Shown: positions 1 through 64,000 of the stretch, in pieces | Layout: every line of letters starts with the position of its first letter | Position numbering within the stretch: the stretch's first letter is position 1 | Assembly: GCF_020080045.1 (NCBI RefSeq) | Contig: NZ_CP083451.1 | Location: 2,963,001-3,027,000 of the forward strand | Direction: 5' to 3' | DNA: 64,000 bases | DNA from: Comamonas odontotermitis | GTDB lineage: Bacteria; Pseudomonadota; Gammaproteobacteria; Burkholderiales; Burkholderiaceae_C | Notes under the pieces: model-generated | What the model was told of the DNA's origin: nothing | The model's database searches: none | The model's input: only the letters and a program-made list of their open reading frames with translations | Translations under genes and position numbers: made by a program

Positions 1-1
1 C

Positions 2-931
2 GTCGAGGAAGGCGCCGACTACATCAGTATCACACCGCCCGCGAATCGCGAAGCCTGGAAGCCCGCCAGCATCCACACCTATGACGACCACCGCGTTGCC
101 ATGTGCTTCTCGCTCGCAGCCTTCAACCCGGCGGGCGTGTCAGTACGCATTGAAGACCCCAAGTGCGTGGCCAAGACCTTTCCGAGCTATTTCGAAGCAC
201 TGTTTTCTGCCGTGCGCCCCGTGCCCGGCAGCGTGCCCGTGATCTGTGTGGATGGCCCCACCGCCTCGGGCAAGGGCACTGTGGCATCTGCCGTGGCTGC
301 CGCACTGGGCTACCACCTGCTCGACTCGGGCGCGCTCTACCGCATCACCGGCCTGGCTGCCACGCGCGCGGGCATCCCCATCGATGCCGACCACGCCGGC
401 CAGATCGCTGCGCTGATTGCCCAGCTGGACATCACCTTCACATCTGACCAGCGCGTGCTGCTCGATGGCGAAGACATCAGTCTGGCCATCCGCTCCGAAG
501 AGGCTGGCATGAACGCGTCACTCGTCTCCGCCCTGCCCGCCGTGCGCCAGGCACTGGTACAGATGCAGCACGATTTTCGGCAGCTGCCCGGCCTTGTGGC
601 CGACGGCCGCGACATGGGAACCGTGATTTTCCCCCTCGCCCCACTCAAGGTCTACCTGACGGCGAGCGCCGCCCAGCGCGCGCAGCGCCGTCATAAACAG
701 TTGATAGAAAAAGGAATACCGGCTACAATAGCCGACCTTCGTGCTGACCTTGAGGCGCGCGATGCGCGCGACATGAACCGCGCCACCGCCCCGCTGCAAG
801 CTGCACAAGATGCTCTCCTGCTCGACAACTCCGACATCACGGTTGAAGAAGCCGTGGCCCAGGTGCTGGCGTGGTGGGAAAAGCGCCAACCGTTTGCCGC
901 AATGGCGGCCCACTCCCAGGCCAGCGCCTGA
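2..931 (+). CDS. aroA-cmk: AroA-Cmk fusion (C-terminal part): EPSP synthase end fused to cytidylate kinase
   Basis: The reading frame is open from the first bases, so the 5' end lies outside the window. The first ~75 visible codons are the C-terminus of 3-phosphoshikimate 1-carboxyvinyltransferase, with the typical motif [15 protein letters not shown]. Without any stop the frame continues at about 233 into cytidylate kinase, which phosphorylates CMP/dCMP. The Walker A motif GPTASGKGT is at 254-280, followed by LLDSGALYR and [11 protein letters not shown]. The neighbours rpsA and ihfB match the conserved order aroA-cmk-rpsA-ihfB, where aroA and cmk are normally separate genes. A bifunctional fusion is known in some Burkholderiales. 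An AT-rich patch at 690-735 resembles the dispersed repeat, with low certainty. Confidence 0.95.
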
Positions 932-1068
932 TAGTGTGTTTTTTGCCCTGATGCAGGCGGTTTGCAAGGCCCCGGTCGCCTTCCACTGGTGCGTTCCATA
1001 CCGCCATGGGTAGCCGGGTTGTTTAACTTTTAACCTGCGGAACCTCCGCAACCTGCATAGCCAGCCTT

Positions 1069-1094
1069 AAAAACGATAGCAATAGTGCTAACGG
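1069..1094 (+). repeat. Dispersed repeat copy upstream of rpsA
   Basis: The stretch AAAAACGATAGCAATAGTGC followed by TAACGG matches the half-core ATAGC of the repeat family described under findings. It sits in the rpsA leader, about 30 bp before the start codon. Confidence 0.45.
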
Positions 1095-1120
1095 AAACCT
1101 GACTATGTCTAAGGAAACAC

Positions 1121-2803
1121 ATGTCTGAATCTTTTGCCGCCCTTTTTGAAGAGTCGTTGACACGCACCGAAATGCGTCCTGGCGAAGTCATCACCGCTGA
1201 AGTCGTGCGCGTTGAGCACAACTTTGTCGTGGTGAACGCCGGCTTGAAGTCGGAAGCCTATGTGCCAATCGACGAATTCAAGAACGACCAGGGCGAAATC
1301 GAAGTCCAAGTGGGTGACTTCGTGTCCGTGGCCATCGGCTCCATCGAAAACGGCTACGGCGACACCATCCTGTCGCGCGATACCGCCAAGCGTCTGGCCT
1401 CGTGGCTGTCGCTGGAAAAGGCGCTGGAATCGGGCGAATTCGTGACCGGTACCACCTCCGGCAAGGTCAAGGGCGGTCTGACCGTTCTGGTCAACGGCAT
1501 CCGCGCATTCCTGCCCGGTTCGCTGATCGACACCCGTCCTATCAAGGATCTGACCCCTTACGAAAACAAGACCCTGGAATTCAAGGTCATCAAGCTCGAC
1601 CGCAAGCGCAACAACGTGGTGCTGAGCCGCCGCGCTGTGGTGGAAGCCTCGATGGGCGAAGAGCGCGCCAAGCTGATGGAAACCCTGAAGGAAGGCTCCA
1701 TCGTTCAAGGCGTGGTCAAGAACATCACCGAATACGGTGCGTTCGTGGATCTGGGCGGCATCGACGGCCTGCTGCACATCACCGACATGGCATGGCGCCG
1801 CGTGCGTCACCCATCCGAAGTGGTGACCGCTGGCCAGGAAATCACCGCCAAGATCCTGAAGTTCGACACCGAGAAGAACCGCGTGTCCCTGGGTCTGAAG
1901 CAAATGGGCGACGATCCATGGCTGGGCGTGTCGCGCCGCTACCCATCGAGCACCCGTCTGTTCGGCAAGGTCACCAACATTGCCGACTACGGCGCGTTCG
2001 TGGAACTGGAACCAGGCATCGAAGGTCTGGTGCACGTTTCCGAAATGGACTGGACCAACAAGAACGTTGCTCCTTCCAAGCTCGTGTCCCTGGGCGACGA
2101 AGTCGAAGTCATGGTTCTGGAAATCGACGAAGACAAGCGTCGCATCTCCCTGGGCATGAAGCAATGCAAGGCCAACCCATGGCAAGAATTTGCACAGAAC
2201 ACCAAGCGCGGTGACCGCGTGAAGGGCCCGATCAAGTCGATCACCGACTTCGGCGTGTTCGTGGGCCTGGCCTCGGGCATCGACGGCCTGGTGCACCTGT
2301 CCGACCTGTCGTGGAACGAAACCGGCGAAGCCGCTGTTCGTAACTACAAGAAGGGCCAGGAAGTGGAAGCCATCGTGCTGGCCGTGGACGTGGACCGTGA
2401 GCGTATCTCGCTGGGCATCAAGCAGCTCGACAGCGACGCCTTCACCACGTTCGCTACCGTGAACGACAAGGGCCAGATCGTGACCGGCAAGGTCAAGTCT
2501 GTGGATGCCAAGGGCGCTGAAATCGACCTGGGCGACGACATCGTCGGCTACCTGCGTGCTTCGGAAATCTCCCAAGACCGCGTGGAAGACGCTCGCTCGG
2601 TGCTGAAGGAAGGCGAAGAAGTGACCGCCGTGGTGATCAACGTGGATCGCAAGAGCCGCAGCATCTCCCTGTCGATCAAGCAGAAGGACCATGCTGAGCA
2701 GCAAGAAGCCATGGCTTCCCTGTCGCACCAGTCGTCCAAGGAAAATGCTGGTACCACCAGCCTGGGCGCTCTGCTGCGCGCCAAGCTGGACGCCGACAAG
2801 TAA
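1121..2803 (+). CDS. rpsA: 30S ribosomal protein S1
   Basis: Protein of 560 residues, the usual S1 length. It contains six OB-fold S1 repeats, visible as recurring motifs such as [21 protein letters not shown] blocks ([54 protein letters not shown]) each ending in RISLG-type strands. S1 binds mRNA on the small subunit and is needed for translation of most structured leaders. It starts [13 protein letters not shown] after GGAAACAC. The gene sits between cmk and ihfB as in most proteobacteria. The leader of about 190 nt contains a small hairpin (TGCGGA/TCCGCA near 1036-1050) that could take part in autoregulation; this is inference. Confidence 0.98.
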
Positions 2804-2815
2804 TTGACGGCCCCT

Positions 2816-2855
2816 GCTACCGACATACCTTGCGCAGCTTGGTATAGTCGGTAGC
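2816..2855 (+). other. Near-perfect inverted repeat between rpsA and ihfB
   Basis: GCTACCGACATACC at 2816-2829 pairs with GGTATAGTCGGTAGC at 2841-2855, with one bulged base and an 11-nt loop. No T-run follows, so it looks more like an attenuating or mRNA-stabilising hairpin than an intrinsic terminator. Confidence 0.55.
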
Positions 2856-2928
2856 CAGCATTCAAGGTGGGCGCCCAGTGCGCCCATCTACGTTTTGCGT
2901 ATATAGATTACTGAAGATTCCCATTCGT

Positions 2929-3267
2929 ATGACCCGATCCGATCTGATTGAAGAGCTTGCCGAACGTTTTCACCAGCTGACCCAGCGGGATGCGGAGCAG
3001 GCTGTCAAAACGATTCTCGAGGCCGTCGAAGATTCCCTCGTGCGCGGCCAGCGCATCGAGATCCGTGGTTTTGGCAGTTTCACCATCACCCACCGCCAGC
3101 CGCGCCTGGGCCGCAACCCCCGCAGCGGCGAAGCCGTGCAGGTACCAGCCAAGCGCGTTACGCATTTCAAGCCAGGCAAGGCGCTGCGTGAAGCCGTGGA
3201 CGACCCCGCCAACATCCTGGCATCGGCCAGCAACCCGCAAGCCCAGTCGCAGAACGACGACGAATAA
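2929..3267 (+). CDS. ihfB: Integration host factor subunit beta
   Basis: Protein of 112 residues of the HU/IHF family. It begins [14 protein letters not shown] and has the DNA-binding arm signature [31 protein letters not shown]-beta pairs with IHF-alpha (not in this window) to bend DNA at specific sites. The start at 2929 was chosen because the family begins MTRSDLIE; the frame is open a little further upstream. The C-terminus is slightly extended ([19 protein letters not shown]), common in this group. It lies downstream of rpsA as in most proteobacteria. Confidence 0.96.
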
Positions 3268-3323
3268 GACAGCTTGCGCCGTGGCAAGCCACGCACCTGA
3301 TCACTAGATGGATCACGATCAAC

Positions 3324-3348
3324 AACGCTCCCGATGGAGCGTTTTTTT
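3324..3348 (+). terminator. Intrinsic terminator after ihfB
   Basis: Stem CGCTCC (3326-3331), loop CGAT, stem GGAGCG (3336-3341), then seven T. The stem is extended by flanking A and T bases. Confidence 0.85.
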
Positions 3349-3507
3349 ATTGCTCGTCTGTTCCAGAGCAATAAACATTCAGGATACCCAATGGCGTCCG
3401 CGGTTTCGGGTGCTTTTTGCGCCCTGTTTTACAGATGTGACAAACCGGCATGCCGCTGACGCGCTATGCTGGGGCGGTACTGTAAAAATTCATAGCAATC
3501 CACGCAT

Positions 3508-5157
3508 ATGCACCAAGCGCAAAGCAGTATTTTCACCAATATCTCCCGCCGCCAATGGCTGCAGTGGCTCGCTGCCACAGGCCTGGGCAGCATGTCACTC
3601 GCTGGTCAGGCCGCCTTGGCGATTGCTGCCTGGCCGGTCAGCGAGCAACTCTTTGGTCTGGGCGTAGCCAGTGGCGAGCCCGCCAGCGACGGTGTGGTGC
3701 TGTGGACCCGGCTCCTGCCCAGCCCGCGCATGCCCTTGCTTGCGCCGCAAGCGGTACAGTGGGAAATCGCGCACGACGCGCAGTTCCAGCACATCGTGCA
3801 AAAAGGTGAAGCGCTGGCCTCGCCAGACTGGGGCCACAGCGTGCATGTACTGGCAAGCGGTCTGGCACCTGACCGCTGGTACCACTACCGATTTCATTGC
3901 AATGGCCAGACCAGTGCCGTTGGCCGCACACGCACAACACCCGCAGAAGGCGCACCCGTGCAGCGCATGCGACTCGTGTTTGCCTCCTGCCAGCGCTGGG
4001 AACACGGCTACTACGCGGCTTGGCGCCATGCGCGGGCGGATGATCCTGACCTGGTGGTCTTTTTGGGTGACTACATCTACGAATACGCATCTCCCAAGGC
4101 CAACGCCACCGACGCAAAAACCCAGGCGCTGCTCTCCGAGCTGGCGCGCCTGCAACCGCTGCCCTACCCGCGCAGCCTGCAGGACTACCGTGACCGCTAC
4201 GCGTTGCACAAAAGCGACCCAGACCTGCAGGCCATGCACGCCCACTGCCCCTGGGTCATGACCTGGGATGATCATGAGGTGGAAAACGACTACGCAGGAC
4301 TGGATGGCGTGGGCAATGCCACCGCCTTTGCCGCCAAGCGCCTGGCAGCCTACCAGGCCTTTTACGAAAACATGCCGCTGCGCGCTGCCGTAGCCGCCAA
4401 GGCCGACGTCCCAGTCAGCTCGGCCCTGCGCCACATGCAGGTCTACCGCCGGTTCAGCTGGGGCAATCTGGCTGATCTGATGGTGCTCGACGCTCGGCAG
4501 TACCGCGACATACAGGCTTGCCGCACGCCCGGCGAGAAAAGCAACGGCGCCGTCAACGCAGCCAATTGCCCCGATCTGGCCCGCAACGCCCGCAGCTTTC
4601 TTGGGTGGGAGCAGGAACGCTGGCTAGCCGAAAATCTCAAAAACAATAGCGCTTCGCGCCCATCCAGCAAACGCTGGAGCGTGATTTGCCAACAAACCCT
4701 GTTTGCCCCGCGCCACTACCCCAATGGCCGCACCAGCACCGACAGCTGGGACGGCTACCCCGCTGCGCGCCAACGCCTGATCCGTGCCATCGACCAGGCT
4801 GCACTGCGCAACACCGTGCTGCTGGGCGGTGACATTCACCAGAACTATGTCTGCCGCATCGACAACCCCGAAGCCGAGGGCCGCGCGCCCCGGGTGGTGG
4901 CGAGCGAATTCTGCGGCACCTCCATCACATCGCACTCCGGCACTACACAGGCCCGGGTCGATGCCGTCGTTGCACGCAACCCACACGTCCTGTTTGCCCG
5001 CTGCGATGAACGCGGCTATGGCCTGTGCGATATCACCCCCACGCTCTGGACCACGCAGTTGCGAGCCGTCGATGACCCGCTGCGCCCGGACAGTGGCGCC
5101 CGCACCCTGGTGCGCTTTGCAGTGGAAGACCGCGTGGCCGGGCCGCAACTCGCCTGA
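3508..5157 (+). CDS. phoD: PhoD-like alkaline phosphatase/phosphodiesterase, Tat-exported
   Basis: Protein of 549 residues. The N-terminus carries a twin-arginine signal (SRRQWL at residues 13-18, then a hydrophobic stretch), as expected for PhoD enzymes that fold with metal in the cytoplasm. Family motifs are in order: FASCQRW (~158), FLGDYIYEY (~186), TWDDHEVENDYAG (~252), VLDARQYR and LGGDIHQNYV (~440). These supply the Fe/Ca-binding Asp, Asn and His residues. The likely role is release of phosphate from esters in the periplasm. No clear ribosome binding site precedes the ATG at 3508, and a repeat-like CATAGCAATCC lies directly before it. A second repeat copy at 4637-4660 lies inside the gene and encodes NNSASR. 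No convincing Pho box was found. Confidence 0.9.
   Translation: MHQAQSSIFTNISRRQWLQWLAATGLGSMSLAGQAALAIAAWPVSEQLFGLGVASGEPASDGVVLWTRLLPSPRMPLLAPQAVQWEIAHDAQFQHIVQKGEALASPDWGHSVHVLASGLAPDRWYHYRFHCNGQTSAVGRTRTTPAEGAPVQRMRLVFASCQRWEHGYYAAWRHARADDPDLVVFLGDYIYEYASPKANATDAKTQALLSELARLQPLPYPRSLQDYRDRYALHKSDPDLQAMHAHCPWVMTWDDHEVENDYAGLDGVGNATAFAAKRLAAYQAFYENMPLRAAVAAKADVPVSSALRHMQVYRRFSWGNLADLMVLDARQYRDIQACRTPGEKSNGAVNAANCPDLARNARSFLGWEQERWLAENLKNNSASRPSSKRWSVICQQTLFAPRHYPNGRTSTDSWDGYPAARQRLIRAIDQAALRNTVLLGGDIHQNYVCRIDNPEAEGRAPRVVASEFCGTSITSHSGTTQARVDAVVARNPHVLFARCDERGYGLCDITPTLWTTQLRAVDDPLRPDSGARTLVRFAVEDRVAGPQLA
4637..4660 (+). repeat. Dispersed repeat copy inside phoD
   Basis: TCAAAAACAATAGC then GCTTCGCGCC. 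It matches the repeat core ATAGC followed by GCGC. It is in frame and encodes part of a variable loop between conserved PhoD blocks. Confidence 0.5.
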
Positions 5158-5279
5158 AGCAAGCCCCAGGGAAATCGTTTACATCTGGATGCGTGTGTCG
5201 GTGCAGTCCCGCAATGGCTTATCCGGCAGAGCAGGTAGGATGCAGCATCCCACTACAGATATAGAGAAGGAACACCGCC

Positions 5280-7205
5280 ATGGCACACCAGACACCACAG
5301 AATCTTGAAGCCAGAAGCAAGGCACGCCGACCGATCACACGAGGCGCGCGGCATGCGTTGCAGATCAGCACACTGGCGGCGGCCGCCCTGCTGGCTGCAT
5401 GTACCAGCACCCCTTCTCTCCACTACACGCCCCCTGCCGCAGCCGACCAGCCCGAAGGCAGCTCCGGCTGGACCGACAAGCCCGGCTGGGCCAACGAAAA
5501 GTACGCCGTGGCTGCGGCCAACCCGCTGGCAACGGATGCAGGCTTTCAGGTTCTCAAGGCCGGAGGCAGCGCCATTGATGCCGCCATTGCTGTGCAACTG
5601 GTGCTCGGCCTGGTCGAGCCGCAGTCCAGTGGCATCGGCGGCGGCGCCTTCCTGCTGCATGCCCAGGGCAGCAAGGTCGAGGCCTATGACGGCCGCGAAG
5701 TCGCCCCCATGGCCGCCGACGAAAACCTGTTCATGAAGGACGGCAAGCCCATGGTCTTCCACGATGCTGTCGTGGGCGGCCGCTCGGTAGGTGTGCCCGG
5801 CGCCATCCGCATGCTGGAGCTGGCGCACAAGGAGCATGGCAAGCTGCCCTGGGCCACCTTGTTCGAGCCCGCCATCAAGCTGGCAAGCGACGGCTTCAAG
5901 GTCAGCCCTCGCCTGAACGCACTGACTGCACAGGAAAAATTTCTGGGCCAGGATACGGTTGCCAGCAGCTATTTTCTCGATGCCAACGGCAAACCCTGGC
6001 CCGTAGGCCATGTGCTGAAGAATCCGGAGTACGCAGCGGTTCTGAAAGACATTGCCAAGAACGGCTCCAAAGCCTTGTTGGAAGGCCCCGTGGCGGAGGC
6101 AATCGTGCGCAAAGTGCAAGGCCACGCCACCAACCCCGGCAAGATGACGGCAGCCGATCTGGCCGCCTACCAGCCCGTCAAGCGCGAGGCGCTGTGCAGC
6201 GACTACAGTCCGCAGGCCCCAGGCAATGCGGTTGGCAACCCTGCGTCTACACGCAGCTACCGGGTGTGCGGCTTTCCTCCACCCAGCTCTGGCGCCATTG
6301 CGGTGGGGCAGATCCTGGGCATACTGGGCAACACCCCGGCCAAGCAAATGGTGCTGGGCGCCGATGGCCTACCCACTGCCGACTGGCTGTACCTGTACGC
6401 CGAAGCGTCGCGCCTCGCGTTTGCAGACCGTAACCAGTACGTGGCCGACCCTGCTTTCGTAAAAGCCCCGGGCGACGACTGGCACAACATGCTGCGCCCG
6501 CAATACCTGGCCGAGCGTGCCAAGCTGATCGGTGCGCAAAGCATGAAGCAGGCTCAGCCCGGCCAGCCCGGCGCCGTGAAGATCGCCTACGCCACCCAGC
6601 CCTACCAGATGGAATATGGCACCAGCCACATCAGCATCGTCGATGCCTATGGCAATGCGATTGCAATGACCACCACCATTGAAGACCAGTTCGGCTCGCG
6701 CCAGATGGTGAACACCGGCCGGGGCCTGTCCGGCGGATTTCTGCTGAACAACGAGCTGACCGACTTCAGCCTGGCACCGCGCGATGCCCAGGGCCAGCCC
6801 ATCGCCAACCGGGTCGAGCCCGGCAAGCGCCCTCGCTCGTCAATGGCGCCTACGCTGGTGTTCGACAAAGCCACCGACAAGCTTGTAGTGAGCGCCGGTA
6901 GCCCTGGCGGCGCCTGGATCATCCACTACACCGCCAAAACGCTGTACGGCATGCTCAACTGGGGCCTGATGCCGCAGCAAGCCATCAACCTGCCCAATTT
7001 CGGCAGTCTGAACGGACCCACGGTGCTGGAGGAAAAGCGCTTCCCTGCCGCAACGGTGGAAGCCTTGGCCAAGCGCGGCGCCGAAGTCAAGGAGCAGAAC
7101 CTGACCAGCGGCCTGCAAGCGATATCGCGCGGCGAGGCCCATGGCAAATCGCTGTGGTTCGGCGGCGCAGACCCGCGGCGCGAAGGCGTGGTGATGGGGC
7201 AGTAA
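5280..7205 (+). CDS. ggt: Gamma-glutamyltransferase, predicted lipoprotein
   Basis: Protein of 641 residues of the Ntn-hydrolase GGT family, which cleaves gamma-glutamyl bonds of glutathione and related amides in the periplasm. The nucleophile Thr448 lies in YGTSHISIVD at the autoprocessing site. It is preceded by GGGAFLLHAQG and AYDGREVAP in the large subunit and followed by SSMAPTLVF and AGSPGGAWI in the small subunit. The N-terminus has a long Arg-rich n-region and a lipobox LLAAC with Cys41, predicting membrane anchoring, whereas most bacterial GGTs are soluble periplasmic proteins. A ribosome binding site GAGAAGGA precedes the ATG. A second, shorter GGT-like gene is at 53674. Confidence 0.94.
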   Translation: MAHQTPQNLEARSKARRPITRGARHALQISTLAAAALLAACTSTPSLHYTPPAAADQPEGSSGWTDKPGWANEKYAVAAANPLATDAGFQVLKAGGSAIDAAIAVQLVLGLVEPQSSGIGGGAFLLHAQGSKVEAYDGREVAPMAADENLFMKDGKPMVFHDAVVGGRSVGVPGAIRMLELAHKEHGKLPWATLFEPAIKLASDGFKVSPRLNALTAQEKFLGQDTVASSYFLDANGKPWPVGHVLKNPEYAAVLKDIAKNGSKALLEGPVAEAIVRKVQGHATNPGKMTAADLAAYQPVKREALCSDYSPQAPGNAVGNPASTRSYRVCGFPPPSSGAIAVGQILGILGNTPAKQMVLGADGLPTADWLYLYAEASRLAFADRNQYVADPAFVKAPGDDWHNMLRPQYLAERAKLIGAQSMKQAQPGQPGAVKIAYATQPYQMEYGTSHISIVDAYGNAIAMTTTIEDQFGSRQMVNTGRGLSGGFLLNNELTDFSLAPRDAQGQPIANRVEPGKRPRSSMAPTLVFDKATDKLVVSAGSPGGAWIIHYTAKTLYGMLNWGLMPQQAINLPNFGSLNGPTVLEEKRFPAATVEALAKRGAEVKEQNLTSGLQAISRGEAHGKSLWFGGADPRREGVVMGQ

Positions 7206-7224
7206 GGCCTCGGCGCCCTGCATG

Positions 7225-7248
7225 AAAAAGGAGCCTGCGTGGCTCCTT
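7225..7248 (-). terminator. Hairpin terminator between ggt and the cupin gene
   Basis: AAGGAGCC (7228-7235) and GGCTCCTT (7241-7248) with a 5-nt loop. On the minus strand the stem runs into TTTTT, so it best serves the cupin gene; it may also act for ggt. Confidence 0.6.
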
Positions 7249-7299
7249 GTCTATTTCAAGCGCATGGATATACGCACCGATACGTGCACCACTATGCCG

Positions 7300-7770
7300 T
7301 CACTGCTCGGCAATCACATCAATGAACACGAGTGGCTCCGTGCCCGTTGCCGTCAGTCCATGCGATTCGCCCTTGCGCACGATGGTCACGTCGCCCGCCT
7401 TCACCGGCACGTCCTTGCCGTCCTTGTCCTTGAAGACGCCGGTGCCCGAGACGATGATGTAGGTGTCCTCGTTCGTGGTGTGCGGGTGGTAGCCGATGGA
7501 GTCGCCCGGCTTCAAGCTCAGCCAGCTGATTTCCTTGATCGCCTCGTCCTTTTTGGCCTTGTCGCGGGTGAAGGCATATTCGCCCACCAGCACGCCCTGG
7601 CCGCCACCGGCCTTTTCCTTCTGCGCCTTGATCATGCCTTCCTTGGCGTACACCTCGGAATGAGCTTTTTCGCCCAATAGCAGAGCGCCAGCAGCTATCA
7701 AAACAGAAGCACTCAGCCACAACGTGCGGCGGTGCGAGATACGAGATGCTGTGCTTGGGGTGTGGTGCAT
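7300..7770 (-). CDS. Exported cupin-domain protein
   Basis: Protein of 156 residues with an N-terminal Sec signal (SVLIAAGALLLG core, cleavage probably near KAHSE). One cupin domain follows. Motif 1 is GYHPHTTNEDTYIIVSGTG, containing the His-x-His and Glu metal ligands, and motif 2 is AGDVTIVRKGESHGL with the last His. The start at 7770 (MHHTPST) precedes the signal peptide; the frame is open further upstream but that stretch has no signal-like sequence. The substrate is unknown; small periplasmic cupins may be isomerases, dioxygenases or sensors. Repeat copy 7683-7706 encodes the hydrophobic core of the signal peptide. Confidence 0.82.
   Translation of the reverse strand: MHHTPSTASRISHRRTLWLSASVLIAAGALLLGEKAHSEVYAKEGMIKAQKEKAGGGQGVLVGEYAFTRDKAKKDEAIKEISWLSLKPGDSIGYHPHTTNEDTYIIVSGTGVFKDKDGKDVPVKAGDVTIVRKGESHGLTATGTEPLVFIDVIAEQ
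7683..7706 (-). repeat. Dispersed repeat copy inside the cupin signal peptide
   Basis: On the minus strand this reads TTTTGATAGCTGCTGGCGCT, the best-matching copy of the family in the window. Translated it gives VLIAAGAL, the hydrophobic core of the signal peptide. Confidence 0.65.
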
Positions 7771-7876
7771 GGCCTGTGTCCTTGTCGATGGAAATGTGAA
7801 TGAACCAGGCCACTCTAGGCACTGAGCCCCACCTGGGCCATTGCGGCAAACCCGAGCGGCAGACACAACGCGGCTT

Positions 7877-8830
7877 TCAGCCAACACCACGCGGCATGCA
7901 GCCCGGCGGCAGGGCAAGCGCTGCCGTGGTGGTACGCACCATGGTTTCAAAGATGCGTGCAATATCGGTCAATGGCACATCACTGCGCCTGACCGTACAG
8001 ATATTGCGCACCACGGTGGGAGCCTTGAGCAAGGCAAAGCGCAGGCGTGGCTCCAGCACCCGGTGGGCCGCCAGGGCCGGCATGAAGGCGATCCCCATGC
8101 CCTGGGCAACCAGGGCAGCCTGGGAAGTGGTGCTCGATGCCTCGTAGAACGGGGTAGACGCATTGGCAGGCAAGTCCGTCCGCGACCGCAGCAGCGCCAG
8201 AATTCCGGTTTCATCGACCACGCCGACCGACTTGCAGGCGGCCAGGCTTTTCCAGGTGACGTAGCCTTCGCTACCGGGAACCACCTGCGGGTCGTCAGCG
8301 CAGTAGAGCACGCCAAACGCATCGTCTACGAGCGGATCGAATTGCAGCCCCTGCGAGTCAGCCCAGCGGCTGGTGATACCAAAATCCACTTCGCTGGCAA
8401 GCACCTGGCGCTGGATGCGGCCAGAGTTGTCATCGCGCAGGTACAGCCTCACCGCCGGATAGAGGCGTGAGAACTCCGAGGCTGCAGGTGCCACCAACTC
8501 GGTAATGGCCGAAGGTGCTGCCGAGATACGCACCTTGCCAAACGACTGGCCACCATAGCGCAGCACGTCTTCAAGCACCCCGTCAAAGTCGGTCAGCAGG
8601 CGCATCACCCGGGGCAGCAGATCGCGCCCCACTGGTGTGAGCCCAACCTTGCGGCTGCTGCGCTCGAACAGCCGGGTACCCAGCGCCGTCTCCAGCTGAT
8701 GCACCAGCGTGGTGACGGAGGACTGGGTCTGGAACAGGCGAGCCGCCGCCTGGGTGAAGCTGCTCTCCTGCGCCACCATGGCAAAGGCATGGAGATGCTT
8801 GAGGGTGATGTGCTTGGGCAGCCTATTCAT
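7877..8830 (-). CDS. LysR-type transcriptional regulator
   Basis: Protein of 317 residues with the N-terminal winged helix-turn-helix (LKHLHAFAMVAQESSFTQAAARLFQTQSSVTTLVHQLE split over residues ~9-46, then LGTRLFERSSRKVGLTPVG). A typical LysR effector-binding domain follows. It is transcribed away from the D-aminoacylase operon with only 70 bp between the two start codons, the usual arrangement for a LysR regulator and its target. It probably activates that operon in response to a substrate of the pathway; the effector cannot be read from sequence. Confidence 0.92.
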   Translation of the reverse strand: MNRLPKHITLKHLHAFAMVAQESSFTQAAARLFQTQSSVTTLVHQLETALGTRLFERSSRKVGLTPVGRDLLPRVMRLLTDFDGVLEDVLRYGGQSFGKVRISAAPSAITELVAPAASEFSRLYPAVRLYLRDDNSGRIQRQVLASEVDFGITSRWADSQGLQFDPLVDDAFGVLYCADDPQVVPGSEGYVTWKSLAACKSVGVVDETGILALLRSRTDLPANASTPFYEASSTTSQAALVAQGMGIAFMPALAAHRVLEPRLRFALLKAPTVVRNICTVRRSDVPLTDIARIFETMVRTTTAALALPPGCMPRGVG

Positions 8831-8849
8831 TTCAAAAAACGATAGATCA

Positions 8850-8893
8850 ATTACTTTAAAAAATTATTGTAATGAATGCTGCGATTTGATAAT
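8850..8893 (+). promoter_or_regulatory. Candidate LysR operator and D-aminoacylase promoter
   Basis: An AT-rich stretch holds the inverted repeat ATTAC (8850-8854) and GTAAT (8869-8873). A -35-like TTGTAA (8867-8872) overlaps the right arm, and a -10-like GATAAT is at 8888-8893, only 7 nt before the ATG at 8901. The placement fits a LysR-activated, possibly leaderless promoter. This is inferred from position and symmetry. Confidence 0.4.
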
Positions 8894-8900
8894 CGCCCCC

Positions 8901-10433
8901 ATGAGTATGAATACGACAAACGACGGGGCCGCAGCGTCCTTCAAACCGATGGATGAGATGCAGCCCGGTGGCGCGGCGGGCAGAGTCGCGCTGGATCTGG
9001 TCATTGAAGGCGGCTGGGTGGTGGATGGCAGTGGCGAGCCGCGCTTTCGGGCGGACATTGGCGTCCTGGGTGGCCGCATTGCAGCCATCGGCGATCTGCA
9101 TCAGCACATAGCCACGCGGCGCATCGATGCCCGCAACAAGCTGGTGGCGCCGGGTTTTATCGACGTGCATGGCCATGATGACCTGATGTTCATCCAGAAG
9201 CCCGGCCTGCCCTGGAAGACCAGCCAGGGCGTGACCACCGTGGTGGTGGGTAACTGCGGCGTCAGTGCTTCGCCTGCGCCACTGCCCCACAACACGGCAG
9301 CATCGCTGGCGCTGCTGGGCGATATTCCACTGTATGCAGACATGGAGCGCTACCTCGCCACCCTCGAATCGCTGCAGCCGCTGATCAATGTGGCGGCCCT
9401 GGTCGGCCACGCCAACCTGCGGCTGGCCATCATGCAAGACCCTACGGCCGAGCCTACGCCGCAAGAGTTACAGGCCATGCAGGGTCTGCTGCGCCAGTCG
9501 CTGGCAGCAGGCGCGGTGGGCTTCAGCACCGGTCTGGCCTATGAGCCTGGCTGCTACGCATCGCAGGCCGAATTGGAGGCGCTGGCCCGCGTGGCCAAGG
9601 AATTCGAGGCGCTGCACACCAGCCATATCCGCAACGAAGGCGACGAGGTGGAGCAGGCGGTGGAGGAAGTGCTCAGCGTCAGCCGCCACAGCGGATGCGC
9701 CATGGTGATCTCGCACCACAAATGCATGATGAACGCCAATTGGGGCAAGAGCGCGCGCACCATCGCCAATATCGACACCACGCGCGCGCAGGGCACGCAG
9801 GTCGCCATGGACATCTACCCCTACTCCGGCAGCTCCACCATCCTGATCCCCGAGCGCACGCACCGGATCGATCGCATCAAGATCACCTGGAGTACGCCGC
9901 ACCCCGAGTGCAACGGCATGTATCTGACCGATATCGCCGAGCAGTGGAACTGCGATAAAGAGGAAGCCGCACGGCGCCTGCTGCCCGCTGGCGCCATCTA
10001 CTTCGCGATGGACGAGCAGGAAGTGCAGCGCATCTTTCAGCATCCCTGCTGCATGGTGGGCTCGGACGGGCTGCCCAACGATGCCAACCCACATCCGCGC
10101 CTGTGGGGCACCTTCACCCGCATTCTCGGGCGCTATGCGCGCGAGGAGCGTCTGGTCAGCATCGAGCAGGCCGTGCGCAAGATCACCAGCCTGCCGGCCT
10201 CCGTCTACGGCCTGGCTGAGCGCGGCCAGATACGCCTGGGCTACTGGGCCGATCTAGTGGTGTTCGACCCCGAAACCGTCATCGACCGCGCCACCTGGGA
10301 CGAGCCAACGCTGCCGTCCGAGGGCATCGAGCTGGTGGCGGTCAACGGCCAGATCGTCTTTCTCTCATCTGATGCCGTCCCAACCCCAGGCATACGGCCT
10401 GGTCAGGTACTGAGGCGCCAGTTGCCAGCCTGA
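8901..10433 (+). CDS. N-acyl-D-amino-acid deacylase (D-aminoacylase) family amidohydrolase
   Basis: Protein of 510 residues of the metal-dependent amidohydrolase superfamily. D-aminoacylase landmarks are all visible: metal site DVHGHDD (88-94), GNCG with Cys119, TSHIRNEGDEV, ISHHK (270-274) and the catalytic Asp389 in GSDGLPND. Such enzymes remove the acyl group from N-acyl-D-amino acids (often D-Glu, D-Asp or hydrophobic D-residues). It has no signal peptide, so it is cytoplasmic. The ATG at 8901 was chosen over one at 8949 because of the -10-like box just upstream; no Shine-Dalgarno is visible. It is the first gene of a four-gene operon. Confidence 0.88.
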   Translation: MSMNTTNDGAAASFKPMDEMQPGGAAGRVALDLVIEGGWVVDGSGEPRFRADIGVLGGRIAAIGDLHQHIATRRIDARNKLVAPGFIDVHGHDDLMFIQKPGLPWKTSQGVTTVVVGNCGVSASPAPLPHNTAASLALLGDIPLYADMERYLATLESLQPLINVAALVGHANLRLAIMQDPTAEPTPQELQAMQGLLRQSLAAGAVGFSTGLAYEPGCYASQAELEALARVAKEFEALHTSHIRNEGDEVEQAVEEVLSVSRHSGCAMVISHHKCMMNANWGKSARTIANIDTTRAQGTQVAMDIYPYSGSSTILIPERTHRIDRIKITWSTPHPECNGMYLTDIAEQWNCDKEEAARRLLPAGAIYFAMDEQEVQRIFQHPCCMVGSDGLPNDANPHPRLWGTFTRILGRYAREERLVSIEQAVRKITSLPASVYGLAERGQIRLGYWADLVVFDPETVIDRATWDEPTLPSEGIELVAVNGQIVFLSSDAVPTPGIRPGQVLRRQLPA

Positions 10434-10508
10434 AGGCGCGTGCGGCATACCCACCCCATAAAGCCCGACCCCACGGGCCATCGATAGATCACAAGGAGAA
10501 ACAACACC

Positions 10509-11918
10509 ATGTCTGCCACCATTGATGCCTCGCCAGGCAAACGCAACGCGGCCATTGCCGTCTTCCTGCTCGGGCTGGCCATCGCCATCACGACCCACTT
10601 CACCATACCGGGCCAGACCAGTCTCTGGGGGCTGACACCGGTGGTGGTGTTCGCCGTCATTGCCTTGCTGGGCGTGGACATCGTGCTGTCCACCATCGGT
10701 GCCATCGTGCTTGGCGCCATCATGACGGGAACCACACCCATTGGCATGGGCAAGCTGCTAGCCGAGTCGCTGGGCTCGTTCATTGCCGTGGTCGGCCTCA
10801 TCATCGTGCTGGGCGCTGGCGTGGGCGAAGTGGCGGCACGCACGGGTGCTGCCGAGCAGATGGTGCGCGCCATCGTGCGCAAGATCGGGCTGTCCAACCA
10901 GTTGCGCGTGCGCCTCGGAATCATGGTCACCTCGGTGCTGATCTGCGGCGCCCTGGGTACCCTGGCTGGGGGCAACGCCATCATCGCAGCGGTGGTGATT
11001 CCCATCGCAGCAGCAGTGCGCCTGTCGCGCCCCACGGTGGCGGCGCTGTTCCAGACCGCAGGCTCGGCTGGCCTGGTGCTTGGCCCCTTCACTCCCAATG
11101 TGGTGACCGTGACCGGACTCACCGGCCTCAGCTATGGTGAATACCTGCTGGTGGCGGGGCTCCCCATGGCCGCAGCCACATTGCTGGCAGGCTGGTTCAT
11201 GGCGGGGCGCATCCAGAAGATGAGCGAGGCTGATTTTCAGTACGAAGAAGCCAGCCTGGGCCAGGCCGCCTTCGACATGGACAAGAAGGCCGAGCCCTCA
11301 GCAGTGCGCGCCGCCTGGGGCTTTTGCATCACCATCGTCAGCCTGGCGGTGGTCGGTGTGCTGGCCAAGGCAGGCTTTGCATTTGCCATCGTGGTGATGG
11401 TGGCGCTGGGCGCGGTGACCGGCCTGGCAGGCGGCATGCGTCCCACCCAGATTCTGCAGGCCATGTATGCCGGCGCGGGCAAACTGATCTGGATCTTCTT
11501 CCTGTTCTGGCTGTTCAACCCGGTGCTGGTGCTGGTGGACAAGCTCAACGCCTACCATGCCCTGCTCGACACGGTGCAACCTTATCTGGTGGGCGTGAGC
11601 GGCGCCGCGCTGTGCGTGATCATTCTGTTGTTCAACGTGATCGGCCATATTCCCGGCGCTGCCGTGGCGCAGATGACATTCACTGCCAAGATCTTCGGCC
11701 CCGTGCTTGCCGCAGCAGGTGTGGGCCCGGCAGGTACGACGGCGGTGATTCTGGGCAGCTCGCAGATCGACTGGTTCGGCCCCTTCCCCAGCTCCGACAT
11801 GTTCGGCCAGATGGGCCTGGCGCGCTCGAACCAGCTCAAATACATGCTCTACAACGGCTGGGCGGTGATGATCGTCAACATCGTCGTGCTCTCGGCCGTG
11901 TTCTACCTGATCGTGTAA
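10509..11918 (+). CDS. Ion-transporter-superfamily permease (GntP/NhaC-like)
   Basis: Very hydrophobic protein of 469 residues with about 12 predicted membrane helices. The segments [21 protein letters not shown] and [24 protein letters not shown] resemble re-entrant loop regions of ion-transporter superfamily carriers such as GntP, NhaC and related organic-acid/proton symporters. Exact family membership is uncertain. A good ribosome binding site (AAGGAG) precedes the ATG. Its place between D-aminoacylase and two further amide hydrolases suggests uptake of their substrate or export of a product. Confidence 0.72.
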
Positions 11919-11926
11919 GGATGCCC

Positions 11927-12751
11927 ATGGAGCTCACTCACACCCAACTCGAAAGCCAGATACTTGCCCTGGCCCGGCAGCGGCTCAAGGCGGATGCCGC
12001 CGGTCTGTCGCTGTGCCTCATGACCGCCGAGGGCGACGAGGTAATCGCCATTCGCGCCGATCAGGCAAAGCCGTCTGCCAGCACCATCAAGATTGCCATC
12101 CTGCTGGCCTTGCTGGAGCAGGCGGATGCAGGGCATCGCCAATTGAGCGAGCGCATCGCCATCACGCCCGGAAACTGCGTCGGCGGCACCGGTATGCTGC
12201 ACGCACTGCCGAGCGTGGAACAGCTCACGCTCGCCGAGCTGTGCGGGCTGATGATGGTGGTGAGCGACAACACCGCCACCAACCAGCTCATCGACCTGCT
12301 GGGCTTTGATGCCATCAACCAGTACCTGCAGGCCGCAGGCCTTGCGCACAGTGCGCTGCGCCGCAAGATGATGGACAGCGAAGCGCAAAAGGCCGGCCGC
12401 GACAACACCACCAGCGCGCGCGACCTGTGCCTGCTGATGCACCGCCTGCAGCAAACAGGCCCGCTCGGTGTCGCCATGCAAGGCTTTGCGCTGGATCTGA
12501 TGGCCACCGAGCGCCACCAGCCCCTGCTCTGCGCAGCGCTGCCAGCAGGCGTGCGGGCGAGCAACAAGACCGGGCAACTGCCCGATCTGCGCAACGACGC
12601 AGGCATTTTTTGCAAAGGCAATCACTCGCTCGTCCTGGCCGTGATGGCCACCGGCTTCCAGGACCCAGTGACCAGCGCCAGCATCCACGGCGGCCAGGGA
12701 GAGCTGCTGCTGGCCGATATCGGCACGTTGGTCTGCAACACCTGTCTATGA
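11927..12751 (+). CDS. Class A beta-lactamase-fold serine hydrolase
   Basis: Protein of 274 residues with the three active-site motifs of the penicillin-binding/beta-lactamase fold: S52-T-I-K55, S113-D-N115 and K214-T-G216. The omega-loop Glu of true class A beta-lactamases (ExxLN) is not evident; that region reads RDNTTSARD. There is no signal peptide, so it stays in the cytoplasm, which argues against an antibiotic-resistance role. It more likely cleaves a D-amino-acid peptide or cyclic amide imported by the operon. The start at 11927 has AAGG 6 nt upstream; an in-frame ATG at 11921 is too close to that site. Confidence 0.8.
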
Positions 12752-12774
12752 CTGCCAACGCAGAGGAGACTTTC

Positions 12775-13590
12775 ATGCGTATTCGAATCGCCGTATTGCA
12801 GATGAACAGCGGCACCGACTGGGAGGCCAATATCCAGGCCCTGGAGCAAGGTGTGGCCGCAGCCGCCCGCGATGGCGCGCAGTTTGTGGTGAGCCCGGAA
12901 TACACCGATATCCGGGGCGATGCCGCCACCATTGCACGCCACGCCCTGCCGCCGGACGGCGCCCTGGTGCCACGGCTTGCGCAGCTGGCCAGCCGCCACG
13001 GCGTGCATCTGCATGTGGGCTCGGTGCACGAAAAGGTCACCGCACAGAACAAGCTGGGCAACACCGGGCTGACCTTTGGCCCCGATGGCCGCTTGCTGGC
13101 CACCTACCGCAAACTGCATCTGTACGATGCTGAGGTGGGCGGCCTGCCGTACAAGGAATCGGACGACTTTTTGCAGGGAGACGCCTTGACCCTTGTAGAC
13201 ATGCTTGGCATGCGCGTGGGCATGAGCATCTGCTACGACCTCCGCTTTCCCGAGCTGTTTCGCAGCCTGCGCGCACAAGGCGCCAATGTCATCGTGGTGC
13301 CTGCGGCCTTCAATGTGCGCACGGGGCGCGATCACTGGGAGCTGCTGCTGCGCGCTCGCGCAGTGGAAAACCAGTGCTACGTTGTCGCCGCAGCCCAGAT
13401 CGACGGACCCGGCCCGGCGCTGCCCTGTCTGGGCCGCAGCATGGTGATCGACCCCTGGGGCACGGTCATTGCCTGCATGCCCGATACCACCGGACACCTC
13501 TGCGCAGACATTGACCTGGGGCGCATTGCCAGCCTGCGCGAGGCGCTGCCCGCCTGGAGCCACCGCCGCATGGATATCTACAGCGCCTGA
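12775..13590 (+). CDS. Carbon-nitrogen hydrolase (nitrilase superfamily)
   Basis: Protein of 271 residues with the nitrilase-superfamily catalytic triad visible as Glu42 (SPEYTD), Lys113 (YRKLHLYD) and Cys153 (SICYDLRFPEL). This block order matches omega-amidase/Nit2-like and N-carbamoyl amidase branches, which hydrolyse small amides. The start at 12775 has GAGGAG 6 nt upstream; an ATG at 12748 overlaps the previous stop codon but lacks such a site. Last gene of the D-aminoacylase operon. Exact substrate unknown. Confidence 0.88.
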   Translation: MRIRIAVLQMNSGTDWEANIQALEQGVAAAARDGAQFVVSPEYTDIRGDAATIARHALPPDGALVPRLAQLASRHGVHLHVGSVHEKVTAQNKLGNTGLTFGPDGRLLATYRKLHLYDAEVGGLPYKESDDFLQGDALTLVDMLGMRVGMSICYDLRFPELFRSLRAQGANVIVVPAAFNVRTGRDHWELLLRARAVENQCYVVAAAQIDGPGPALPCLGRSMVIDPWGTVIACMPDTTGHLCADIDLGRIASLREALPAWSHRRMDIYSA

Positions 13591-13625
13591 CGCCAGCACG
13601 CCTCGGCGGCCGCAGCCACCAGGTA

Positions 13626-15284
13626 TCACACATCGATGGCGTCTGCAGACCCGGCCTGCTTGCGCAGCTCGAATTTCTGGATCTTGCCGGTGCTGGTCTT
13701 GGGCAGGTCGCCAAACACCACGGCCCGTGGCACCTTGAACCCCGCCAGATGCTTCTTGCAGTGGGCCACAATGTCTTCGGCCGTCACCGCCGCGCCGGGT
13801 TTGACCTCGACAAAGGCGCAAGGGGTTTCGCCCCACTTGGCATCGGGCTTGGCCACCACGGCAGCGGCAAGGACGGCGGGGTGGCGGTAGAGCACATCTT
13901 CCACCTCGATGGACGAGATGTTCTCTCCGCCGGAGATGATGATGTCCTTGCTGCGGTCCTTGATCTTGATGTAGCCATCTGGGTACTGCACCGCCAGATC
14001 ACCCGTGTGGAACCAGCCACCGCGAAAAGCCTCGTCCGTGGCGGTCGGGTTCTTGAGGTAGCCTTTCATGGCGATGTTGCCGCGCAACATGATCTCGCCC
14101 ATGGTTTCGCCGTCTTCCGGCACAGGCTCCATGGTGTCGGCGTTGATGACACGGGCTGAGCGCTGCAGGTGGTAGCGCACCCCCTGGCGGGCATTGAGTC
14201 GGGCACGCTCGCCCACGTCCAGCCCACTCCAGCTGTCCTGCTTGGCACAGACGGTGACAGGGCCATAGACCTCAGTCAGGCCATACACATGGGTCAGGTC
14301 AAAGCCCATCTGCTCCATGCCTTCAATCATCGATGCCGGCGGCGCCGCGCCAGCTACCATGCACTTGACGCCTCCCTGCGGCAGGTTCTGCATGCCCTCC
14401 TTCATGGCCTCAGGGGCGTTGACGAGCAGGCTGTGCACGATGGGCGCGCCGCAATAGTGGGTCACACCATGGCTTTTGATGGCATTGAAGATCGCCTGCG
14501 CCTCCACCCGGCGCAGGCAGACGTTGACACCCGCCCGCAGCGCCACGGTCCACGGAAAACACCATCCATTGCAGTGAAACATGGGCAGGGTCCACAGGTA
14601 GACCGCAAACTTGGGCATGTCCCATTCCAGCACATTGCTGGTGGCGTTCACCGCCGCGCCCCGGTGGTGGTAGACCACGCCCTTGGGGTTGCCGGTGGTG
14701 CCGCTGGTGTAGTTGAGCGCAATCGCATCCCACTCGTCACCCGGCAGGGCCCATGCAAAGTCTGCCCTGCCCTGCGCCAGCAATTGTTCGTAGGTAAGCG
14801 CTCCCAGGCGCTCGCTGGCCTCGCCGTAGATGGCGTCTTCCACATCGATCAGCAGCAAAGGCGCAGTCGATTGACGCAGCTGCAGCGCCTTGGCCACTAC
14901 ACCGGCAAACTCCGGATCCACGATCAAAGCCTTGGCTTCCCCGTGGTCGAGCATGAAGGCAATGGTTTCGGGGTCGAGGCGGGTGTTGAGCGCGTTCAGC
15001 ACGGCGCCTGCCATCGGCACGCCAAAGTGCGCCTCCACCATCGGCGGCGTATTGGGCAACATCACCGCCACCGTGTCGTTCTTGCCGATGCCCTGCTGCT
15101 GCAGGCTGCTGGCCAACTGGCGGCACCTCGCATAGGTTTGCCCCCAGGTCTGGCGCAGATCGCCATGGATGATGGCCAGGCGCTCGGGGTAGACCTCGGC
15201 TGCGCGCTCGATGAAGCTCAATGGGGTCAGCGGGGCATGGTTGGCCTCATTGCGGTCCAACCGGGTGTCGTACATGCTCGTCAT
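13626..15284 (-). CDS. AMP-forming acyl-CoA ligase
   Basis: Protein of 552 residues of the ANL superfamily, which activates a carboxylic acid to acyl-AMP and then acyl-CoA. The P-loop-like motif YTSGTTGNPKG is near residue 190. It is followed by VYGLTEVYGP, GWFHTGDLA and the hinge and C-terminal motif DRSKDIIISGGENISS...KTSTGKIQKFELR. The sequence resembles the medium-chain / 3-methylmercaptopropionate-CoA ligase branch (DmdB-like), but the acid substrate cannot be fixed. It stands alone, convergent with the nitrilase-family gene. Confidence 0.9.
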   Translation of the reverse strand: MTSMYDTRLDRNEANHAPLTPLSFIERAAEVYPERLAIIHGDLRQTWGQTYARCRQLASSLQQQGIGKNDTVAVMLPNTPPMVEAHFGVPMAGAVLNALNTRLDPETIAFMLDHGEAKALIVDPEFAGVVAKALQLRQSTAPLLLIDVEDAIYGEASERLGALTYEQLLAQGRADFAWALPGDEWDAIALNYTSGTTGNPKGVVYHHRGAAVNATSNVLEWDMPKFAVYLWTLPMFHCNGWCFPWTVALRAGVNVCLRRVEAQAIFNAIKSHGVTHYCGAPIVHSLLVNAPEAMKEGMQNLPQGGVKCMVAGAAPPASMIEGMEQMGFDLTHVYGLTEVYGPVTVCAKQDSWSGLDVGERARLNARQGVRYHLQRSARVINADTMEPVPEDGETMGEIMLRGNIAMKGYLKNPTATDEAFRGGWFHTGDLAVQYPDGYIKIKDRSKDIIISGGENISSIEVEDVLYRHPAVLAAAVVAKPDAKWGETPCAFVEVKPGAAVTAEDIVAHCKKHLAGFKVPRAVVFGDLPKTSTGKIQKFELRKQAGSADAIDV

Positions 15285-15385
15285 CGGTCTTGTGTCTCCT
15301 TGGAAACCACTGTGCCACAGATGGCTGACATGGAAATTGCAATGGCCGATGGGCTCTCACCAAGAAGACGGATCGGTGAATATGG

Positions 15386-15444
15386 TAAAAATGACTGCTA
15401 GCGCCCGCCCATTGGTCATCATCAATCCTTTTTTCATAGCAATC
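15386..15444 (+). repeat. Two-part dispersed repeat copy upstream of dnaG
   Basis: TAAAAATGACTGCTAGCGCC at 15386-15405 and TTTTTTCATAGCAATC at 15429-15444 match the two ends of the repeat family. The 255-bp gap between the acyl-CoA ligase and dnaG otherwise shows only a -10-like GACAAT at 15528-15533. Confidence 0.55.
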
Positions 15445-15539
15445 CATGCCTGCTTGGCAAGCAACCGGTCAAGCCGAGTGCCGCAGCAATTTGCCCATGC
15501 AGCACCCGGGCATGGCTGCGCTTGGGCGACAATAGAACG

Positions 15540-17597
15540 GTGTCCATCCCCCAGTCATTCATCCAGGAACTGCTCTCCCGCGTCGATGTGGTCGATGTGG
15601 TGGGCCGTTATGTACAGCTGAAAAAAGGCGGCGCCAATTACATGGGGCTGTGCCCTTTCCATGGCGAAAAATCGCCCTCGTTCAGCGTCAGCCCCTCCAA
15701 ACAGTTCTACCACTGCTTTGGCTGTGGCAAAAACGGCAACGCGATCGGCTTTCTGATGGACCATACGGGCATGGGTTTCCGCGAAGCGGTGACCGAGCTG
15801 GCCCAGAGCACCGGCCTGCAGGTGCCCGAAGACGATGTCTCCCCCCAACAGCGCGAGCGCGCCGCGCAGGCGCGCGAAAAGCAGGCAACGCTCACCGATA
15901 TCCTGGAAAAGGCGGGCGAGTCCTACCGCAAGCACCTGTCGCAGTCGCAAAAAGCCATCGCCTATCTGAAAGGCCGCGGCGTCTCTGGCGCCACAGCCAA
16001 ACGTTTTGGCCTGGGTTACGCGCCCGAGGGCTGGCGCGGCCTGGCCAGTGTCTTTCCGGCTTACGACGATGCCAAGCTGGTCGAAACGGGTCTGGTGATC
16101 GAGTCCGAAGACGACAAGGGGGGCGAGGCCAAGCGCTACGACCGTTTCCGCGACCGGGTGATGTTTCCGATCCGCAATGTCAAGGGCGAATGCATCGGCT
16201 TTGGCGGGCGCGTATTCGGCGACGAAAAGCCCAAGTACCTGAATTCGCCCGAAACACCGGTTTTCCACAAGGGCCGCGAGCTGTATGGCCTGTTTGAGGC
16301 GCGCACCGCCATCCGCGAACACGGCTACGCGCTCGTGACCGAAGGCTACATGGACGTGGTGGCGCTAGCGCAGCTGGGCTTTCCCAATGCCGTCGCCACT
16401 CTGGGGACCGCTTGCACGCCCGATCACGTGCACAAGCTCTTCCGCTTTACCGAAACTGTGGTATTCAGCTTTGATGGCGACGCCGCCGGGCGACGGGCCG
16501 CCCGCAAGGCGCTCGACGGCGCACTGCCCTATGCCACCGATACGCGCAGCATCAAATTCCTTTTTCTGCCTGCCGAACACGACCCGGACAGCTTTGTGCG
16601 CGAATATGGGGCCGATGCCTTTGCCCGCCATGTGCATGACGCCACCCCGCTGTCGCGCTTTTTGCTGGAGGCGGCCAGCGAAGGCTGTGATCTTGGGCAA
16701 GCTGAAGGCCGTGCGCGTATGTCCAGCAACGCCCGGCCGCTATGGAATCTGCTGCCAGACGGCGCCTTGAAGCGCCAACTGCTGGCCGAAATTGCCGACA
16801 AGGCCCAGTTGCCCGCCACAGAGCTGGACGGGTTGTGGCAGAAAACCACTGCGCTGGAGCAGGCCCGCCACGGAGGTGCAGGCCGCGCGCACCCCACCGG
16901 CGCAGAACCCCCCCGGTCCGCAGCGCCATGGAACGCGACAACCGAGTCGCCCCCCCCGTACGGTGACGCGCCCCCCTGGGACGGAGAGGGTGGCATGGAC
17001 CGCTACCCCGGCCAGCGCAGCGATGGCTACAGCCCCCAGCAAGGCGGCAACTTCGGCCACGGCGCAGGAGGGGGCAATGCCTATGGCAAGCGCAGCCCCG
17101 GCGAATGGAAAGGCAAAAAGGGCAACTGGCAGCCACGCCCGGCGCCGCAGCCCCCCATGCCCTCCGTGGCAGTCACGCGGGAAGACCAGGCCGCACGCCT
17201 GCTGCTGTCGCACATGGCTTTTCTGGAGAACTTTTCCCCGGAAGATGCCGCCACCCTGGCGCAGCTGGATGCACCTTACGGCAGCCTGTTCGCCTGGATC
17301 GAGCAGCAGTTTCTGGCACACGGTGCGCAGTCATGGGCCGTGTTGCGGGAGCACATGCGCGGCCATGTGATCGAAGAGTTCGCCACACAGCTGATGCAGG
17401 GGCACCACGCCCAGATCGACGGCCCGCTCGACGAGATCCGCGACGAACTGCGTGATTCCCTCAGCCGCATCGTGCTCGGCCACCTTGAGGAGCAGAACCG
17501 CCAGCTCATCACCCAGGCCTCGGACCCCAAGGCCCTGCGACGCTACCAGAGCAATTTCCACCGTATCGGCCTGCTCAAGCGCCAAGTCAACAAATAA
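15540..17597 (+). CDS. dnaG: DNA primase
   Basis: Protein of 685 residues from a GTG start (SIPQSFIQELLSRVDVVDVV); an upstream TTG is in frame but not family-like. The CHC2 zinc finger has ligands Cys38, His41, Cys59 and Cys62. The RNA-polymerase/TOPRIM core includes LNSPETPVFHKG, TEGYMDV (~266) and FSFDGDAAGRRAA. The C-terminal helicase-binding domain begins about residue 545. DnaG makes replication primers. It is about 100 residues longer than the E. coli enzyme because of a Gly/Pro/Ser-rich linker at about 445-545. A -10-like GACAAT ends 6 nt before the GTG, suggesting a leaderless transcript. rpoD follows, as is usual. Confidence 0.96.
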   Translation: MSIPQSFIQELLSRVDVVDVVGRYVQLKKGGANYMGLCPFHGEKSPSFSVSPSKQFYHCFGCGKNGNAIGFLMDHTGMGFREAVTELAQSTGLQVPEDDVSPQQRERAAQAREKQATLTDILEKAGESYRKHLSQSQKAIAYLKGRGVSGATAKRFGLGYAPEGWRGLASVFPAYDDAKLVETGLVIESEDDKGGEAKRYDRFRDRVMFPIRNVKGECIGFGGRVFGDEKPKYLNSPETPVFHKGRELYGLFEARTAIREHGYALVTEGYMDVVALAQLGFPNAVATLGTACTPDHVHKLFRFTETVVFSFDGDAAGRRAARKALDGALPYATDTRSIKFLFLPAEHDPDSFVREYGADAFARHVHDATPLSRFLLEAASEGCDLGQAEGRARMSSNARPLWNLLPDGALKRQLLAEIADKAQLPATELDGLWQKTTALEQARHGGAGRAHPTGAEPPRSAAPWNATTESPPPYGDAPPWDGEGGMDRYPGQRSDGYSPQQGGNFGHGAGGGNAYGKRSPGEWKGKKGNWQPRPAPQPPMPSVAVTREDQAARLLLSHMAFLENFSPEDAATLAQLDAPYGSLFAWIEQQFLAHGAQSWAVLREHMRGHVIEEFATQLMQGHHAQIDGPLDEIRDELRDSLSRIVLGHLEEQNRQLITQASDPKALRRYQSNFHRIGLLKRQVNK

Positions 17598-17902
17598 ATC
17601 GCGCAAAGCCCTTGACATTCACCAAAAAGGTATAATATTTGTTGCATCGGCAAGAGCGACAGCAGCACCTCCGGACCGGGCCCGCGTAAAGACTTACGTG
17701 ATTTGCCACCAGCGCAAGCGCCCAACATACCGCAAGGACTGCACCCCAAATGATCGCCCCAACATCTTGCCAAGAGGTTCCGCACCTCGTATAGCCCAGC
17801 TGCCCATTGCACCTGTTGCAGGCAGACGCTGTATTTTTTGTATGCGCCGGTAATGGCGCTTGCCAGTTTTCTTTGTGTGTTTTCTTTGATCTGAGGGTGT
17901 AC
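17598..17902 (+). promoter_or_regulatory. rpoD promoter and ~265-nt leader
   Basis: TTGACA (17612-17617) and TATAAT (17631-17636) are both consensus hexamers but only 13 bp apart; TAATAT at 17633-17638 gives 15 bp. The remaining leader shows a small hairpin (CGTAA/TTACG near 17685-17698) and no open frame with coding character. No rpsU is present in the window. Confidence 0.5.
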
Positions 17903-20368
17903 ATGCCTGCTACAAAGTCCGCGAAGTCGTCCGTCAAGTCGCCAACCAAAGCCAGCGCTGCCAAAAGTGCCAAGGCTGCAACCGTGACCAAAGCCGCAAA
18001 ACCTGCGGCTGCCAAGGCACCTGTTGCAGCAGGCAAAACCGTAAAAGCCAGTGCTGCCGCCCCCTCTCCCTCCAAGGCAGCGACGAAGAAGGTTAGCTCC
18101 GTGTCCGAAAGTAAACAACGCCTGTCTCAAGCAGAATTGCTCAAGGCAGCCGACGCCCTGCTCAACGCAGGCGCCCCCAAGAAACGCGCCACCAAGAAGG
18201 TGGAAGCCGAAGAAGCGGAAACCCCGGTAAAGGCCAAGGCCGCCGCAAAGACCGCAAAACCCAAAGCCACCAAGGCTGCCGCAGAAGAAAAGCCCAAGGC
18301 CCCCAAGAAGACGGCTGCCAAGGGCAAAGCCAAGGCCAAAGGCAAGAGCGAAGAAGACATCGATGATGATGCCGATTTCTCCGACATCGAGGAAGATCTC
18401 GAAGGCGAGGAAACGGTAGAGGCCGAGGTCGCACCCGATTCCCCCGTCGAGAAGGTCAAGCCGCTGCGCATGAAGGTCTCCAAGGCCAAGGAACGCGCGC
18501 TGATGAAGGAATTCGGCCTGGACGAAGCCGTCCTGACCGAAGAGGAAATGTCTACCCGCCGCCAGCGCCTGAAGGCCCTGATCAAGCTGGGCAAGACCCG
18601 TGGCTACCTGACCAACGCCGAAATCTCCGACCACCTGCCCGACAAGCTGGTCGATGCCGAAACGCTGGAAGTCGTGATCTCCATGTTGAACGACATGGGT
18701 GTGGCGGTGTACGAGCAGACCCCGGACGCAGAAACCCTGCTGCTGAACAACACCGGCCAGTCCGCCACGACGGAAGAAGAAGCGGAAGAAGAAGCGGAAG
18801 CCGCCCTCTCGACCGTGGATTCCGAATTTGGCCGTACGACCGATCCCGTTCGCATGTACATGCGTGAAATGGGCACGGTCGAGCTGCTGACCCGCGAAGG
18901 CGAAATCGAAATTGCCAAGCGCATCGAAGGCGGCCTGCAGGACATGATGCTGGCCATCAGCGCTTCGCCTGCCACCATCGCTGAGATCCTGGCCATGGCC
19001 CAGGAAATCCGCGAAGGCAAGGTGGTCATCTCCACCATCGTGGACGGCTTCTCCGATGCCGACGAAAACGATGACTATGTGGCCGAAGAAGACTTCGACG
19101 AATACGACGAAGAGGACGACGACGACGGCAAGGGCGGCTCCAAGGCCATGACCCGCCGACTTGAAGAACTGAAGAACGAAGCGCTGTCGCGCTTTGACAA
19201 GCTGCACTCGCTGTTCGAGCAGCTGCACCAGGCCTACGACAAGAACGGCTACAGCTCCGCCCAGTACAAAAAGGTGCAGGATCAGCTGTCGGCCGAGCTG
19301 ATGACCATCCGCTTCACCGCCAAGACCATCGAGAAGCTGTGCGACATGCTGCGCGAGCAGGTGGACAGCGTGCGCCAGAAAGAGCGTGCCCTGCGCAAGA
19401 TCATCGTGGAAAAGTGCGGTCTGCCGCAGGAAAAGTTCATCCAGCTCTTCCCAGCCAACCTGCTGAACCTGCAATGGATCGAGAAGGAAGCCCAGGCTGG
19501 CAACAGCTGGAGCGCCATCATGGGCCGCAACATCCCGCCCGTGCAGGAGCTGCAGCAGAACCTGATCGACCTGCAGGCCCGCGTGGTCGTGCCGCTCGAT
19601 GAGCTCAAGCTCATCAACAAGCGCATGAACGACGGCGAGCGTGCTTCGCGCAATGCCAAGAAGGAGATGATCGAGGCCAACCTGCGCCTGGTGATCTCGA
19701 TTGCGAAAAAGTACACCAACCGTGGCCTGCAGTTCCTTGACCTGATCCAGGAAGGCAACATCGGCCTGATGAAGGCGGTGGACAAGTTCGAGTACCGCCG
19801 TGGTTACAAGTTCTCGACCTATGCGACCTGGTGGATTCGCCAAGCCATCACGCGCTCGATCGCCGACCAGGCCCGTACCATCCGCATCCCGGTCCACATG
19901 ATCGAGACCATCAACAAGATGAACCGCATCTCGCGCCAGCACCTGCAGGAGTTTGGCTTCGAGCCCGATGCGTCCATCCTGGCCGAGAAGATGGAGATTC
20001 CTGAGGACAAGATCCGCAAGATCATGAAGATCGCCAAGGAGCCGATCTCGATGGAAACCCCCATCGGCGATGATGACGACAGCCACCTGGGCGATTTCAT
20101 CGAAGACAGCGCCAACACGGCGCCCGTGGATGCTGCGATGCAGGCCGGCCTGCGCGACGTGGTCAAGGACATTCTCGATGGCCTGACCCCCCGCGAAGCC
20201 AAGGTGCTGCGCATGCGCTTCGGCATCGAGATGAGCACCGACCACACGCTGGAAGAAGTGGGCAAGCAGTTCGACGTGACGCGCGAGCGCATCCGCCAGA
20301 TCGAAGCCAAGGCGCTGCGCAAGCTCAAGCACCCCAGCCGCTCGGACAAGCTGCGCAGCTTCATCTAA
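17903..20368 (+). CDS. rpoD: RNA polymerase primary sigma factor (sigma-70)
   Basis: Protein of 821 residues, long compared with about 610 in E. coli. Residues 1 to ~150 are low-complexity Lys/Ala/Thr-rich, followed by an acidic stretch ([21 protein letters not shown]). Region 1.2 ([21 protein letters not shown]), the large non-conserved region, region 2 ([19 protein letters not shown], then [18 protein letters not shown]) and region 4.2 ([19 protein letters not shown]) are all canonical. It directs core RNA polymerase to housekeeping promoters. The ATG at 17903 was chosen because GAGGG precedes it by 5 nt. Confidence 0.97.
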
Positions 20369-20387
20369 GCGCCTCAACGCCCCGTGC

Positions 20388-20417
20388 AAACCCCGCCCCG
20401 AGCGGGGTTTGTTTTTT
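20388..20417 (+). terminator. Intrinsic terminator after rpoD
   Basis: AAACCCCGC (20388-20396), loop CCCGA, GCGGGGTTT (20402-20410), then G and six T. Confidence 0.9.
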
Positions 20418-20426
20418 CTGTCGCCC

Positions 20427-20460
20427 TTTTCGCTATCGAAGCAATAGCACTACGCACTCC
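20427..20460 (+). repeat. Dispersed repeat copy between rpoD and fdhD
   Basis: TTTTCGCTATCGAAGCAATAGC then ACTACGCACTCC: inverted halves GCTAT and ATAGC followed by the GC-rich tail typical of the family. Confidence 0.5.
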
Positions 20461-20502
20461 AGGGGTGCGCGCGGAATGCTGTTTTGGTTCAGAATTGCGC
20501 CT

Positions 20503-21330
20503 ATGGAAACCACCCTTCCCACTGCCATCGAGACCCTGCCAGCCACCGTGCTTACCCCAGCGCTGAGCACGCTGCGCATGGATGCCGTGGCCTCCGAGGT
20601 TCCGGTTGCCCTCGTGTTCAATGGCATATCCCACGCAGTGATGATGTGCACTCCGCAGAATCTTGAGGCCTTTGCGCTCGGCTTTGCGCTGTCGGAAGGC
20701 ATCATCGACAGCGCCGAGGATTGTTACGGCATCGAAGTTGCGAACGCCCCTGCATGCGGCGGCGGTATCGAGTCGCCCGGCATCCAGGTGGAGATCACCA
20801 TTGCCAGCCGCTCTTTTGCCCGCCTGAAGGACAAGCGCAGGACGCTGGCCGGGCGCACGGGCTGCGGCATCTGCGGCATTGATTCGCTGGATGCGCTGGA
20901 CATGGTGTCCGAGCCGCTGGCGCTTGCGGCCTGGGCGCGCGGCATCGGGTTGGAGCAACTGCAAAGCGCCTTCAGCCAGTTGCCTGCACTGCAGCCCCTG
21001 AACCAGCAGGCCGGCGCCATCCACGCCGCGGGTTGGGCCACCGCAGACGGTCAGTTGCAACTGGTGATGGAAGATGTGGGCCGCCACAATGCGCTCGACA
21101 AGCTACTGGGCTGCATGGCGCAGCAGCAGTTGCTCCAGCAAGCCGGTTTTGTGGTGATGACCAGCCGCGCCAGCTACGAACTGGTGCGCAAATGCGCCCG
21201 CCTGGGGCTGCCGGTGCTGGCGACCATTTCTGCCCCCACCACCCTGGCCATCCAGGTGGCGAACCAGGCCGGCATGCGCCTTTTTGGCCTGTGCCGGGGT
21301 GACAGGGCCATTGCCTATACAGCCAATTGA
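20503..21330 (+). CDS. fdhD: Formate dehydrogenase accessory sulfurtransferase FdhD
   Basis: Protein of 275 residues. FdhD passes sulfur from the IscS desulfurase to the molybdenum/tungsten cofactor of formate dehydrogenase. The conserved persulfide-carrying motif is C121-G-I-C124 in GRTGCGICGID. EDVGRHNALDKLLG and TSRASYELVRKCARLGLPVLATISAPT are further family signatures. The ATG at 20503 (METTLPT) was chosen over one at 20476. No formate dehydrogenase gene lies in the window. Confidence 0.93.
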   Translation: METTLPTAIETLPATVLTPALSTLRMDAVASEVPVALVFNGISHAVMMCTPQNLEAFALGFALSEGIIDSAEDCYGIEVANAPACGGGIESPGIQVEITIASRSFARLKDKRRTLAGRTGCGICGIDSLDALDMVSEPLALAAWARGIGLEQLQSAFSQLPALQPLNQQAGAIHAAGWATADGQLQLVMEDVGRHNALDKLLGCMAQQQLLQQAGFVVMTSRASYELVRKCARLGLPVLATISAPTTLAIQVANQAGMRLFGLCRGDRAIAYTAN

Positions 21331-21379
21331 TAAAGACCACTTTCTGCCCCGCAGCGCCCCACAGATGGCCCTGAGGCAC

Positions 21380-21416
21380 TCAAAAAACGTAGCATATCAG
21401 CAACACTTATCGCGCC
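21380..21416 (+). repeat. Possible degenerate repeat copy downstream of fdhD
   Basis: CAAAAAACGTAGCATATCAG followed by CAACACTTATCGCGCC. It keeps the A-run, a TAGC core and the GCGC end, but is more diverged than other copies. Confidence 0.3.
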
Positions 21417-21525
21417 ATCGCCCCAGATTCGGGTACTGCGCCTATACATTGCGGATCAAGAGCTATTAAACTTGTAGCAGATATTTCTCGCGACTATGGT
21501 CGCGCCCAATATTGTGGATTTGAAT

Positions 21526-21544
21526 GCGAAAGCGCCGCTTTCGC
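21526..21544 (+). promoter_or_regulatory. Perfect 19-bp palindrome upstream of the HxlR-like gene
   Basis: GCGAAAGCG, one central C, then CGCTTTCGC: nine-base arms with perfect symmetry, 17 bp before the Shine-Dalgarno of the small regulator. The position suggests an autoregulatory operator; this is inference. Confidence 0.45.
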
Positions 21545-21573
21545 TCCTCAACATAGCGCAAGGAGAACCATAC

Positions 21574-21882
21574 ATGAGCGCCAAGGAAAATACCGCCATC
21601 AACCAGCTGTTCGAGCGGTTGGAATGCCGATACGCTTTGCGTGTGCTGTGGGCACTGCGTGACGGCCATCCACAGACCTTCCGACTGCTGCAGGACAGTG
21701 TAGGCGGCATCACTCCCAATACCTTGAACACCCGTATCAAGGAACTGCGTGAAGCGGGTTTCCTCGACCACAACAGCGATGGCTATACCGTCACCCCTTC
21801 GGGCCAGGATCTGCTCAAGCGCCTGTCGGACGTGCAAGCCTTTGCCACCCGCTGGGTAGCAGCCGGCCAGGCCAAGAAATAA
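21574..21882 (+). CDS. Small winged-helix regulator, HxlR-like
   Basis: Protein of 102 residues. It has the HxlR-type layout: helix-turn-helix RYALRVLWALRDGHPQTFRLLQDSVGGITPNTLNTRIKEL split across residues ~18-57, then a wing LREAGFLDHNSDGYTVTPSGQDLLKRL. It lacks the redox cysteine often found near the N-terminus of HxlR proteins (one Cys only, in LECRY). A strong AGGAGA lies 7 nt before the ATG. The neighbouring FKBP gene is separate. Likely a DNA-binding repressor or activator of unknown target, possibly itself. Confidence 0.8.
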   Translation: MSAKENTAINQLFERLECRYALRVLWALRDGHPQTFRLLQDSVGGITPNTLNTRIKELREAGFLDHNSDGYTVTPSGQDLLKRLSDVQAFATRWVAAGQAKK

Positions 21883-21913
21883 AACACCCCAGGCCCGACA
21901 AAACCATGCCAAG

Positions 21914-21932
21914 CCCGCCCCGTGCGGGTTTT
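21914..21932 (+). terminator. Short terminator-like hairpin
   Basis: CCCGC and GCGGG with a 5-nt loop, followed by TTTT, downstream of the HxlR-like gene. The stem is short. Confidence 0.45.
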
Positions 21933-21987
21933 GTGCTTTATGGACAGGTATGATTGCCTGTTGCAAGAACATTCTCAAAGGATCACC

Positions 21988-22341
21988 ATGGCATTCACTA
22001 CCACCCCATCGGGCCTGCAGTACGAAGACACCGAAGTCGGCACGGGCGCAGAAGCAGCCAAGGGCCAACAGGTCACCGTGCACTACACCGGCTGGCTGTA
22101 TGCCGATGGCCAGCAGGGCAGCAAGTTCGACTCCAGCAAGGACCGCAACGATCCGTTCGTGTTCCCTCTGGGCGCCGGCATGGTCATCAAGGGCTGGGAC
22201 GAAGGCGTGCAAGGCATGAAGGTGGGCGGCAAGCGCACCCTCATCATCCCCGCAGAACTGGGCTATGGCGCACGCGGTGCAGGCGGTGTAATCCCTCCCA
22301 ACGCCACGCTGAAGTTCGATGTGGAACTGCTGAAGGTATAA
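21988..22341 (+). CDS. FKBP-type peptidyl-prolyl cis-trans isomerase
   Basis: Protein of 117 residues, a single FKBP domain with no signal peptide. The motifs VTVHYTGWLYADG, KFDSSKDRNDPFVFPLG, VIKGWDEGVQGMKVGGKRTLIIPAELGYG and IPPNATLKFDVELLKV cover the active-site pocket residues. It speeds proline isomerisation during folding in the cytoplasm. Start MAFTTTPSG at 21988; AAAGGA is 5 nt upstream. Single gene, closed by a strong terminator. Confidence 0.95.
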   Translation: MAFTTTPSGLQYEDTEVGTGAEAAKGQQVTVHYTGWLYADGQQGSKFDSSKDRNDPFVFPLGAGMVIKGWDEGVQGMKVGGKRTLIIPAELGYGARGAGGVIPPNATLKFDVELLKV

Positions 22342-22450
22342 CCCCGGGCAACCCAATGGGGAAAGACTGCCCGATGTCTGGCGCCCGATAGCAAGCAATC
22401 GCTGCAGCGCCACAAGAGGTGTTTCTCCCTTCAATGCCATCCCCGGCAGG

Positions 22451-22486
22451 AACTGCACCGCGCGCAAGCCCGGTGCAGTTTTTCTT
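22451..22486 (+). terminator. Intrinsic terminator downstream of the FKBP gene
   Basis: AACTGCACCG (22451-22460) and CGGTGCAGTT (22471-22480) form a perfect 10-bp stem with a 10-nt loop, followed by TTTCTTTT. Confidence 0.75.
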
Positions 22487-22567
22487 TTCACTTTGCCAGC
22501 GACTGGCAGGCGAATCCGCAAAGCGTGGGTGTGGCTCCCATGAAATGAAACAGGCACCGGGGCATTT

Positions 22568-24628
22568 CTAAGGCTGCCGCTCCGTTGATGCCATCGCCGC
22601 CCCGGTTTTGCGGCGAGTGAGGCAACTCACCCCCCAGATCACCAGCACCCCCACGGGCACTCCGAAAACCGCTGCCAGCGTGGGCTGTATACCCCACCAC
22701 AGATGGGAAGGCGGGGCCGATTGCCATCCCGCCGCACGCGCAGGCGATGTGTTCGCGACCATGTAATACAAAGTGATGCCCAGGCCTGCCAGCATGCCCC
22801 AGACGGCCCCCTGGCGTGTTGCTCCCTTCCAGTACAGGCCCAGCAGCATTGCAGGAACAAAGGCTGAGGCGGCTATCGAAAAGGACGCAGACACCAGCAC
22901 CAGAATGCCGGAACTGCGTACCGATGCCACAGCGGCTGCCGCCAGCGCCACCATCAGCAAGGTGAATTTGGAGAGAATCACCCGCTGCTGTGGCGTCACG
23001 GACTTGCCCCGCTCCACCAGGTACAAGTCGCGCACCAGGGCATTGCTGATGGTCAGCAGCAGGCCATCAGCGGTTGACAGCGCCGCAGCCAGCCCGCCAG
23101 CAGCCACCAGGCCCGAGACCACAAACGGCAGCCCGCCCAGCTCCGGTGTGGCCAGCATGATCAGATCGGCACCCAGCCGTATCTCGCCCCACTGCACAAT
23201 GCCGTCGCCATTCACGTCTTCGATCGACAGCAGCGAGCCGTCCACCCGCGTCCACTGGGCAATCCAGGTGGGCAGGGCATCGAAATGGCTGCCCACCAGG
23301 GTCTGCATCACCTGCAGCTTGACGAGCGCCGCCAGCGCGGGCGCACTGGTGTAGAGCAGCACCACAAAAAACAAGGTCCAGGCCACCGAGCGGCGTGCCG
23401 CGGCCGGTGTGGGCAAGGTGTAGTAGCGGGTCAACAGATGCGGCAGGCCCGCAGTGCCCAGCATCAGACAAAACATCAAGGCCAGAAAATTGCGCCGCGA
23501 CACATCTTCCTGCACCTGCGCAGCCTCTGCCACACCGGGAATCACCGCATACGGCACCGTATGCTGCGGCATCCCGCCCAGCGGCTGGGCGCGGGCGTAG
23601 TTTTCATGCATGGCAGCCGTCCACTGCTCGCGCGCAGTGGCTTCGTCCTGCGGCAGAGCCGCCAACTCACGCCCCGCTGCCAGCACCTGGCTCAGGTCGG
23701 CATTGCTGATGCGCAACTGGTGCACCAGCTCACGCAGCCGCTCGCGCTCGGCTTCAAGCGCAACAGGAATATTGCGCAGCCGCGATTCATACACCATGCC
23801 GCGCTGCAGGTAGACCAGCTCCACATCGCGCTCGGCCGGATCACTCAGCAGGGTTTTCTCGTACTCTGCAATCTTGCCCAGCTCCTGCGTATAGACGGCC
23901 ACTGCCACCGGGCTGCCCAGGCGTTGGTAGGCGAGCCAGGACACAGGAATCAAAAATGCCAGGAGAATCATCACGTACTGCGCCACCTGCGTCCAGGTGA
24001 TGGCGCGCATGCCCCCGAGAAACGAGCAGACCAGCACCCCGCCCAGGCCCAGCATGATGCCGATCTCGAACTGCACGCCGGTCAGGCGCGAGGCAATCAG
24101 GCCCACGGCATAGATCTGCGCCACCACATACGAGAACGAGCACATCACTGCCGCGAGCGCTGCAATCACGCGCGGCCAACGGCCACCATACCGCAGCTGA
24201 AAGAAATCCGGCAGGGTATAGAGATTGAGCGCCCGCAACTGCGGGGCAATCAAAAGCGCCACCAGCACGAAGCCGCCCGTCCACCCAAGCAGATAGGCGA
24301 GCCCCCCCGGCTGCTGGCTGGTACCTGCAAAGCCCTGCAGGTACAGCGCCCCCGACAGGCTCAGAAAAGAGGCCGCGCTCATCCAGTCCGCCGCAGTGGC
24401 CATGCCGTTGTAGATGGGCGGAATGCGGCGGCCCGCCACGTAGTACTCTTCCGAATCGGCCGTTCGCCCCCACACGCCAATGGTGGCGTACATCATCACC
24501 GGCACAAACAGGAAGATCGGCCCGATCCATTGGCGCGACAGACCGGCATGCTCTGCCCAGCCCACCAGCCCGATGAAACAGGCCAGGCCCAGCAGATACA
24601 GTGCAAACAGCTTGTGAATTCGTTGCAT
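22568..24628 (-). CDS. Sodium:solute symporter, large subunit (VC_2705-like)
   Basis: Protein of 686 residues of the sodium:solute symporter family, with ~13 membrane helices and typical motifs (GMATAADWMSAASFLSLSGA, CSFLGGMRAITWTQVAQY, SAFVPAMLLGLYWKG). It is much longer than ~550-residue ActP relatives because of an insertion at about residues 230-380 that is rich in charged, helix-forming sequence. A second extracytoplasmic loop at 471-482 reads DVNGDGIVQWGE, a canonical EF-hand loop pattern. A small DUF4212 partner is encoded just upstream. Substrate is probably a small carboxylate, but this is not certain. Confidence 0.87.
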   Translation of the reverse strand: MQRIHKLFALYLLGLACFIGLVGWAEHAGLSRQWIGPIFLFVPVMMYATIGVWGRTADSEEYYVAGRRIPPIYNGMATAADWMSAASFLSLSGALYLQGFAGTSQQPGGLAYLLGWTGGFVLVALLIAPQLRALNLYTLPDFFQLRYGGRWPRVIAALAAVMCSFSYVVAQIYAVGLIASRLTGVQFEIGIMLGLGGVLVCSFLGGMRAITWTQVAQYVMILLAFLIPVSWLAYQRLGSPVAVAVYTQELGKIAEYEKTLLSDPAERDVELVYLQRGMVYESRLRNIPVALEAERERLRELVHQLRISNADLSQVLAAGRELAALPQDEATAREQWTAAMHENYARAQPLGGMPQHTVPYAVIPGVAEAAQVQEDVSRRNFLALMFCLMLGTAGLPHLLTRYYTLPTPAAARRSVAWTLFFVVLLYTSAPALAALVKLQVMQTLVGSHFDALPTWIAQWTRVDGSLLSIEDVNGDGIVQWGEIRLGADLIMLATPELGGLPFVVSGLVAAGGLAAALSTADGLLLTISNALVRDLYLVERGKSVTPQQRVILSKFTLLMVALAAAAVASVRSSGILVLVSASFSIAASAFVPAMLLGLYWKGATRQGAVWGMLAGLGITLYYMVANTSPARAAGWQSAPPSHLWWGIQPTLAAVFGVPVGVLVIWGVSCLTRRKTGAAMASTERQP

Positions 24629-24643
24629 GGGAGCTGTGCTTGC

Positions 24644-24922
24644 TTACTGCACGTCCTTTTCCGGGTGCAGCCGCAGATACAGAAGATATGCCACCACCAG
24701 CACCACGTACAGAACCGGCAGGCCCGAGGCAGCATAGCGGTAAGCCGCGCCCGCTCCCCAGACGGCATCGAGCTGCGGCGCCCAGTACAGGCAGGCGAAG
24801 GTGCTGAGCACCAGCACAAGCAACACCCACAGATGGGCCGCGTTCAAGCGCATCGAATCAAACGCGGCCAAGGGATCGGGCGAATTCACCTCGGGGCTGG
24901 TTCTTTCGTTGGCGGTAGTCAT
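24644..24922 (-). CDS. DUF4212 small subunit of sodium:solute symporter
   Basis: Protein of 92 residues with two membrane helices (LWVLLVLVLSTFACLYW and LPVLYVVLVVAYLLYL) and the C-terminal LHPEKDVQ. Such proteins occur as partners of VC_2705-type symporters. The gene is 15 bp upstream of the large subunit, in the same direction. Start at the ATG at 24922; a TTG two codons earlier is possible. No strong ribosome binding site is visible. Confidence 0.85.
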   Translation of the reverse strand: MTTANERTSPEVNSPDPLAAFDSMRLNAAHLWVLLVLVLSTFACLYWAPQLDAVWGAGAAYRYAASGLPVLYVVLVVAYLLYLRLHPEKDVQ

Positions 24923-25193
24923 TGGCAATAGGCGGAAGCTGAGGCTGGGACGGTCATCAAAGTCCTTGGAGGATGGCTGGCTCTGCGAGGCTCTTCATTC
25001 TGCGCAGCCACCGCACCGCCATTTTGTCGCAGATGGGACTGGTTTGCGCCCTCTCTAGGGGGAAGCACGGTGCAGCGCCCTCCGCCTGGTTTTGATAATT
25101 CAGCCTGAATCGGCTCTGCAAGCCATGCGGTGGCCAGCCGCGCCCGTCGCGCAGCGCTTGCGCATACAACAAGCATTTTGGAGACAAACAGCC

Positions 25194-26405
25194 ATGACCC
25201 ATCTCACAACCTCTGCAGTTGCCGCCATGCTGGCCTGCGCCAGTCTGGCAGCACAGGCAGCCGGCATTTCGGACGACAAGGTCAAGATCGGCGTGCTCAC
25301 CGACATGTCGGGCCAGTATGCCGACTCGGGCGGCAAGGGCTCCGTCGAGGCAGCCAAGATGGCGATCGAAGACTTTGGTGGCAAGGTGCAAGGCAAGCCC
25401 ATCGAGCTGGTGTTTGCCGACCACCAGAACAAGGCTGACATCGGCGGCACCAAGGCCCGCCAGTGGTGGGACGCCGAAGGTGTCGACATGATCATGGACC
25501 TGAACAACTCGGCCATTGCCGGCGCCGTGTTCACCCTGGCCAAGGAACGCAACAAGGTTGCCATCAGCACCGGCGCGCTGTCCACGGGCCTGACCAACGA
25601 GTTCTGCGCCCCCACCACCGTGCACTACACCGTCGACTCCTACTCGCTGGGCAAGTCAGCGGTCGAGAGCATCATGGCGCAGGGCAAGAAGGACTGGTTC
25701 ATCCTGGCGGTCGACTATGCCTACGGCAAGGTGACTGCGGCCACGGTGACCGACTTCGTCAAGGAAAGCGGCGGCAAGGTGCTGGGCACCGTCTACCACC
25801 CGTTCAATGCCAGCGACTTCTCGTCCTTCATGATGCAGGCGCAGGCCAGCAAGGCACAGGTGGTGGCACTGGCCAATGCCACGCAGGACACCGTCAACTC
25901 GATCAAGACGGCGCGCGAGTTCGGCATGACCAAGAACATCACCTTTGTGCCACAGCTCATCTACATCAACGATGCGCACGCCATGGGCCTGGAGCTGGGC
26001 CAGGGCCTGACCTTCGCCACCGCCTTCTATTGGGACCGCAATGACGAATCACGCGCCTGGTCCCAAAAGTACCAGGCTCGCATGAAGAAAATGCCGTCAA
26101 TGAACCAGGCCAGCGTCTATTCCGCCGTCACCCAGTACCTCAAGGCCATCGATGCCGCGGGCACCGACGAAGGCTTGGCGGTGACAAACCAACTCAAGAA
26201 GATGAAGATCAACGACGTGTTCTCGCAAAACGGCTACGTGCGCGAAGACGGCCGCATGGTGCATGACATGTTCCTCGCCCAGATGAAGTCGCCCAAGGAA
26301 TCCAAGGGCCCCTGGGATTACTACAAGATCCTCGACACCATCCCGGGTGACAAGGCCTTCCAGCCCCTGTCCAAGAGCACCTGCTCGCTTGTTGCAAAAA
26401 AGTGA
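25194..26405 (+). CDS. ABC transporter substrate-binding protein (branched-chain amino acid type)
   Basis: Protein of 403 residues with a Sec signal peptide (SAVAAMLACASLAAQAAG, cleavage near residue 23). The type 1 periplasmic fold of the LivJ/LivK family follows: ISDDKVKIGVLTDMSGQYADSGGKGSVEAAKMAIEDFGGK in two halves, and later VDYAYGK and NASDFSSFMMQAQ. It captures a small organic ligand for uptake. GGAGAC is 9 nt before the ATG. No permease or ATPase genes lie alongside, so it must work with components encoded elsewhere. A -10-like GATAAT lies at 25094-25099. Confidence 0.9.
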   Translation: MTHLTTSAVAAMLACASLAAQAAGISDDKVKIGVLTDMSGQYADSGGKGSVEAAKMAIEDFGGKVQGKPIELVFADHQNKADIGGTKARQWWDAEGVDMIMDLNNSAIAGAVFTLAKERNKVAISTGALSTGLTNEFCAPTTVHYTVDSYSLGKSAVESIMAQGKKDWFILAVDYAYGKVTAATVTDFVKESGGKVLGTVYHPFNASDFSSFMMQAQASKAQVVALANATQDTVNSIKTAREFGMTKNITFVPQLIYINDAHAMGLELGQGLTFATAFYWDRNDESRAWSQKYQARMKKMPSMNQASVYSAVTQYLKAIDAAGTDEGLAVTNQLKKMKINDVFSQNGYVREDGRMVHDMFLAQMKSPKESKGPWDYYKILDTIPGDKAFQPLSKSTCSLVAKK

Positions 26406-26471
26406 GCATCTGGCGCGCATTGGGTATATGCCAGCGCCTGATTTCACATAAAAAAAACCTTTGTGGCCGAG

Positions 26472-26493
26472 CCCGGCATCCGCCGGGTTTTTT
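26472..26493 (+). terminator. Intrinsic terminator after the binding-protein gene
   Basis: CCCGGC, loop ATCC, GCCGGG, then six T (26488-26493). Confidence 0.88.
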
Positions 26494-26627
26494 CATGCAC
26501 ACAGGGACAGGAGGCGCAGCACCGCCATTGAAAATTACAAAAACGTACAAATTACGCAGGGTGGCTTAACCCCGGAAGGCCAACTGCTTCGATTCAGCAG
26601 GTATCACAACCTGTCGGAGCATGCACC

Positions 26628-27653
26628 ATGCCTACCACCGCCCCTTCTCGCTCGGCCCATTCTCGCTGGGTTCGTTGGTCACCACTTTTCTCGGCCTTGC
26701 TCACCCCTTGCCTGCTGGCAGCAGGCATGGCCACCGCCTATGCAAGCCCATCCACGCCGCGCGGCAGGCTGGCCGATATCAAGCTGGTGGACCGCACGAC
26801 GGGCCAGCCCCTGCGGCTGTACCAGCACCAGGGCGAATACTGGGTGGCGGGCCGCCCTGGCGCCAGCTATGCCGTTGATATCACCAATCGTACTGGCAGC
26901 CGCATTCTGGCGATCATCAGCGTCGATGGCGTCAATGCGCTCGACGGCAAGACGGCATCGAGCGCACCGGATGATGGCTACGTCCTCAACCCCTGGCAAA
27001 ACTGGGCCATCACCGGCTGGCGCAAAAGCCAGTCCCAGGTTGCGGCCTTCTACTTTTCGGAAAGCGAGGCGTCATACGCCAGCCGCACAGGCCGCCCTCT
27101 GGACGTAGGCGTGATCGGCGTCGCCCTGTTCCGCGAGCGCGTGCCCGAACCGGTGCGCCCGCCACCGATTGCGCGCCGCAACCCCGTGACTGAAGAACGT
27201 GCGCCAGCCCGCCTGAATGAATCGGAAAAATCCACCGCCGATGCTGCGGCCACGGCACCGCTGCCTGTGCCGCCATCCGCACCGCAGGCCTCTCCCACCG
27301 CCGTGCCGCCGCCCTCTTCACCTGCCGCAGAAAGCGCAGCCGAGACCTCTCCCGCACCCTCGTCTGCAGAGAGAGCCGCCAAGCGCGCGCCTTCAGCCAC
27401 CGCCAACGCCGAGCCACGCTCACCAAGCCTTGGCACCGGCCACGGCGCACTGGAAACCTCGCACACCCGCACGGTGGATTTCGACAGCGCCACGCAACGG
27501 CCCGAGCAGATCGTCCGGATTCGCTACGACAGCTACGCCAACCTGGTGGCCAAAGGCGTGATCCGCGAGCCTCGCCCTGCGCCTGAACGCCGCCCCGATG
27601 CCTTTCCCGCCGATGCCGAGCGCAGCTATGTGCCCGACCCACCTCGCTATTGA
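26628..27653 (+). CDS. Secreted Pro/Ala/Ser-rich protein of unknown function
   Basis: Protein of 341 residues with an N-terminal signal peptide (to about residue 40, ...AYAS). A compact domain at about 43-180 follows (DIKLVDRTTGQPLRLYQHQGEYWVAGRPG and DITNRTGSRILAIISVDG, split here), resembling a beta-sandwich. Then a ~120-residue Pro/Ala/Ser linker and a C-terminal conserved-looking end (RIRYDSYANLVAKGVI). I do not recognise a named family. It lies 112 bp before the ECF sigma gene, same strand, and could belong to that regulon. Base composition matches its neighbours. Confidence 0.75.
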   Translation: MPTTAPSRSAHSRWVRWSPLFSALLTPCLLAAGMATAYASPSTPRGRLADIKLVDRTTGQPLRLYQHQGEYWVAGRPGASYAVDITNRTGSRILAIISVDGVNALDGKTASSAPDDGYVLNPWQNWAITGWRKSQSQVAAFYFSESEASYASRTGRPLDVGVIGVALFRERVPEPVRPPPIARRNPVTEERAPARLNESEKSTADAAATAPLPVPPSAPQASPTAVPPPSSPAAESAAETSPAPSSAERAAKRAPSATANAEPRSPSLGTGHGALETSHTRTVDFDSATQRPEQIVRIRYDSYANLVAKGVIREPRPAPERRPDAFPADAERSYVPDPPRY

Positions 27654-27765
27654 TTGTGGGCAGCCATGCGCCCCGCCCTGGCACGCACCAGCCTGGGCAT
27701 GGGTTGCTGTGCGATTTTCTCCACATCGGCTCGCACTGCGCATCCGGCTTTGCATAATGGGCCCG

Positions 27766-28362
27766 ATGGTGGACGAACAACAACCCGACGAAGCGCTGAT
27801 GCTGGCCTACGCCCGCGGCCATGCCGCCGCGTTTGAGCCCCTCTACGCCCGCCACAGCCAGCGCCTGTGGCGCTATTTTTTCCGCAACACCGGCAATGCA
27901 GCCCTCGCCGATGACCTGGCCCAGGACACCTGGTTCGCCGTGGTGGATGCCGCGCCCGGCTACGAGCCCAGCGCCAAGTTCAGCACCTGGGCATTCACCC
28001 TTGCACACCACAAGCTGGTAGACCACTGGCGCCGCCACAAACCCCATGCCAGCCTCGATGAGGAAACCAGCGAAGGCATGGCACTTGCCGAGACCCTGTT
28101 TGCCAATTCCGGCTTTGATCCCGAGCGACTGCAAGGCCGCAAGGACATCGCCCGCGCCCTGCTCCACGCCCTGTCCCAATTGCCGCCCGAGCAGCGCGAA
28201 GCCTTTCTGCTGCAAGCCGAGGCCGACATGGCTGTGGCCGATATTGCCGCCGCCACCCGTGTGACCCAGGAGACCGCCAAGAGCCGCCTGCGCTACGCAC
28301 GCGCCAAGCTGCGCCAGGCCCTGAGCGCGGGCGACGAAGAACCGCAAAAGGTGCCCGCATGA
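27766..28362 (+). CDS. ECF-type RNA polymerase sigma factor
   Basis: Protein of 198 residues with sigma region 2 (ADDLAQDTWFAVVDAAPGY...FSTWAFTLAHHKLVDHWRR) and region 4 (LPPEQREAFLLQAEADMAVADIAAATRVTQETAKSRLRYARAKL, given in parts). It redirects RNA polymerase to a small regulon. A -10-like CATAAT at 27753-27758 lies 7 nt before the chosen ATG at 27766, suggesting a leaderless start; an ATG at 27757 and a GTG at 27769 are alternatives. The stop codon overlaps the start of the next gene (ATGA), so the two are translationally coupled. Confidence 0.9.
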   Translation: MVDEQQPDEALMLAYARGHAAAFEPLYARHSQRLWRYFFRNTGNAALADDLAQDTWFAVVDAAPGYEPSAKFSTWAFTLAHHKLVDHWRRHKPHASLDEETSEGMALAETLFANSGFDPERLQGRKDIARALLHALSQLPPEQREAFLLQAEADMAVADIAAATRVTQETAKSRLRYARAKLRQALSAGDEEPQKVPA

Positions 28363-29456
28363 CCGACCGCACCACGCCCCACAACGCAGCCGTGCCAGCG
28401 CCCGGCACGCCACCGGATGATCTGGTGCAGCGCTACCATGCAGCCAGCGCGGAAGACGGCAGCCCACGCGGCCCCAGCCCCGAGGCCAGTGCCCGCGTGC
28501 TGGCCTATGCCCGCGAGCAGGCCGCCCTGCGCGCCGCCAGCGACGTGCCACCTGCTCTCATGCCCGCACCAGACGCAGGCACCAATTTTGGAGGAGAGCC
28601 CGCCAATGACCGCCGCTGGCTGCGCCATGCGCTTGGCAGTCTGGCCGCCATCGGCCTGGTGGGCTGGCTCACCCTGCATCATTTGGACGAGCCCGGCGCG
28701 CCACAGCTCGACAGCCCCGCACCGGCTTCTTTGGGCGAATCCGCTCCCACGGCTTCACCATCCCCGGCAACTCAGCCCATGGCCAACGACACCATGGCAA
28801 GCAGTTCGGCAAGTGCCAGTCTGGAAGAAAAAGCGCCAACAGCGCCCACTCCAAGCGCGCCGTCAGCTGCCAAATCAGAAGCAAAATCGATGGAACGTGT
28901 AGCGCCTCCGGCTGCAAGCACCCCATCTGTGGCAGCTTCTGCTGGCGGAGGTAGTGACGGTGGTGTTGGGGCTGCAGCCTCCGCAGGCAAGGTGCAGCAG
29001 CATGCCCCTGAGCGCTCCCCTGCCATGGCTGACAGACACGCTGCCACAGCTTCAGCGACGCCCGCGCCCCCTTCAGCCGCCATGCCCGCCCCGGCAGCTC
29101 CTGTGGCGATGGCCCCACCTCCACAGCTGGAACGCCGCGCCCGGGTGAAAGAGGCAGAATCCTCCAGCAGTGCAAGTGCAGATGCCAGCATGAACGCCGA
29201 CACGGCGGCAACCAAGCGCATGGCAGAAGCTGCGCCCCCGGCTACTGCGGAACACCGCGCTGCCAATGGCAAAGCCAAACCGTTGCCCTACTGCAACCCA
29301 ACCATGTCCGCCGCAGCACAGGCCGAACAAGCGCGCCGTATCAAAGCCCGCGAAGACGCCCAGGCTGCGGGCAAGCCCTTGCCCGATCCTGCGCCGGTTT
29401 GCAAGCCGCTGCAGAACCCAGCAACGCCGCAGATCGAGCCTCTGGACAGCCGCTAG
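28359..29456 (+). CDS. Membrane protein coupled to the ECF sigma factor, anti-sigma-like
   Basis: Protein of 365 residues. An N-terminal cytoplasmic part of about 85 residues is followed by one membrane helix (HALGSLAAIGLVGWLTLHH, ~90-108). A long Ala/Pro/Ser-rich periplasmic region ends in a tail with two cysteines (KPLPYCNPTM and PAPVCKPLQNP). It overlaps the sigma gene by 4 nt. Gene order and topology fit an anti-sigma factor, although no zinc-binding HxxxCxxC motif is visible in the N-terminal part. Function is inferred from context. Confidence 0.7.
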   Translation: MTDRTTPHNAAVPAPGTPPDDLVQRYHAASAEDGSPRGPSPEASARVLAYAREQAALRAASDVPPALMPAPDAGTNFGGEPANDRRWLRHALGSLAAIGLVGWLTLHHLDEPGAPQLDSPAPASLGESAPTASPSPATQPMANDTMASSSASASLEEKAPTAPTPSAPSAAKSEAKSMERVAPPAASTPSVAASAGGGSDGGVGAAASAGKVQQHAPERSPAMADRHAATASATPAPPSAAMPAPAAPVAMAPPPQLERRARVKEAESSSSASADASMNADTAATKRMAEAAPPATAEHRAANGKAKPLPYCNPTMSAAAQAEQARRIKAREDAQAAGKPLPDPAPVCKPLQNPATPQIEPLDSR

Positions 29457-29500
29457 CCCCTATGCGGTGCAGCCTACGCCAACACGGGGTAGCCAACGGA

Positions 29501-29534
29501 AAAAGCCGCCCTGGTCTCAAAGCCAGGGCGGCTT
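29501..29534 (-). terminator. Strong hairpin terminator downstream of the DUF4148 gene
   Basis: AAGCCGCCCTGG (29503-29514) and CCAGGGCGGCTT (29523-29534): perfect 12-bp stem with an 8-nt loop. On the minus strand it ends in TTTTT, so it serves the DUF4148 gene; it also lies after the anti-sigma-like gene. Confidence 0.8.
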
Positions 29535-29625
29535 CCCATGCGCAATGCATGGAGTCTTCAGCAACCTGCGCACCATCAACAGAGGCAGGGCTTGCATGCC
29601 GGAGGCGTGTTCTGCCTCCCGGGAA

Positions 29626-29970
29626 TCAACCCCTGTAAAGGGCTTCCAGCGCCTTGCGCTCCTGCGGAGTCTGCGAGCGGAACTCGTTCACGACCTGCTC
29701 ACGGGTCTTGCCGGAGGCCACGCTGGTGTCACGCGGCGGGAAGTTGCCGCCACGGAACGCGTCGGAGCCGCCCTGCTTCACAAACGCAGCCGCTTCGGCC
29801 TGCACTTCAGCCCGGGTTCTTTCGCTCTTGAAATGCTCGGGATAGGTGACATAGCCCTTTTCCGTGGTGGTCTGGTGGATGTAGCTGTTCGCAAAAGCTG
29901 CATTGCCTGCCAGCAGCGCTGCGGCAAAAACAGACACGGCGGCGATCAGGGAAGTACGGTTCTTTCGCAT
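29626..29970 (-). CDS. DUF4148 domain-containing exported protein
   Basis: Protein of 114 residues with a Sec signal (SLIAAVSVFAAALLAGNAAFA) and the DUF4148-type C-terminus (SGKTREQVVNEFRSQTPQERKALEALYRG). Small DUF4148 proteins are common and multi-copy in Burkholderiales. They are periplasmic and of unknown function. The start at 29970 (MRKNRTS) sits directly before the signal peptide. Confidence 0.85.
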   Translation of the reverse strand: MRKNRTSLIAAVSVFAAALLAGNAAFANSYIHQTTTEKGYVTYPEHFKSERTRAEVQAEAAAFVKQGGSDAFRGGNFPPRDTSVASGKTREQVVNEFRSQTPQERKALEALYRG

Positions 29971-30107
29971 GAGGAAGTGCCTTTCAAAGGTTTGTAAACA
30001 CCTCGAAGCGAGTGCATTCGAGATGACTCCATTCTGAAAAAAACACCCTGACGGATTGCCCACCGGAAGATGACATTCTCGCCACCTGCGTGTTACAAAA
30101 AGAATAT

Positions 30108-30132
30108 ACAAACCATAGCAGCCAGCACTTTC
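30108..30132 (+). repeat. Dispersed repeat copy between DUF4148 gene and czcA
   Basis: ACAAACCATAGCAGCCAGCA then CTTTC: ATAGC, three-base spacer, CAGCACTT, close to the family core. The 240-bp gap otherwise holds the terminator at 30167-30200. Confidence 0.5.
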
Positions 30133-30166
30133 CCGGTAAACCCTGCGCCCCTTCCGATGCAGAATA

Positions 30167-30200
30167 AAAAACGCCATGCCGGGTTGGGCATGGCGTTTTT
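30167..30200 (-). terminator. Terminator of the czcCBA operon
   Basis: AAAAACGCCATGCC (30167-30180) and GGCATGGCGTTTTT (30187-30200): 14-bp perfect stem, 6-nt loop. On the minus strand it follows the czcA stop by about 10 nt and ends in a T-run; the symmetry allows action in both directions. Confidence 0.88.
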
Positions 30201-30210
30201 CATGGTGCCA

Positions 30211-33200
30211 TCAGGCCACCGGTTCTTGCTCCTTCAATTCGTCTTCCGACGGGTCACTCTTGTGCACCATGCGGTACAGCAGTGGCAACACCAGCAAAGT
30301 CAATATCGTTGATGAGAGTATCCCGCCGATCACCACGGTGGCAAGCGGGCGCTGGACCTCCGCCCCTGTGCCGGTGGCAATCGCCATCGGCACGAACCCC
30401 AGCGATGCCACCAGCGCCGTCATCAGCACAGGGCGCAGGCGAGAGAGCGCGCCGCTGTGCACGGCCTGCGGAACGCCCAGCCCTGTCTCGCGCAGGGCGC
30501 GGATCGACGAGATCATCACCAGGCCATTGAGCACGGCCACCCCCGACAGCGCGATGAACCCGATGGCCGCAGAGATTGACAGCGGAATGTCTCTCAGCCA
30601 CAGCGCCAGTATTCCGCCCGTCAGCGCAAAAGGAATGCCGGTGAAGACGACCAACCCGTCTCTCACGTTGCCAAACATGGCAAACAGCAGGGTGAAGACC
30701 AGGAGCAATGCAACGGGCACCACGATCTGCAGGCGCTGCTGAGCCGACTGCATGTTCTCGAAGGTGCCGCCCCACCGCGTCCAGTAACCCGCAGGCAAGG
30801 CAATCGCATCCAGCTCGCGCTGCGCCTGGGCGACGAACGAGCCGATGTCCCTTCCCCGCACGTTGGCACTGACCACGATGCGCCGCTTGCCGTCTTCACG
30901 GCTGACCTGGTTGGGACCCGGAGACAGGTTGAAGGAGGCCACCGAAGACAGCGGCAGGAAAGCCTGCCGGCCACCTGCCTGTTGCGGCAGTGCAATGGGA
31001 AGACGCTCCAGAGCCGCCAGATCATTGCGAATGGATTCCGGCAAGCGAACCTGGATATCGAAACGCCGGTCGCCTTCGAAGATCGTGCCCGCCTCCTGGC
31101 CACCAATGGCCGTGGCAATGGTTTGCTGCACATCGCCCAGGTTCAGTCCATAGCGCGATGCCTTCTCGCGGTCCACCTGCACGGTCAGCATGGGCAGGCC
31201 GGTGGTCTGCTCCACCTTGACTTCCGACGAGCCCGGCACTTTCTGCAGCATGGCAGCAATGCTCTGCGCGGTGCGCTCCAATACCTGCATGTCATCGCCA
31301 AAGATCTTCACGGCGACATCGCTGCGCACGCCCGAGATCAGCTCGTTGAACCGCAGTTGAATGGGTTGCGAAAACTCGTAGTTGCTGCCGGGAATCTCTT
31401 CCACCGCTTCCTGAACCGCAGCCAGCAGATCATCCCTGCTGCGGTTGGGATCGGGCCACTGTGCTTTTGGTGTGAGCATGATGTAGCCGTCCGAAATATT
31501 GGGCGGCATGGGGTCGGCCGCAATCTCGGCCGTACCGGTGCGTGCAAAGACGCGGTCGATCTCCGGAAATTTCTCCTTGAGCGTGCGCTCCAGCTGCATC
31601 TGCATGTCGAGCGACTGGGTCAAGCTCGTTCCCGGCACGCGCAGCGCCTGCACCGCAAAATCCCCTTCGTTGAGGTTGGGCGCAAATTCGCTGCCCATGC
31701 GAGACGCCAGCACCAGGCTCAGCACCACCGCCACCACGGCACCGGCAATGACGACGATGGGCATGCGCATTACGCCCCGCAGCAGCGGCTCATAGGCACT
31801 GCGCGCCCACGACATCAGGCGGTTCTCCTTCTCCGCCACCCGCGCTCCGATAAAGAGGGCAATGGCAGCGGGGATGAAGGTGATGGAGAGCACCATGGCA
31901 CCGGCCAGCGCCAGCACCACCGTCAGCGCCATGGGGTGGAACATCTTGCCCTCCACCCCGGTCAGCGCAAAGATCGGCAGGTACACCACCATGATGATGA
32001 GCTGACCAAACAGCAGCGGCCGACGCGATTCCTTGGCGGCTGCAAACACCTCCTGAAAGCGCTCGTTGCGCGTCAGCAGCCGCCCCTTGTGCTCCTGGGC
32101 ATGCGCGAGACGCCGCACGCAGTTCTCCACGATGACCACCGCCCCGTCAATGATGATGCCGAAATCCAGCGCGCCCAGGCTCATCAGGTTCGCGCTGATG
32201 CGGTAGTGCACCATGCCGGTGAAGGTAAAGAGCATGGACAGCGGAATGATGAGCGCCGTGATCAGAGCCGCGCGTATGTTGCCCAGAAAGAGGAACAGGA
32301 TCACCACCACCAGGGCAGCGCCTTCCAGCAGGTTCTTCTTGACCGTGGCGATGGCCTTTTCCACCAGGGTGGTGCGGTCGTAGACCGTGACAATCTTCAC
32401 GCCTTCGGGAAGGCTCTTGCGGATCGACTGCATCCGCTCGTCCACCGCCTTGGAGACCACGCGGCTGTTCTCGCCAATCAGCATGAAAACCGTGCCGAGC
32501 ACCACCTCGCGCCCATTGTCCGTGGCAGCCCCGGTGCGCAGCTCGCGCCCCAGTTCCACATCGGCCAGATCGCGGATGCGTATGGCCTGGCCTTGCGCCG
32601 TGCCGACGATGATCTCCTTGAGATCATCGATTCCCTTGGCCTGGCCAGGGGCGCGGATCAGGTACTGCTCACCCTGCCGCTCGATGTAGCCCGCGCCGAC
32701 ATTGGTATTGTTGTTCTGCAGCGCCGCCACGATCCGGTCCATGGAGATGCCGTAGGACCCCAGCTTTTCCGGTGAAGGGGCCACCAGGTACTCTTTCGAG
32801 AACCCGCCAATGGAATTGATTTCGGTAACGCCAGGCACGTTTCTCAGCTGCGGCTTGATGACCCAGTCCTGTATCTCGCGCAGGTCCATGGGGGTATAGG
32901 GCGTGCCGTCCGCCTTCTTTGCACCCTCTTCGGCTTCCACGGTCCACAGGTAAATCTCGCCCAGGCCTGTGGAGATGGGCCCCAGGCTGGGAGAAATGTT
33001 GGCCGGCAGCTTCTCCTTGGCCTCCTGGATGCGTTCATTGACCAGTTGCCGGGCGAAATAGATGTCGGTACCGTCCTTGAAGATGACGGTGACCTGGGAC
33101 AATCCATAACGCGACAGTGAGCGGGTCTGCTCCAGCTGCGGCAGGCCCGCCATCACAGTCTCTATCGGGTAGGTGATGCGCTGCTCGGTCTCCAGCGGAG

Positions 33201-33369
33201 AATAGCCGGGCGCCTGGGTGTTGATCTGTACCTGCACATTCGTGATGTCAGGCACTGCGTCAATCGACAGCTTCTGGTAGTTGAAAACGCCGAGAACGGC
33301 CATGGCTGCAGCGGCTACGAGAACCAGCCAGCGCTGCTCGATGGCAAAGCGGATGATGCGCTCAAACAT
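30211..33369 (-). CDS. czcA: Heavy-metal RND efflux pump, CzcA-like
   Basis: Protein of 1052 residues, a resistance-nodulation-division proton/metal antiporter of the inner membrane. The fourth membrane helix has DFGIIIDGAVVIVEN, the Asp-Asp-Glu pattern of divalent-cation (Zn/Co/Cd or Co/Ni) exporters and not the CusA (Cu/Ag) type. N-terminal MFERIIRFAIEQRW and the porter-domain and second TM block GFIALSGVAVLNGLVMIS are typical. It forms a tripartite pump with the adaptor and outer-membrane proteins encoded upstream. The gap to czcB is 14 bp. Which metal is carried is uncertain. Confidence 0.93.
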   Translation of the reverse strand: MFERIIRFAIEQRWLVLVAAAAMAVLGVFNYQKLSIDAVPDITNVQVQINTQAPGYSPLETEQRITYPIETVMAGLPQLEQTRSLSRYGLSQVTVIFKDGTDIYFARQLVNERIQEAKEKLPANISPSLGPISTGLGEIYLWTVEAEEGAKKADGTPYTPMDLREIQDWVIKPQLRNVPGVTEINSIGGFSKEYLVAPSPEKLGSYGISMDRIVAALQNNNTNVGAGYIERQGEQYLIRAPGQAKGIDDLKEIIVGTAQGQAIRIRDLADVELGRELRTGAATDNGREVVLGTVFMLIGENSRVVSKAVDERMQSIRKSLPEGVKIVTVYDRTTLVEKAIATVKKNLLEGAALVVVILFLFLGNIRAALITALIIPLSMLFTFTGMVHYRISANLMSLGALDFGIIIDGAVVIVENCVRRLAHAQEHKGRLLTRNERFQEVFAAAKESRRPLLFGQLIIMVVYLPIFALTGVEGKMFHPMALTVVLALAGAMVLSITFIPAAIALFIGARVAEKENRLMSWARSAYEPLLRGVMRMPIVVIAGAVVAVVLSLVLASRMGSEFAPNLNEGDFAVQALRVPGTSLTQSLDMQMQLERTLKEKFPEIDRVFARTGTAEIAADPMPPNISDGYIMLTPKAQWPDPNRSRDDLLAAVQEAVEEIPGSNYEFSQPIQLRFNELISGVRSDVAVKIFGDDMQVLERTAQSIAAMLQKVPGSSEVKVEQTTGLPMLTVQVDREKASRYGLNLGDVQQTIATAIGGQEAGTIFEGDRRFDIQVRLPESIRNDLAALERLPIALPQQAGGRQAFLPLSSVASFNLSPGPNQVSREDGKRRIVVSANVRGRDIGSFVAQAQRELDAIALPAGYWTRWGGTFENMQSAQQRLQIVVPVALLLVFTLLFAMFGNVRDGLVVFTGIPFALTGGILALWLRDIPLSISAAIGFIALSGVAVLNGLVMISSIRALRETGLGVPQAVHSGALSRLRPVLMTALVASLGFVPMAIATGTGAEVQRPLATVVIGGILSSTILTLLVLPLLYRMVHKSDPSEDELKEQEPVA

Positions 33370-33383
33370 GTGCTCTCCCCCGT

Positions 33384-34754
33384 TCAGTGCGCGTGCTCGG
33401 CAGAGGCCTTGCCCATCTCTGCCTTCAGCATGAAGCTGCCGTCCCTGACATACGCCTGCCCGGCTTTCAGCCCTGATTTGATTTCGACAAGGCGACCATC
33501 CGAGCGCCCCACCTGCACCACCTGCGCCTTGTAGCCGTCATCGGTGGGTACAAACACCACGCTTTCCTTGCCATCGGGCTGCTGGATCGCCTTGGCATCC
33601 ACCGCAACGGGTACCTGCGATTCTTCCGCCAGCACCTTCACATCGACAAAGAGACCAGGGCGCCACACACCTTGCGGATTGGCAAGCGCAATGCGAGCGG
33701 GAGCGGTACGCGTCTGCTCGCCGATCAACGCGCCCACATAGGCCACGCGCCCCTCAGCACTGGAGTCGAATGCCGTCGCACGCACCGTGACGGGCGAGCC
33801 CACGCGCACAAAAGGCAGTTGCGGTGCAGAGACATTCATCTCGGCCCACACCGAACTCATGTCCGAGATGGTGAAGGAGGCGGTGTTCTCCGCCACCGAC
33901 TCTCCGACCGTGAGGTGCTTCTCGACCACCACACCGGCGAGCGGCGCCCTCAGTTCATAGCGGCTGAAACCGCCAGCACCGCTGCCACCTGCGCCAGCAC
34001 CGATGGAAGACAGTTTCTGGGAGGCATTGGCCACGGCGATCTCGGCTTCCTGCAAGGATGCTCTGGCCTGCTGGTAATCCTGCTCGGCAGAGATGCGCTC
34101 CTCCCACAGCTTTTTCTCGCGGTCGTAGGTCGTTCGCGCCAGCGACAGGCGCTTTTGTGCGGTCTGCAGCTCGCTGCGCTGGTCCGAAACCGCCGCGCTC
34201 TGCACTACCGCCAGCAACTGCCCCTTGGCTACCCGCTCGCCCAGTTGCGCATGCACCGACGCCACCACGCCCGGCACCCGGGGCACCACGTGCGCGGTGC
34301 GGTCCTCGTCAAAGCGGATTTCGCCCGACAGCACCATCTCCTTGCGGATGGATGCCGCATCCGCCTGCGCCACCACAATGCCTGCCGCCTTGGCCTGCAC
34401 GGCGCTGAGCTTGACATGCCCTTCCTCCTCCTTTTCACCATGGCCCGCTTCTTCCGGCTGGGCGTTGACCGCCTGCGTGGCCTTTTTCGCGCCTCCTTCA
34501 TGGTGCTCGCCATCCTGGTGCTGGTCCGCATCCTGGTGGGCGTTTTCGGCAGCGGGCCGCTCCCCGTGGTGTTCACCATCGCCATGTGCGTGGGATTCGG
34601 CGTGCCCTGCCTCCTGCGTCTGCGCCGGAGAAGATTTTGCTGCCGGCCGCAGAATGAGTGCGCCCCCCACCATGCCGGTGGCAAGGATTGCGGCAACCGC
34701 TATCCATTGCCTGGAGGACGAGAGAGAGGCGTCGAATTTGGTTTTTTCGGACAT
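33384..34754 (-). CDS. czcB: RND efflux periplasmic adaptor, CzcB-like, His-rich N-terminus
   Basis: Protein of 456 residues with an N-terminal membrane anchor ([19 protein letters not shown]) and the adaptor fold. The lipoyl/hairpin region includes [19 protein letters not shown] and [20 protein letters not shown], and the beta-barrel part follows. Between anchor and hairpin, residues 51-85 contain nine histidines among Asp and Glu, a likely periplasmic metal-binding segment. It links CzcA to the outer-membrane channel. The start codon is 2 bp after the czcC stop. Confidence 0.92.
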
Positions 34755-34756
34755 AT

Positions 34757-36094
34757 TCAGATTCCAGTGACTGCAAGATCCACGGTGGGAGAACCCAGAA
34801 GACGGTCGATTTCCGCGCGTGCCTTGTGGGAGGCGCTGAGCTGCTCCAGCAATTGGCGCTGGCTGTCGAACAGGGTGCGCTGCGCATCCAGGGCGTCCAG
34901 AAAGCTGAACTTGCCCAGGCTGAAGCCGCGCACCGCCAGCTCGTACGCCGACTGCGCCGTCGGCACCACCTGGCTGCGCAGCAGCTGAACCTGGCTGTTG
35001 CTGCTGAGCAATTGCTGGCGCGCCGCAAACACCTGGGTCTGTATCTGCAGCCGCACGTCCTGCAGGTGTTGTTCCGCCTGGTCCACCTTGCGCAAGGCCT
35101 GCAGCTGGTTACCCTCGTTGCTGTCGAACAATGGCAGTGGAATGCTGACGCCGAACACGATCTGGTTGCGTCCCACTTCTTTGGCCCGCTTGACCCCCAG
35201 GCTGACAGTCAGATCCTGCACACGCTTGCTGCGCTCCAGGTTGGATGCTGCGCGGCTCTGCTCCAGCGCGAGGCGGGCCGTTGCAATGCCGGGGGCGCTG
35301 TTCAAAAGCGCGTCGATGTCATCAAAGTTGGGTGGCTCGGCAACCGCGGAAAAATCGCCCGTCGCCACGCCCACCTCCCGGGCCTGCCCACCCCACAGCG
35401 CGGCCAGATTCTGCTGCGCCACCAGCACATTGGAGCGCGCCTGGTTCAGCTCCAGCAGCGCATTGGCCTGCGCCACCTGCGCACGGCTGGCTTCCAGCGG
35501 AGGCACCTTGCCTGCCTCCACACGCCGGGCTGCAGCGTCTGCCGATTGCTGCGCCAGCGCATGCGTTTTGGCAGCGTAATCCACCCGCTGCTGGGCCAGC
35601 AGCAACTCATTGAACTGGCTCACCAGCTGAAACCTCAGCGCCACCTTGGCCTCCAATACGGCGCTGTTGGCAACATCCCTTTCCCGCTCGGCTACCTGGA
35701 TGCGCGCCTCGCGCTTGCCGCCCAGCTCGACCAGCTGGTTCAACTGCACCGTGCTCGAACGCGACGACGAGCGGGTGTCTTCCTGGCTGTAGGCCAGTTC
35801 GGGGTTGGGCCGTGCCTGGCTTTGCAATACAGCGCCACTGCTGGCTTCTGCGCCATGGCGTGCGGCCTGCAGTCCAGGGTTGGCAGCCAGTGCCTTGCCC
35901 CAGGCTGCAGAGAGCGTGGTTTCTGCCCGGGCCACGACAGCCGCCCCGGAAGCGCGTGCAGGCGCCTCTGGCGGAGAGGCCCAGCCAGATGCAGCTTGCG
36001 CGGGATGAACGAAGGCTGCCGCTACCAGGACGGCAAGCGAGAGCGTTTTGATATGCATTGGGCCTATGAGCCGGCCATAGAGCGGGGTCGCCAT
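34757..36094 (-). CDS. czcC: RND efflux outer-membrane channel, CzcC-like
   Basis: Protein of 445 residues of the TolC/OEP family. The signal peptide core is [17 protein letters not shown]. Two repeated helical-barrel halves follow ([29 protein letters not shown] in parts; [35 protein letters not shown]). The start at 36094 (MATPLYG) has GGAGAAG 5 nt upstream; an internal ATG at 36058 (MHIKTLS) would give a more usual signal peptide. First gene of czcCBA, divergent from the response-regulator gene. Confidence 0.88.
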
Positions 36095-36302
36095 GTGAGC
36101 TTCTCCAGAAATCGAAGTTCGCGCACACACGCCCTGCACTTGCGCGTCCTGCCTGCACCAAAGTGCCGCTCGGACGCCCAGACGGTCTCATGCATTCGCC
36201 ATGCAATCCCAGACGGGCGCACTGTGACGTGCACTACGTCGACGAGGGTCAATGCGCGCTTGCAGGCACTCTATGAATTCGACGGCGACACGAAGCCGTC
36301 AG

Positions 36303-36326
36303 GCAGATTACAAATTTGTAATCTGC
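36303..36326 (+). promoter_or_regulatory. Perfect 24-bp palindrome, candidate metal response-regulator box
   Basis: Left arm GCAGATTACAAA, right arm TTTGTAATCTGC, perfect symmetry. The inner ATTACA-N4-TGTAAT agrees with boxes bound by CopR/CzcR-type regulators. It lies 33 bp before the regulator ATG and ~210 bp before czcC, so it could control both directions. Confidence 0.65.
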
Positions 36327-36358
36327 ATTTCTGTTTCAAATGCCAGACAATCTGCTGC

Positions 36359-37048
36359 ATGAGATTGCTTTTGATTGAAGACGAAGCGAAGCTGGGAGAG
36401 TACCTGCGCAAGGGCCTCTCCGAGGAAGGCTATACGGTCGATACCGCAATCAATGGTGTGGATGGCCTCCACATGGCGATGGAGCTGGAATACGACCTCA
36501 TCGTTCTGGACGGCATGCTGCCCGGTATTGACGGGTTTGCCGTGCTCGCCGCGCTGCGGCAGTCGAAAGCCACCCCGGTTCTGATGCTCACCGCCCGCTC
36601 CGATGTGGAAGACCGGGTGCGGGGCCTGCAAAGCGGCGCCGACGACTATATGGTCAAGCCCTTTGCGTTTTCCGAGCTGGTGGCACGCATTCAGGTACTG
36701 CTGCGCAGAACCTGCATGCACCAGCAGTCACCGGAGCCCACCATCCTCAGTGAAGGCGATCTGGAACTGGATCTGATCCGCCGCAAGGCCACGCGCGCTG
36801 GCACCCGGCTGGACCTCACGGCCAAGGAATTCAACCTGCTGGCGCTGCTGCTTCGCCGCAAGGGCGAAGTGCTCTCACGCACGGAGCTGGCATCGCAGGT
36901 GTGGGACATGAACTTCGACAGCGAAACCAATGTGGTGGAGGTCGCGGTGCGTCGCTTGCGCATGAAGGTAGACCATCCGTTTGGCACCCCACTGATCCAG
37001 ACCGTGCGCGGCATGGGCTATGTACTGGAGGCCAGGGCCGTCGGATGA
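36359..37048 (+). CDS. czcR: Heavy-metal two-component response regulator (CzcR/CopR-like)
   Basis: Protein of 229 residues. The receiver domain has the phosphoacceptor Asp51 in [10 protein letters not shown], a Thr in MLTAR and a Lys in MVKPFAF. The C-terminal OmpR-type winged helix ([25 protein letters not shown] in parts; [15 protein letters not shown]) is typical of metal regulators, as is the GMGYVLEAR end. It overlaps the sensor kinase start by 4 nt (ATGA). It probably activates czcCBA and itself through the palindrome at 36303. Confidence 0.93.
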
Positions 37049-38397
37049 ACACTGCCGCCCCTGTTCCCCACCTCGGGAAATACCTTTTCCGCTGGCTGGC
37101 CATACTTACCATGCTCGGGCTGGGGGCTGTGAGCCTGGCGGTCTATCTGGTCTTTGACCATACGCTGTCCGTGCGGCAGCAGGAAATGCTGGACCAAAAG
37201 CAGGCCTCGCTCACCCATGTGCTTGCAGACGATCTGAAAGAGCACAGAACCAAGTCGCTGCAGCACATGCTGATGGATTTTCTGGCAGGCCACGGAGACT
37301 ATGCGGTCTACATCAAGGACGATGCCGGAAACACCCTGTTCGACAGCCGCACTGCATCCTTTCCTGCGCACCACTCGATCGAGCGCTCATTCAGGGTGTC
37401 CTTCTATTCAGAACAATCCGAGCAACTGCTGAGCGCAAATGCCACTCTGGTGATGGATCGGCGGCCCGATGACGCGCTGCTCCGGTCACTGGCCTGGACG
37501 CTCCTCGCCTCCATGGTGGCAGGCTCGCTCATCCTGTCCCTGTTCGGCAGACTGCTGGTGAGAAAGAGCCTGCGGCCGATCAAGGCACTCGTTGCTCAGA
37601 TTGGCGACATCACTGCCAAGGATTTTGAAAAGCGCCTGGATGGCAGCGCCTTGCCGCAGGAGCTCCATCCGCTGGTGACACAGTTCAACGCCTTGCTGGA
37701 CCGGCTGGCCGATGCCTACCGCCAGCTCGAATCCTTCAACGCCGATGTGGCGCACGAGCTGAACACCCCGCTTGCCACCTTGATCAGCAGCTCGGAAGTG
37801 GTACTGCGCAAGCCCCGCCCCGTGGAAGAGATGCGGGAAGTGCTGGAGTCGAACCTGGAAGACCTGCGCCGCATCGCCAGCATTGTGGGAGACATGCTTT
37901 TTCTCTCCAGAGCCGACCGGGGCGCTGGTGCGCGGGAGAAGAAAAGCGCACGCCTGGCGCCCGTTGCTTCGGAAGTGGCCGATTTCTACGAAGCGGTGGC
38001 GCTGGATGCCAATCTGCGAATCGAAATCGATGGAGATGCAAGCGCACCCATTGATGCGCCCTTGATACGCCGCGCCCTCTCCAACCTGCTCAGCAACGCA
38101 ACGCGCTATGCCCGCACAGGCTCGGCGGTCGTGATACAGCTTCGCAACCGGCAGCAAGCCGACCACCAGGAGGCAGTGATCACCGTATGCAATGAAGGCG
38201 CGGGTATCGAGGCCACACACCTGCGTCATCTGTTCGAGCGCTTTTACCGCGCAGATTCATCACGCCACAATGCCGACCACAACCATGGCCTGGGGTTGGC
38301 CATTGTTCAGGCGATTGCCAAGATGCATGGCGGCTCGGTGTTTGCCGAGTCCGATACCAGCGGCACGCGGATTGGCATCATTCTTCCTGCCAGCTAG
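37045..38397 (+). CDS. czcS: Heavy-metal sensor histidine kinase (CzcS-like)
   Basis: Protein of 450 residues. Two membrane helices (~13-33 and ~150-172) flank a periplasmic sensor of about 115 residues. A HAMP-like linker follows ([19 protein letters not shown]), then the dimerisation helix with His237 in [12 protein letters not shown] and the ATPase boxes N ([10 protein letters not shown]), G (GAGI, GLGLAIV) and F (LFERFYRAD). It autophosphorylates in response to a periplasmic signal, here probably a metal ion, and passes phosphate to the regulator encoded directly upstream. Confidence 0.92.
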
Positions 38398-38434
38398 CAA
38401 TACTTTTGCAAACTCAGCCCCGCAAGCGGCAACA

Positions 38435-38464
38435 AAAAAGCCAGTCAGGCAACTGACTGGCTTT
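38435..38464 (-). terminator. Terminator between sensor kinase gene and ppsA
   Basis: AAAGCCAGTCAG (38437-38448), loop GCAA, CTGACTGGCTTT (38453-38464). On the minus strand it ends in six T and lies downstream of ppsA; it may act for both convergent units. Confidence 0.85.
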
Positions 38465-38508
38465 CGATCTTTCGCTCTTGCGATGTGAACGGCGCAGGGC
38501 CGGGCCGC

Positions 38509-40902
38509 TTACTTGGCAGCCAGGCGCTGCCAGGTGTCGATCACGCTGTCGGGGTTGAGCGAGATCGAGGCAATGCCCTGATCCGCCAGCCACTGGGCAA
38601 AGTCGGGGTGGTCCGATGGGCCCTGGCCGCAGATGCCAACGTACTTGTTCTGCGCACGGCAGGCACTGATGGCACGCTCCAGCATCTTCTTGACTGCAGG
38701 GTCACGCTCGTCAAAATCGGCAGCCAGCAGCTCCAGGCCAGAGTCGCGGTCCAGGCCCAGCGTCAGCTGGGTCAGGTCGTTCGATCCGATGGAGAAACCG
38801 TCGAAATATTCGAGGAACTCATCTGCCAGGATGGCGTTGGACGGCACTTCGCACATCATGATCAGCTCCAGCCCGTTGTCGCCGCGCTGCAGGCCATTGG
38901 CGGCCAGCAGCTCGGTCACGCGCTGTGCCTGCTGGAGCGTACGCACGAACGGGATCATGATCTTCACATTGGTCAAGCCCATATCGTTGCGCACGCGCTT
39001 CAATGCTTCGCATTCCATCTTGAAGGCTTCGCCGAAGTCCTTCGAGATGTAGCGCGCAGCGCCACGGAAGCCCAGCATCGGGTTTTCTTCATCGGGCTCG
39101 TAGCGGCTGCCGCCGATCAGCTTGCGGTACTCGTTCGACTTGAAATCGGACATGCGCACGATGACAGGCTTGGGATAGAACGCTGCAGCAATGGTGGCCA
39201 CGCCTTCGGTGATCTTGTCCACGTAGAAGGCGCGGGGCGATGCATGGCCGCGCGCCACCGATTCAACCGCTTTCTTCAGATCGGCATCGACCGCTGGGTA
39301 GTCCAGGATCGCCTTGGGATGCACGCCGATATTGTTGTTGATGATGAATTCCAGACGGGCCAGGCCCACACCGTCATTGGGCAACTGGGCAAAATCAAAC
39401 GCCAGCTGGGGGTTGCCCACGTTCATCATGATCTTGGTCTTGATGGGCGGCATTTCACCCCGCTTGACCTCGGTCACCTCAGTTTCGAGCAAGCCGTCGT
39501 AGATCTTGCCGGTGTCGCCTTCGGCGCAGCTGACGGTCACCAGGGTTCCGTCCTTGAGCAACTCGGTGGCGTTGCCGCAACCCACCACGGCAGGAATGCC
39601 CAGCTCGCGCGCAATGATGGCCGCGTGGCAGGTGCGGCCGCCACGGTTGGTGACGATGGCCGCCGCCTTCTTCATCACCGGCTCCCAGTTGGGGTCGGTC
39701 ATGTCGGTCACCAGCACATCGCCGGCCTGCACCTGGTCCATCTGCGAGATGTCGGACACCAGGCGCACGGGGCCGGTGCCGATCTTCTGGCCAATGGCGC
39801 GACCTTCGGCCAGCACGGTGCCGCTGCCTTTGAGCTTGTAGCGCTGCTCGGCCTGGCCCTTGGACTGGCTCTTCACCGTTTCGGGGCGGGCCTGCAGGAT
39901 GTAGAGCTTGCCGTCGGTGCCGTCCTTGCCCCACTCGATGTCCATTGGGCGGGCATAGTGCTTCTCGATCACCAGCGCGTAATGTGCCAGCTCCTGCACT
40001 TCGGCATCGGTGAGCGAGTAACGGTTGCGCAGCTCGGCTGGCACATCGGTGGTCTTGACCAGCTTGCCCGAAGCAGCCTTCTCCTCCGGCGTAGCAAAAA
40101 CCATCTGGATCAGCTTGCTGCCCAGGTTGCGGCGGATGAGCGCCTGCTTGCCTGCCTGCAGCATGGGTTTGTGCACGTAGAACTCGTCAGGATTGACGGC
40201 GCCCTGCACCACGGTTTCGCCCAGGCCGTAGCTGGAGGTGATGAAAACCACCTGGTCAAAGCCCGATTCGGTATCGATGGTGAACATGACGCCTGCGGCG
40301 CCCTTGTCCGAACGCACCATGCGCTGCACACCGGCGGACAGCGCCACCACATCGTGGGCAAAGCCCTTGTGCACGCGGTAGCTGATGGCGCGGTCGTTGT
40401 ACAGCGACGCGAACACTTCCTTCATCTTGTGCAGCACATCGTCGATGCCCACCACGTTGAGGAAGGTTTCCTGCTGGCCAGCAAACGATGCGTCGGGCAG
40501 GTCTTCTGCCGTGGCCGACGAGCGCACGGCAAACGATGCCTGGTCATTGCCCGCCTGCAGGGTCACAAAGGCTTCGCGGATGGCTTTTTCCAGGTCGGCA
40601 GGGAAAGGCTGGCTCTCGACCATGGCGCGGATTTCCGCACCCACTTGCGCGAGGGCTCGCACATCGTCCACATCCAGCGCCGCCAGTTTGGCGCTGATCT
40701 TGCCAGCCAGGCCCTCAAAGGCCAGGAATTCGCGGAATGCGTGGGCCGTGGTGGCAAAGCCGGTGGGGACGCGCACGCCTTGCGGCAATTGCGAGATCAT
40801 TTCGCCGAGCGAGGCGTTCTTGCCGCCTACGACCTCGACATCGGTCATTCTCAGGTTCTCAAACGGTACGACCAGGGCGGTCGCGCTGTAGAGGTTGGAC
40901 AT
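38509..40902 (-). CDS. ppsA: Phosphoenolpyruvate synthase
   Basis: Protein of 797 residues, the usual length. The N-terminal ATP-grasp domain ([37 protein letters not shown]) is followed by the swivelling phosphohistidine domain with [14 protein letters not shown] (His near residue 425). The C-terminal PEP/pyruvate TIM-barrel domain includes [17 protein letters not shown] and [11 protein letters not shown]. It converts pyruvate and ATP to PEP, AMP and phosphate for gluconeogenesis. The start at 40902 ([12 protein letters not shown]) has GGAG 7 nt upstream. It is divergent from its regulator gene. Confidence 0.96.
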
Positions 40903-41207
40903 GATGGAGCTCCGGAAGTTAAAAACTGTGATATCTGGCAGAGGCGTCCACGGCCGCAGATCAGGCGGTGGCACGCACGCAGGTACTCCATCCGGGCCAT
41001 GGCTGGCGCGGGCGTCTGGCTTTGTATTTGTACTGGTAGGCCGGAGTACATGCGGGAAATGTGAATAATGGGCGTCATTGTAGGCGTGCCGCTGCCGTTT
41101 TGCTTGTGACTTGGTTAACACCAGGGTCAAGAATGACGAAGGCGCAGCAGACGGGCCGCTGCCTGCTACAAAAATAGTTTCCTATCGCTTGAAAACACGC
41201 AGTCGCT
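40903..41207 (+). other. Divergent intergenic region ppsA/ppsR
   Basis: About 305 bp without coding character. A -10-like TACAAT on the minus strand (41077-41082) could serve ppsA, without a good -35. A weak repeat-like GCTACAAAAATAG lies near 41164-41178. No clear operator was found. Confidence 0.35.
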
Positions 41208-42020
41208 ATGCACCAACGCACGATTTTCTTTATCTCTGATGGCACCGGCGTGACAGCCGAGACCTTTGGCCGCGCCATCATGAAGCAGTTCGACATCACC
41301 ACGCGCGCCGTGCGCCTGCCCTTTGTCGACACCGTGGACAAGGCCCACCAGGCGGTGCGCCAGATCAACCACACCGCCGAGCAGGAAGGCAAGAAGCCCA
41401 TCGTCTTCACCACCCTGGTTGAGCCGGACACCGTGCAGGTGGTGCACGACCACTGCAAAGGCCTGGTGATGGACATGTTCTCCACCTTTGTGCAGCCGCT
41501 GGAAGACGAGCTGGGTGCCAAATCGCACCACCGCATCGGCCGGTTCACCGACATCAGCGAAAGCAAGGAGTATTTCGAGCGCATGGAGGCGATCAATTTC
41601 AGCCTGGCGCACGACGACGGGCAGACCAACCACGACCTGGCTGGCGCAGATGTGATCCTGGTGGGCGTGAGCCGCAGCGGCAAGACCCCTACCAGCCTGT
41701 ACCTGGCCATGCAGTTCGGCCTGAAAGTGGCCAATTACCCGCTGATCCCCGAAGATTTTGACCGCCAGCAGCTCCCGCCCGCCCTGCTGCCGTACAAGAA
41801 GAAGATCTTCGGCCTCACGATTGCCCCCGAGCGCCTCAGCCAGATCCGCAACGAGCGCCGCCCCGAGTCGAAGTACGCCAGCCTGCAGAACTGCCGCATG
41901 GAAGTGGCCGAAGCCGAATCGATGATGCGCCGCGCCGGCATCCAGTGGCTGTCCACCACACACAAATCCATTGAGGAGATTGCGGCGGTGGTGCTGCAGG
42001 AGCTCAAGGACGAGGATTGA
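41208..42020 (+). CDS. ppsR: PEP synthase regulatory protein (bifunctional kinase/pyrophosphorylase)
   Basis: Protein of 270 residues of the DUF299/PSRP family, opening TIFFISDGTGVTAETFGRAIM. The nucleotide loop GVSRSGKTPTSLYLA is near residue 152, followed by LPYKKKIFGLTI and ERRPESKYASLQNC. It inactivates PEP synthase by ADP-dependent phosphorylation of a threonine next to the catalytic histidine, and reactivates it with phosphate. Divergent arrangement with ppsA is standard in proteobacteria. Confidence 0.95.
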   Translation: MHQRTIFFISDGTGVTAETFGRAIMKQFDITTRAVRLPFVDTVDKAHQAVRQINHTAEQEGKKPIVFTTLVEPDTVQVVHDHCKGLVMDMFSTFVQPLEDELGAKSHHRIGRFTDISESKEYFERMEAINFSLAHDDGQTNHDLAGADVILVGVSRSGKTPTSLYLAMQFGLKVANYPLIPEDFDRQQLPPALLPYKKKIFGLTIAPERLSQIRNERRPESKYASLQNCRMEVAEAESMMRRAGIQWLSTTHKSIEEIAAVVLQELKDED

Positions 42021-42148
42021 GCGCTGCGGCCATCGCCGCATCCGGGGCCCGCGCATTCCGTCACACAGCTTTACACCGGCTATACGCCATGCCAGGCCCG
42101 GCTTGCTATAACGGATGAAATTCTTTACACGTCAAACAGCCCTCGATC

Positions 42149-42601
42149 ATGCATTCATTGCGTTTCCACCTTGCCGGCTGCTGCGCCAGCGCCCTGCTGC
42201 TGTGCGGGGCCGCGCAGGCCGCCCAGCCAGGTGCCTTTTCCGTCACCGAAACCAAATCCGCCGTCGGCAACAAGGCGGCCAAGCCACCGCGCACCAAAGA
42301 CCGCTGTATCGGGCCGGAGCTGGTGGACAAGGAGGGTTTTCTGTACCCCGACATGATCCTGTCGCAGCATTTCAGCCAGTGCCGCATCAAGGACAGCAAG
42401 CTGGTGGGCAAGAACCGCAAGGAATGGACGGTGGCCTGCGGCAAGATGCTGACCGCCCAGGCCTACCAGGTGAACACAGGCGCAGACTTTCGCCTGCACA
42501 TCAATGCCCAGTTGCTGGGTGGCGCGATGAAACAAACGCTGGACTATGAAGCCACCTCGCTCCAGCGCGCCTGCACGGCAGACGACAGCCCCCTGGAATG
42601 A
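42149..42601 (+). CDS. Small exported protein of unknown function
   Basis: Protein of 150 residues with a Sec signal peptide (FHLAGCCASALLLCGAAQAAQ, cleavage near residue 25). The mature part contains four cysteines (RCIG, SQCRIK, VACGK, QRACTAD), suggesting two disulfides. I do not recognise the family. It lies between ppsR and the heme operon, which runs the other way. Confidence 0.65.
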   Translation: MHSLRFHLAGCCASALLLCGAAQAAQPGAFSVTETKSAVGNKAAKPPRTKDRCIGPELVDKEGFLYPDMILSQHFSQCRIKDSKLVGKNRKEWTVACGKMLTAQAYQVNTGADFRLHINAQLLGGAMKQTLDYEATSLQRACTADDSPLE

Positions 42602-42625
42602 AAATGCGGCTTGGCGCACGGCTGT

Positions 42626-42660
42626 AAAGCGCCAACTGCTATAAAAACAATAGAGATTGC
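42626..42660 (-). repeat. Dispersed repeat copy downstream of hmuV
   Basis: On the minus strand TTTTTATAGCAGTTGGCGCT, one of the closest matches to the family core. It fills most of the 59-bp gap between the small exported protein gene and the hmuV stop. Confidence 0.6.
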
Positions 42661-43587
42661 CTACCCGCCAACGCCTGCGCCTGCAAACAGGTATTGCTGC
42701 GTTCCGTCCGGCGCGGTAGTGGCAAAGCAGCCCACCCCCCACACGTCGCGCATGGTTTGCGGCGAAAGCACCTCGGCCACCGGGCCGTGCAGGCAGCCAC
42801 CGCCGTGCACCAGCAGCGCGTCATCCGCATAGCGCAGCGCCAGGTTCATATCGTGCACAACGACGACCACGCCCACACCCCGCACCTGCGCCCAGTGCTG
42901 CAGCAGGTCCATGGAACGGTGCTGCCAGGCCAGATCCATGGCGGCGGTCGGTTCATCGAGCAGAAGCCAGCGCGCCTGACCGCCAGCAGGTGGCTCCCAC
43001 ACCTGTGCCAGTGCGCGCGCCAGATGTGCGCGTGCACGCTCCCCGCCTGAGAGGCTGCGTACGCTGCGGCCTGCAAAGCCCTCCATCTGCGTGGCAGCCA
43101 TGGCGTCGCCAACAATGGCGGCCTCGTTGCGACTGGGTTGCAGGCGGTGGGCATAGCGGCCCAGTTCCACGACTTCCTGCACGGTAAAGTCAAAGGCCAC
43201 CGAGCCGTCCTGCACCATCATGGCGCGGCGCCGGGCCAGATCGGCAGCCGACCACCTGGAGAGTGGCAGGCCATCGAGCAGAACGCGGCCCGCATGGGGC
43301 GCCCACTGGCCCGTCAGGGTGGCCAGCAGGCTGGATTTGCCAGCGCCATTAGGCCCCACAATGGCCGTGAGCCTGCCGGGCGCAATGTGGGCATGCAGGC
43401 GCACCAGCACATCGCCACCGGGCACGCCAACTTCCAGCCGATCCAGCTGCCAGCCACTGTCCTTGACAGACGGACTGTCACAAGCGTCCTGCGCCACCAT
43501 TTTTGCTACCTTGTTGATAGCTATCTGCGCTTCATGGTCAGGCACCTGCGTGCTGGATTCTCTGAAAACCTCGAATGGTTTGAACAT
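42661..43587 (-). CDS. hmuV: Heme ABC transporter ATP-binding protein HmuV
   Basis: Protein of 308 residues. Walker A GPNGAGKSS, Q-loop MMVQDG, ABC signature LSGGERARAHLARAL, Walker B WLLLDEPTAAMDL and the switch VVVHDMNLAL are all present. It powers heme import through HmuU. It is longer than the usual ~260 residues because of an N-terminal extension (~45 residues) that contains a repeat copy (43500-43533). GGGAGGAG lies 5 nt before the ATG. Last gene of the heme operon. Confidence 0.92.
   Translation of the reverse strand: MFKPFEVFRESSTQVPDHEAQIAINKVAKMVAQDACDSPSVKDSGWQLDRLEVGVPGGDVLVRLHAHIAPGRLTAIVGPNGAGKSSLLATLTGQWAPHAGRVLLDGLPLSRWSAADLARRRAMMVQDGSVAFDFTVQEVVELGRYAHRLQPSRNEAAIVGDAMAATQMEGFAGRSVRSLSGGERARAHLARALAQVWEPPAGGQARWLLLDEPTAAMDLAWQHRSMDLLQHWAQVRGVGVVVVVHDMNLALRYADDALLVHGGGCLHGPVAEVLSPQTMRDVWGVGCFATTAPDGTQQYLFAGAGVGG
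43500..43533 (+). repeat. Dispersed repeat copy inside the hmuV N-terminal extension
   Basis: TTTTTGCTACCTTGTTGATAGC then TATCTGCGCTTC: facing GCTA and ATAGC halves and the GCGCTT end. It is in frame and encodes part of the non-conserved N-terminus. Confidence 0.55.
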
Positions 43588-43597
43588 GCACTCCTCC

Positions 43598-44818
43598 CTA
43601 CAGTTGCCGCCGGAACTGGCGCAGCATGGCGAGGAACAGCGGAACCCCGACCAGCGCCGTCAGCACGCCCAGCGGCAGTTCAGCCGGAGCAACCACTGTG
43701 CGCGCAAACGCATCGGCAAACACCACCATGGCCGCGCCCAGCAAGGCAGATGCTGGCAGCACCACGCGGTGATCCGGCCCGGCGATCAACCGCACCCAGT
43801 GCGGCGCCACCAGGCCAATGAAACCAATCATGCCGCACGCTGCGGTGATGCAGCCCACCACCAGCGCCGCCACGATGACGGCCAGGCGCTTGGTGCGCTC
43901 CACCGCCACACCCATCAGGCTGGCCTGCGCCTCGCCCAGCGCAATGGCGTTGAGGGGCTGCGCCAGGCGCTGCGCCACCAAGGCACTGGCAGCCACCACG
44001 GCGCACGCCACGATGGCCACCGGCCAGCGCGCGCCACCCAGGCTGCCCATCAACCACAGTTGCAGGTTGCGCAGTTGCTCGTCGGTCGACAGAAAACTGA
44101 GCAGGCCCAGGCCCGCCATGGCCAGCGCATTGATGGCCACACCTGCGAGCAGCATGACACCGATACGGGTGCCGCCACCTGCCTGCGCCAGGCTGTAGAT
44201 CAGGCCCGTGGTCACAAGACCACCCGTGAAGGCGCACAGCATCAGCGGCCAGCTGCCCAGGCTGCGTGGCACCGAGGGAAACCACAGCGCGCCCATCACA
44301 ATCAGTGCCGCCGCCGCCAGCGCAGCGCCGCTGCTCACCCCGATCAGGCCCGGGTCGGCCAGCGGGTTGCGAAACAGCCCCTGCATCAAGGCGCCCGCCA
44401 GACCCAGGCCGGCGCCTGCCGCCAGGCCCAGCACCAGACGCGGCGCGCGAATGGCGGCGAACACCTGTTGCTCGGTACTGCCTGCGTCCGTGCCGCCCTG
44501 CCACCAGTGCTGCAGCGCGCTCCAGGCAATGGCGGGAAGCCGGGCCGCGTCGATGGCAAAAGCCCCCTGCCCGGCCGCAAATACAAAGGCGGCCAGCACC
44601 AATAAAGCCATCAGGCCGATGGTGTGGGCCTTTTTCAGTCGAAAAACACCCTTCTGGCGCCTGGGTTGGACGCCTGACGCTATTAAAATTGAAGGATCAC
44701 TTGATACACCCTGCCGCCCGGCACGTGGCGAACCGGCGGATTGCAATGGAGACTGGCGCTCGGTACCCGGCGCCAGGCGCGAGCCCGCGGCGCCAGTTGC
44801 AGTCACGGCATCGCTCAT
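43598..44818 (-). CDS. hmuU: Heme ABC transporter permease HmuU
   Basis: Protein of 406 residues of the FecCD/BtuC family with about ten membrane helices; motifs APRLVLGLAAGAGLGLAGALMQGLFRNPLADPGLIG (in parts) and GFIGLVAPHWVRLIAGPDHR are diagnostic. It forms the membrane channel for heme in the inner membrane. The first ~60 residues before the first helix are unusual for the family, and repeat copy 44671-44694 encodes part of them (SILIASG). The start at 44818 overlaps the hmuT stop (ATGA). Confidence 0.92.
   Translation of the reverse strand: MSDAVTATGAAGSRLAPGTERQSPLQSAGSPRAGRQGVSSDPSILIASGVQPRRQKGVFRLKKAHTIGLMALLVLAAFVFAAGQGAFAIDAARLPAIAWSALQHWWQGGTDAGSTEQQVFAAIRAPRLVLGLAAGAGLGLAGALMQGLFRNPLADPGLIGVSSGAALAAAALIVMGALWFPSVPRSLGSWPLMLCAFTGGLVTTGLIYSLAQAGGGTRIGVMLLAGVAINALAMAGLGLLSFLSTDEQLRNLQLWLMGSLGGARWPVAIVACAVVAASALVAQRLAQPLNAIALGEAQASLMGVAVERTKRLAVIVAALVVGCITAACGMIGFIGLVAPHWVRLIAGPDHRVVLPASALLGAAMVVFADAFARTVVAPAELPLGVLTALVGVPLFLAMLRQFRRQL
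44671..44694 (-). repeat. Dispersed repeat copy inside the hmuU N-terminal extension
   Basis: On the minus strand CAATTTTAATAGCGTCAGGC. It encodes ILIASG in frame, next to the first membrane segment. Confidence 0.55.
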
Positions 44819-45813
44819 GCCTGCACGGCCTGCAAACCCTGGTGCAGGGTACGTACCGCCAGTGGCAGGCGCGGGCCAAAGCCGAGCAGCTGGCTGGCTT
44901 CCAGGGCGATCAAGGCCTTGTTCCTGTAGGCGGGAGTCAGCGCAAGTTCCGGGCGCGCCCAGAACTTGGCCTCTCCACCCACCGCCTCCACGCCCTGTGT
45001 AGTCGTCACGATCACCTGGGGCGCAGCCTGCGCCATGGCTTCTGCCGTCAGCGGCCGGTAACCGCCAAAGCCTTGCATGACATTGCTGGCCCCACCCATG
45101 CGCAGCAGCGCATCGCCCGCCGTGCCCTGGCCCGCCACCTGTGGCGTTCCGCTGTGCGACAGCACAAACAGGGCGCGCGGCAAACGGTTCGCTGCCACCG
45201 TGGTGCGTACCAGGGCCTGCACGGCGTCCCACTCCTTCTGCAAATCCTGGGCCATCTGCGCGGCCTGCGCCTGTCTGCCAGTGGCCTGCCCCACCAGCCG
45301 GATCTTGCGCAGTACCTCATCCCAGCTGTGGTCCGACTGCACCAGGGCAATGGCCACGCGGGTCTGGGCGATCTGCTGCAGCACCACGGGAGGGCCCGCT
45401 TCGGTGGTGCCGATCACCACATCGGGCTTGAGCGACAGCACGCCTTCGGCGGCCAGCTGGCGCACATAGCCCACCTTGGGCATGCGGTTGGCCGCTTCGG
45501 GGTAGTTGCTGGTGGTATCGCTGCCCACCAGCAGGGACTGCGCGCCCAGCTGGTAAACGATCTCGGTCAACGCACCACTCAGGCTGATGAGGCGTGTTGC
45601 CGCAGGCGGCTCAACGCCTACATAGGGCAGCAGCGCCGCCTTGGCGCCGCCATCCACTGCATTTGCTACATTTTTAGAAGCTGCTGGCGCAGACTGGGCA
45701 AGCGCCAGGGTGCCAAAGGGCATCAGGGCTGCGCCGCCAGCGGCCAGCAGCCACGCGCGGCGGTTGGCATGGGGGCCGTTGCTGCGCTGGCCCGCGCGAG
45801 AGAAATCATCCAT
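44815..45813 (-). CDS. hmuT: Heme-binding periplasmic protein HmuT
   Basis: Protein of 332 residues. The signal sequence contains NRRAWLLAAGGAALMPFGTLALA; the paired Arg raises the possibility of Tat export. The FecB/TroA fold follows (RLISLSGALTEIVYQLGAQSLLVGSDTTSNYP in parts, LKPDVVIGTTEAGPP, GGYRPLTAEAMAQAAPQVI). It hands heme to HmuU. AAGGAGG lies 5 nt before the ATG at 45813. Repeat copy 45661-45690 encodes the stretch just after the signal peptide (APAASKNVANA). Confidence 0.92.
   Translation of the reverse strand: MDDFSRAGQRSNGPHANRRAWLLAAGGAALMPFGTLALAQSAPAASKNVANAVDGGAKAALLPYVGVEPPAATRLISLSGALTEIVYQLGAQSLLVGSDTTSNYPEAANRMPKVGYVRQLAAEGVLSLKPDVVIGTTEAGPPVVLQQIAQTRVAIALVQSDHSWDEVLRKIRLVGQATGRQAQAAQMAQDLQKEWDAVQALVRTTVAANRLPRALFVLSHSGTPQVAGQGTAGDALLRMGGASNVMQGFGGYRPLTAEAMAQAAPQVIVTTTQGVEAVGGEAKFWARPELALTPAYRNKALIALEASQLLGFGPRLPLAVRTLHQGLQAVQA
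45661..45690 (+). repeat. Dispersed repeat copy inside hmuT
   Basis: ATTTGCTACATTTTTAGAAG then CTGCTGGCGC: matches GCTGCTGGCGC of the core exactly. It lies in frame in the linker after the signal peptide. Confidence 0.55.
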
Positions 45814-45823
45814 GGCCGCCTCC

Positions 45824-47005
45824 TTACGCCGCAACCGCCTGGGCGTCCAGGCGTGGCAGGCTGGTTGCCAGCGCACGCCAGGGGGCCAGTTCGGGCTTGC
45901 CGGGCTTGCGTGCGCCAAAGAACATGGCCATCAGATCGCCATAGGCGTCAAATACTTCCACCGATGTCACGGTGCCATCGCTGGTGGGCTTTTCCACGAG
46001 CCAGACATTGGCAATCATGTCGGTGCGCATGTGCAGGTTGAAGCCTGTGTCGAGCACATTGATCCATTCGGCAGTCGGCGTTGTCATGGGTTCCACGCGC
46101 TGCACCGGGCCGCTGTGGATCTGGATGCAACCGCCGCTGCTGACGAACACCATGATGGGCGTGCCTGCAAAACTGGCCTCGTTCAGGAGTTGGGTCACGC
46201 TGTCCTTGGCCAGCGGCCAGGCAAAGCGCTCCTGCACCAGGCGGAAGGACTGCTGCCGCTCGGCGCCTGCATTCTTGATGACGCTGAAGAACTCGTGCGT
46301 ATCCTGCATGGCAGCCCAGGCCGCTTGCAACGCCGGTACATCCACGCTGCTGTCAGGCGGCACGCTCACGGCCTTGCGTGGCGCAGGGGCATCAAAGCCG
46401 GGCAAAGCGGCCACATCCACATCCGCTGCGCAGGCAAAGCGCGCCACCAGCGCGCCCCAGGCGGCCAGGTCGGTCACCTCACGGGCAAACACCTTATGCA
46501 CAGCGCGGCCCGCGCGGTTGTAGAACTGCAGGCTGCGCAGCACGGTGCTGCCGCCATGGGCAGACGCCTCCTGCACCGCGTAGGCTGCGTGCCAACCGGC
46601 AAAGAAGAGGCGCAGGTCAATGTCCTCCCCCACCGCCAGCCCCACCTGCATGCCCGGCTCGCCACTGGCGCTGAGCTGGGTGTAGATGCCGGTCTTCTCA
46701 TGCACGGTACTGGCATTGCGTGTCAGCGCCATCACGGGTCCACAGGGCTCCAGTGCCTTGAGCACCTCGATCCATCCGCCCTGCGGGGCCTGCAGCGGCT
46801 GCACCTGCAGCGTGCTGGTCTCGTGGGCATCTGCGGCCAGCAGTTGCACGGCATGCGCTGCAATGGCCTCGCCTTCACTGCTGCCAGCGGCCTCTGCCGC
46901 ATCCTTGGCGCGCAGGCCCTTGGCACGTTGCACGGCATAGGCCTCGCGGACCTGCGCGGCGCGGTCGCTGGTCAAGGCGGCAGGTTTGGTTTTCGTGGTG
47001 ATCAT
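45824..47005 (-). CDS. hmuS: Hemin-degrading/heme-handling factor HmuS
   Basis: Protein of 393 residues of the HemS/ChuS family, two similar halves. The conserved heme-ligand His lies in GRAVHKVFAREV in the first half; the second half has the matching CIQIHSGPVQRVEP. In the cytoplasm it stores or degrades imported heme. AAGGAG is 8 nt before the ATG at 47005, and it ends 10 bp before hmuT starts. Confidence 0.93.
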   Translation of the reverse strand: MITTKTKPAALTSDRAAQVREAYAVQRAKGLRAKDAAEAAGSSEGEAIAAHAVQLLAADAHETSTLQVQPLQAPQGGWIEVLKALEPCGPVMALTRNASTVHEKTGIYTQLSASGEPGMQVGLAVGEDIDLRLFFAGWHAAYAVQEASAHGGSTVLRSLQFYNRAGRAVHKVFAREVTDLAAWGALVARFACAADVDVAALPGFDAPAPRKAVSVPPDSSVDVPALQAAWAAMQDTHEFFSVIKNAGAERQQSFRLVQERFAWPLAKDSVTQLLNEASFAGTPIMVFVSSGGCIQIHSGPVQRVEPMTTPTAEWINVLDTGFNLHMRTDMIANVWLVEKPTSDGTVTSVEVFDAYGDLMAMFFGARKPGKPELAPWRALATSLPRLDAQAVAA

Positions 47006-47016
47006 CGGAATGCTCC

Positions 47017-47042
47017 TTTTTCAATAGCTAGTGGCGCTTATT
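47017..47042 (+). repeat. Dispersed repeat copy between hmuR and hmuS
   Basis: TTTTTCAATAGCTAGTGGCG then CTTATT, very close to the core. It takes up much of the 63-bp intergenic gap, directly next to the hmuS Shine-Dalgarno. Confidence 0.6.
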
Positions 47043-47068
47043 ACGAAAGCGCCATCGGCTCATTTGGC

Positions 47069-49381
47069 TTAAAACTCTGCCACCAGGGTGATCTTGGCGG
47101 ACCGTCCGGGCTGGGTGTATGCATCGATCACCGCCAGATTGGAGGCAAGACCCCTCACGTCCGACCAGCGCCAGACCTTCTTGTCGGTCAGGTTGTAGAG
47201 ACCGACGTTCAGGCGCAGATCCTTGCGGATGCGCCATTGCGCAGTCAGATCCACCACGGTGGCCGACGGGTTCAGGAACTGGGTGCCGCCCGAAGGATTG
47301 ACGGTGTCCTTGGCCTTCTTTCCCTGGGAGTAGTTCAGGCCCAGCTGTGCTGTCCACTGGGCGGCATCGGCGCGCAAACCCAGGGTGAGGCGCTGAGGAT
47401 CGATGGACGAAAGCGGCTCGCCGCTGGTGGTATCGTGCCCCTGGGTACGGCCCCATGCGAAAGGCGTGCTCCAGCCGATGCCCGCATAGCGCCCCCAGTC
47501 GGCACGGCCCTTGACCTCCAGCCCGCTGATATTGACCTTGCCGCGGTTGATGGCCTGGTAAATACTCGGATCGCCTGGCTTGCCCGTACCACCCACCTGC
47601 ACGAGGTCGTCGATGAAGTCCTTGTACCGGCCGGTGAACGCGGCCACATCGAGCGAGACATTGGCAAGCCGGCCCCGTACGCCCACCTCGAGGTTCTGGC
47701 TCGTCTCAGGCTTCAGATTGGGGTTGGGAATGGTCTTGTAGTTGCCGACCGGGTTCTCAAAAAACGCATTGACCTGGCCCGCGTTGGGCGCGCGGAAGCC
47801 CTTGGCGTAGTTACCAAACACACGCCAGTCGGAATTCACCTGGTACATCACGCCCAGCTTGGGCGATGTGGCATTGCCCGACAGCGACACCGCCTGCGCG
47901 TTGAAGCCCGCCTGGTCGGCTTTGATGCGGAAATGGTCGTAGCGCAGCCCCGGCGTGATCGTCCAGTTGCCAAAGCTGATCTCGTCCTGCCCGTACAGCG
48001 CCCAGCTCGACTCGGTGGTGTCGGGAAAGCGCTTGAGCGGAAAGGTCTCGCCCACGGGCGGCGTCACGCCGGTCTGCAGGTTTTCTACATCGGTGCGCAC
48101 ATAGTCCAGGCCGTAGGTGAACTGCTGTGCCATGCTGCTGCCGCTCTTGATGAGCTTGCGCGCCTGCACGTTGGCCTGGAAGGTCTTTTCCTGGTAGGTC
48201 ACATCGCGCGTGCGGTCTGCAGCAGTGAGGCGGTCTTCGTAGATGAACTCGCGCGAATCGGCGTTCTGGTAGCTCAGCGATGCCTTTACATCATCCAGCA
48301 CCGGAGCATCAAAATTGCGCCACTCGCCCGCCCAGGTGCCGCGCGTACGTTTCATGTCGGTGGTGGATTCCGAATCGATCACAGCAGTGGAGGCCGTGGC
48401 CGGCGGCGCAGTGCGTGCCGTGTAGAGCTGGTAATCCACCTTTTTGTCGACATGCTCGGCCGTGAAGGTGTGTTTCTGGTCGGCTGTCGGGCGCAGCACC
48501 ACCTTGCCGAGCAGGGAGGCATCCTTGTCATGCTGCGGATTGGGCAGGGTGCGGCGGCTGTCGATGGTGTCGATATCACCCATGTTCTTGAGCTCGCGGC
48601 TGCGCCCCAGGTTGACGCCCAGCAGCCATTCCAGGGAATCGCTGGGCTTGCCAGCCACCGTCAGGCCCAGGGTTTTGCCGGTGTTTTCGCTGTCATAGCC
48701 AATGCTTGCACGGCCGCCAAAGGTCTTGCCGTCCTTGAGCAGGTTGGACGGATCGGTGGTGATGAAGTTGACCAGGCCCGCCATGCCGTCCGAGCCGTAC
48801 AGCGCCGAAGTGGCGCCACGCACCACCTCCACGCGCTGCACCAGGCCCACATCCAGATAATCGCGCCCGAAGGCGTTGGCGCTGAACACATAGCTGCGCG
48901 GCAGGCGGATGCCATCGACCATCATCAGCACCCGGTTGCCATCCAGGCCACGGATGTTGAAGCCCGCATTCTGATCACGCCCGGTACTGCCCGATGCCAG
49001 CGTAAAACGCGCCGGGCTGCGCTTGACGGACACGTTGGGCATGTCTCGCGCCACATCCCGGATGTCGCGCACCTGTTGCTCCTCCATCTGCTGGGCATTG
49101 AGTACATCAATGCTCATCGGCAACTCGTCAGGGTCCTGCTCGTGGCGCGATCCGCTGATCACCATTTCCTTGAGCACGGGGCCATCGGCTGCAGCAAGCT
49201 GAACAACGGCCGGGTTGGCAGCGGCAACCGTGGTACTGGCGGAAGTGTCCGGCGAGGTTTGGGCTCCGGCCGCTTGCGCGGCACATAGCAATGCGGCCAG
49301 CGCCAGCGGTTGCAACACCAGCACCTTGCCGGGCTGGCCACCTGCAAATGCGCAGGATTCAGACGAAGGCATGCAGCGCAT
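47069..49381 (-). CDS. hmuR: TonB-dependent heme/hemoprotein receptor
   Basis: Protein of ~770 residues from the ATG at 49381 (GTG at 49405 and ATG at 49372 are alternatives; none has a ribosome binding site). A signal peptide ending near GAQ is followed by a TonB-box-like EMVISGSRH. Then come the plug domain (FNIRGLDGNRVLMMVDGIRLP; GATSALYGSDGMAGLVNF) and a 22-strand barrel ending ITLVAEF. Heme receptors carry FRAP and NPNL motifs; both are present (FRAPNAGQV and NPNLKPET). The segment between them contains no histidine, unlike well-studied heme receptors. First gene of the heme operon. Confidence 0.93.
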   Translation of the reverse strand: MRCMPSSESCAFAGGQPGKVLVLQPLALAALLCAAQAAGAQTSPDTSASTTVAAANPAVVQLAAADGPVLKEMVISGSRHEQDPDELPMSIDVLNAQQMEEQQVRDIRDVARDMPNVSVKRSPARFTLASGSTGRDQNAGFNIRGLDGNRVLMMVDGIRLPRSYVFSANAFGRDYLDVGLVQRVEVVRGATSALYGSDGMAGLVNFITTDPSNLLKDGKTFGGRASIGYDSENTGKTLGLTVAGKPSDSLEWLLGVNLGRSRELKNMGDIDTIDSRRTLPNPQHDKDASLLGKVVLRPTADQKHTFTAEHVDKKVDYQLYTARTAPPATASTAVIDSESTTDMKRTRGTWAGEWRNFDAPVLDDVKASLSYQNADSREFIYEDRLTAADRTRDVTYQEKTFQANVQARKLIKSGSSMAQQFTYGLDYVRTDVENLQTGVTPPVGETFPLKRFPDTTESSWALYGQDEISFGNWTITPGLRYDHFRIKADQAGFNAQAVSLSGNATSPKLGVMYQVNSDWRVFGNYAKGFRAPNAGQVNAFFENPVGNYKTIPNPNLKPETSQNLEVGVRGRLANVSLDVAAFTGRYKDFIDDLVQVGGTGKPGDPSIYQAINRGKVNISGLEVKGRADWGRYAGIGWSTPFAWGRTQGHDTTSGEPLSSIDPQRLTLGLRADAAQWTAQLGLNYSQGKKAKDTVNPSGGTQFLNPSATVVDLTAQWRIRKDLRLNVGLYNLTDKKVWRWSDVRGLASNLAVIDAYTQPGRSAKITLVAEF

Positions 49382-49524
49382 GCCGAAAAGAGGTGAAGCA
49401 GCCACGGACCGAGCTTTCAGACAACAGAGGTTGAACAGGGAAGCTGGCTGGGACGCGTGAGCACAAAGCGTTGCAGGGCGCGGTCAATCCGCGCTGGTCC
49501 GAGGCTGGCAGTTGCACAAATTAT

Positions 49525-49542
49525 ATGCGAATAGTTCTCATT
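49525..49542 (-). promoter_or_regulatory. Fur box upstream of hmuR
   Basis: ATGCGAATAGTTCTCATT, close to the beta-proteobacterial Fur site (GCGAATnnTTCTCATT), 140 bp before the receptor gene. It predicts repression of the heme operon when iron is ample. Confidence 0.7.
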
Positions 49543-49725
49543 TGAATCAAATTGAAAACATGTGGAAATGGCGGGTCTTGTGAGGCAACGCCTCTTTTGG
49601 TGCCAGGCGCTCGCCCTGTTCGCCTGAAAACGTGACGAAAGCCGGCCCGGCAACGCCCCTGCAGCCGTCTCTGCCCACCTGCAAGCCAAGCACAAACAGC
49701 TCAGGTGTCCCCTTGGTGAAAACAA

Positions 49726-49745
49726 TTAGAAAGAAAGTTTTCTAA
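49726..49745 (+). promoter_or_regulatory. Candidate RpiR-type operator before the M20 operon
   Basis: TTAGAAA (49726-49732) and TTTCTAA (49739-49745) are inverted arms; inside lies GAAAGTTTTC, matching the GAAA-N2-TTTC symmetry often seen for RpiR/MurR regulators. The operon encodes such a regulator (52694). Confidence 0.4.
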
Positions 49746-49800
49746 AAATATATTTTTATGTATTAATTGAAAATTAAATTACACACCCACCGGAGACGCC

Positions 49801-51015
49801 ATGCCAAATCCTCTCGCCAATCCCGTCCTCGAAGCCTTGCGCCAGCCCGGCGAACACGCCCATCTGACGCAGCTGCGCCAAGATTTCCATCGTTGGCCCG
49901 AGATGGGCTTTGAGGAAAACCGCACCGCTGACCGCATTGCCATGGAACTGGGCCTGCTCGGCATTCCGTTTACCCGTGGCGTGGGCCGCACCGGCATCGT
50001 GGCAGTCATCGAGGGCGAGCGCACTGACAGCGGCCGTGGCGTTGGCTTGCGCGCCGACATGGATGCGCTTGCCCTGTGCGAACTCAACCGTTTTGGCCAT
50101 GCATCGCAAAACCCTGGCGTGATGCACGCCTGCGGCCACGACGGCCATACCGCCATGCTGCTGGGAACTGCGCGCTTTCTGGCCAGAAACCGCCAGTTCA
50201 ACGGCACCATCCACCTGATCTTCCAACCCGCGGAGGAAGGCCGGGGCGGCGCGCAGGCCATGCTGGCCGACGGGCTGTTCGAGCGCTTTCCCTGCGACGA
50301 GATCTATGCGCTGCACAACTCGCCCGTGCTACCCGTGGGTACCGTGGCGGTGGCGCCCGGCGCCTGCCTGTCGTCGGCAGACATGTTCACCCTGCGCATC
50401 ATCGGCAAAGGAGGCCATGGCGCCCACCCGCACCTGGCAGCCGACCCGGTGGTGGCGGCCAGCCACGTGATCTCGGCACTGCACCACATCGTGCCGCGCA
50501 ATGTGCCGCCCATGGAAAATGCCGTGCTCAGCATTTGCGCCATCCGTGGTGGCGACATGGAGGCACGCAACGTGATTCCGGATTTTGTCGAAATCGGCGG
50601 TACCGTGCGCACCTTCTCCAAATCGGTGCAGGACCTGATCGAGCGCCGCATAGCAGAAATCGCAGAGCAGACCGCAGCCGCCCATGGCGCGCGCGCCGAG
50701 CTGGAGTACTCGCGCCTGTTCCCGCCCACCGTCAGCACCGAGCGCGAGGCGGCCTTTGCCGCCCAGGTCGCCGCCAGGCTGGTGGGTGCAGAGCATGTGA
50801 TCACCAAGCCCATGCCATCGACGGCGTCCGAAGACTTCTCGTGCATGCTGGAAGCGCGACCCGGCGCCTACCTGCGTGTGGGCCAGGGCGGTGCAGAACA
50901 GGGCCGCACTCTGCACAACCCCAACTACGATTTCAACGACGAAATCCTGCCACTGGGTGCAGCGCTGCTGGCCAGCTTGGCACTGGATGCGCTGCCGCTT
51001 CACACCAACCGCTGA
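49801..51015 (+). CDS. M20-family amidohydrolase (hippurate hydrolase-like)
   Basis: Protein of 404 residues. Di-metal site motifs are RADMDALAL, MHACGHDGHTAMLLG and FQPAEEGRGGAQAML; dimerisation-domain GKGGHGAHPHLAADPVV and C-terminal PSTASEDFSCML are also typical. Enzymes of this group hydrolyse N-acyl amino acids such as hippurate, N-acetyl amino acids or indole-acyl conjugates. No signal peptide, so cytoplasmic. CCGGAGACGCC precedes the ATG. First gene of a four-gene operon with a peptide-type binding protein, an RpiR regulator and a GGT-like enzyme. Confidence 0.92.
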   Translation: MPNPLANPVLEALRQPGEHAHLTQLRQDFHRWPEMGFEENRTADRIAMELGLLGIPFTRGVGRTGIVAVIEGERTDSGRGVGLRADMDALALCELNRFGHASQNPGVMHACGHDGHTAMLLGTARFLARNRQFNGTIHLIFQPAEEGRGGAQAMLADGLFERFPCDEIYALHNSPVLPVGTVAVAPGACLSSADMFTLRIIGKGGHGAHPHLAADPVVAASHVISALHHIVPRNVPPMENAVLSICAIRGGDMEARNVIPDFVEIGGTVRTFSKSVQDLIERRIAEIAEQTAAAHGARAELEYSRLFPPTVSTEREAAFAAQVAARLVGAEHVITKPMPSTASEDFSCMLEARPGAYLRVGQGGAEQGRTLHNPNYDFNDEILPLGAALLASLALDALPLHTNR

Positions 51016-51063
51016 GCAGCCGGACAGGCATCCAAGCAAGATAACAATCCAGGAGACAAAGCC

Positions 51064-52704
51064 ATGCTGACCCACCGCCCCGCCACCCCCAACTCCCCGA
51101 TTGCAACGCGCCATGCACCCTGCCCCTCCCGATTGCTTGCCAAGGCAAACGCGCTGGCCATTGCCGCAGCCGCGCTGCTGAGCCTGACTGCCAATGCCCA
51201 CACCCTGCGTCTCGCCAACCAGGGCGATCCGATGTCGATGGACCCGCATTCGCTGCAGGAATCGTTCCAGCTGTCCTTTCTGGGCAACATCTACGAGCCG
51301 CTGATTGGGCGTGACCGCAATTTTGCGCTGACGCCGATGCTGGCCACCGCCTGGGAGGCGACTTCGCCCACCATCTGGCGCTTCAAGCTGCGCCAGGGCG
51401 TGAAGTTCCATGACGGCTCGGCGTTCACGGCCGACGATGTGATCTTCAGCTACCAGCGCACGCAGTCGGAATCGTCGGACACCAAGCTGTACGTGGCGCC
51501 GATCAAGGCCATGCGCAAGATCGACGCCTACACGGTCGAGATGGAGACGGCGCAGCCCATGCCCATCCTGCCCGACCTGCTGTCGGGCTGGCTGGTGATG
51601 GGCAAGAACTGGGCCGAGAAGAACAATGCCGGTGTTCCCGCCGATGTGCGCAAGGGCACGGAAAACCATGCCAGCCTGAACGCCAACGGCACCGGCCCGT
51701 TCCAGCTCAAGCAGCGCCAGCCGGGTGTGCGCACGGTGCTCAAACCCTTTGACGGCTGGTGGGGCCAGAAGGAGCACAACCTAACCGAAGTGGTTTTCAC
51801 GCCGATCGCCAACAACGCAACGCGGGTTGCGGCCCTGGTCTCGGGAGAGGTCGACCTGATGGAGCCCGTGCCGCTGCAGGACATTCAGCGCATCCAGTCG
51901 AGCGCCAACCTGCAGGTGCTGCAAAAGCCCGAGTTGCGCACCATGTACCTGGGGCTGGACGTGGGCCGCGATGAGCTGCTCTACAGCAACATCAAGGGCA
52001 AGAACCCGCTCAAGGATGTTCGCGTGCGCCAGGCGCTCTACCAGGCCATCGATATCGAGACCATCCGCAGCAAGATCATGCGCGGCGCGGCCCAGCCTGC
52101 GGGCATCATCGTTGCACCCGGCGTGCGTGGCTACGAGGCATCGCTGGACAAGCGCCTGCCCTACGACCCCGCAGCCGCCAGAAAACTGCTGGCAGAGGCG
52201 GGCTACCCCAACGGTTTCGAACTGGGCCTGCACTGCCCTACCGACCGCTATGTGAACGACCAGGCCATCTGCCAGTCCGTCACCGCCATGTGGACCCGGG
52301 CGGGCATCAAGACCACCTTGTATGCAGAAACCAAGGCGCTGTACCTGCCGCGGGCCTTCAAGCGCGATGTTTCGGCCTTTCTGCTGGGCTGGCAGCCCGC
52401 CAGCAACGACGCGCAGAACACGCTGTGGGCCCTGCTGAACACGCCCGCCAACGACGGGCGCGGCCGCTTCAACCTGGGTGGGTACGCCAACCCCAAGCTC
52501 GATGCGCTGACGCACGACATCGGCGTGGAGATCGATCCTGCCAAACGCCAGGGCCTGATGAAGGCGGCCTGGCAGATCGTGCAGGACGACATTCCAGTTC
52601 TGCCACTGCACAACCAGAATCTGGCCTGGGGCGTCAAACGGAACATCGACGTGGTACAACAGCCGGATAACAGCCAACCGCTTCGCTATATCCATGTGCG
52701 CTAA
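51064..52704 (+). CDS. Extracellular solute-binding protein, family 5 (peptide type)
   Basis: Protein of 546 residues with a long signal peptide (AKANALAIAAAALLSLTANA, cleavage near residue 45). The DppA/OppA-type fold follows (DPMSMDPHSLQ, FKLRQGVKFHDGSAFTADDVIFSYQRT in parts, NGTGPFQLKQRQPG, NPLKDVRVRQALYQAID). It captures a peptide or similar ligand in the periplasm. GGAGACAAAGCC precedes the ATG. No permease or ATPase genes are nearby, so a distant transporter must be used. Its last 11 nt overlap the next gene. Confidence 0.92.
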   Translation: MLTHRPATPNSPIATRHAPCPSRLLAKANALAIAAAALLSLTANAHTLRLANQGDPMSMDPHSLQESFQLSFLGNIYEPLIGRDRNFALTPMLATAWEATSPTIWRFKLRQGVKFHDGSAFTADDVIFSYQRTQSESSDTKLYVAPIKAMRKIDAYTVEMETAQPMPILPDLLSGWLVMGKNWAEKNNAGVPADVRKGTENHASLNANGTGPFQLKQRQPGVRTVLKPFDGWWGQKEHNLTEVVFTPIANNATRVAALVSGEVDLMEPVPLQDIQRIQSSANLQVLQKPELRTMYLGLDVGRDELLYSNIKGKNPLKDVRVRQALYQAIDIETIRSKIMRGAAQPAGIIVAPGVRGYEASLDKRLPYDPAAARKLLAEAGYPNGFELGLHCPTDRYVNDQAICQSVTAMWTRAGIKTTLYAETKALYLPRAFKRDVSAFLLGWQPASNDAQNTLWALLNTPANDGRGRFNLGGYANPKLDALTHDIGVEIDPAKRQGLMKAAWQIVQDDIPVLPLHNQNLAWGVKRNIDVVQQPDNSQPLRYIHVR

Positions 52705-53641
52705 ACGCCAGCAGCCTGCCAACGACCCGACCGTTCCTCCCGCCTATACGCCGCAGGCACAGGATGCGCCTGACCGCATCCGTGTGCACTACGGCAGCCT
52801 GACGAGCAGCCAGAGACAGGTGGCAGACTACCTGCTTGCGCATCCTTTTGAAGCTGCCACCCTGAGTATCGATGCCATGGCCGCCGAATGCACAGTCTCG
52901 GTGGCCACCATGAACCGCTTTGCCAGCGCCCTGGGCTACGGCAGTTACAGCAGTTTCCGCAACCACTGGCAGCAACTGCTGCAGCCGGGCATGGCACCGC
53001 TCGACAAGCTGCAGCAGCAGCGCAACATGCCCAGCACCGCCCACCGGCGCCTGCAATCCACCCTGCACAACGGCGCCGCGCAGGCGCAGACTGCAGCTGC
53101 CCTGCTCGACCCTGCAGCCACCGACGCCATGGGGCACCACATTGCCAAAGCCCGCCGCATTGCGGTGCTGGGCAGCGATGTGAGTGCCTATATCGCGGGG
53201 TACTTTGCCAGCTACGCCAGCCTTTTTCGCCCAGATGTGGAGTGCCTTCCCCAGGCCGGAGGCCCCAGCGAAACGCAGCGCAAGCTGATGTCGCTGGGGC
53301 AGGACGATCTGCTGCTGGCCATCTCGCTGCCTCGCTATTCCAGCCAGACGCTGGAGCTGTGCGCCCTGGCGTACGCACGGCAGATTCCCATCATCGCCAT
53401 CACTGACCGCCCGGACGCCCCCATTGCCGCGTACACGCAGCAGATATTGCTGGCCCCGGCCCAGCACCCCATGCTGCCTGCATCAGCCATGGGCGTGCTG
53501 GGTCTGCTTGAAGGGCTTTGCACCGTGCTGGCTGCCAGCAGCCCCTGGAGCGCGGAAGACATGCGCCAGCGTGCGCAGCTGGCCGATACGTTCCATGTGG
53601 ACACCGGCCCGCGCGCCCGTGCGGCACGCAAGACCCCCTGA
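52694..53641 (+). CDS. MurR/RpiR-family transcriptional regulator
   Basis: Protein of 315 residues. The N-terminal helix-turn-helix domain (LTSSQRQVADYLLAHPFEAATLSIDAMAAECTVSVATMNRFASALGYGSYSSFRNHW, residues ~36-92, given here only as landmarks LTSSQRQ and VATMNRF) is followed by a SIS sugar-isomerase-like domain (RIAVLGSDVSAYIAGYFA, LLLAISLPRYSSQTLELC). Such regulators sense phosphorylated or sugar-like ligands. It overlaps the binding-protein gene by 11 nt and probably controls this operon through the site at 49726. Confidence 0.9.
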   Translation: MCAKRQQPANDPTVPPAYTPQAQDAPDRIRVHYGSLTSSQRQVADYLLAHPFEAATLSIDAMAAECTVSVATMNRFASALGYGSYSSFRNHWQQLLQPGMAPLDKLQQQRNMPSTAHRRLQSTLHNGAAQAQTAAALLDPAATDAMGHHIAKARRIAVLGSDVSAYIAGYFASYASLFRPDVECLPQAGGPSETQRKLMSLGQDDLLLAISLPRYSSQTLELCALAYARQIPIIAITDRPDAPIAAYTQQILLAPAQHPMLPASAMGVLGLLEGLCTVLAASSPWSAEDMRQRAQLADTFHVDTGPRARAARKTP

Positions 53642-53673
53642 AACCTTCCCCTTCGCCCGCCTCTGCCCTGCCC

Positions 53674-55269
53674 ATGATCACGTTCTCATCCGAGCTGCCC
53701 TATGCCAGCACCCGCCAGCCCGTGTATGGCGACGACGTAGCAGCCACTTCCCAGCCCCTGGCGGTATCGGCCGCAATGGCACAGTTTGCGCAGGGTGGCA
53801 ATGCCATCGATGCCGCGCTGGCCGCCGCCATGGCATTGACCGTGGTGGAGCCCACCAACAATGGCCTCGGAGGCGATCTTTTCGCACTGGTCTGGGATGG
53901 AGCGCAACTGCACGGGCTCAATGCATCGGGCTGGGCGCCGCAAGGCTGGACGCCCGAGCGCTTTGCCGGGTGCGAGCGCATGCCGTATGAAGGCTGGGAC
54001 AGCGTGACCATTCCTGGCCAGTTGCGCGGCTGGCAAGCCTTGCACCAGCGCTTTGGCTCACAGCCCTGGGCCAGCCTGCTTGAATACGCCGAGCACTACG
54101 CACGCTCCGGCTTCATCGTGCCGCAAGGCGTGGCCAGCAAATGGGGCCTGCATGTCCCCCGCCTGCACAACCAGCCCGGCTTTGCCGAGACCTTTCTGCC
54201 CGGCGGACGCGCGCCCCAAGCTGGCGAGCGGTTCACCAACCTAGCGCTGGCAGACACGCTGGCGCGCCTGGCCACGCACGGCGCCGATGAGTTCTACGAA
54301 GGCGAAACCGCGCAGCGCCTGCTGGCCCACGCACAGCAGCACGGCAGCGCCTGGCAGGCCAGCGATCTGCGCGACTACCGGCCCCAATGGGTACAGCCGC
54401 TGGCCCAGCGGGTGTGGGGAGATTGCTGGGTGCATGAATTGCCGCCCAATGGCCAGGGCATTGCCGCGTTGCAGGCCCTGGGGATGCTGAACGTCCGCAA
54501 CCACGAGCTGCCCGCCGAAGTAGACAGCGCTGCTGGCGTGCACTGGCAGATTGAAGCCACCAAGCTCGCGCTTGCCGACCTGTACCCTCACCTGGGCGAT
54601 CCTGCCAGCATGTGCATTCCGCCGCACGACTGGCTCTCTGACGCCTACCTGCGCCAGCGCGCCGCTCTGATCGATCCGCAGCGCGCGCAGCACCCTGCAT
54701 CGGGCCTGGGCGGACATGGCACGGTATACCTCTGCACCGCAGATCGGCAAGGCCGCATGGTGTCGCTGATCCAGTCCAACTACGATGGCTTTGGCAGTGG
54801 CGTGGTGCCCACGGGCACAGGTGTGGCGCTACAGAACCGGGGGGCAGGCTTCAGCCTCCAGGCGGGCCACCCCAACCGGGTGGGGCCGCGCAAACAGCCG
54901 TTTCACACCATCATTCCCGGCTTTGTCACACAAGGCGGGCAGCCCTTGATGGCCTTTGGCGTGATGGGTGGTCCCATTCAGCCGCAAGCCCATGTACAGG
55001 TGCTCACCCGCATGCTGCGCCATGGCCAGAACCCCCAGGCGGCACTCGACGCACCCCGCTGGCGCATCGAGCCCGGTAAGGGCATCTATACCGAGCCCGG
55101 TTTTCCGCCCGGGCTGCGCGATGGCCTGCAGGCGCTGGGGCATCCGTTGCTGCCGGTGACTGACCCGACCATGGAGTTTGGCGCAGGTCAGGTGATCTGG
55201 CGCCTGCCCCACGGCGGCTATGGCGCGGCATCGGACGGCCGCCGCGATGGCCACGCAGCAGCTCGCTAG
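53674..55269 (+). CDS. Gamma-glutamyltransferase-family amidohydrolase
   Basis: Protein of 531 residues of the GGT Ntn-hydrolase family, shorter than the enzyme at 5280 and without a signal peptide. The expected nucleophile is Thr350 in GGHGTVYLC; large-subunit motifs GGNAIDAALAAAMALTVVEPTNNGLGGDLF (in parts) and VPGQ-like IPGQLRGWQ are present, and GGPIQPQAHVQVL near the end. Cytoplasmic members include oxamate amidohydrolase-like and cephalosporin-acylase-like enzymes. Its operon partners suggest a role in breaking imported gamma-glutamyl or acyl amides. The ATG at 53674 has no strong ribosome binding site. Confidence 0.87.
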   Translation: MITFSSELPYASTRQPVYGDDVAATSQPLAVSAAMAQFAQGGNAIDAALAAAMALTVVEPTNNGLGGDLFALVWDGAQLHGLNASGWAPQGWTPERFAGCERMPYEGWDSVTIPGQLRGWQALHQRFGSQPWASLLEYAEHYARSGFIVPQGVASKWGLHVPRLHNQPGFAETFLPGGRAPQAGERFTNLALADTLARLATHGADEFYEGETAQRLLAHAQQHGSAWQASDLRDYRPQWVQPLAQRVWGDCWVHELPPNGQGIAALQALGMLNVRNHELPAEVDSAAGVHWQIEATKLALADLYPHLGDPASMCIPPHDWLSDAYLRQRAALIDPQRAQHPASGLGGHGTVYLCTADRQGRMVSLIQSNYDGFGSGVVPTGTGVALQNRGAGFSLQAGHPNRVGPRKQPFHTIIPGFVTQGGQPLMAFGVMGGPIQPQAHVQVLTRMLRHGQNPQAALDAPRWRIEPGKGIYTEPGFPPGLRDGLQALGHPLLPVTDPTMEFGAGQVIWRLPHGGYGAASDGRRDGHAAAR

Positions 55270-55285
55270 CCCGCCGGGCCGTTGA

Positions 55286-55349
55286 TTTTGCTATTGAATC
55301 AGGAGTAAAGGCGCAGATGCATCAAGCGCTGGAGGCTGATTTATCAATA
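55286..55349 (+). repeat. Full-length-looking dispersed repeat copy
   Basis: Left part TTTTGCTATTGAATCAGGAG and AAAGGCGC, right part AAGCGCTGGAGGCTGATTTA and TCAATA. The two ends are imperfect inverted copies around a GCGC centre, which suggests that the complete element is a ~64-bp palindrome and most other copies are halves. Confidence 0.6.
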
Positions 55350-55368
55350 TGAAATACGGGCACCAACA

Positions 55369-55400
55369 AAAAACCCATCTGCAGCAAAACAGGTGGGTTT
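55369..55400 (-). terminator. Terminator downstream of the PheC-like gene
   Basis: AAACCCATCTG (55371-55381) and CAGGTGGGTTT (55390-55400) pair with one wobble. On the minus strand it ends in TTTTTT; it lies between two convergent genes. Confidence 0.75.
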
Positions 55401-55431
55401 ACGCCGGGGCAGGCGCCGGCTCAAGAGCGGC

Positions 55432-56223
55432 TTATTTGAGCCACTTTTGCGATTCCTGCTGCAACACGCCACGCAGCGCCAGAACATCCCAGGTAAATTG
55501 CATCACACGGCTGTAATCAGCGTCATCGGCGGGCAGCATGAAGCCCAGTTGATTGACGGGAGTCAAGGGCTTATCCAGATACGCCGCATGCAAGCGCGGA
55601 TCGGCCTTGCTGTAATGCAGCGCTTCGTAGGTCTCGGTGATCATCACGTCGCCCTTGCCTTCGGCAATCAGCGCGGGAATCTCGGCATTCTTGTCGTGGG
55701 TAGCAATCTGCGCGTTCTGCATGTTCTGCAGCACATAGGCCTCGTTGGTGCCGCCCGGATTCTTGATGACGCGCACACTGGCCTGGTTCAGCGCCTCGGG
55801 CGTGGTGAACTTGTCCTTGTCAGCTGCCCGCACCAGAGCCACCTTGCCAAACGGCGCGTAGCCCGGCAGCATCTGCACCTTGCTGATGCGTGCCACATTG
55901 CGGGTGATGCCGCCCACAGCCACATCAAACTTGTTTTCCTGCAGGTCCGCCATGAGCTTGGGCCAGGTCGTATCCACATACTGCACCTTGACGCCCATCT
56001 CCTTGGCCATGGCCTCGATCACTTCGATGTCATGGCCCGCATATTTGCCATCGGCCTTCATTGCAAAGGGGCGGTAATCGCCGGGCGTACCCACCCGTAG
56101 CACCTTGGCCTGCATGATGGCATCCAGGCGCGGTCCCGCATGCGCCGAGGCAGAGGAAAATATGGTCACTACGCCTGCCGCGCTGAGCATGGCAGCTATC
56201 AATTTTGATCTATTGCTTTGCAA
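55432..56223 (-). CDS. Periplasmic solute-binding-fold protein, cyclohexadienyl dehydratase-like
   Basis: Protein of 263 residues with a Sec signal (SKLIAAMLSAAGVVTIFSSASAHA). The type 2 binding fold closely resembles cyclohexadienyl dehydratase PheC: VLRVGTPGDYRPFA, VDTTWPKLMADLQENKFDVAVGGITR (in parts), VIKNPGGTNEAYV, GDVMITETYEALHY and GFMLPADD. A Glu occupies the place (ITxxxE) of the catalytic acid of PheC as I recall it. It may therefore make phenylalanine precursors in the periplasm, or be an amino-acid-binding protein from the ancestral group. Single gene with its own terminator. Repeat copy 56191-56216 encodes part of the signal peptide. Confidence 0.8.
   Translation of the reverse strand: MQSNRSKLIAAMLSAAGVVTIFSSASAHAGPRLDAIMQAKVLRVGTPGDYRPFAMKADGKYAGHDIEVIEAMAKEMGVKVQYVDTTWPKLMADLQENKFDVAVGGITRNVARISKVQMLPGYAPFGKVALVRAADKDKFTTPEALNQASVRVIKNPGGTNEAYVLQNMQNAQIATHDKNAEIPALIAEGKGDVMITETYEALHYSKADPRLHAAYLDKPLTPVNQLGFMLPADDADYSRVMQFTWDVLALRGVLQQESQKWLK
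56191..56216 (-). repeat. Dispersed repeat copy in the PheC-like signal peptide
   Basis: On the minus strand ATCAAAATTGATAGCTGCC, matching the core. It encodes SKLIAA, the start of the signal peptide. Confidence 0.6.
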
Positions 56224-56350
56224 TTCTTGCTCCTAGGTCTTCATTCGCCACATATACAGCGTGGCCCGTCTACAGCCTACCGCGCAACTGCAGTAGCCCC
56301 CTTCGAGGAAAGCGCATTCCATGCTGGCAAGACCTGCCCATGAAAAGAGA

Positions 56351-56382
56351 ACAGCGTGTACCCATTGCTGTGTACACGCTGT
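56351..56382 (-). terminator. Hairpin downstream of the glycine-zipper lipoprotein gene
   Basis: ACAGCGTGTAC (56351-56361) and GTACACGCTGT (56372-56382): perfect 11-bp stem, 10-nt loop. On the minus strand it is followed by TCTCTTTTC. It lies ~85 bp after the lipoprotein stop. Confidence 0.6.
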
Positions 56383-56466
56383 TTGTCACACGCCGAGGCC
56401 ATTGTGATCCTGTGCGGCGCAGATGCCCATCAGTGCTTCACCCAGGAAGCACGGGTACGGTCACGG

Positions 56467-57000
56467 TCAGTAACGCGATATCTGGCCCTGGTTGATCTGC
56501 ACGCGGTCGCCCGGACGCAGATCGCCTGGATGCGGCACATCAAAAACGCGCTGCCCACCGTTTTGCAGATTGATCACGATGCGATAGCCACGCGTCTGGT
56601 TGCGGTTACCGTTCTGCTCGATCGCATTGCCCGCCAGCGCGCCTGCACCGGCGCCTGCTGCGGTGGCAGCAGCGCGGCCAAAGCCGCCACCAATCTGGTT
56701 GCCCAACACACCACCAATGACGGCACCCAGGATGACGCCCACACCCGATGTGCTGCTGGACTGGCCGCGCAGCTCTTCGATGCGGCTGACTGAGCCGTAC
56801 TCCACGCCGTAGCCGCCTTGCTGCGGCTGCTGCTGCGGATAGTTGCCCTGCTGGGGATAGCCGCCTTGCGGATACCGGTTGTCATAGCGAGGCGGCGCCT
56901 GGACACAAGCTGCCAGCACCGATGCGCTGGCCGCCACCACGGCCAGTTTGCCCGCTTTGCGCGCCAGCGCGGTGCGCCAGCCAATATTGCGTTGAGCCAT
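56467..57000 (-). CDS. Outer-membrane lipoprotein with glycine-zipper domain
   Basis: Protein of 177 residues. Signal peptide with lipobox LAAC (ASASVLAACVQAPP), then a Gln/Gly/Tyr-rich stretch (YPQGGYPQQGNYPQQQPQQ), a glycine-zipper pair (GVILGAVIGGVLGNQIGGGFGRAAATAAGAG in parts) and a C-terminal beta domain ending QINQGQISRY. It resembles SlyB/RcsF-pathway lipoproteins. The start at 57000 has AAGGAGAG 5 nt upstream. Role probably in envelope integrity; inference. Confidence 0.87.
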   Translation of the reverse strand: MAQRNIGWRTALARKAGKLAVVAASASVLAACVQAPPRYDNRYPQGGYPQQGNYPQQQPQQGGYGVEYGSVSRIEELRGQSSSTSGVGVILGAVIGGVLGNQIGGGFGRAAATAAGAGAGALAGNAIEQNGNRNQTRGYRIVINLQNGGQRVFDVPHPGDLRPGDRVQINQGQISRY

Positions 57001-57068
57001 TGCTCTCTCCTTTAGCATTCGTGCCTGACACTGCAGCGTATTGCCACCGTACGGCGTTTGAACTTTGC

Positions 57069-57518
57069 CTACTTGGTTCCCGTCGATCCGTAGCCGCCTG
57101 TGCCGCGCTCGGAGACTTCACCAAATTCCTGCACCACATTGAACTGCGCCTGCAGCACCGGAACGATCACCATCTGGGCAAGGCGCTCCATGGGCTGCAG
57201 AACGAAGGCCGTGTCGCTGCGGTTCCAGGCGCTCACCATCAACTGGCCCTGGTAATCGCTGTCGATCAGCCCGACCAGATTGCCCAGCACAATGCCGTGC
57301 TTGTGGCCCAAGCCGGAGCGCGGCAGGATCATGGCCGCATAGCCAGGATCGCGCAAATGGATGGCCAGTCCCGTGGGAACCAGTTGCCAGGCATTGGGTG
57401 CCAGGTTCAAAGGCTTGTCGAGACAGGCACGCAGATCCAGGCCCGCACTGCCGGGCGTTGCGTACTGCGGCAACTGATCCTGCATGCGGGGATCCAGAAT
57501 TTTGATATCAACAATCAT
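57069..57518 (-). CDS. dut: Deoxyuridine 5'-triphosphate nucleotidohydrolase
   Basis: Protein of 149 residues with the five dUTPase motifs: [35 protein letters not shown] and the mobile C-terminal [10 protein letters not shown]. It hydrolyses dUTP to dUMP and keeps uracil out of DNA. The start at 57518 ([12 protein letters not shown]) matches the family; the frame is open 15 codons further upstream. It ends ~70 bp before the lipoprotein gene, same strand. Confidence 0.96.
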
Positions 57519-57720
57519 GGTTTGGTTTTGTTTCTCGGGATGGGCGAGGCTAGCACAGCCCACTCCACCTTAACGCAAGGACCGGGCCCAGGTGCACCTG
57601 GCCGGTCGCGGAAAACCGGAGGGAGCAGCAAAAATTCATGGATTTGTAACGGTGCTCGCAGGTTTGCGGCCTGCAGATGTAACTGCGAGATCGGATTTGC
57701 AAAGAGCTTCGCGCTACTTT

Positions 57721-58215
57721 TCACTTCTTTGCATTGTCCATCGCCTTTTTGATGACCCCGACCAGCATCACCAACCCCAATGGCGGAAACGCGACACCGA
57801 TCACAGCCATGACGATCCAGCCGATGAGCTTGAAAATATTTGTCTGCTGACCATCAGCCTGCTTGCCGGTAGCCGCCGGCGCAGCAGGAGAAAACACATC
57901 TCCGGCCCTGTCGGCCTGCGCGCTGCCGCCTTGGCGCCTGGACTCCAATTGGCGAATGCGCTCAAGCAAGGCGTCTGCAGCATTCGAAGCCGAGGTTTTG
58001 TGCGTCGCAGCAGAGGAAGCGGCAGATACGGAAGCCTTCGCCTGGCGCTTCGAGGCCTTGGCAGAGGTGCTCGTCGACGTCATGACCATCTGCGAAGCTG
58101 TCTGGTGCGCATGGCCCAGCGACTGCCGCGCCAACAGTCTTTCCACATAGCGGACAAAATCGCCACCCGGCGGAGTCTGATAAATGCTGTCCGTTGCAAA
58201 ATCATGCTTGGCCAT
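57721..58215 (-). CDS. Hypothetical protein with C-terminal membrane segment
   Basis: Protein of 164 residues. An N-terminal hydrophilic part (MAKHDFATDSIYQTPPGGDFVRYVERLLA), an Ala/Ser/Thr-rich middle, a short coiled-coil-like stretch (ADALLERIRQLESRRQ) and a C-terminal hydrophobic segment (GWIVMAVIGVAFPPLGLVMLVGVIKKA). I do not recognise the family. AGGAGAGG lies ~10 nt before the ATG; a GTG three codons earlier is closer to that site. Confidence 0.65.
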   Translation of the reverse strand: MAKHDFATDSIYQTPPGGDFVRYVERLLARQSLGHAHQTASQMVMTSTSTSAKASKRQAKASVSAASSAATHKTSASNAADALLERIRQLESRRQGGSAQADRAGDVFSPAAPAATGKQADGQQTNIFKLIGWIVMAVIGVAFPPLGLVMLVGVIKKAMDNAKK

Positions 58216-58494
58216 GGATGGCACACCTCTCCTGCCTGTCTGGAATACCGAGCACCGCTACGGCTCTTCTGCGCTGCAATGGCTCAGTGATTGATAGTTT
58301 CAAAGTCGACCATAGTATGCATCGATATGCATGGCAGCACGCCTCTGGCGTGCAAGAACAGCATCCATGCTGACGGTACTGACGACCCATGGCGCGTACA
58401 GCGCATGGGCTTGCTTTCTGTCACAATGGCCCCAACTTTGAACACGGCGGTCGCTGAACCTCCACGACATTTGAAATTTAACAAGGAACCTGCC

Positions 58495-58827
58495 ATGTCG
58501 GACTCCCTGATCAAGCATACCAACGAAGCCAATTTTGAAGCAGATGTACTGCAGCCGAACACCAATGTTCTGGTGGATTTCTGGGCCGAATGGTGCGGCC
58601 CCTGCAAGATGATTGCTCCAGTGCTCGAAGAGGTATCGGTCAGCTACAAGGAAAAACTGCAGATCGCCAAGGTAAATGTGGACGAAAACCGCACCATCTC
58701 CGCCAAGTTCGGCATTCGCGGTATTCCTACACTGATGCTGTTCAAGAATGGCCAACTGGCAGCCACGAAGGTGGGTGCGCTCAACAAATCCCAGCTGACG
58801 GCGTTCTTGGACGAGCAACTCGCCTGA
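58495..58827 (+). CDS. trxA: Thioredoxin
   Basis: Protein of 110 residues with the active site W33-C34-G-P-C37 in [13 protein letters not shown], the conserved cis-Pro in [14 protein letters not shown] and a standard C-terminal helix. It reduces protein disulfides in the cytoplasm using thioredoxin reductase. AAGGAACC lies ~6 nt before the ATG at 58495; the frame is open upstream but not thioredoxin-like. It is followed by a strong terminator and rho, a common neighbour. Confidence 0.96.
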
Positions 58828-59150
58828 TATTGCGCCTTCGGATGCACCCGAGGGGCACCATGCCTCAAAAAACCAAAGCGCGGCCTGCAAGCCGCGCTTT
58901 TTTTACGAAATCGGGCACAAACGCTGACCTCTTGAGGGGCGAGATCAGCACTTTTCACCCCAAAGATACATATAGTTGATCATTTAAAGGGGGTGTTTTC
59001 CTACACCCTGTTTATAATACGGGTCCAGATCATCGATCTCCCTTTCTAAGAATAGATCACATCTGATCTCCGGCTTGGCGGTTTCCCGCTTGTTGCACCG
59101 GCTCTGCATTCCCCCTCCATCTAACAGTTACTCCGTTCTGGAGTCCATTC
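58828..59150 (+). promoter_or_regulatory. trxA terminator, rho promoter and rho leader
   Basis: Beyond the terminator at 58876-58904, a TATAAT lies at 59013-59018, preceded by a small hairpin (GGGTGT at 58991-58996 and ACACCC at 59003-59008). The transcript would have a leader of ~130 nt before rho. A long leader is expected because rho controls its own synthesis by attenuation in many bacteria. No consensus -35 is evident. Confidence 0.5.
58876..58904 (+). terminator. Intrinsic terminator after trxA
   Basis: AAGCGCGGC (58876-58884), loop CTGCAA, GCCGCGCTT (58891-58899), T-run to 58904. Confidence 0.92.
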
Positions 59151-60413
59151 ATGCACTTAAATGAGCTCAAGGCACTGCATGTGTCTGAAGTCCTCAAGCT
59201 GGCAGACGAGCTTGAGATTGAAAATACCGGCCGCATGCGCAAACAGGAATTGATGTTTGCGATTATCAAAAAGCGGGCCAAGGCCGGTGAACAGGTGTTT
59301 GCCGACGGCGTTCTGGAAATCCTGCCCGATGGATTCGGCTTTTTACGCAGCCTCGACACGAGCTTCACTGCCAGCACCGACGATATCTACATCTCCCCCA
59401 GCCAGGTCCGTCGATTCAACCTGCATACGGGTGACATGATTGAAGGTGAAGTACGCACGCCCAAGGATGGCGAGCGCTACTTTGCACTGACCAAGCTCGA
59501 CAAGGTCAACGGCCTGCCCCCCGAGCAGAACAAGCACAAGATGATGTTCGAGAACCTGACGCCCCTGTTCCCCAAGGAACAGATGCGCCTGGAGCGCGAC
59601 ATCAAGGCCGAGGAAAACATCACCGGCCGCCTGATCGACATCATCGCCCCCATTGGCCGTGGCCAGCGCGCGCTGATCGTTGCCCCGCCCAAGAGCGGCA
59701 AGACGATGATGATGCAAAGCATCGCCCACGCCATCACCGCCAACTATCCGGATGTGCACATGATGGTGCTGCTGGTGGACGAGCGTCCGGAAGAAGTGAC
59801 CGAGATGCAGCGCTCGGTCAAGGGCGAAATCATCGCATCCACCTTCGATGAGCCTGCGGCCCGCCACGTACACGTGGCCGAAATGGTGATCGAACGCGCC
59901 AAGCGCCTGGTCGAAATGGGCAAGGACGTCGTCATCCTGCTCGACTCCATCACGCGTCTGGCCCGCGCCTACAACAACGTCGTGCCTTCGTCGGGCAAGG
60001 TGCTGTCGGGTGGTGTGGACTCCAACGCACTGCAGCGCCCCAAGCGCTTCTTCGGTGCCGCGCGCAATGTAGAAGAAGGCGGCTCGCTCACCATCATCGC
60101 CACCGCGCTGGTCGACACCGGCAGCCGCATGGACGAAGTGATCTTTGAAGAATTCAAGGGCACCGGCAACAGCGAACTGCACCTGAACCGCCGCCTCTAC
60201 GAAAAGCGCGTGTTCCCGGCCATTGAGCTCAACAAGAGCGGCACACGCCGCGAAGAGTTGCTGCTGTCGCCGGAAATCCTGCAAAAGACCCGCATCCTGC
60301 GCCAATTCATGTACAACATGGACGAAATCGAATCCATGGAAATGGTCATCAAGAGCATGAAGGCCACGAAGAACAACACCGAATTCTTCGACATGATGCG
60401 CCGGGGCGGCTAA
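59151..60413 (+). CDS. rho: Transcription termination factor Rho
   Basis: Protein of 420 residues, the standard length. N-terminal helical domain ([21 protein letters not shown]), RNA-binding cold-shock-like domain ([29 protein letters not shown] in parts), Walker A region [15 protein letters not shown] and [11 protein letters not shown], and Q- and R-loops ([26 protein letters not shown]). The hexameric helicase terminates transcription at untranslated RNA. Confidence 0.97.
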
Positions 60414-60425
60414 ACAGCGCACTGA

Positions 60426-60456
60426 TTTGCCACACACCCTTCGTTTATGCAATAAT
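60426..60456 (+). promoter_or_regulatory. Candidate rpmE2 promoter
   Basis: TTGCCA (60426-60431) and AATAAT (60451-60456) with a 19-bp spacer (18 if CAATAA is used). Downstream, TTATTGCGG occurs twice (60466-60474 and 60489-60497) as a direct repeat in the leader. Confidence 0.4.
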
Positions 60457-60552
60457 GGAGGGCTTTTATTGCGGAAAGTACGCTCAGCTTATTGCGGTAC
60501 AGAGGTTGTATCCGGCTTGGCACGGCTCCCGCACTTGACCAAAGGAAAGATC

Positions 60553-60798
60553 ATGAAAGAAGGCATTCACCCAGAGTACCGCGAAGTATTGTTCGTGGAC
60601 CTGTCCAACGGTTTCAAGTTCGTGACCCGTTCGTGTGTGAACACCAAGGAAAACGAAACCTTCGAAGGCAAGGAATATCCTCTGTTCAAGCTGGATACCT
60701 CGTCGGAGTCGCACCCCTTCTACACCGGCACCCAAAAGTCGGTGGACAACATGGGCGGCCGCGTGGAGAAGTTCCGCAACCGTTTCGGCAAGAAGTAA
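60553..60798 (+). CDS. rpmE2: 50S ribosomal protein L31, type B
   Basis: Protein of 81 residues, [20 protein letters not shown] and the end [28 protein letters not shown] typical of L31. It has only one cysteine and no CxxC zinc site, which identifies the zinc-free type B form. AAAGGAAAGA lies 5 nt before the ATG at 60553. In many bacteria type B L31 replaces the zinc form under zinc shortage; here no classic Zur box was recognised. Confidence 0.95.
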
Positions 60799-60815
60799 TT
60801 TGCGGTTTGCCTCTG

Positions 60816-60840
60816 CTGTGGCCTTCGGGGCCACGGTTTT
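60816..60840 (+). terminator. Hairpin terminator after rpmE2
   Basis: CTGTGGCC and GGCCACGG around a TTCGG loop (60816-60836), followed by TTTT. Confidence 0.7.
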
Positions 60841-60986
60841 CTGGCAAAGCAAAGGCAGTGCGGATGACGTACTGCCTTTTTTGTTTGCAGGTCGCATACC
60901 TGGAATCTTTCTGAGGCAACCGCAAACCTCCTAGATTTCGCTCGCGCGCTCTGCTATCTTTGCTTGTTTGCTCCATTCGGTCTCTT

Positions 60987-62702
60987 ACGGTGAATTTTCC
61001 AACCCCAGCGATTGTTCCTCAGGCTGCCGTGCGCCCCCTCCCCAGGGCGCTGCTGCTGTTGCTGTGCCTGGCATACGTCGTGCCAGGCTTCTTTGGTCGG
61101 GCACCCTGGAAAGCGCTGGATATCACCACCTACGGTTACTCGCTGGAGCTGGCACAAGGCAAGACATCCTGGCTGGCACCTTCCATCCTGGGCCTGAATC
61201 CGGACGCCGAGGGCCTGCTGCCCTATTGGCTGGGCGCCTGGGCCATCCAGGCCTTTGGCAGCGTGATCCCCGCAGACATGGCAAGCCGCCTGCCCTTTGC
61301 AGCCCTGCTGTGGCTGGCCTTGATGGCGACCTGGTATGCCGTGTACTACCTGGCCCGCAGCCCAGGTGCCGGCCCCGTGGCCTTTGCGTTCGGTGGTGAG
61401 GCGTCGGAGATCGACTATGCGCGCGCCATGGCTGATGGCGGCCTGCTGGCCCTCATTGCATGCCTGGGCCTGGCGCAGCCATCCCATGAAGCCAGCAGCT
61501 ATGTGGTGCAGCTCACAGGTGTCTGCTTTGTCTTTTTTGCTGCAGCCTGCATCCCCAACCGGTTTGCACTTCCCCTCACTGTAGGAGGAATCGGGCTTCT
61601 GATCCTGGCGCTCAGTGGCGCCCCCACCTACAGCGTATTGATGGGCCTGGGCGCTGCCCTGATCCTTGCACTCACCCCCGTCAATACCGCACAGCGCAAC
61701 AAGAGCCTGCAGGCCTCCATTGCTTTCGCGGTGATGAGCGTGCTGGCCTTGCTGCTGGCAGTCTATCTGCACCAATGGCAGTGGCGCATTCTGCCTGCGC
61801 AGGAATTCCGCCAGTTCCAGTCCTTGCTGGAGTTGCTGGTCTGGTTTGTATGGCCTGCATGGCCCCTGGCGCTGTGGTCGCTGTGGATCTGGCGCCGCCA
61901 GATTGCAGACTGGCGCTTTGTGCATCGCCACCTGTGGCTGCCGATACTGCTGGGTGCTTTGGCCCTGATCAATACCGTCACCACCAATCCAGGTGACCGC
62001 GCACTGCTGTTGGGTCTGCCCGCATTTGCTGCCTTGGCGGCGTTTGCACTGCCTACATTCCGCCGTGCGATGGCTGCATTGATTGACTGGTTCACCTTGC
62101 TGTTCTTCAGTGCCGCAGCCATCACCATCTGGGTCATCTGGCTGGCCGTCTACACCGGTGTACCGGCCAAGCCAGCCGCCAATGTGGCCCGTATTGCGCC
62201 AGGCTTCGTAGCCAATTTCTCGCTGCCGCTTTTCCTCGTGGCCTTGCTGGCCAGCCTGGCGTGGTGTGGCCTGGTGTTCTGGCGCGCCAGGCGCAACCGC
62301 CCGGAGATCTGGCGCAGCCTGGTGCTGCCCGCAGGCGGCACGGTGCTCAGTTGGATACTGCTGATGAGCATCTGGCTGCCCATGCTGGACTATGGCCGCA
62401 GCTACACGGCGCAGGTCGAGGCATTGGCCAAGGTACTACCCACTCCGTCGCAGGCCGGCTGCGTCGCCATCGGAAACCTGGGCCGTGCCCAGATCGTTGC
62501 ACTGCAAGCGCAAGGCGGCTGGCAACTGACTCCAATGCACACGGATACCGCCAATACCTGCCGCTGGCTGGCGCTGCCCATCGAAGGGGCAAGATCCGCA
62601 CACAGCCATGGCATCGATGAAGACTGGGAGCCATACGCGGTCGTTCCGCGCCCCACGGACAAAAACGCTGAAATTGTTATTTACCAGCGCAAGCAAGATT
62701 AG
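60987..62702 (+). CDS. GT39-like polytopic membrane protein (glycosyltransferase-type)
   Basis: Protein of 571 residues from a GTG start (NFPTPAIVPQAAVRPLPRA); a TTG at 60960 is in frame. It has about 11-12 membrane helices. The N-terminal part FFGRAPWKALDITTYGYSLELAQGKTSWL (in parts) and LLPYWLGAWAIQAFG resemble the ArnT/PMT (GT39) fold, which transfers sugars from lipid carriers. The acidic pair usual after PW(K)xDE reads ALDIT here, so only one Asp remains. A soluble C-terminal part of ~100 residues follows. Function is not proven. AGGAGCAGCC after its stop belongs to the next gene. Confidence 0.7.
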   Translation, partial: TVNFPTPAIVPQAAVRPLPRALLLLLCLAYVVPGFFGRAPWKALDITTYGYSLELAQGKTSWLAPSILGLNPDAEGLLPYWLGAWAIQAFGSVIPADMASRLPFAALLWLALMATWYAVYYLARSPGAGPVAFAFGGEASEIDYARAMADGGLLALIACLGLAQPSHEASSYVVQLTGVCFVFFAAACIPNRFALPLTVGGIGLLILALSGAPTYSVLMGLGAALILALTPVNTAQRNKSLQASIAFAVMSVLALLLAVYLHQWQWRILPAQEFRQFQSLLELLVWFVWPAWPLALWSLWIWRRQIADWRFVHRHLWLPILLGALALINTVTTNPGDRALLLGLPAFAALAAFALPTFRRAMAALIDWFTLLFFSAAAITIWVIWLAVYTGVPAKPAANVARIAPGFVANFSLPLFLVALLASLAWCGLVFWRARRNRPEIWRSLVLPAGGTVLSWILLMSIWLPMLDYGRSYTAQVEALAKVLPTPSQAGCVAIGNLGRAQIVALQAQGGWQLTPMHTDTANTCRWLALPIEGARSAHSHGIDEDWEPYAVVPRPTDKNAEIVIYQRKQD

Positions 62703-62710
62703 GAGCAGCC

Positions 62711-64000
62711 ATGCTGAGCGCTGTGCGCCGCGTGTTTTCACGCCGCGATTTCGATGTGGTTGCCAAACACGCAGCAACGGTATTTGTAGGGCAGATTGCG
62801 GTGATGGGTTTCGGCGTGGTCGATACCATCGTTGCAGGCCGCCATGCCGAAACGTCATTGGCCGCGCTATCCGTGGGCTCCGCCATTTTCGTGACGGTTT
62901 ATGTCTCGCTGATGGGACTGCTGCAGGCGCTGCTGCCCATCTGGTCCGAGATGCATGGCGCCCGCAGGCACGCAGACATCGGGCCATCGCTGCGGCAGTC
63001 GCTCTACATCTGCGTGGCAGCAAGCGCCGCTGGCATGGCTGTGCTGTTCCATCCCGCGCCGATACTGCGCTGGACTGAAGTACCAGCAGATCTGCAGCCC
63101 CTGGTGGAAAGCTATCTCGCCATTGTGGGATGGAGTCTGCCCGCAGCCCTGCTGTTCCGGATCTTCAGCACGGTGAGCCAGGCACTGGGTAGGCCGCAAT
63201 TGGTCACCTGGCTCCAGGCCGTGTCGCTGCTCGTCAAGTTGTCGCTGTCCATCTGGTTCACCTTTGGCGGCCTGGGGTTGGCCCCCATGGGCGTGATCGG
63301 GTGCGCGTGGGCCACCTTTGCCGTCAATTTCTTCCTGTGCGGTGTGGGATGGATGCTGCTGCGCACGCAATCCTTGTACGCCCCTGCACAAATCTGGCGC
63401 AAGCTGGAGCGGCCTCACGGCCCCACATTGCTCCAGTTCACGCAGCTTGGTGTACCTGCCAGCCTGTCGATCCTGGTAGAAATCACCTCGTTCACCCTGA
63501 TGGCCCTGTATGTTGCACGCATGGGCACGGCAGCCTCCGGTGCACACCAGATTGCCGCCAACGTGACGGCCTTGATGTACATGGTGCCCCTGTCGCTGGC
63601 CATTGCCACCAGCGCGCGCGCCAGTTACTGGCGTGGCGCTGGCGACGAACTCCGTGCGCGCCATGTCGTGTTCATGGGGCTGCTCTCGGCCATGCTGCTG
63701 GCCACTGTCTTGTCTTGCGTGGTGCTGATCGGCAGATCCTGGATCGTACCGGTCTATACCCACACCCCGGAGGTGGCAGCCATTGCCGTGGGCCTGTTGG
63801 CCTGGGTCAGCGTCTACCACCTGGCAGATGCCACGCAGACCGTATCCATCTTTGTGCTGCGCAGCTACCGCATCACCTTTGCTCCATTGCTGGTGTACTG
63901 TGGCCTGTTGTGGGGCATGGGTCTGTGGGGCGGCTTTCAGCTGGCCTACAAGGGGCTGGGCAGCATGGACGCCCTGCGCTCACCCATTGCATTCTGGATG
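62711..64000 (+). CDS. MATE-family multidrug efflux transporter (3' end outside window)
   Basis: At least 430 residues without a stop before the window ends. AGGAG lies 5 nt before the ATG, 8 bp after the previous stop. The sequence opens MLSAVRRVFSRRDFDVVAKH and shows repeated membrane helices with MATE landmarks: GQIAVMGFGVVDTIVAGRH, LPAALLFRIFSTVSQALGRPQ and, at the start of the second half, GVPASLSILVEITSFTLMALYVARMG..ASGAHQIAANVTALMYMVPLSLAIATSARASYWRG. It would export drugs or metabolites using a sodium or proton gradient. Confidence 0.92.
   Translation, partial: MLSAVRRVFSRRDFDVVAKHAATVFVGQIAVMGFGVVDTIVAGRHAETSLAALSVGSAIFVTVYVSLMGLLQALLPIWSEMHGARRHADIGPSLRQSLYICVAASAAGMAVLFHPAPILRWTEVPADLQPLVESYLAIVGWSLPAALLFRIFSTVSQALGRPQLVTWLQAVSLLVKLSLSIWFTFGGLGLAPMGVIGCAWATFAVNFFLCGVGWMLLRTQSLYAPAQIWRKLERPHGPTLLQFTQLGVPASLSILVEITSFTLMALYVARMGTAASGAHQIAANVTALMYMVPLSLAIATSARASYWRGAGDELRARHVVFMGLLSAMLLATVLSCVVLIGRSWIVPVYTHTPEVAAIAVGLLAWVSVYHLADATQTVSIFVLRSYRITFAPLLVYCGLLWGMGLWGGFQLAYKGLGSMDALRSPIAFWM

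What the first reader, a model, noticed from the sequence alone, without database searches (positions are those of the whole stretch)
1069..56216. A short dispersed repeat with core GATAGCTGCTGGCGCT occurs about fifteen times
Copies were read at 1069, 4637, 7683, 15386, 20427, 30108, 42626, 43500, 44671, 45661, 47017, 55286 and 56191, with weaker ones near 690, 3484, 21380, 21460 and 41164. They share an A/T run, ATAGC, a 3-5 nt spacer and (G)GCGCT. Copies lie on both strands, about half of them inside genes. The copy at 55286-55349 shows two inverted ends and may be the full element. The density of about one per 4 kb implies thousands of copies per genome. I do not know a published name for it.
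Basis: seen in the sequence. Interest (0 to 1): 0.72.

Follow-up and report, generated by a model that had tools for sequence, protein, structure and literature searches.

The report
Palindromic DNA repeat of Comamonadaceae bacteria
A roughly 66-base palindromic DNA repeat is scattered through the genomes of many bacteria of one family, mostly between genes and often just behind them, but sometimes inside them, where it is read as part of the protein; no published name for it was found.

Summary
The repeat is real. The 16-base core alone is weak in the window, but a profile learned from other species finds 18 places, against 0 in the reversed window and 2 in 20 simulated windows together. The unit is an imperfect palindrome of about 66 bp, about 1 per 5 kb in a 400 kb sample, so about a thousand per genome. 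It occurs, patchily, in Acidovorax, Comamonas, Ottowia and related genera; of 195 genomes of the order outside the family none has more than one match. Copies are densest between convergent genes and scarcest inside genes. Genic copies favour two of six strand/frame combinations; one is a 17-codon segment absent in two homologues. The Pfam model DUF1010 begins with a translation of this repeat, also in an ORF between dfrA12 and aadA2 of class 1 integrons. I read it as an old REP/MITE-like non-autonomous repeat, fixed here. Its mobiliser is unproven; a RAYT-like Y1 transposase is one candidate. The GTAG tag (REP) and target duplication (MITE) are not met.

The parts
1016..1082 (-). element copy, weak (centre 1049)
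   Evidence: profile score -1.7; -5.0 at the same place in G186
3478..3544 (+). element copy overlapping the start codon of a PhoD-like phosphatase gene (3508-5157)
   Evidence: score 11.9; Pfam PhoD; alignable in G186 (not anchored)
4632..4698 (+). element copy inside the PhoD-like gene; could be chance coding resemblance
   Evidence: score 27.7; 30.5 in G186
7646..7712 (-). element copy with the exact 16-base core, in the N-terminal hydrophobic segment of a cupin-domain protein (frame extended by eye)
   Evidence: score 26.8; reads SVLIAAGALLLG; Pfam Cupin_2; 22.8 in G186
15377..15443 (+). element copy between divergent genes
   Evidence: score 4.4; 6.5 in G186
20430..20496 (+). element copy, intergenic
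   Evidence: score 19.2; 27.0 in G186
21414..21480 (-). element copy, intergenic, weak
   Evidence: score 4.0; 4.0 in G186
   Evidence: score 0.2; 0.2 in G186
   Evidence: score 21.2; 28.9 in G186
   Evidence: score 19.1; no Pfam family; 14.1 in G186
30101..30167 (+). element copy, intergenic
   Evidence: score 9.5; 18.9 in G186
42590..42656 (-). element copy between convergent genes
   Evidence: score 29.4; 13.0 in G186; not seen in G155, G165, G167
43503..43569 (+). element copy in the N-terminal coding part of an ABC transporter ATPase, before the Pfam domain
   Evidence: score 31.6; 20.7 in G186; stretch 57, 51 and 57 nt shorter in G155, G165, G167; Pfam ABC_tran from residue 64
44631..44697 (-). 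element copy near the start of a FecCD-type transporter gene, weak
   Evidence: score -0.6; -6.4 in G186; Pfam FecCD
45663..45729 (+). element copy in the N-terminal part of a periplasmic binding protein, before the Pfam domain
   Evidence: score 30.9; 2.6 in G186; stretch 57 nt shorter in G155, G165 and G167; Pfam Peripla_BP_2 from residue 76
47010..47076 (+). best-preserved element copy of the window, filling the gap between two genes
   Evidence: score 60.6; 11.4 in G186, where 10 extra bases split it
55287..55353 (-). element copy between convergent genes, decayed
   Evidence: score 2.3; 14.2 in G186
56147..56213 (-). element-like place in the N-terminal segment of a solute-binding protein, weak and doubtful
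   Evidence: score -3.2; -12.2 in G186; reads SKLIAAMLSAAG; Pfam SBP_bac_3

Best explanation
It is a family of old, non-autonomous palindromic repeats (REP/MITE-like) of Comamonadaceae genera, with the Acidovorax-type consensus TTGCTATnAATTTGATAGCTGCTnGCGCTTGATGGATAAGCGCTAGAGGCCAATTTGACTnnAAAAT. Shown: one sequence family of fixed length, on both strands, patchy within and between genera, and in the samples confined to this family. Shown: densest between convergent genes, scarcest inside genes, and nearer to stop codons than to starts in tandem gaps. Shown: it can sit inside coding sequence, and one such copy is present in some homologues and absent in others. Inferred: it came as a unit of about 50-66 bp by a transposition-like event, spread long ago, and is now fixed and decaying in this genome. 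Inferred: it persists where it does least harm, behind genes, where its hairpin may also serve as a 3'-end structure of mRNA. Inferred with low confidence: a Y1 (RAYT-like) transposase mobilised it.
For: Family and excess. Patchy spread: 32 of 150 genomes of the family (own included) have the strict two-arm pattern, 22 of them five or more times; 0 to 371 copies in 29 species of one genus; of 195 genomes of the order outside the family 4 have one match each, against 9 matches of the backward control there. Location, copies per kb of gap or gene (my gene calls): Acidovorax-type loci convergent 60/17.0, tandem 123/77.2, divergent 13/30.2, genic 25/766; own 19/9.5, 42/54.0, 9/16.1, 15/371; Ottowia 22/8.6, 32/21.0, 5/8.3, 15/180. 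Nearer to the upstream stop than to the next start in tandem gaps: 22 of 27 strong own copies, median centre 36 bp behind the stop; with the second profile 30 of 42, 20 of 32 and 73 of 123. Coding copies: 39 of 54 in two of six strand/frame combinations. Unit: 17 residues of L254 missing in P0007 and P0012, kept in P0004 and P0006; stretches 57 nt shorter in five and 51 in one of six comparisons at 43536 and 45696; four site comparisons with element-free partners. Fixed here: 14 of 17 anchored window places score >=0 at the same place in G186, about 89% identical. G-U over A-C in transcript-sense stems 321:265, p=0.023.
Against: No target-site duplication in 228 copies. Little sign of recent movement: the closest pair differs at 19 of 67 positions in the own 464 kb and at 7 in the Acidovorax-type loci; three near-identical pairs (1-3 differences) in Ottowia appear to come from one tandem array. 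Paired columns covary little: 3 of 33 pairs with z>=3 in 67 own copies, none in 36 Ottowia copies. Sites are mostly kept: 36 of 43 comparisons, although those loci were chosen for holding a copy. The other four copies in the L254 gene show no clean absence. Orientation to transcription is even in the own genome (21:21), 21:11 in Ottowia and 77:46 in Acidovorax-type loci. No RNA data.
Confidence: 0.66

Rival explanations
1. True REP system: the element is the REP of the RAYT-like Y1 transposase that nearly every genome of the family carries, and was copied by it through single-strand steps.
For: In 10 of 30 fetched transposase loci an element copy (score >=5) sits at the 3' end of the transposase gene, always antisense to it, five of them in genomes with 0 to 3 strict copies; only 3 such copies lie elsewhere in the same 30 loci. 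In 29 element-poor genomes the same flank correlates with the element profile best at one offset (r=0.34, next 0.19 on that strand). Of the six genomes richest in strict copies among the 150, four (G015, G010, G120, G085) have an intact HxH motif.
Against: On the other strand the own profile also reaches r=0.27, and four flanks (G010, G047, G087, G097) were dropped before the count; the flank was found in 49 genomes of 70 loci. The transposase is in 142 of 150 genomes regardless of the element. The own gene has no copy behind it and has HFQ for HFH; G136 and G141, rich in copies, have also lost an HxH residue, while Comamonas-group relatives with no copy at score >=0 in the matching region have it intact. 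The 30 loci are orthologous, so one old insertion could explain them. The enzyme's own flank word GGGGTCAGATTC is not dispersed in the samples.
Confidence: 0.3
2. Selected functional site with no mobile past: a bidirectional transcription terminator or a binding site of a nucleoid protein or gyrase, kept at gene 3' ends.
For: Position near stop codons and between convergent genes; conserved columns ATAGC, GCGC, AAGCGC beside free ones; site conservation; mild G-U excess.
Against: Copies inside coding sequence; 0 to 371 copies among species of one genus; presence/absence of a unit inside a gene; no T-tract in the Acidovorax-type consensus; some copies stand next to an ordinary-looking terminator, judged by eye.
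Confidence: 0.2
3. DNA uptake sequence for natural transformation.
For: Short, dispersed, both strands, shared by related species.
Against: Copies are unlike one another: on average 39 of 67 differences in the own genome. The one Comamonadaceae transformation paper opened (passages of PMC4212676) shows no motif.
Confidence: 0.03
4. Chance or codon bias: common codons for Ala and Gly make the core.
For: In the window the bare core is not very rare, and some genic matches fall in Ala-rich N-terminal segments.
Against: Reversed and simulated sequence give almost none; genes hold the fewest copies per kb.
Confidence: 0.02

Closest known systems
REP, GTAG- and CGTC-tagged palindromes (Di Nocera 2013, PMC3733652, abstract and passages; Nunvar 2010, PMC2817692, passages)
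   Same: Many short palindromes per genome, mostly intergenic, behind genes and between convergent genes; some inside genes.
   Different: About 66 bp rather than 20-40 bp; GTAG at the outer end in only 9 of 86, 18 of 78 and 36 of 231 copies. Six genus or order names of this group do not occur in PMC3733652; in PMC2817692 only Acidovorax was looked for, without result.
Rickettsia palindromic elements (as told in the review PMC10969869, passages; original papers not read)
   Same: Palindromes found inside protein genes in frame, as added segments.
   Different: Those are about 150 bp and nearly half are genic; here about 66 bp and a minority are genic. No sequence comparison was made.
MITEs in general
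   Same: Non-autonomous, inverted arms, no gene inside.
   Different: No target duplication found; a partner transposon was not searched for.
BRE, Beta-proteobacterial repeat element (Hot 2011, PMC3110155, section 14 read)
   Same: Repeat of Bordetella and Comamonadaceae, usually intergenic.
   Different: About 90 bp, at most 29 copies, 69% GC in Bordetella; ours is 44-51% GC. Sequences were not compared.
Pfam DUF1010 (PF06231)
   Same: The first 20-30 of its 66 model positions are the translation of this DNA element on one strand and frame.
   Different: It is filed as a protein family; the rest of the model lies beyond the element.

Membership tests
REP (tagged) | GTAG or CGTC tag at one end | tested here: not met
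   outer 4-mer GTAG in 9/86, 18/78, 36/231; ATAG is commonest; CGTC is not among the six commonest
REP (tagged) | high copy number, intergenic, behind genes | tested here: met
REP-RAYT system | element linked to its RAYT gene | tested here: inconclusive
   10 of 30 orthologous loci; not in the own genome; spread does not follow the gene
MITE | inverted repeat arms | tested here: met
   imperfect palindrome over about 66 bp
MITE | target-site duplication | tested here: not met
   no clear excess over permuted pairing in 228 copies
MITE | autonomous partner with the same ends | not tested
   only the Y1 gene was looked at
Rickettsia palindromic element | in-frame copies inside genes, absent in homologues | tested here: met
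   54 genic copies; one of five copies in one gene cleanly absent in two of nine homologues aligned
Rickettsia palindromic element | sequence kinship with RPE families | not tested
   no RPE sequence was fetched
BRE | about 90 bp, 69% GC | tested here: not met
   about 66 bp, 44-51% GC
Rfam families | match to a curated RNA family | tested here: not met
   one match with E<=1 in the window, E 0.65 at 12679-12760, below its gathering score and at no element
Intrinsic terminator | transcripts end there | not testable with these tools
   needs RNA 3'-end data

The most novel reading that the evidence does not exclude
A family-wide class of protein-coding palindromes: a 50-66 bp DNA unit that spreads behind and into genes of Comamonadaceae, supplies ready reading frames (NxPLALxxQAQAAIK, LIAAxAxxxSA, LASSAYPSSASSY), and has so founded protein segments filed as DUF1010, one of which rides in an integron gene cassette of plasmids of enterobacteria.
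Probability: 0.5. Interest if true: 0.75.

Novelty: new variant of a known kind. Interest (0 to 1): 0.6.

Why it matters
A repeat present about a thousand times in a genome affects gene calls, terminator and small-RNA predictions, and protein family databases. It explains the first 20-30 of 66 positions of the Pfam model DUF1010 as translated DNA repeat. It gives a sequence tag for Comamonadaceae-type DNA elsewhere: a copy lies in the DUF1010 ORF between dfrA12 and aadA2, and that 291-base ORF is found in 771 of 5426 complete E. coli genomes. With 0 to 371 strict copies among species of one genus, it is a good system for asking how bacterial palindromes spread and why they stop.

Tried and rejected
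Replichore polarity: hit lists seemed to show one strand per half chromosome. The lists are cut, apparently with forward hits kept first; the own 464 kb sample shows no polarity. Rejected for the own genome; not tested for the others.

First profile: trained on the own genome, it drifted to AT-rich sequence and gave false places such as 49754 in the window; its reversed controls were high (168 real against 42 reversed at score 20, before merging). I replaced it by the Acidovorax-trained profile, which was not trained on the own genome. still uses the first profile at score >=30; one search repeats the location counts with the second and gives a weaker preference for the stop side.

RAYT as driver: looked strong, weakened. 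Kept as a rival.

Covariation as proof of an RNA structure: weak. Target duplication: none. Rfam: nothing. Phage records: no match to the consensus. Viral contigs: 20 stretches of 18 contigs, only scored. The GC-rich Ottowia repeat was noted, not pursued.

DUF1010: of 9 other element-bearing ORFs given to Pfam only 1 matched it (E 0.0009, below cut-off), and weak matches also occur in 11 of 14 control genomes. The claim rests on the integron ORF (E 3e-28) and on 12 of 15 fetched own-genome matches (of 21 listed, none over the cut-off) that lie on an element on the opposite strand.

Frames: in the consensus (-1,1) is open and holds 23 genic copies, (+1,0) has one stop and holds 16, and (-1,2) is open but holds 1. 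So open frames alone do not explain the choice.

Gene calls are from my own simple script. Edge copies (1, 4 and 15) are left out of the location counts. The loci called Acidovorax-type were fetched because each holds a strict copy, and they include Comamonas, Ottowia and other genera.

Changed on checking: the inserted segment in L254 is 17 residues, not 19; the DUF1010 overlap is the first 20-30 of 66 positions, not half; confidence of the best explanation set from 0.68 to 0.66 because the stop-side preference is weaker with the second profile.
Full report
OBSERVATION. The bare 16-base core occurs once exactly in the window and 7 times within 3 mismatches, against 1.6 expected. Over the whole genome (4.83 Mb, 3 contigs) there are 124 matches within 2 mismatches against 3 for the pattern read backwards. 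Aligning genome copies showed a longer unit. In the window it finds 18 places at score >= -5 and 0 in the reversed window, and 2 in total in 20 simulated windows. In 400 kb sampled elsewhere in the genome it finds 79, against 4 reversed and 1 simulated.

ANATOMY. The unit is an imperfect palindrome centred between two GCGC blocks, with ATAGC and GCTAT further out and AT-rich outer arms. Folding of the consensus as RNA gives a central hairpin on both strands, about -22 kcal/mol. Copies are far apart in sequence: in the own genome they differ on average at 39 of 67 positions and the closest pair at 19; in the Acidovorax-type loci the closest pair differs at 7; in the Ottowia sample three pairs differ at 1 to 3, which fits a tandem array seen in L176.

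SPREAD. With a strict two-arm pattern 32 of 150 genomes of the family have a match, 22 of them five or more; the own genome has 79. In the genus of G015 (Ottowia, judged by the contig length of G189) counts run from 0 to 371 over 29 species, and 19 have a match. Of 195 genomes of the order outside the family 4 have a single match, fewer than the backward control (9 matches) there. Named carriers seen are Acidovorax, Comamonas, Ottowia, Simplicispira, Giesbergeria, Diaphorobacter, Extensimonas, Paenacidovorax and a Rhodoferax assembly, besides metagenome assemblies with broader labels. The close relative G186 keeps 14 of 17 anchored window places at score >=0. In the matching 72-74 kb of G155, G165 and G167, in the same GTDB genus, no place reaches 0, and 3, 2 and 0 reach -5.

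LOCATION. In three sets the density per kb falls from convergent to tandem to divergent gaps and is lowest in genes. In own tandem gaps 22 of 27 strong copies are nearer to the upstream stop, median 36 bp behind it. With the second profile it is 30 of 42 in the own sample, 20 of 32 in Ottowia and 73 of 123 in Acidovorax-type loci. This fits what is reported for REPs (PMC3733652, abstract and passages).

INSIDE GENES. Of 54 copies well inside called genes, 23 lie in one strand/frame combination, open in the consensus, and 16 in another, which has one stop in the consensus. They read roughly NxPLALxxQAQAAIKxxA and LIAAxAxxxSAxGxF. A third combination, also open in the consensus, holds only 1. 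One phage-type gene (LPD5 domain) holds five copies. Among nine homologues one of them is present in P0004 and P0006, replaced by variants in P0001, P0002, P0005 and P0010, part of a larger gap in P0003, and missing as 17 residues in P0007 and P0012; the other four show no clean absence. In the window, the ABC ATPase and the periplasmic binding protein have their copies before the Pfam domain, and relatives are 57 nt shorter there in five of six comparisons and 51 in the sixth. That fits gain or loss of a unit, but the alignments there are poor.

DUF1010. A plasmid search with the consensus (5 records matched) hit an ORF annotated DUF1010 between dfrA12 and aadA2 of a class 1 integron (the cassette name gcuF is recalled). 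The Pfam match begins at residue 31 of 96; the element covers about residues 30 to 52. In the own genome 12 of the 15 fetched DUF1010 matches lie on an element copy, always on the opposite strand, mostly over model positions 1 to 30 of 66. None of these passes Pfam's cut-off. DUF1010 therefore begins with a translation of this DNA. The 291-base ORF is in 771 of 5426 complete E. coli genomes and 1810 plasmid records. The two copies of the common 97% variant that I read score 63.

MOBILISER. The genome has one Y1 transposase gene, of a kind found in 142 of 150 family genomes. Ten of 30 fetched loci carry an element copy (score >=5) at the 3' end of the gene, always antisense, and element-poor genomes keep a related flank. 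Against it: the own enzyme has HFQ in place of HFH, as does G186, with dN/dS 0.06 between them, and lacks the copy, while relatives without the repeat have the intact motif. That the HxH motif is catalytic is recalled knowledge. I keep RAYT mobilisation at 0.3.

CONCLUSION. An old, REP/MITE-like palindromic repeat with no name in the papers searched (I opened PMC4212676, PMC6449761, PMC3110155, PMC2817692, PMC10969869, PMC2996958, PMC10501959 and PMC9012009 for passages or a section, and PMC3733652 for abstract and passages). It is fixed in this genome, mostly between genes, and partly absorbed into proteins.

Noticed in passing
L071:1162-1872 (own genome C1:3779845-3780552): The single Y1 transposase has lost a residue of its HxH motif (HFQ) yet evolves under strong purifying selection against G186 (dN/dS 0.06), as if kept for another use.
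   Followed up: partly
flanks of L118-L147 and L337-L376: The Y1 gene is flanked in many genera by an inverted GGGGTCAGATTCCAATTA motif; the motif is not dispersed in the samples.
   Followed up: partly
L385, L401, L402: A copy of the element lies in the DUF1010 ORF of the dfrA12-DUF1010-aadA2 cassette array, shortly before what looks like its attC end; this hints at a Comamonadaceae-type source of the cassette.
   Followed up: partly
L179:5094-5223 and L179:8250-8371: A second, GC-rich repeat family occurs in many copies in Ottowia genomes; it may be the published BRE.
   Followed up: no
L176:18227-18596: Three tandem copies of a unit of about 165 bp, each holding the element.
   Followed up: no
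L254:3743-7999: A phage-type large polyvalent (LPD5) gene holds five element copies in frame.
   Followed up: partly
L317-L336: Twenty stretches of 18 viral contigs carry a strict copy of the element.
   Followed up: no
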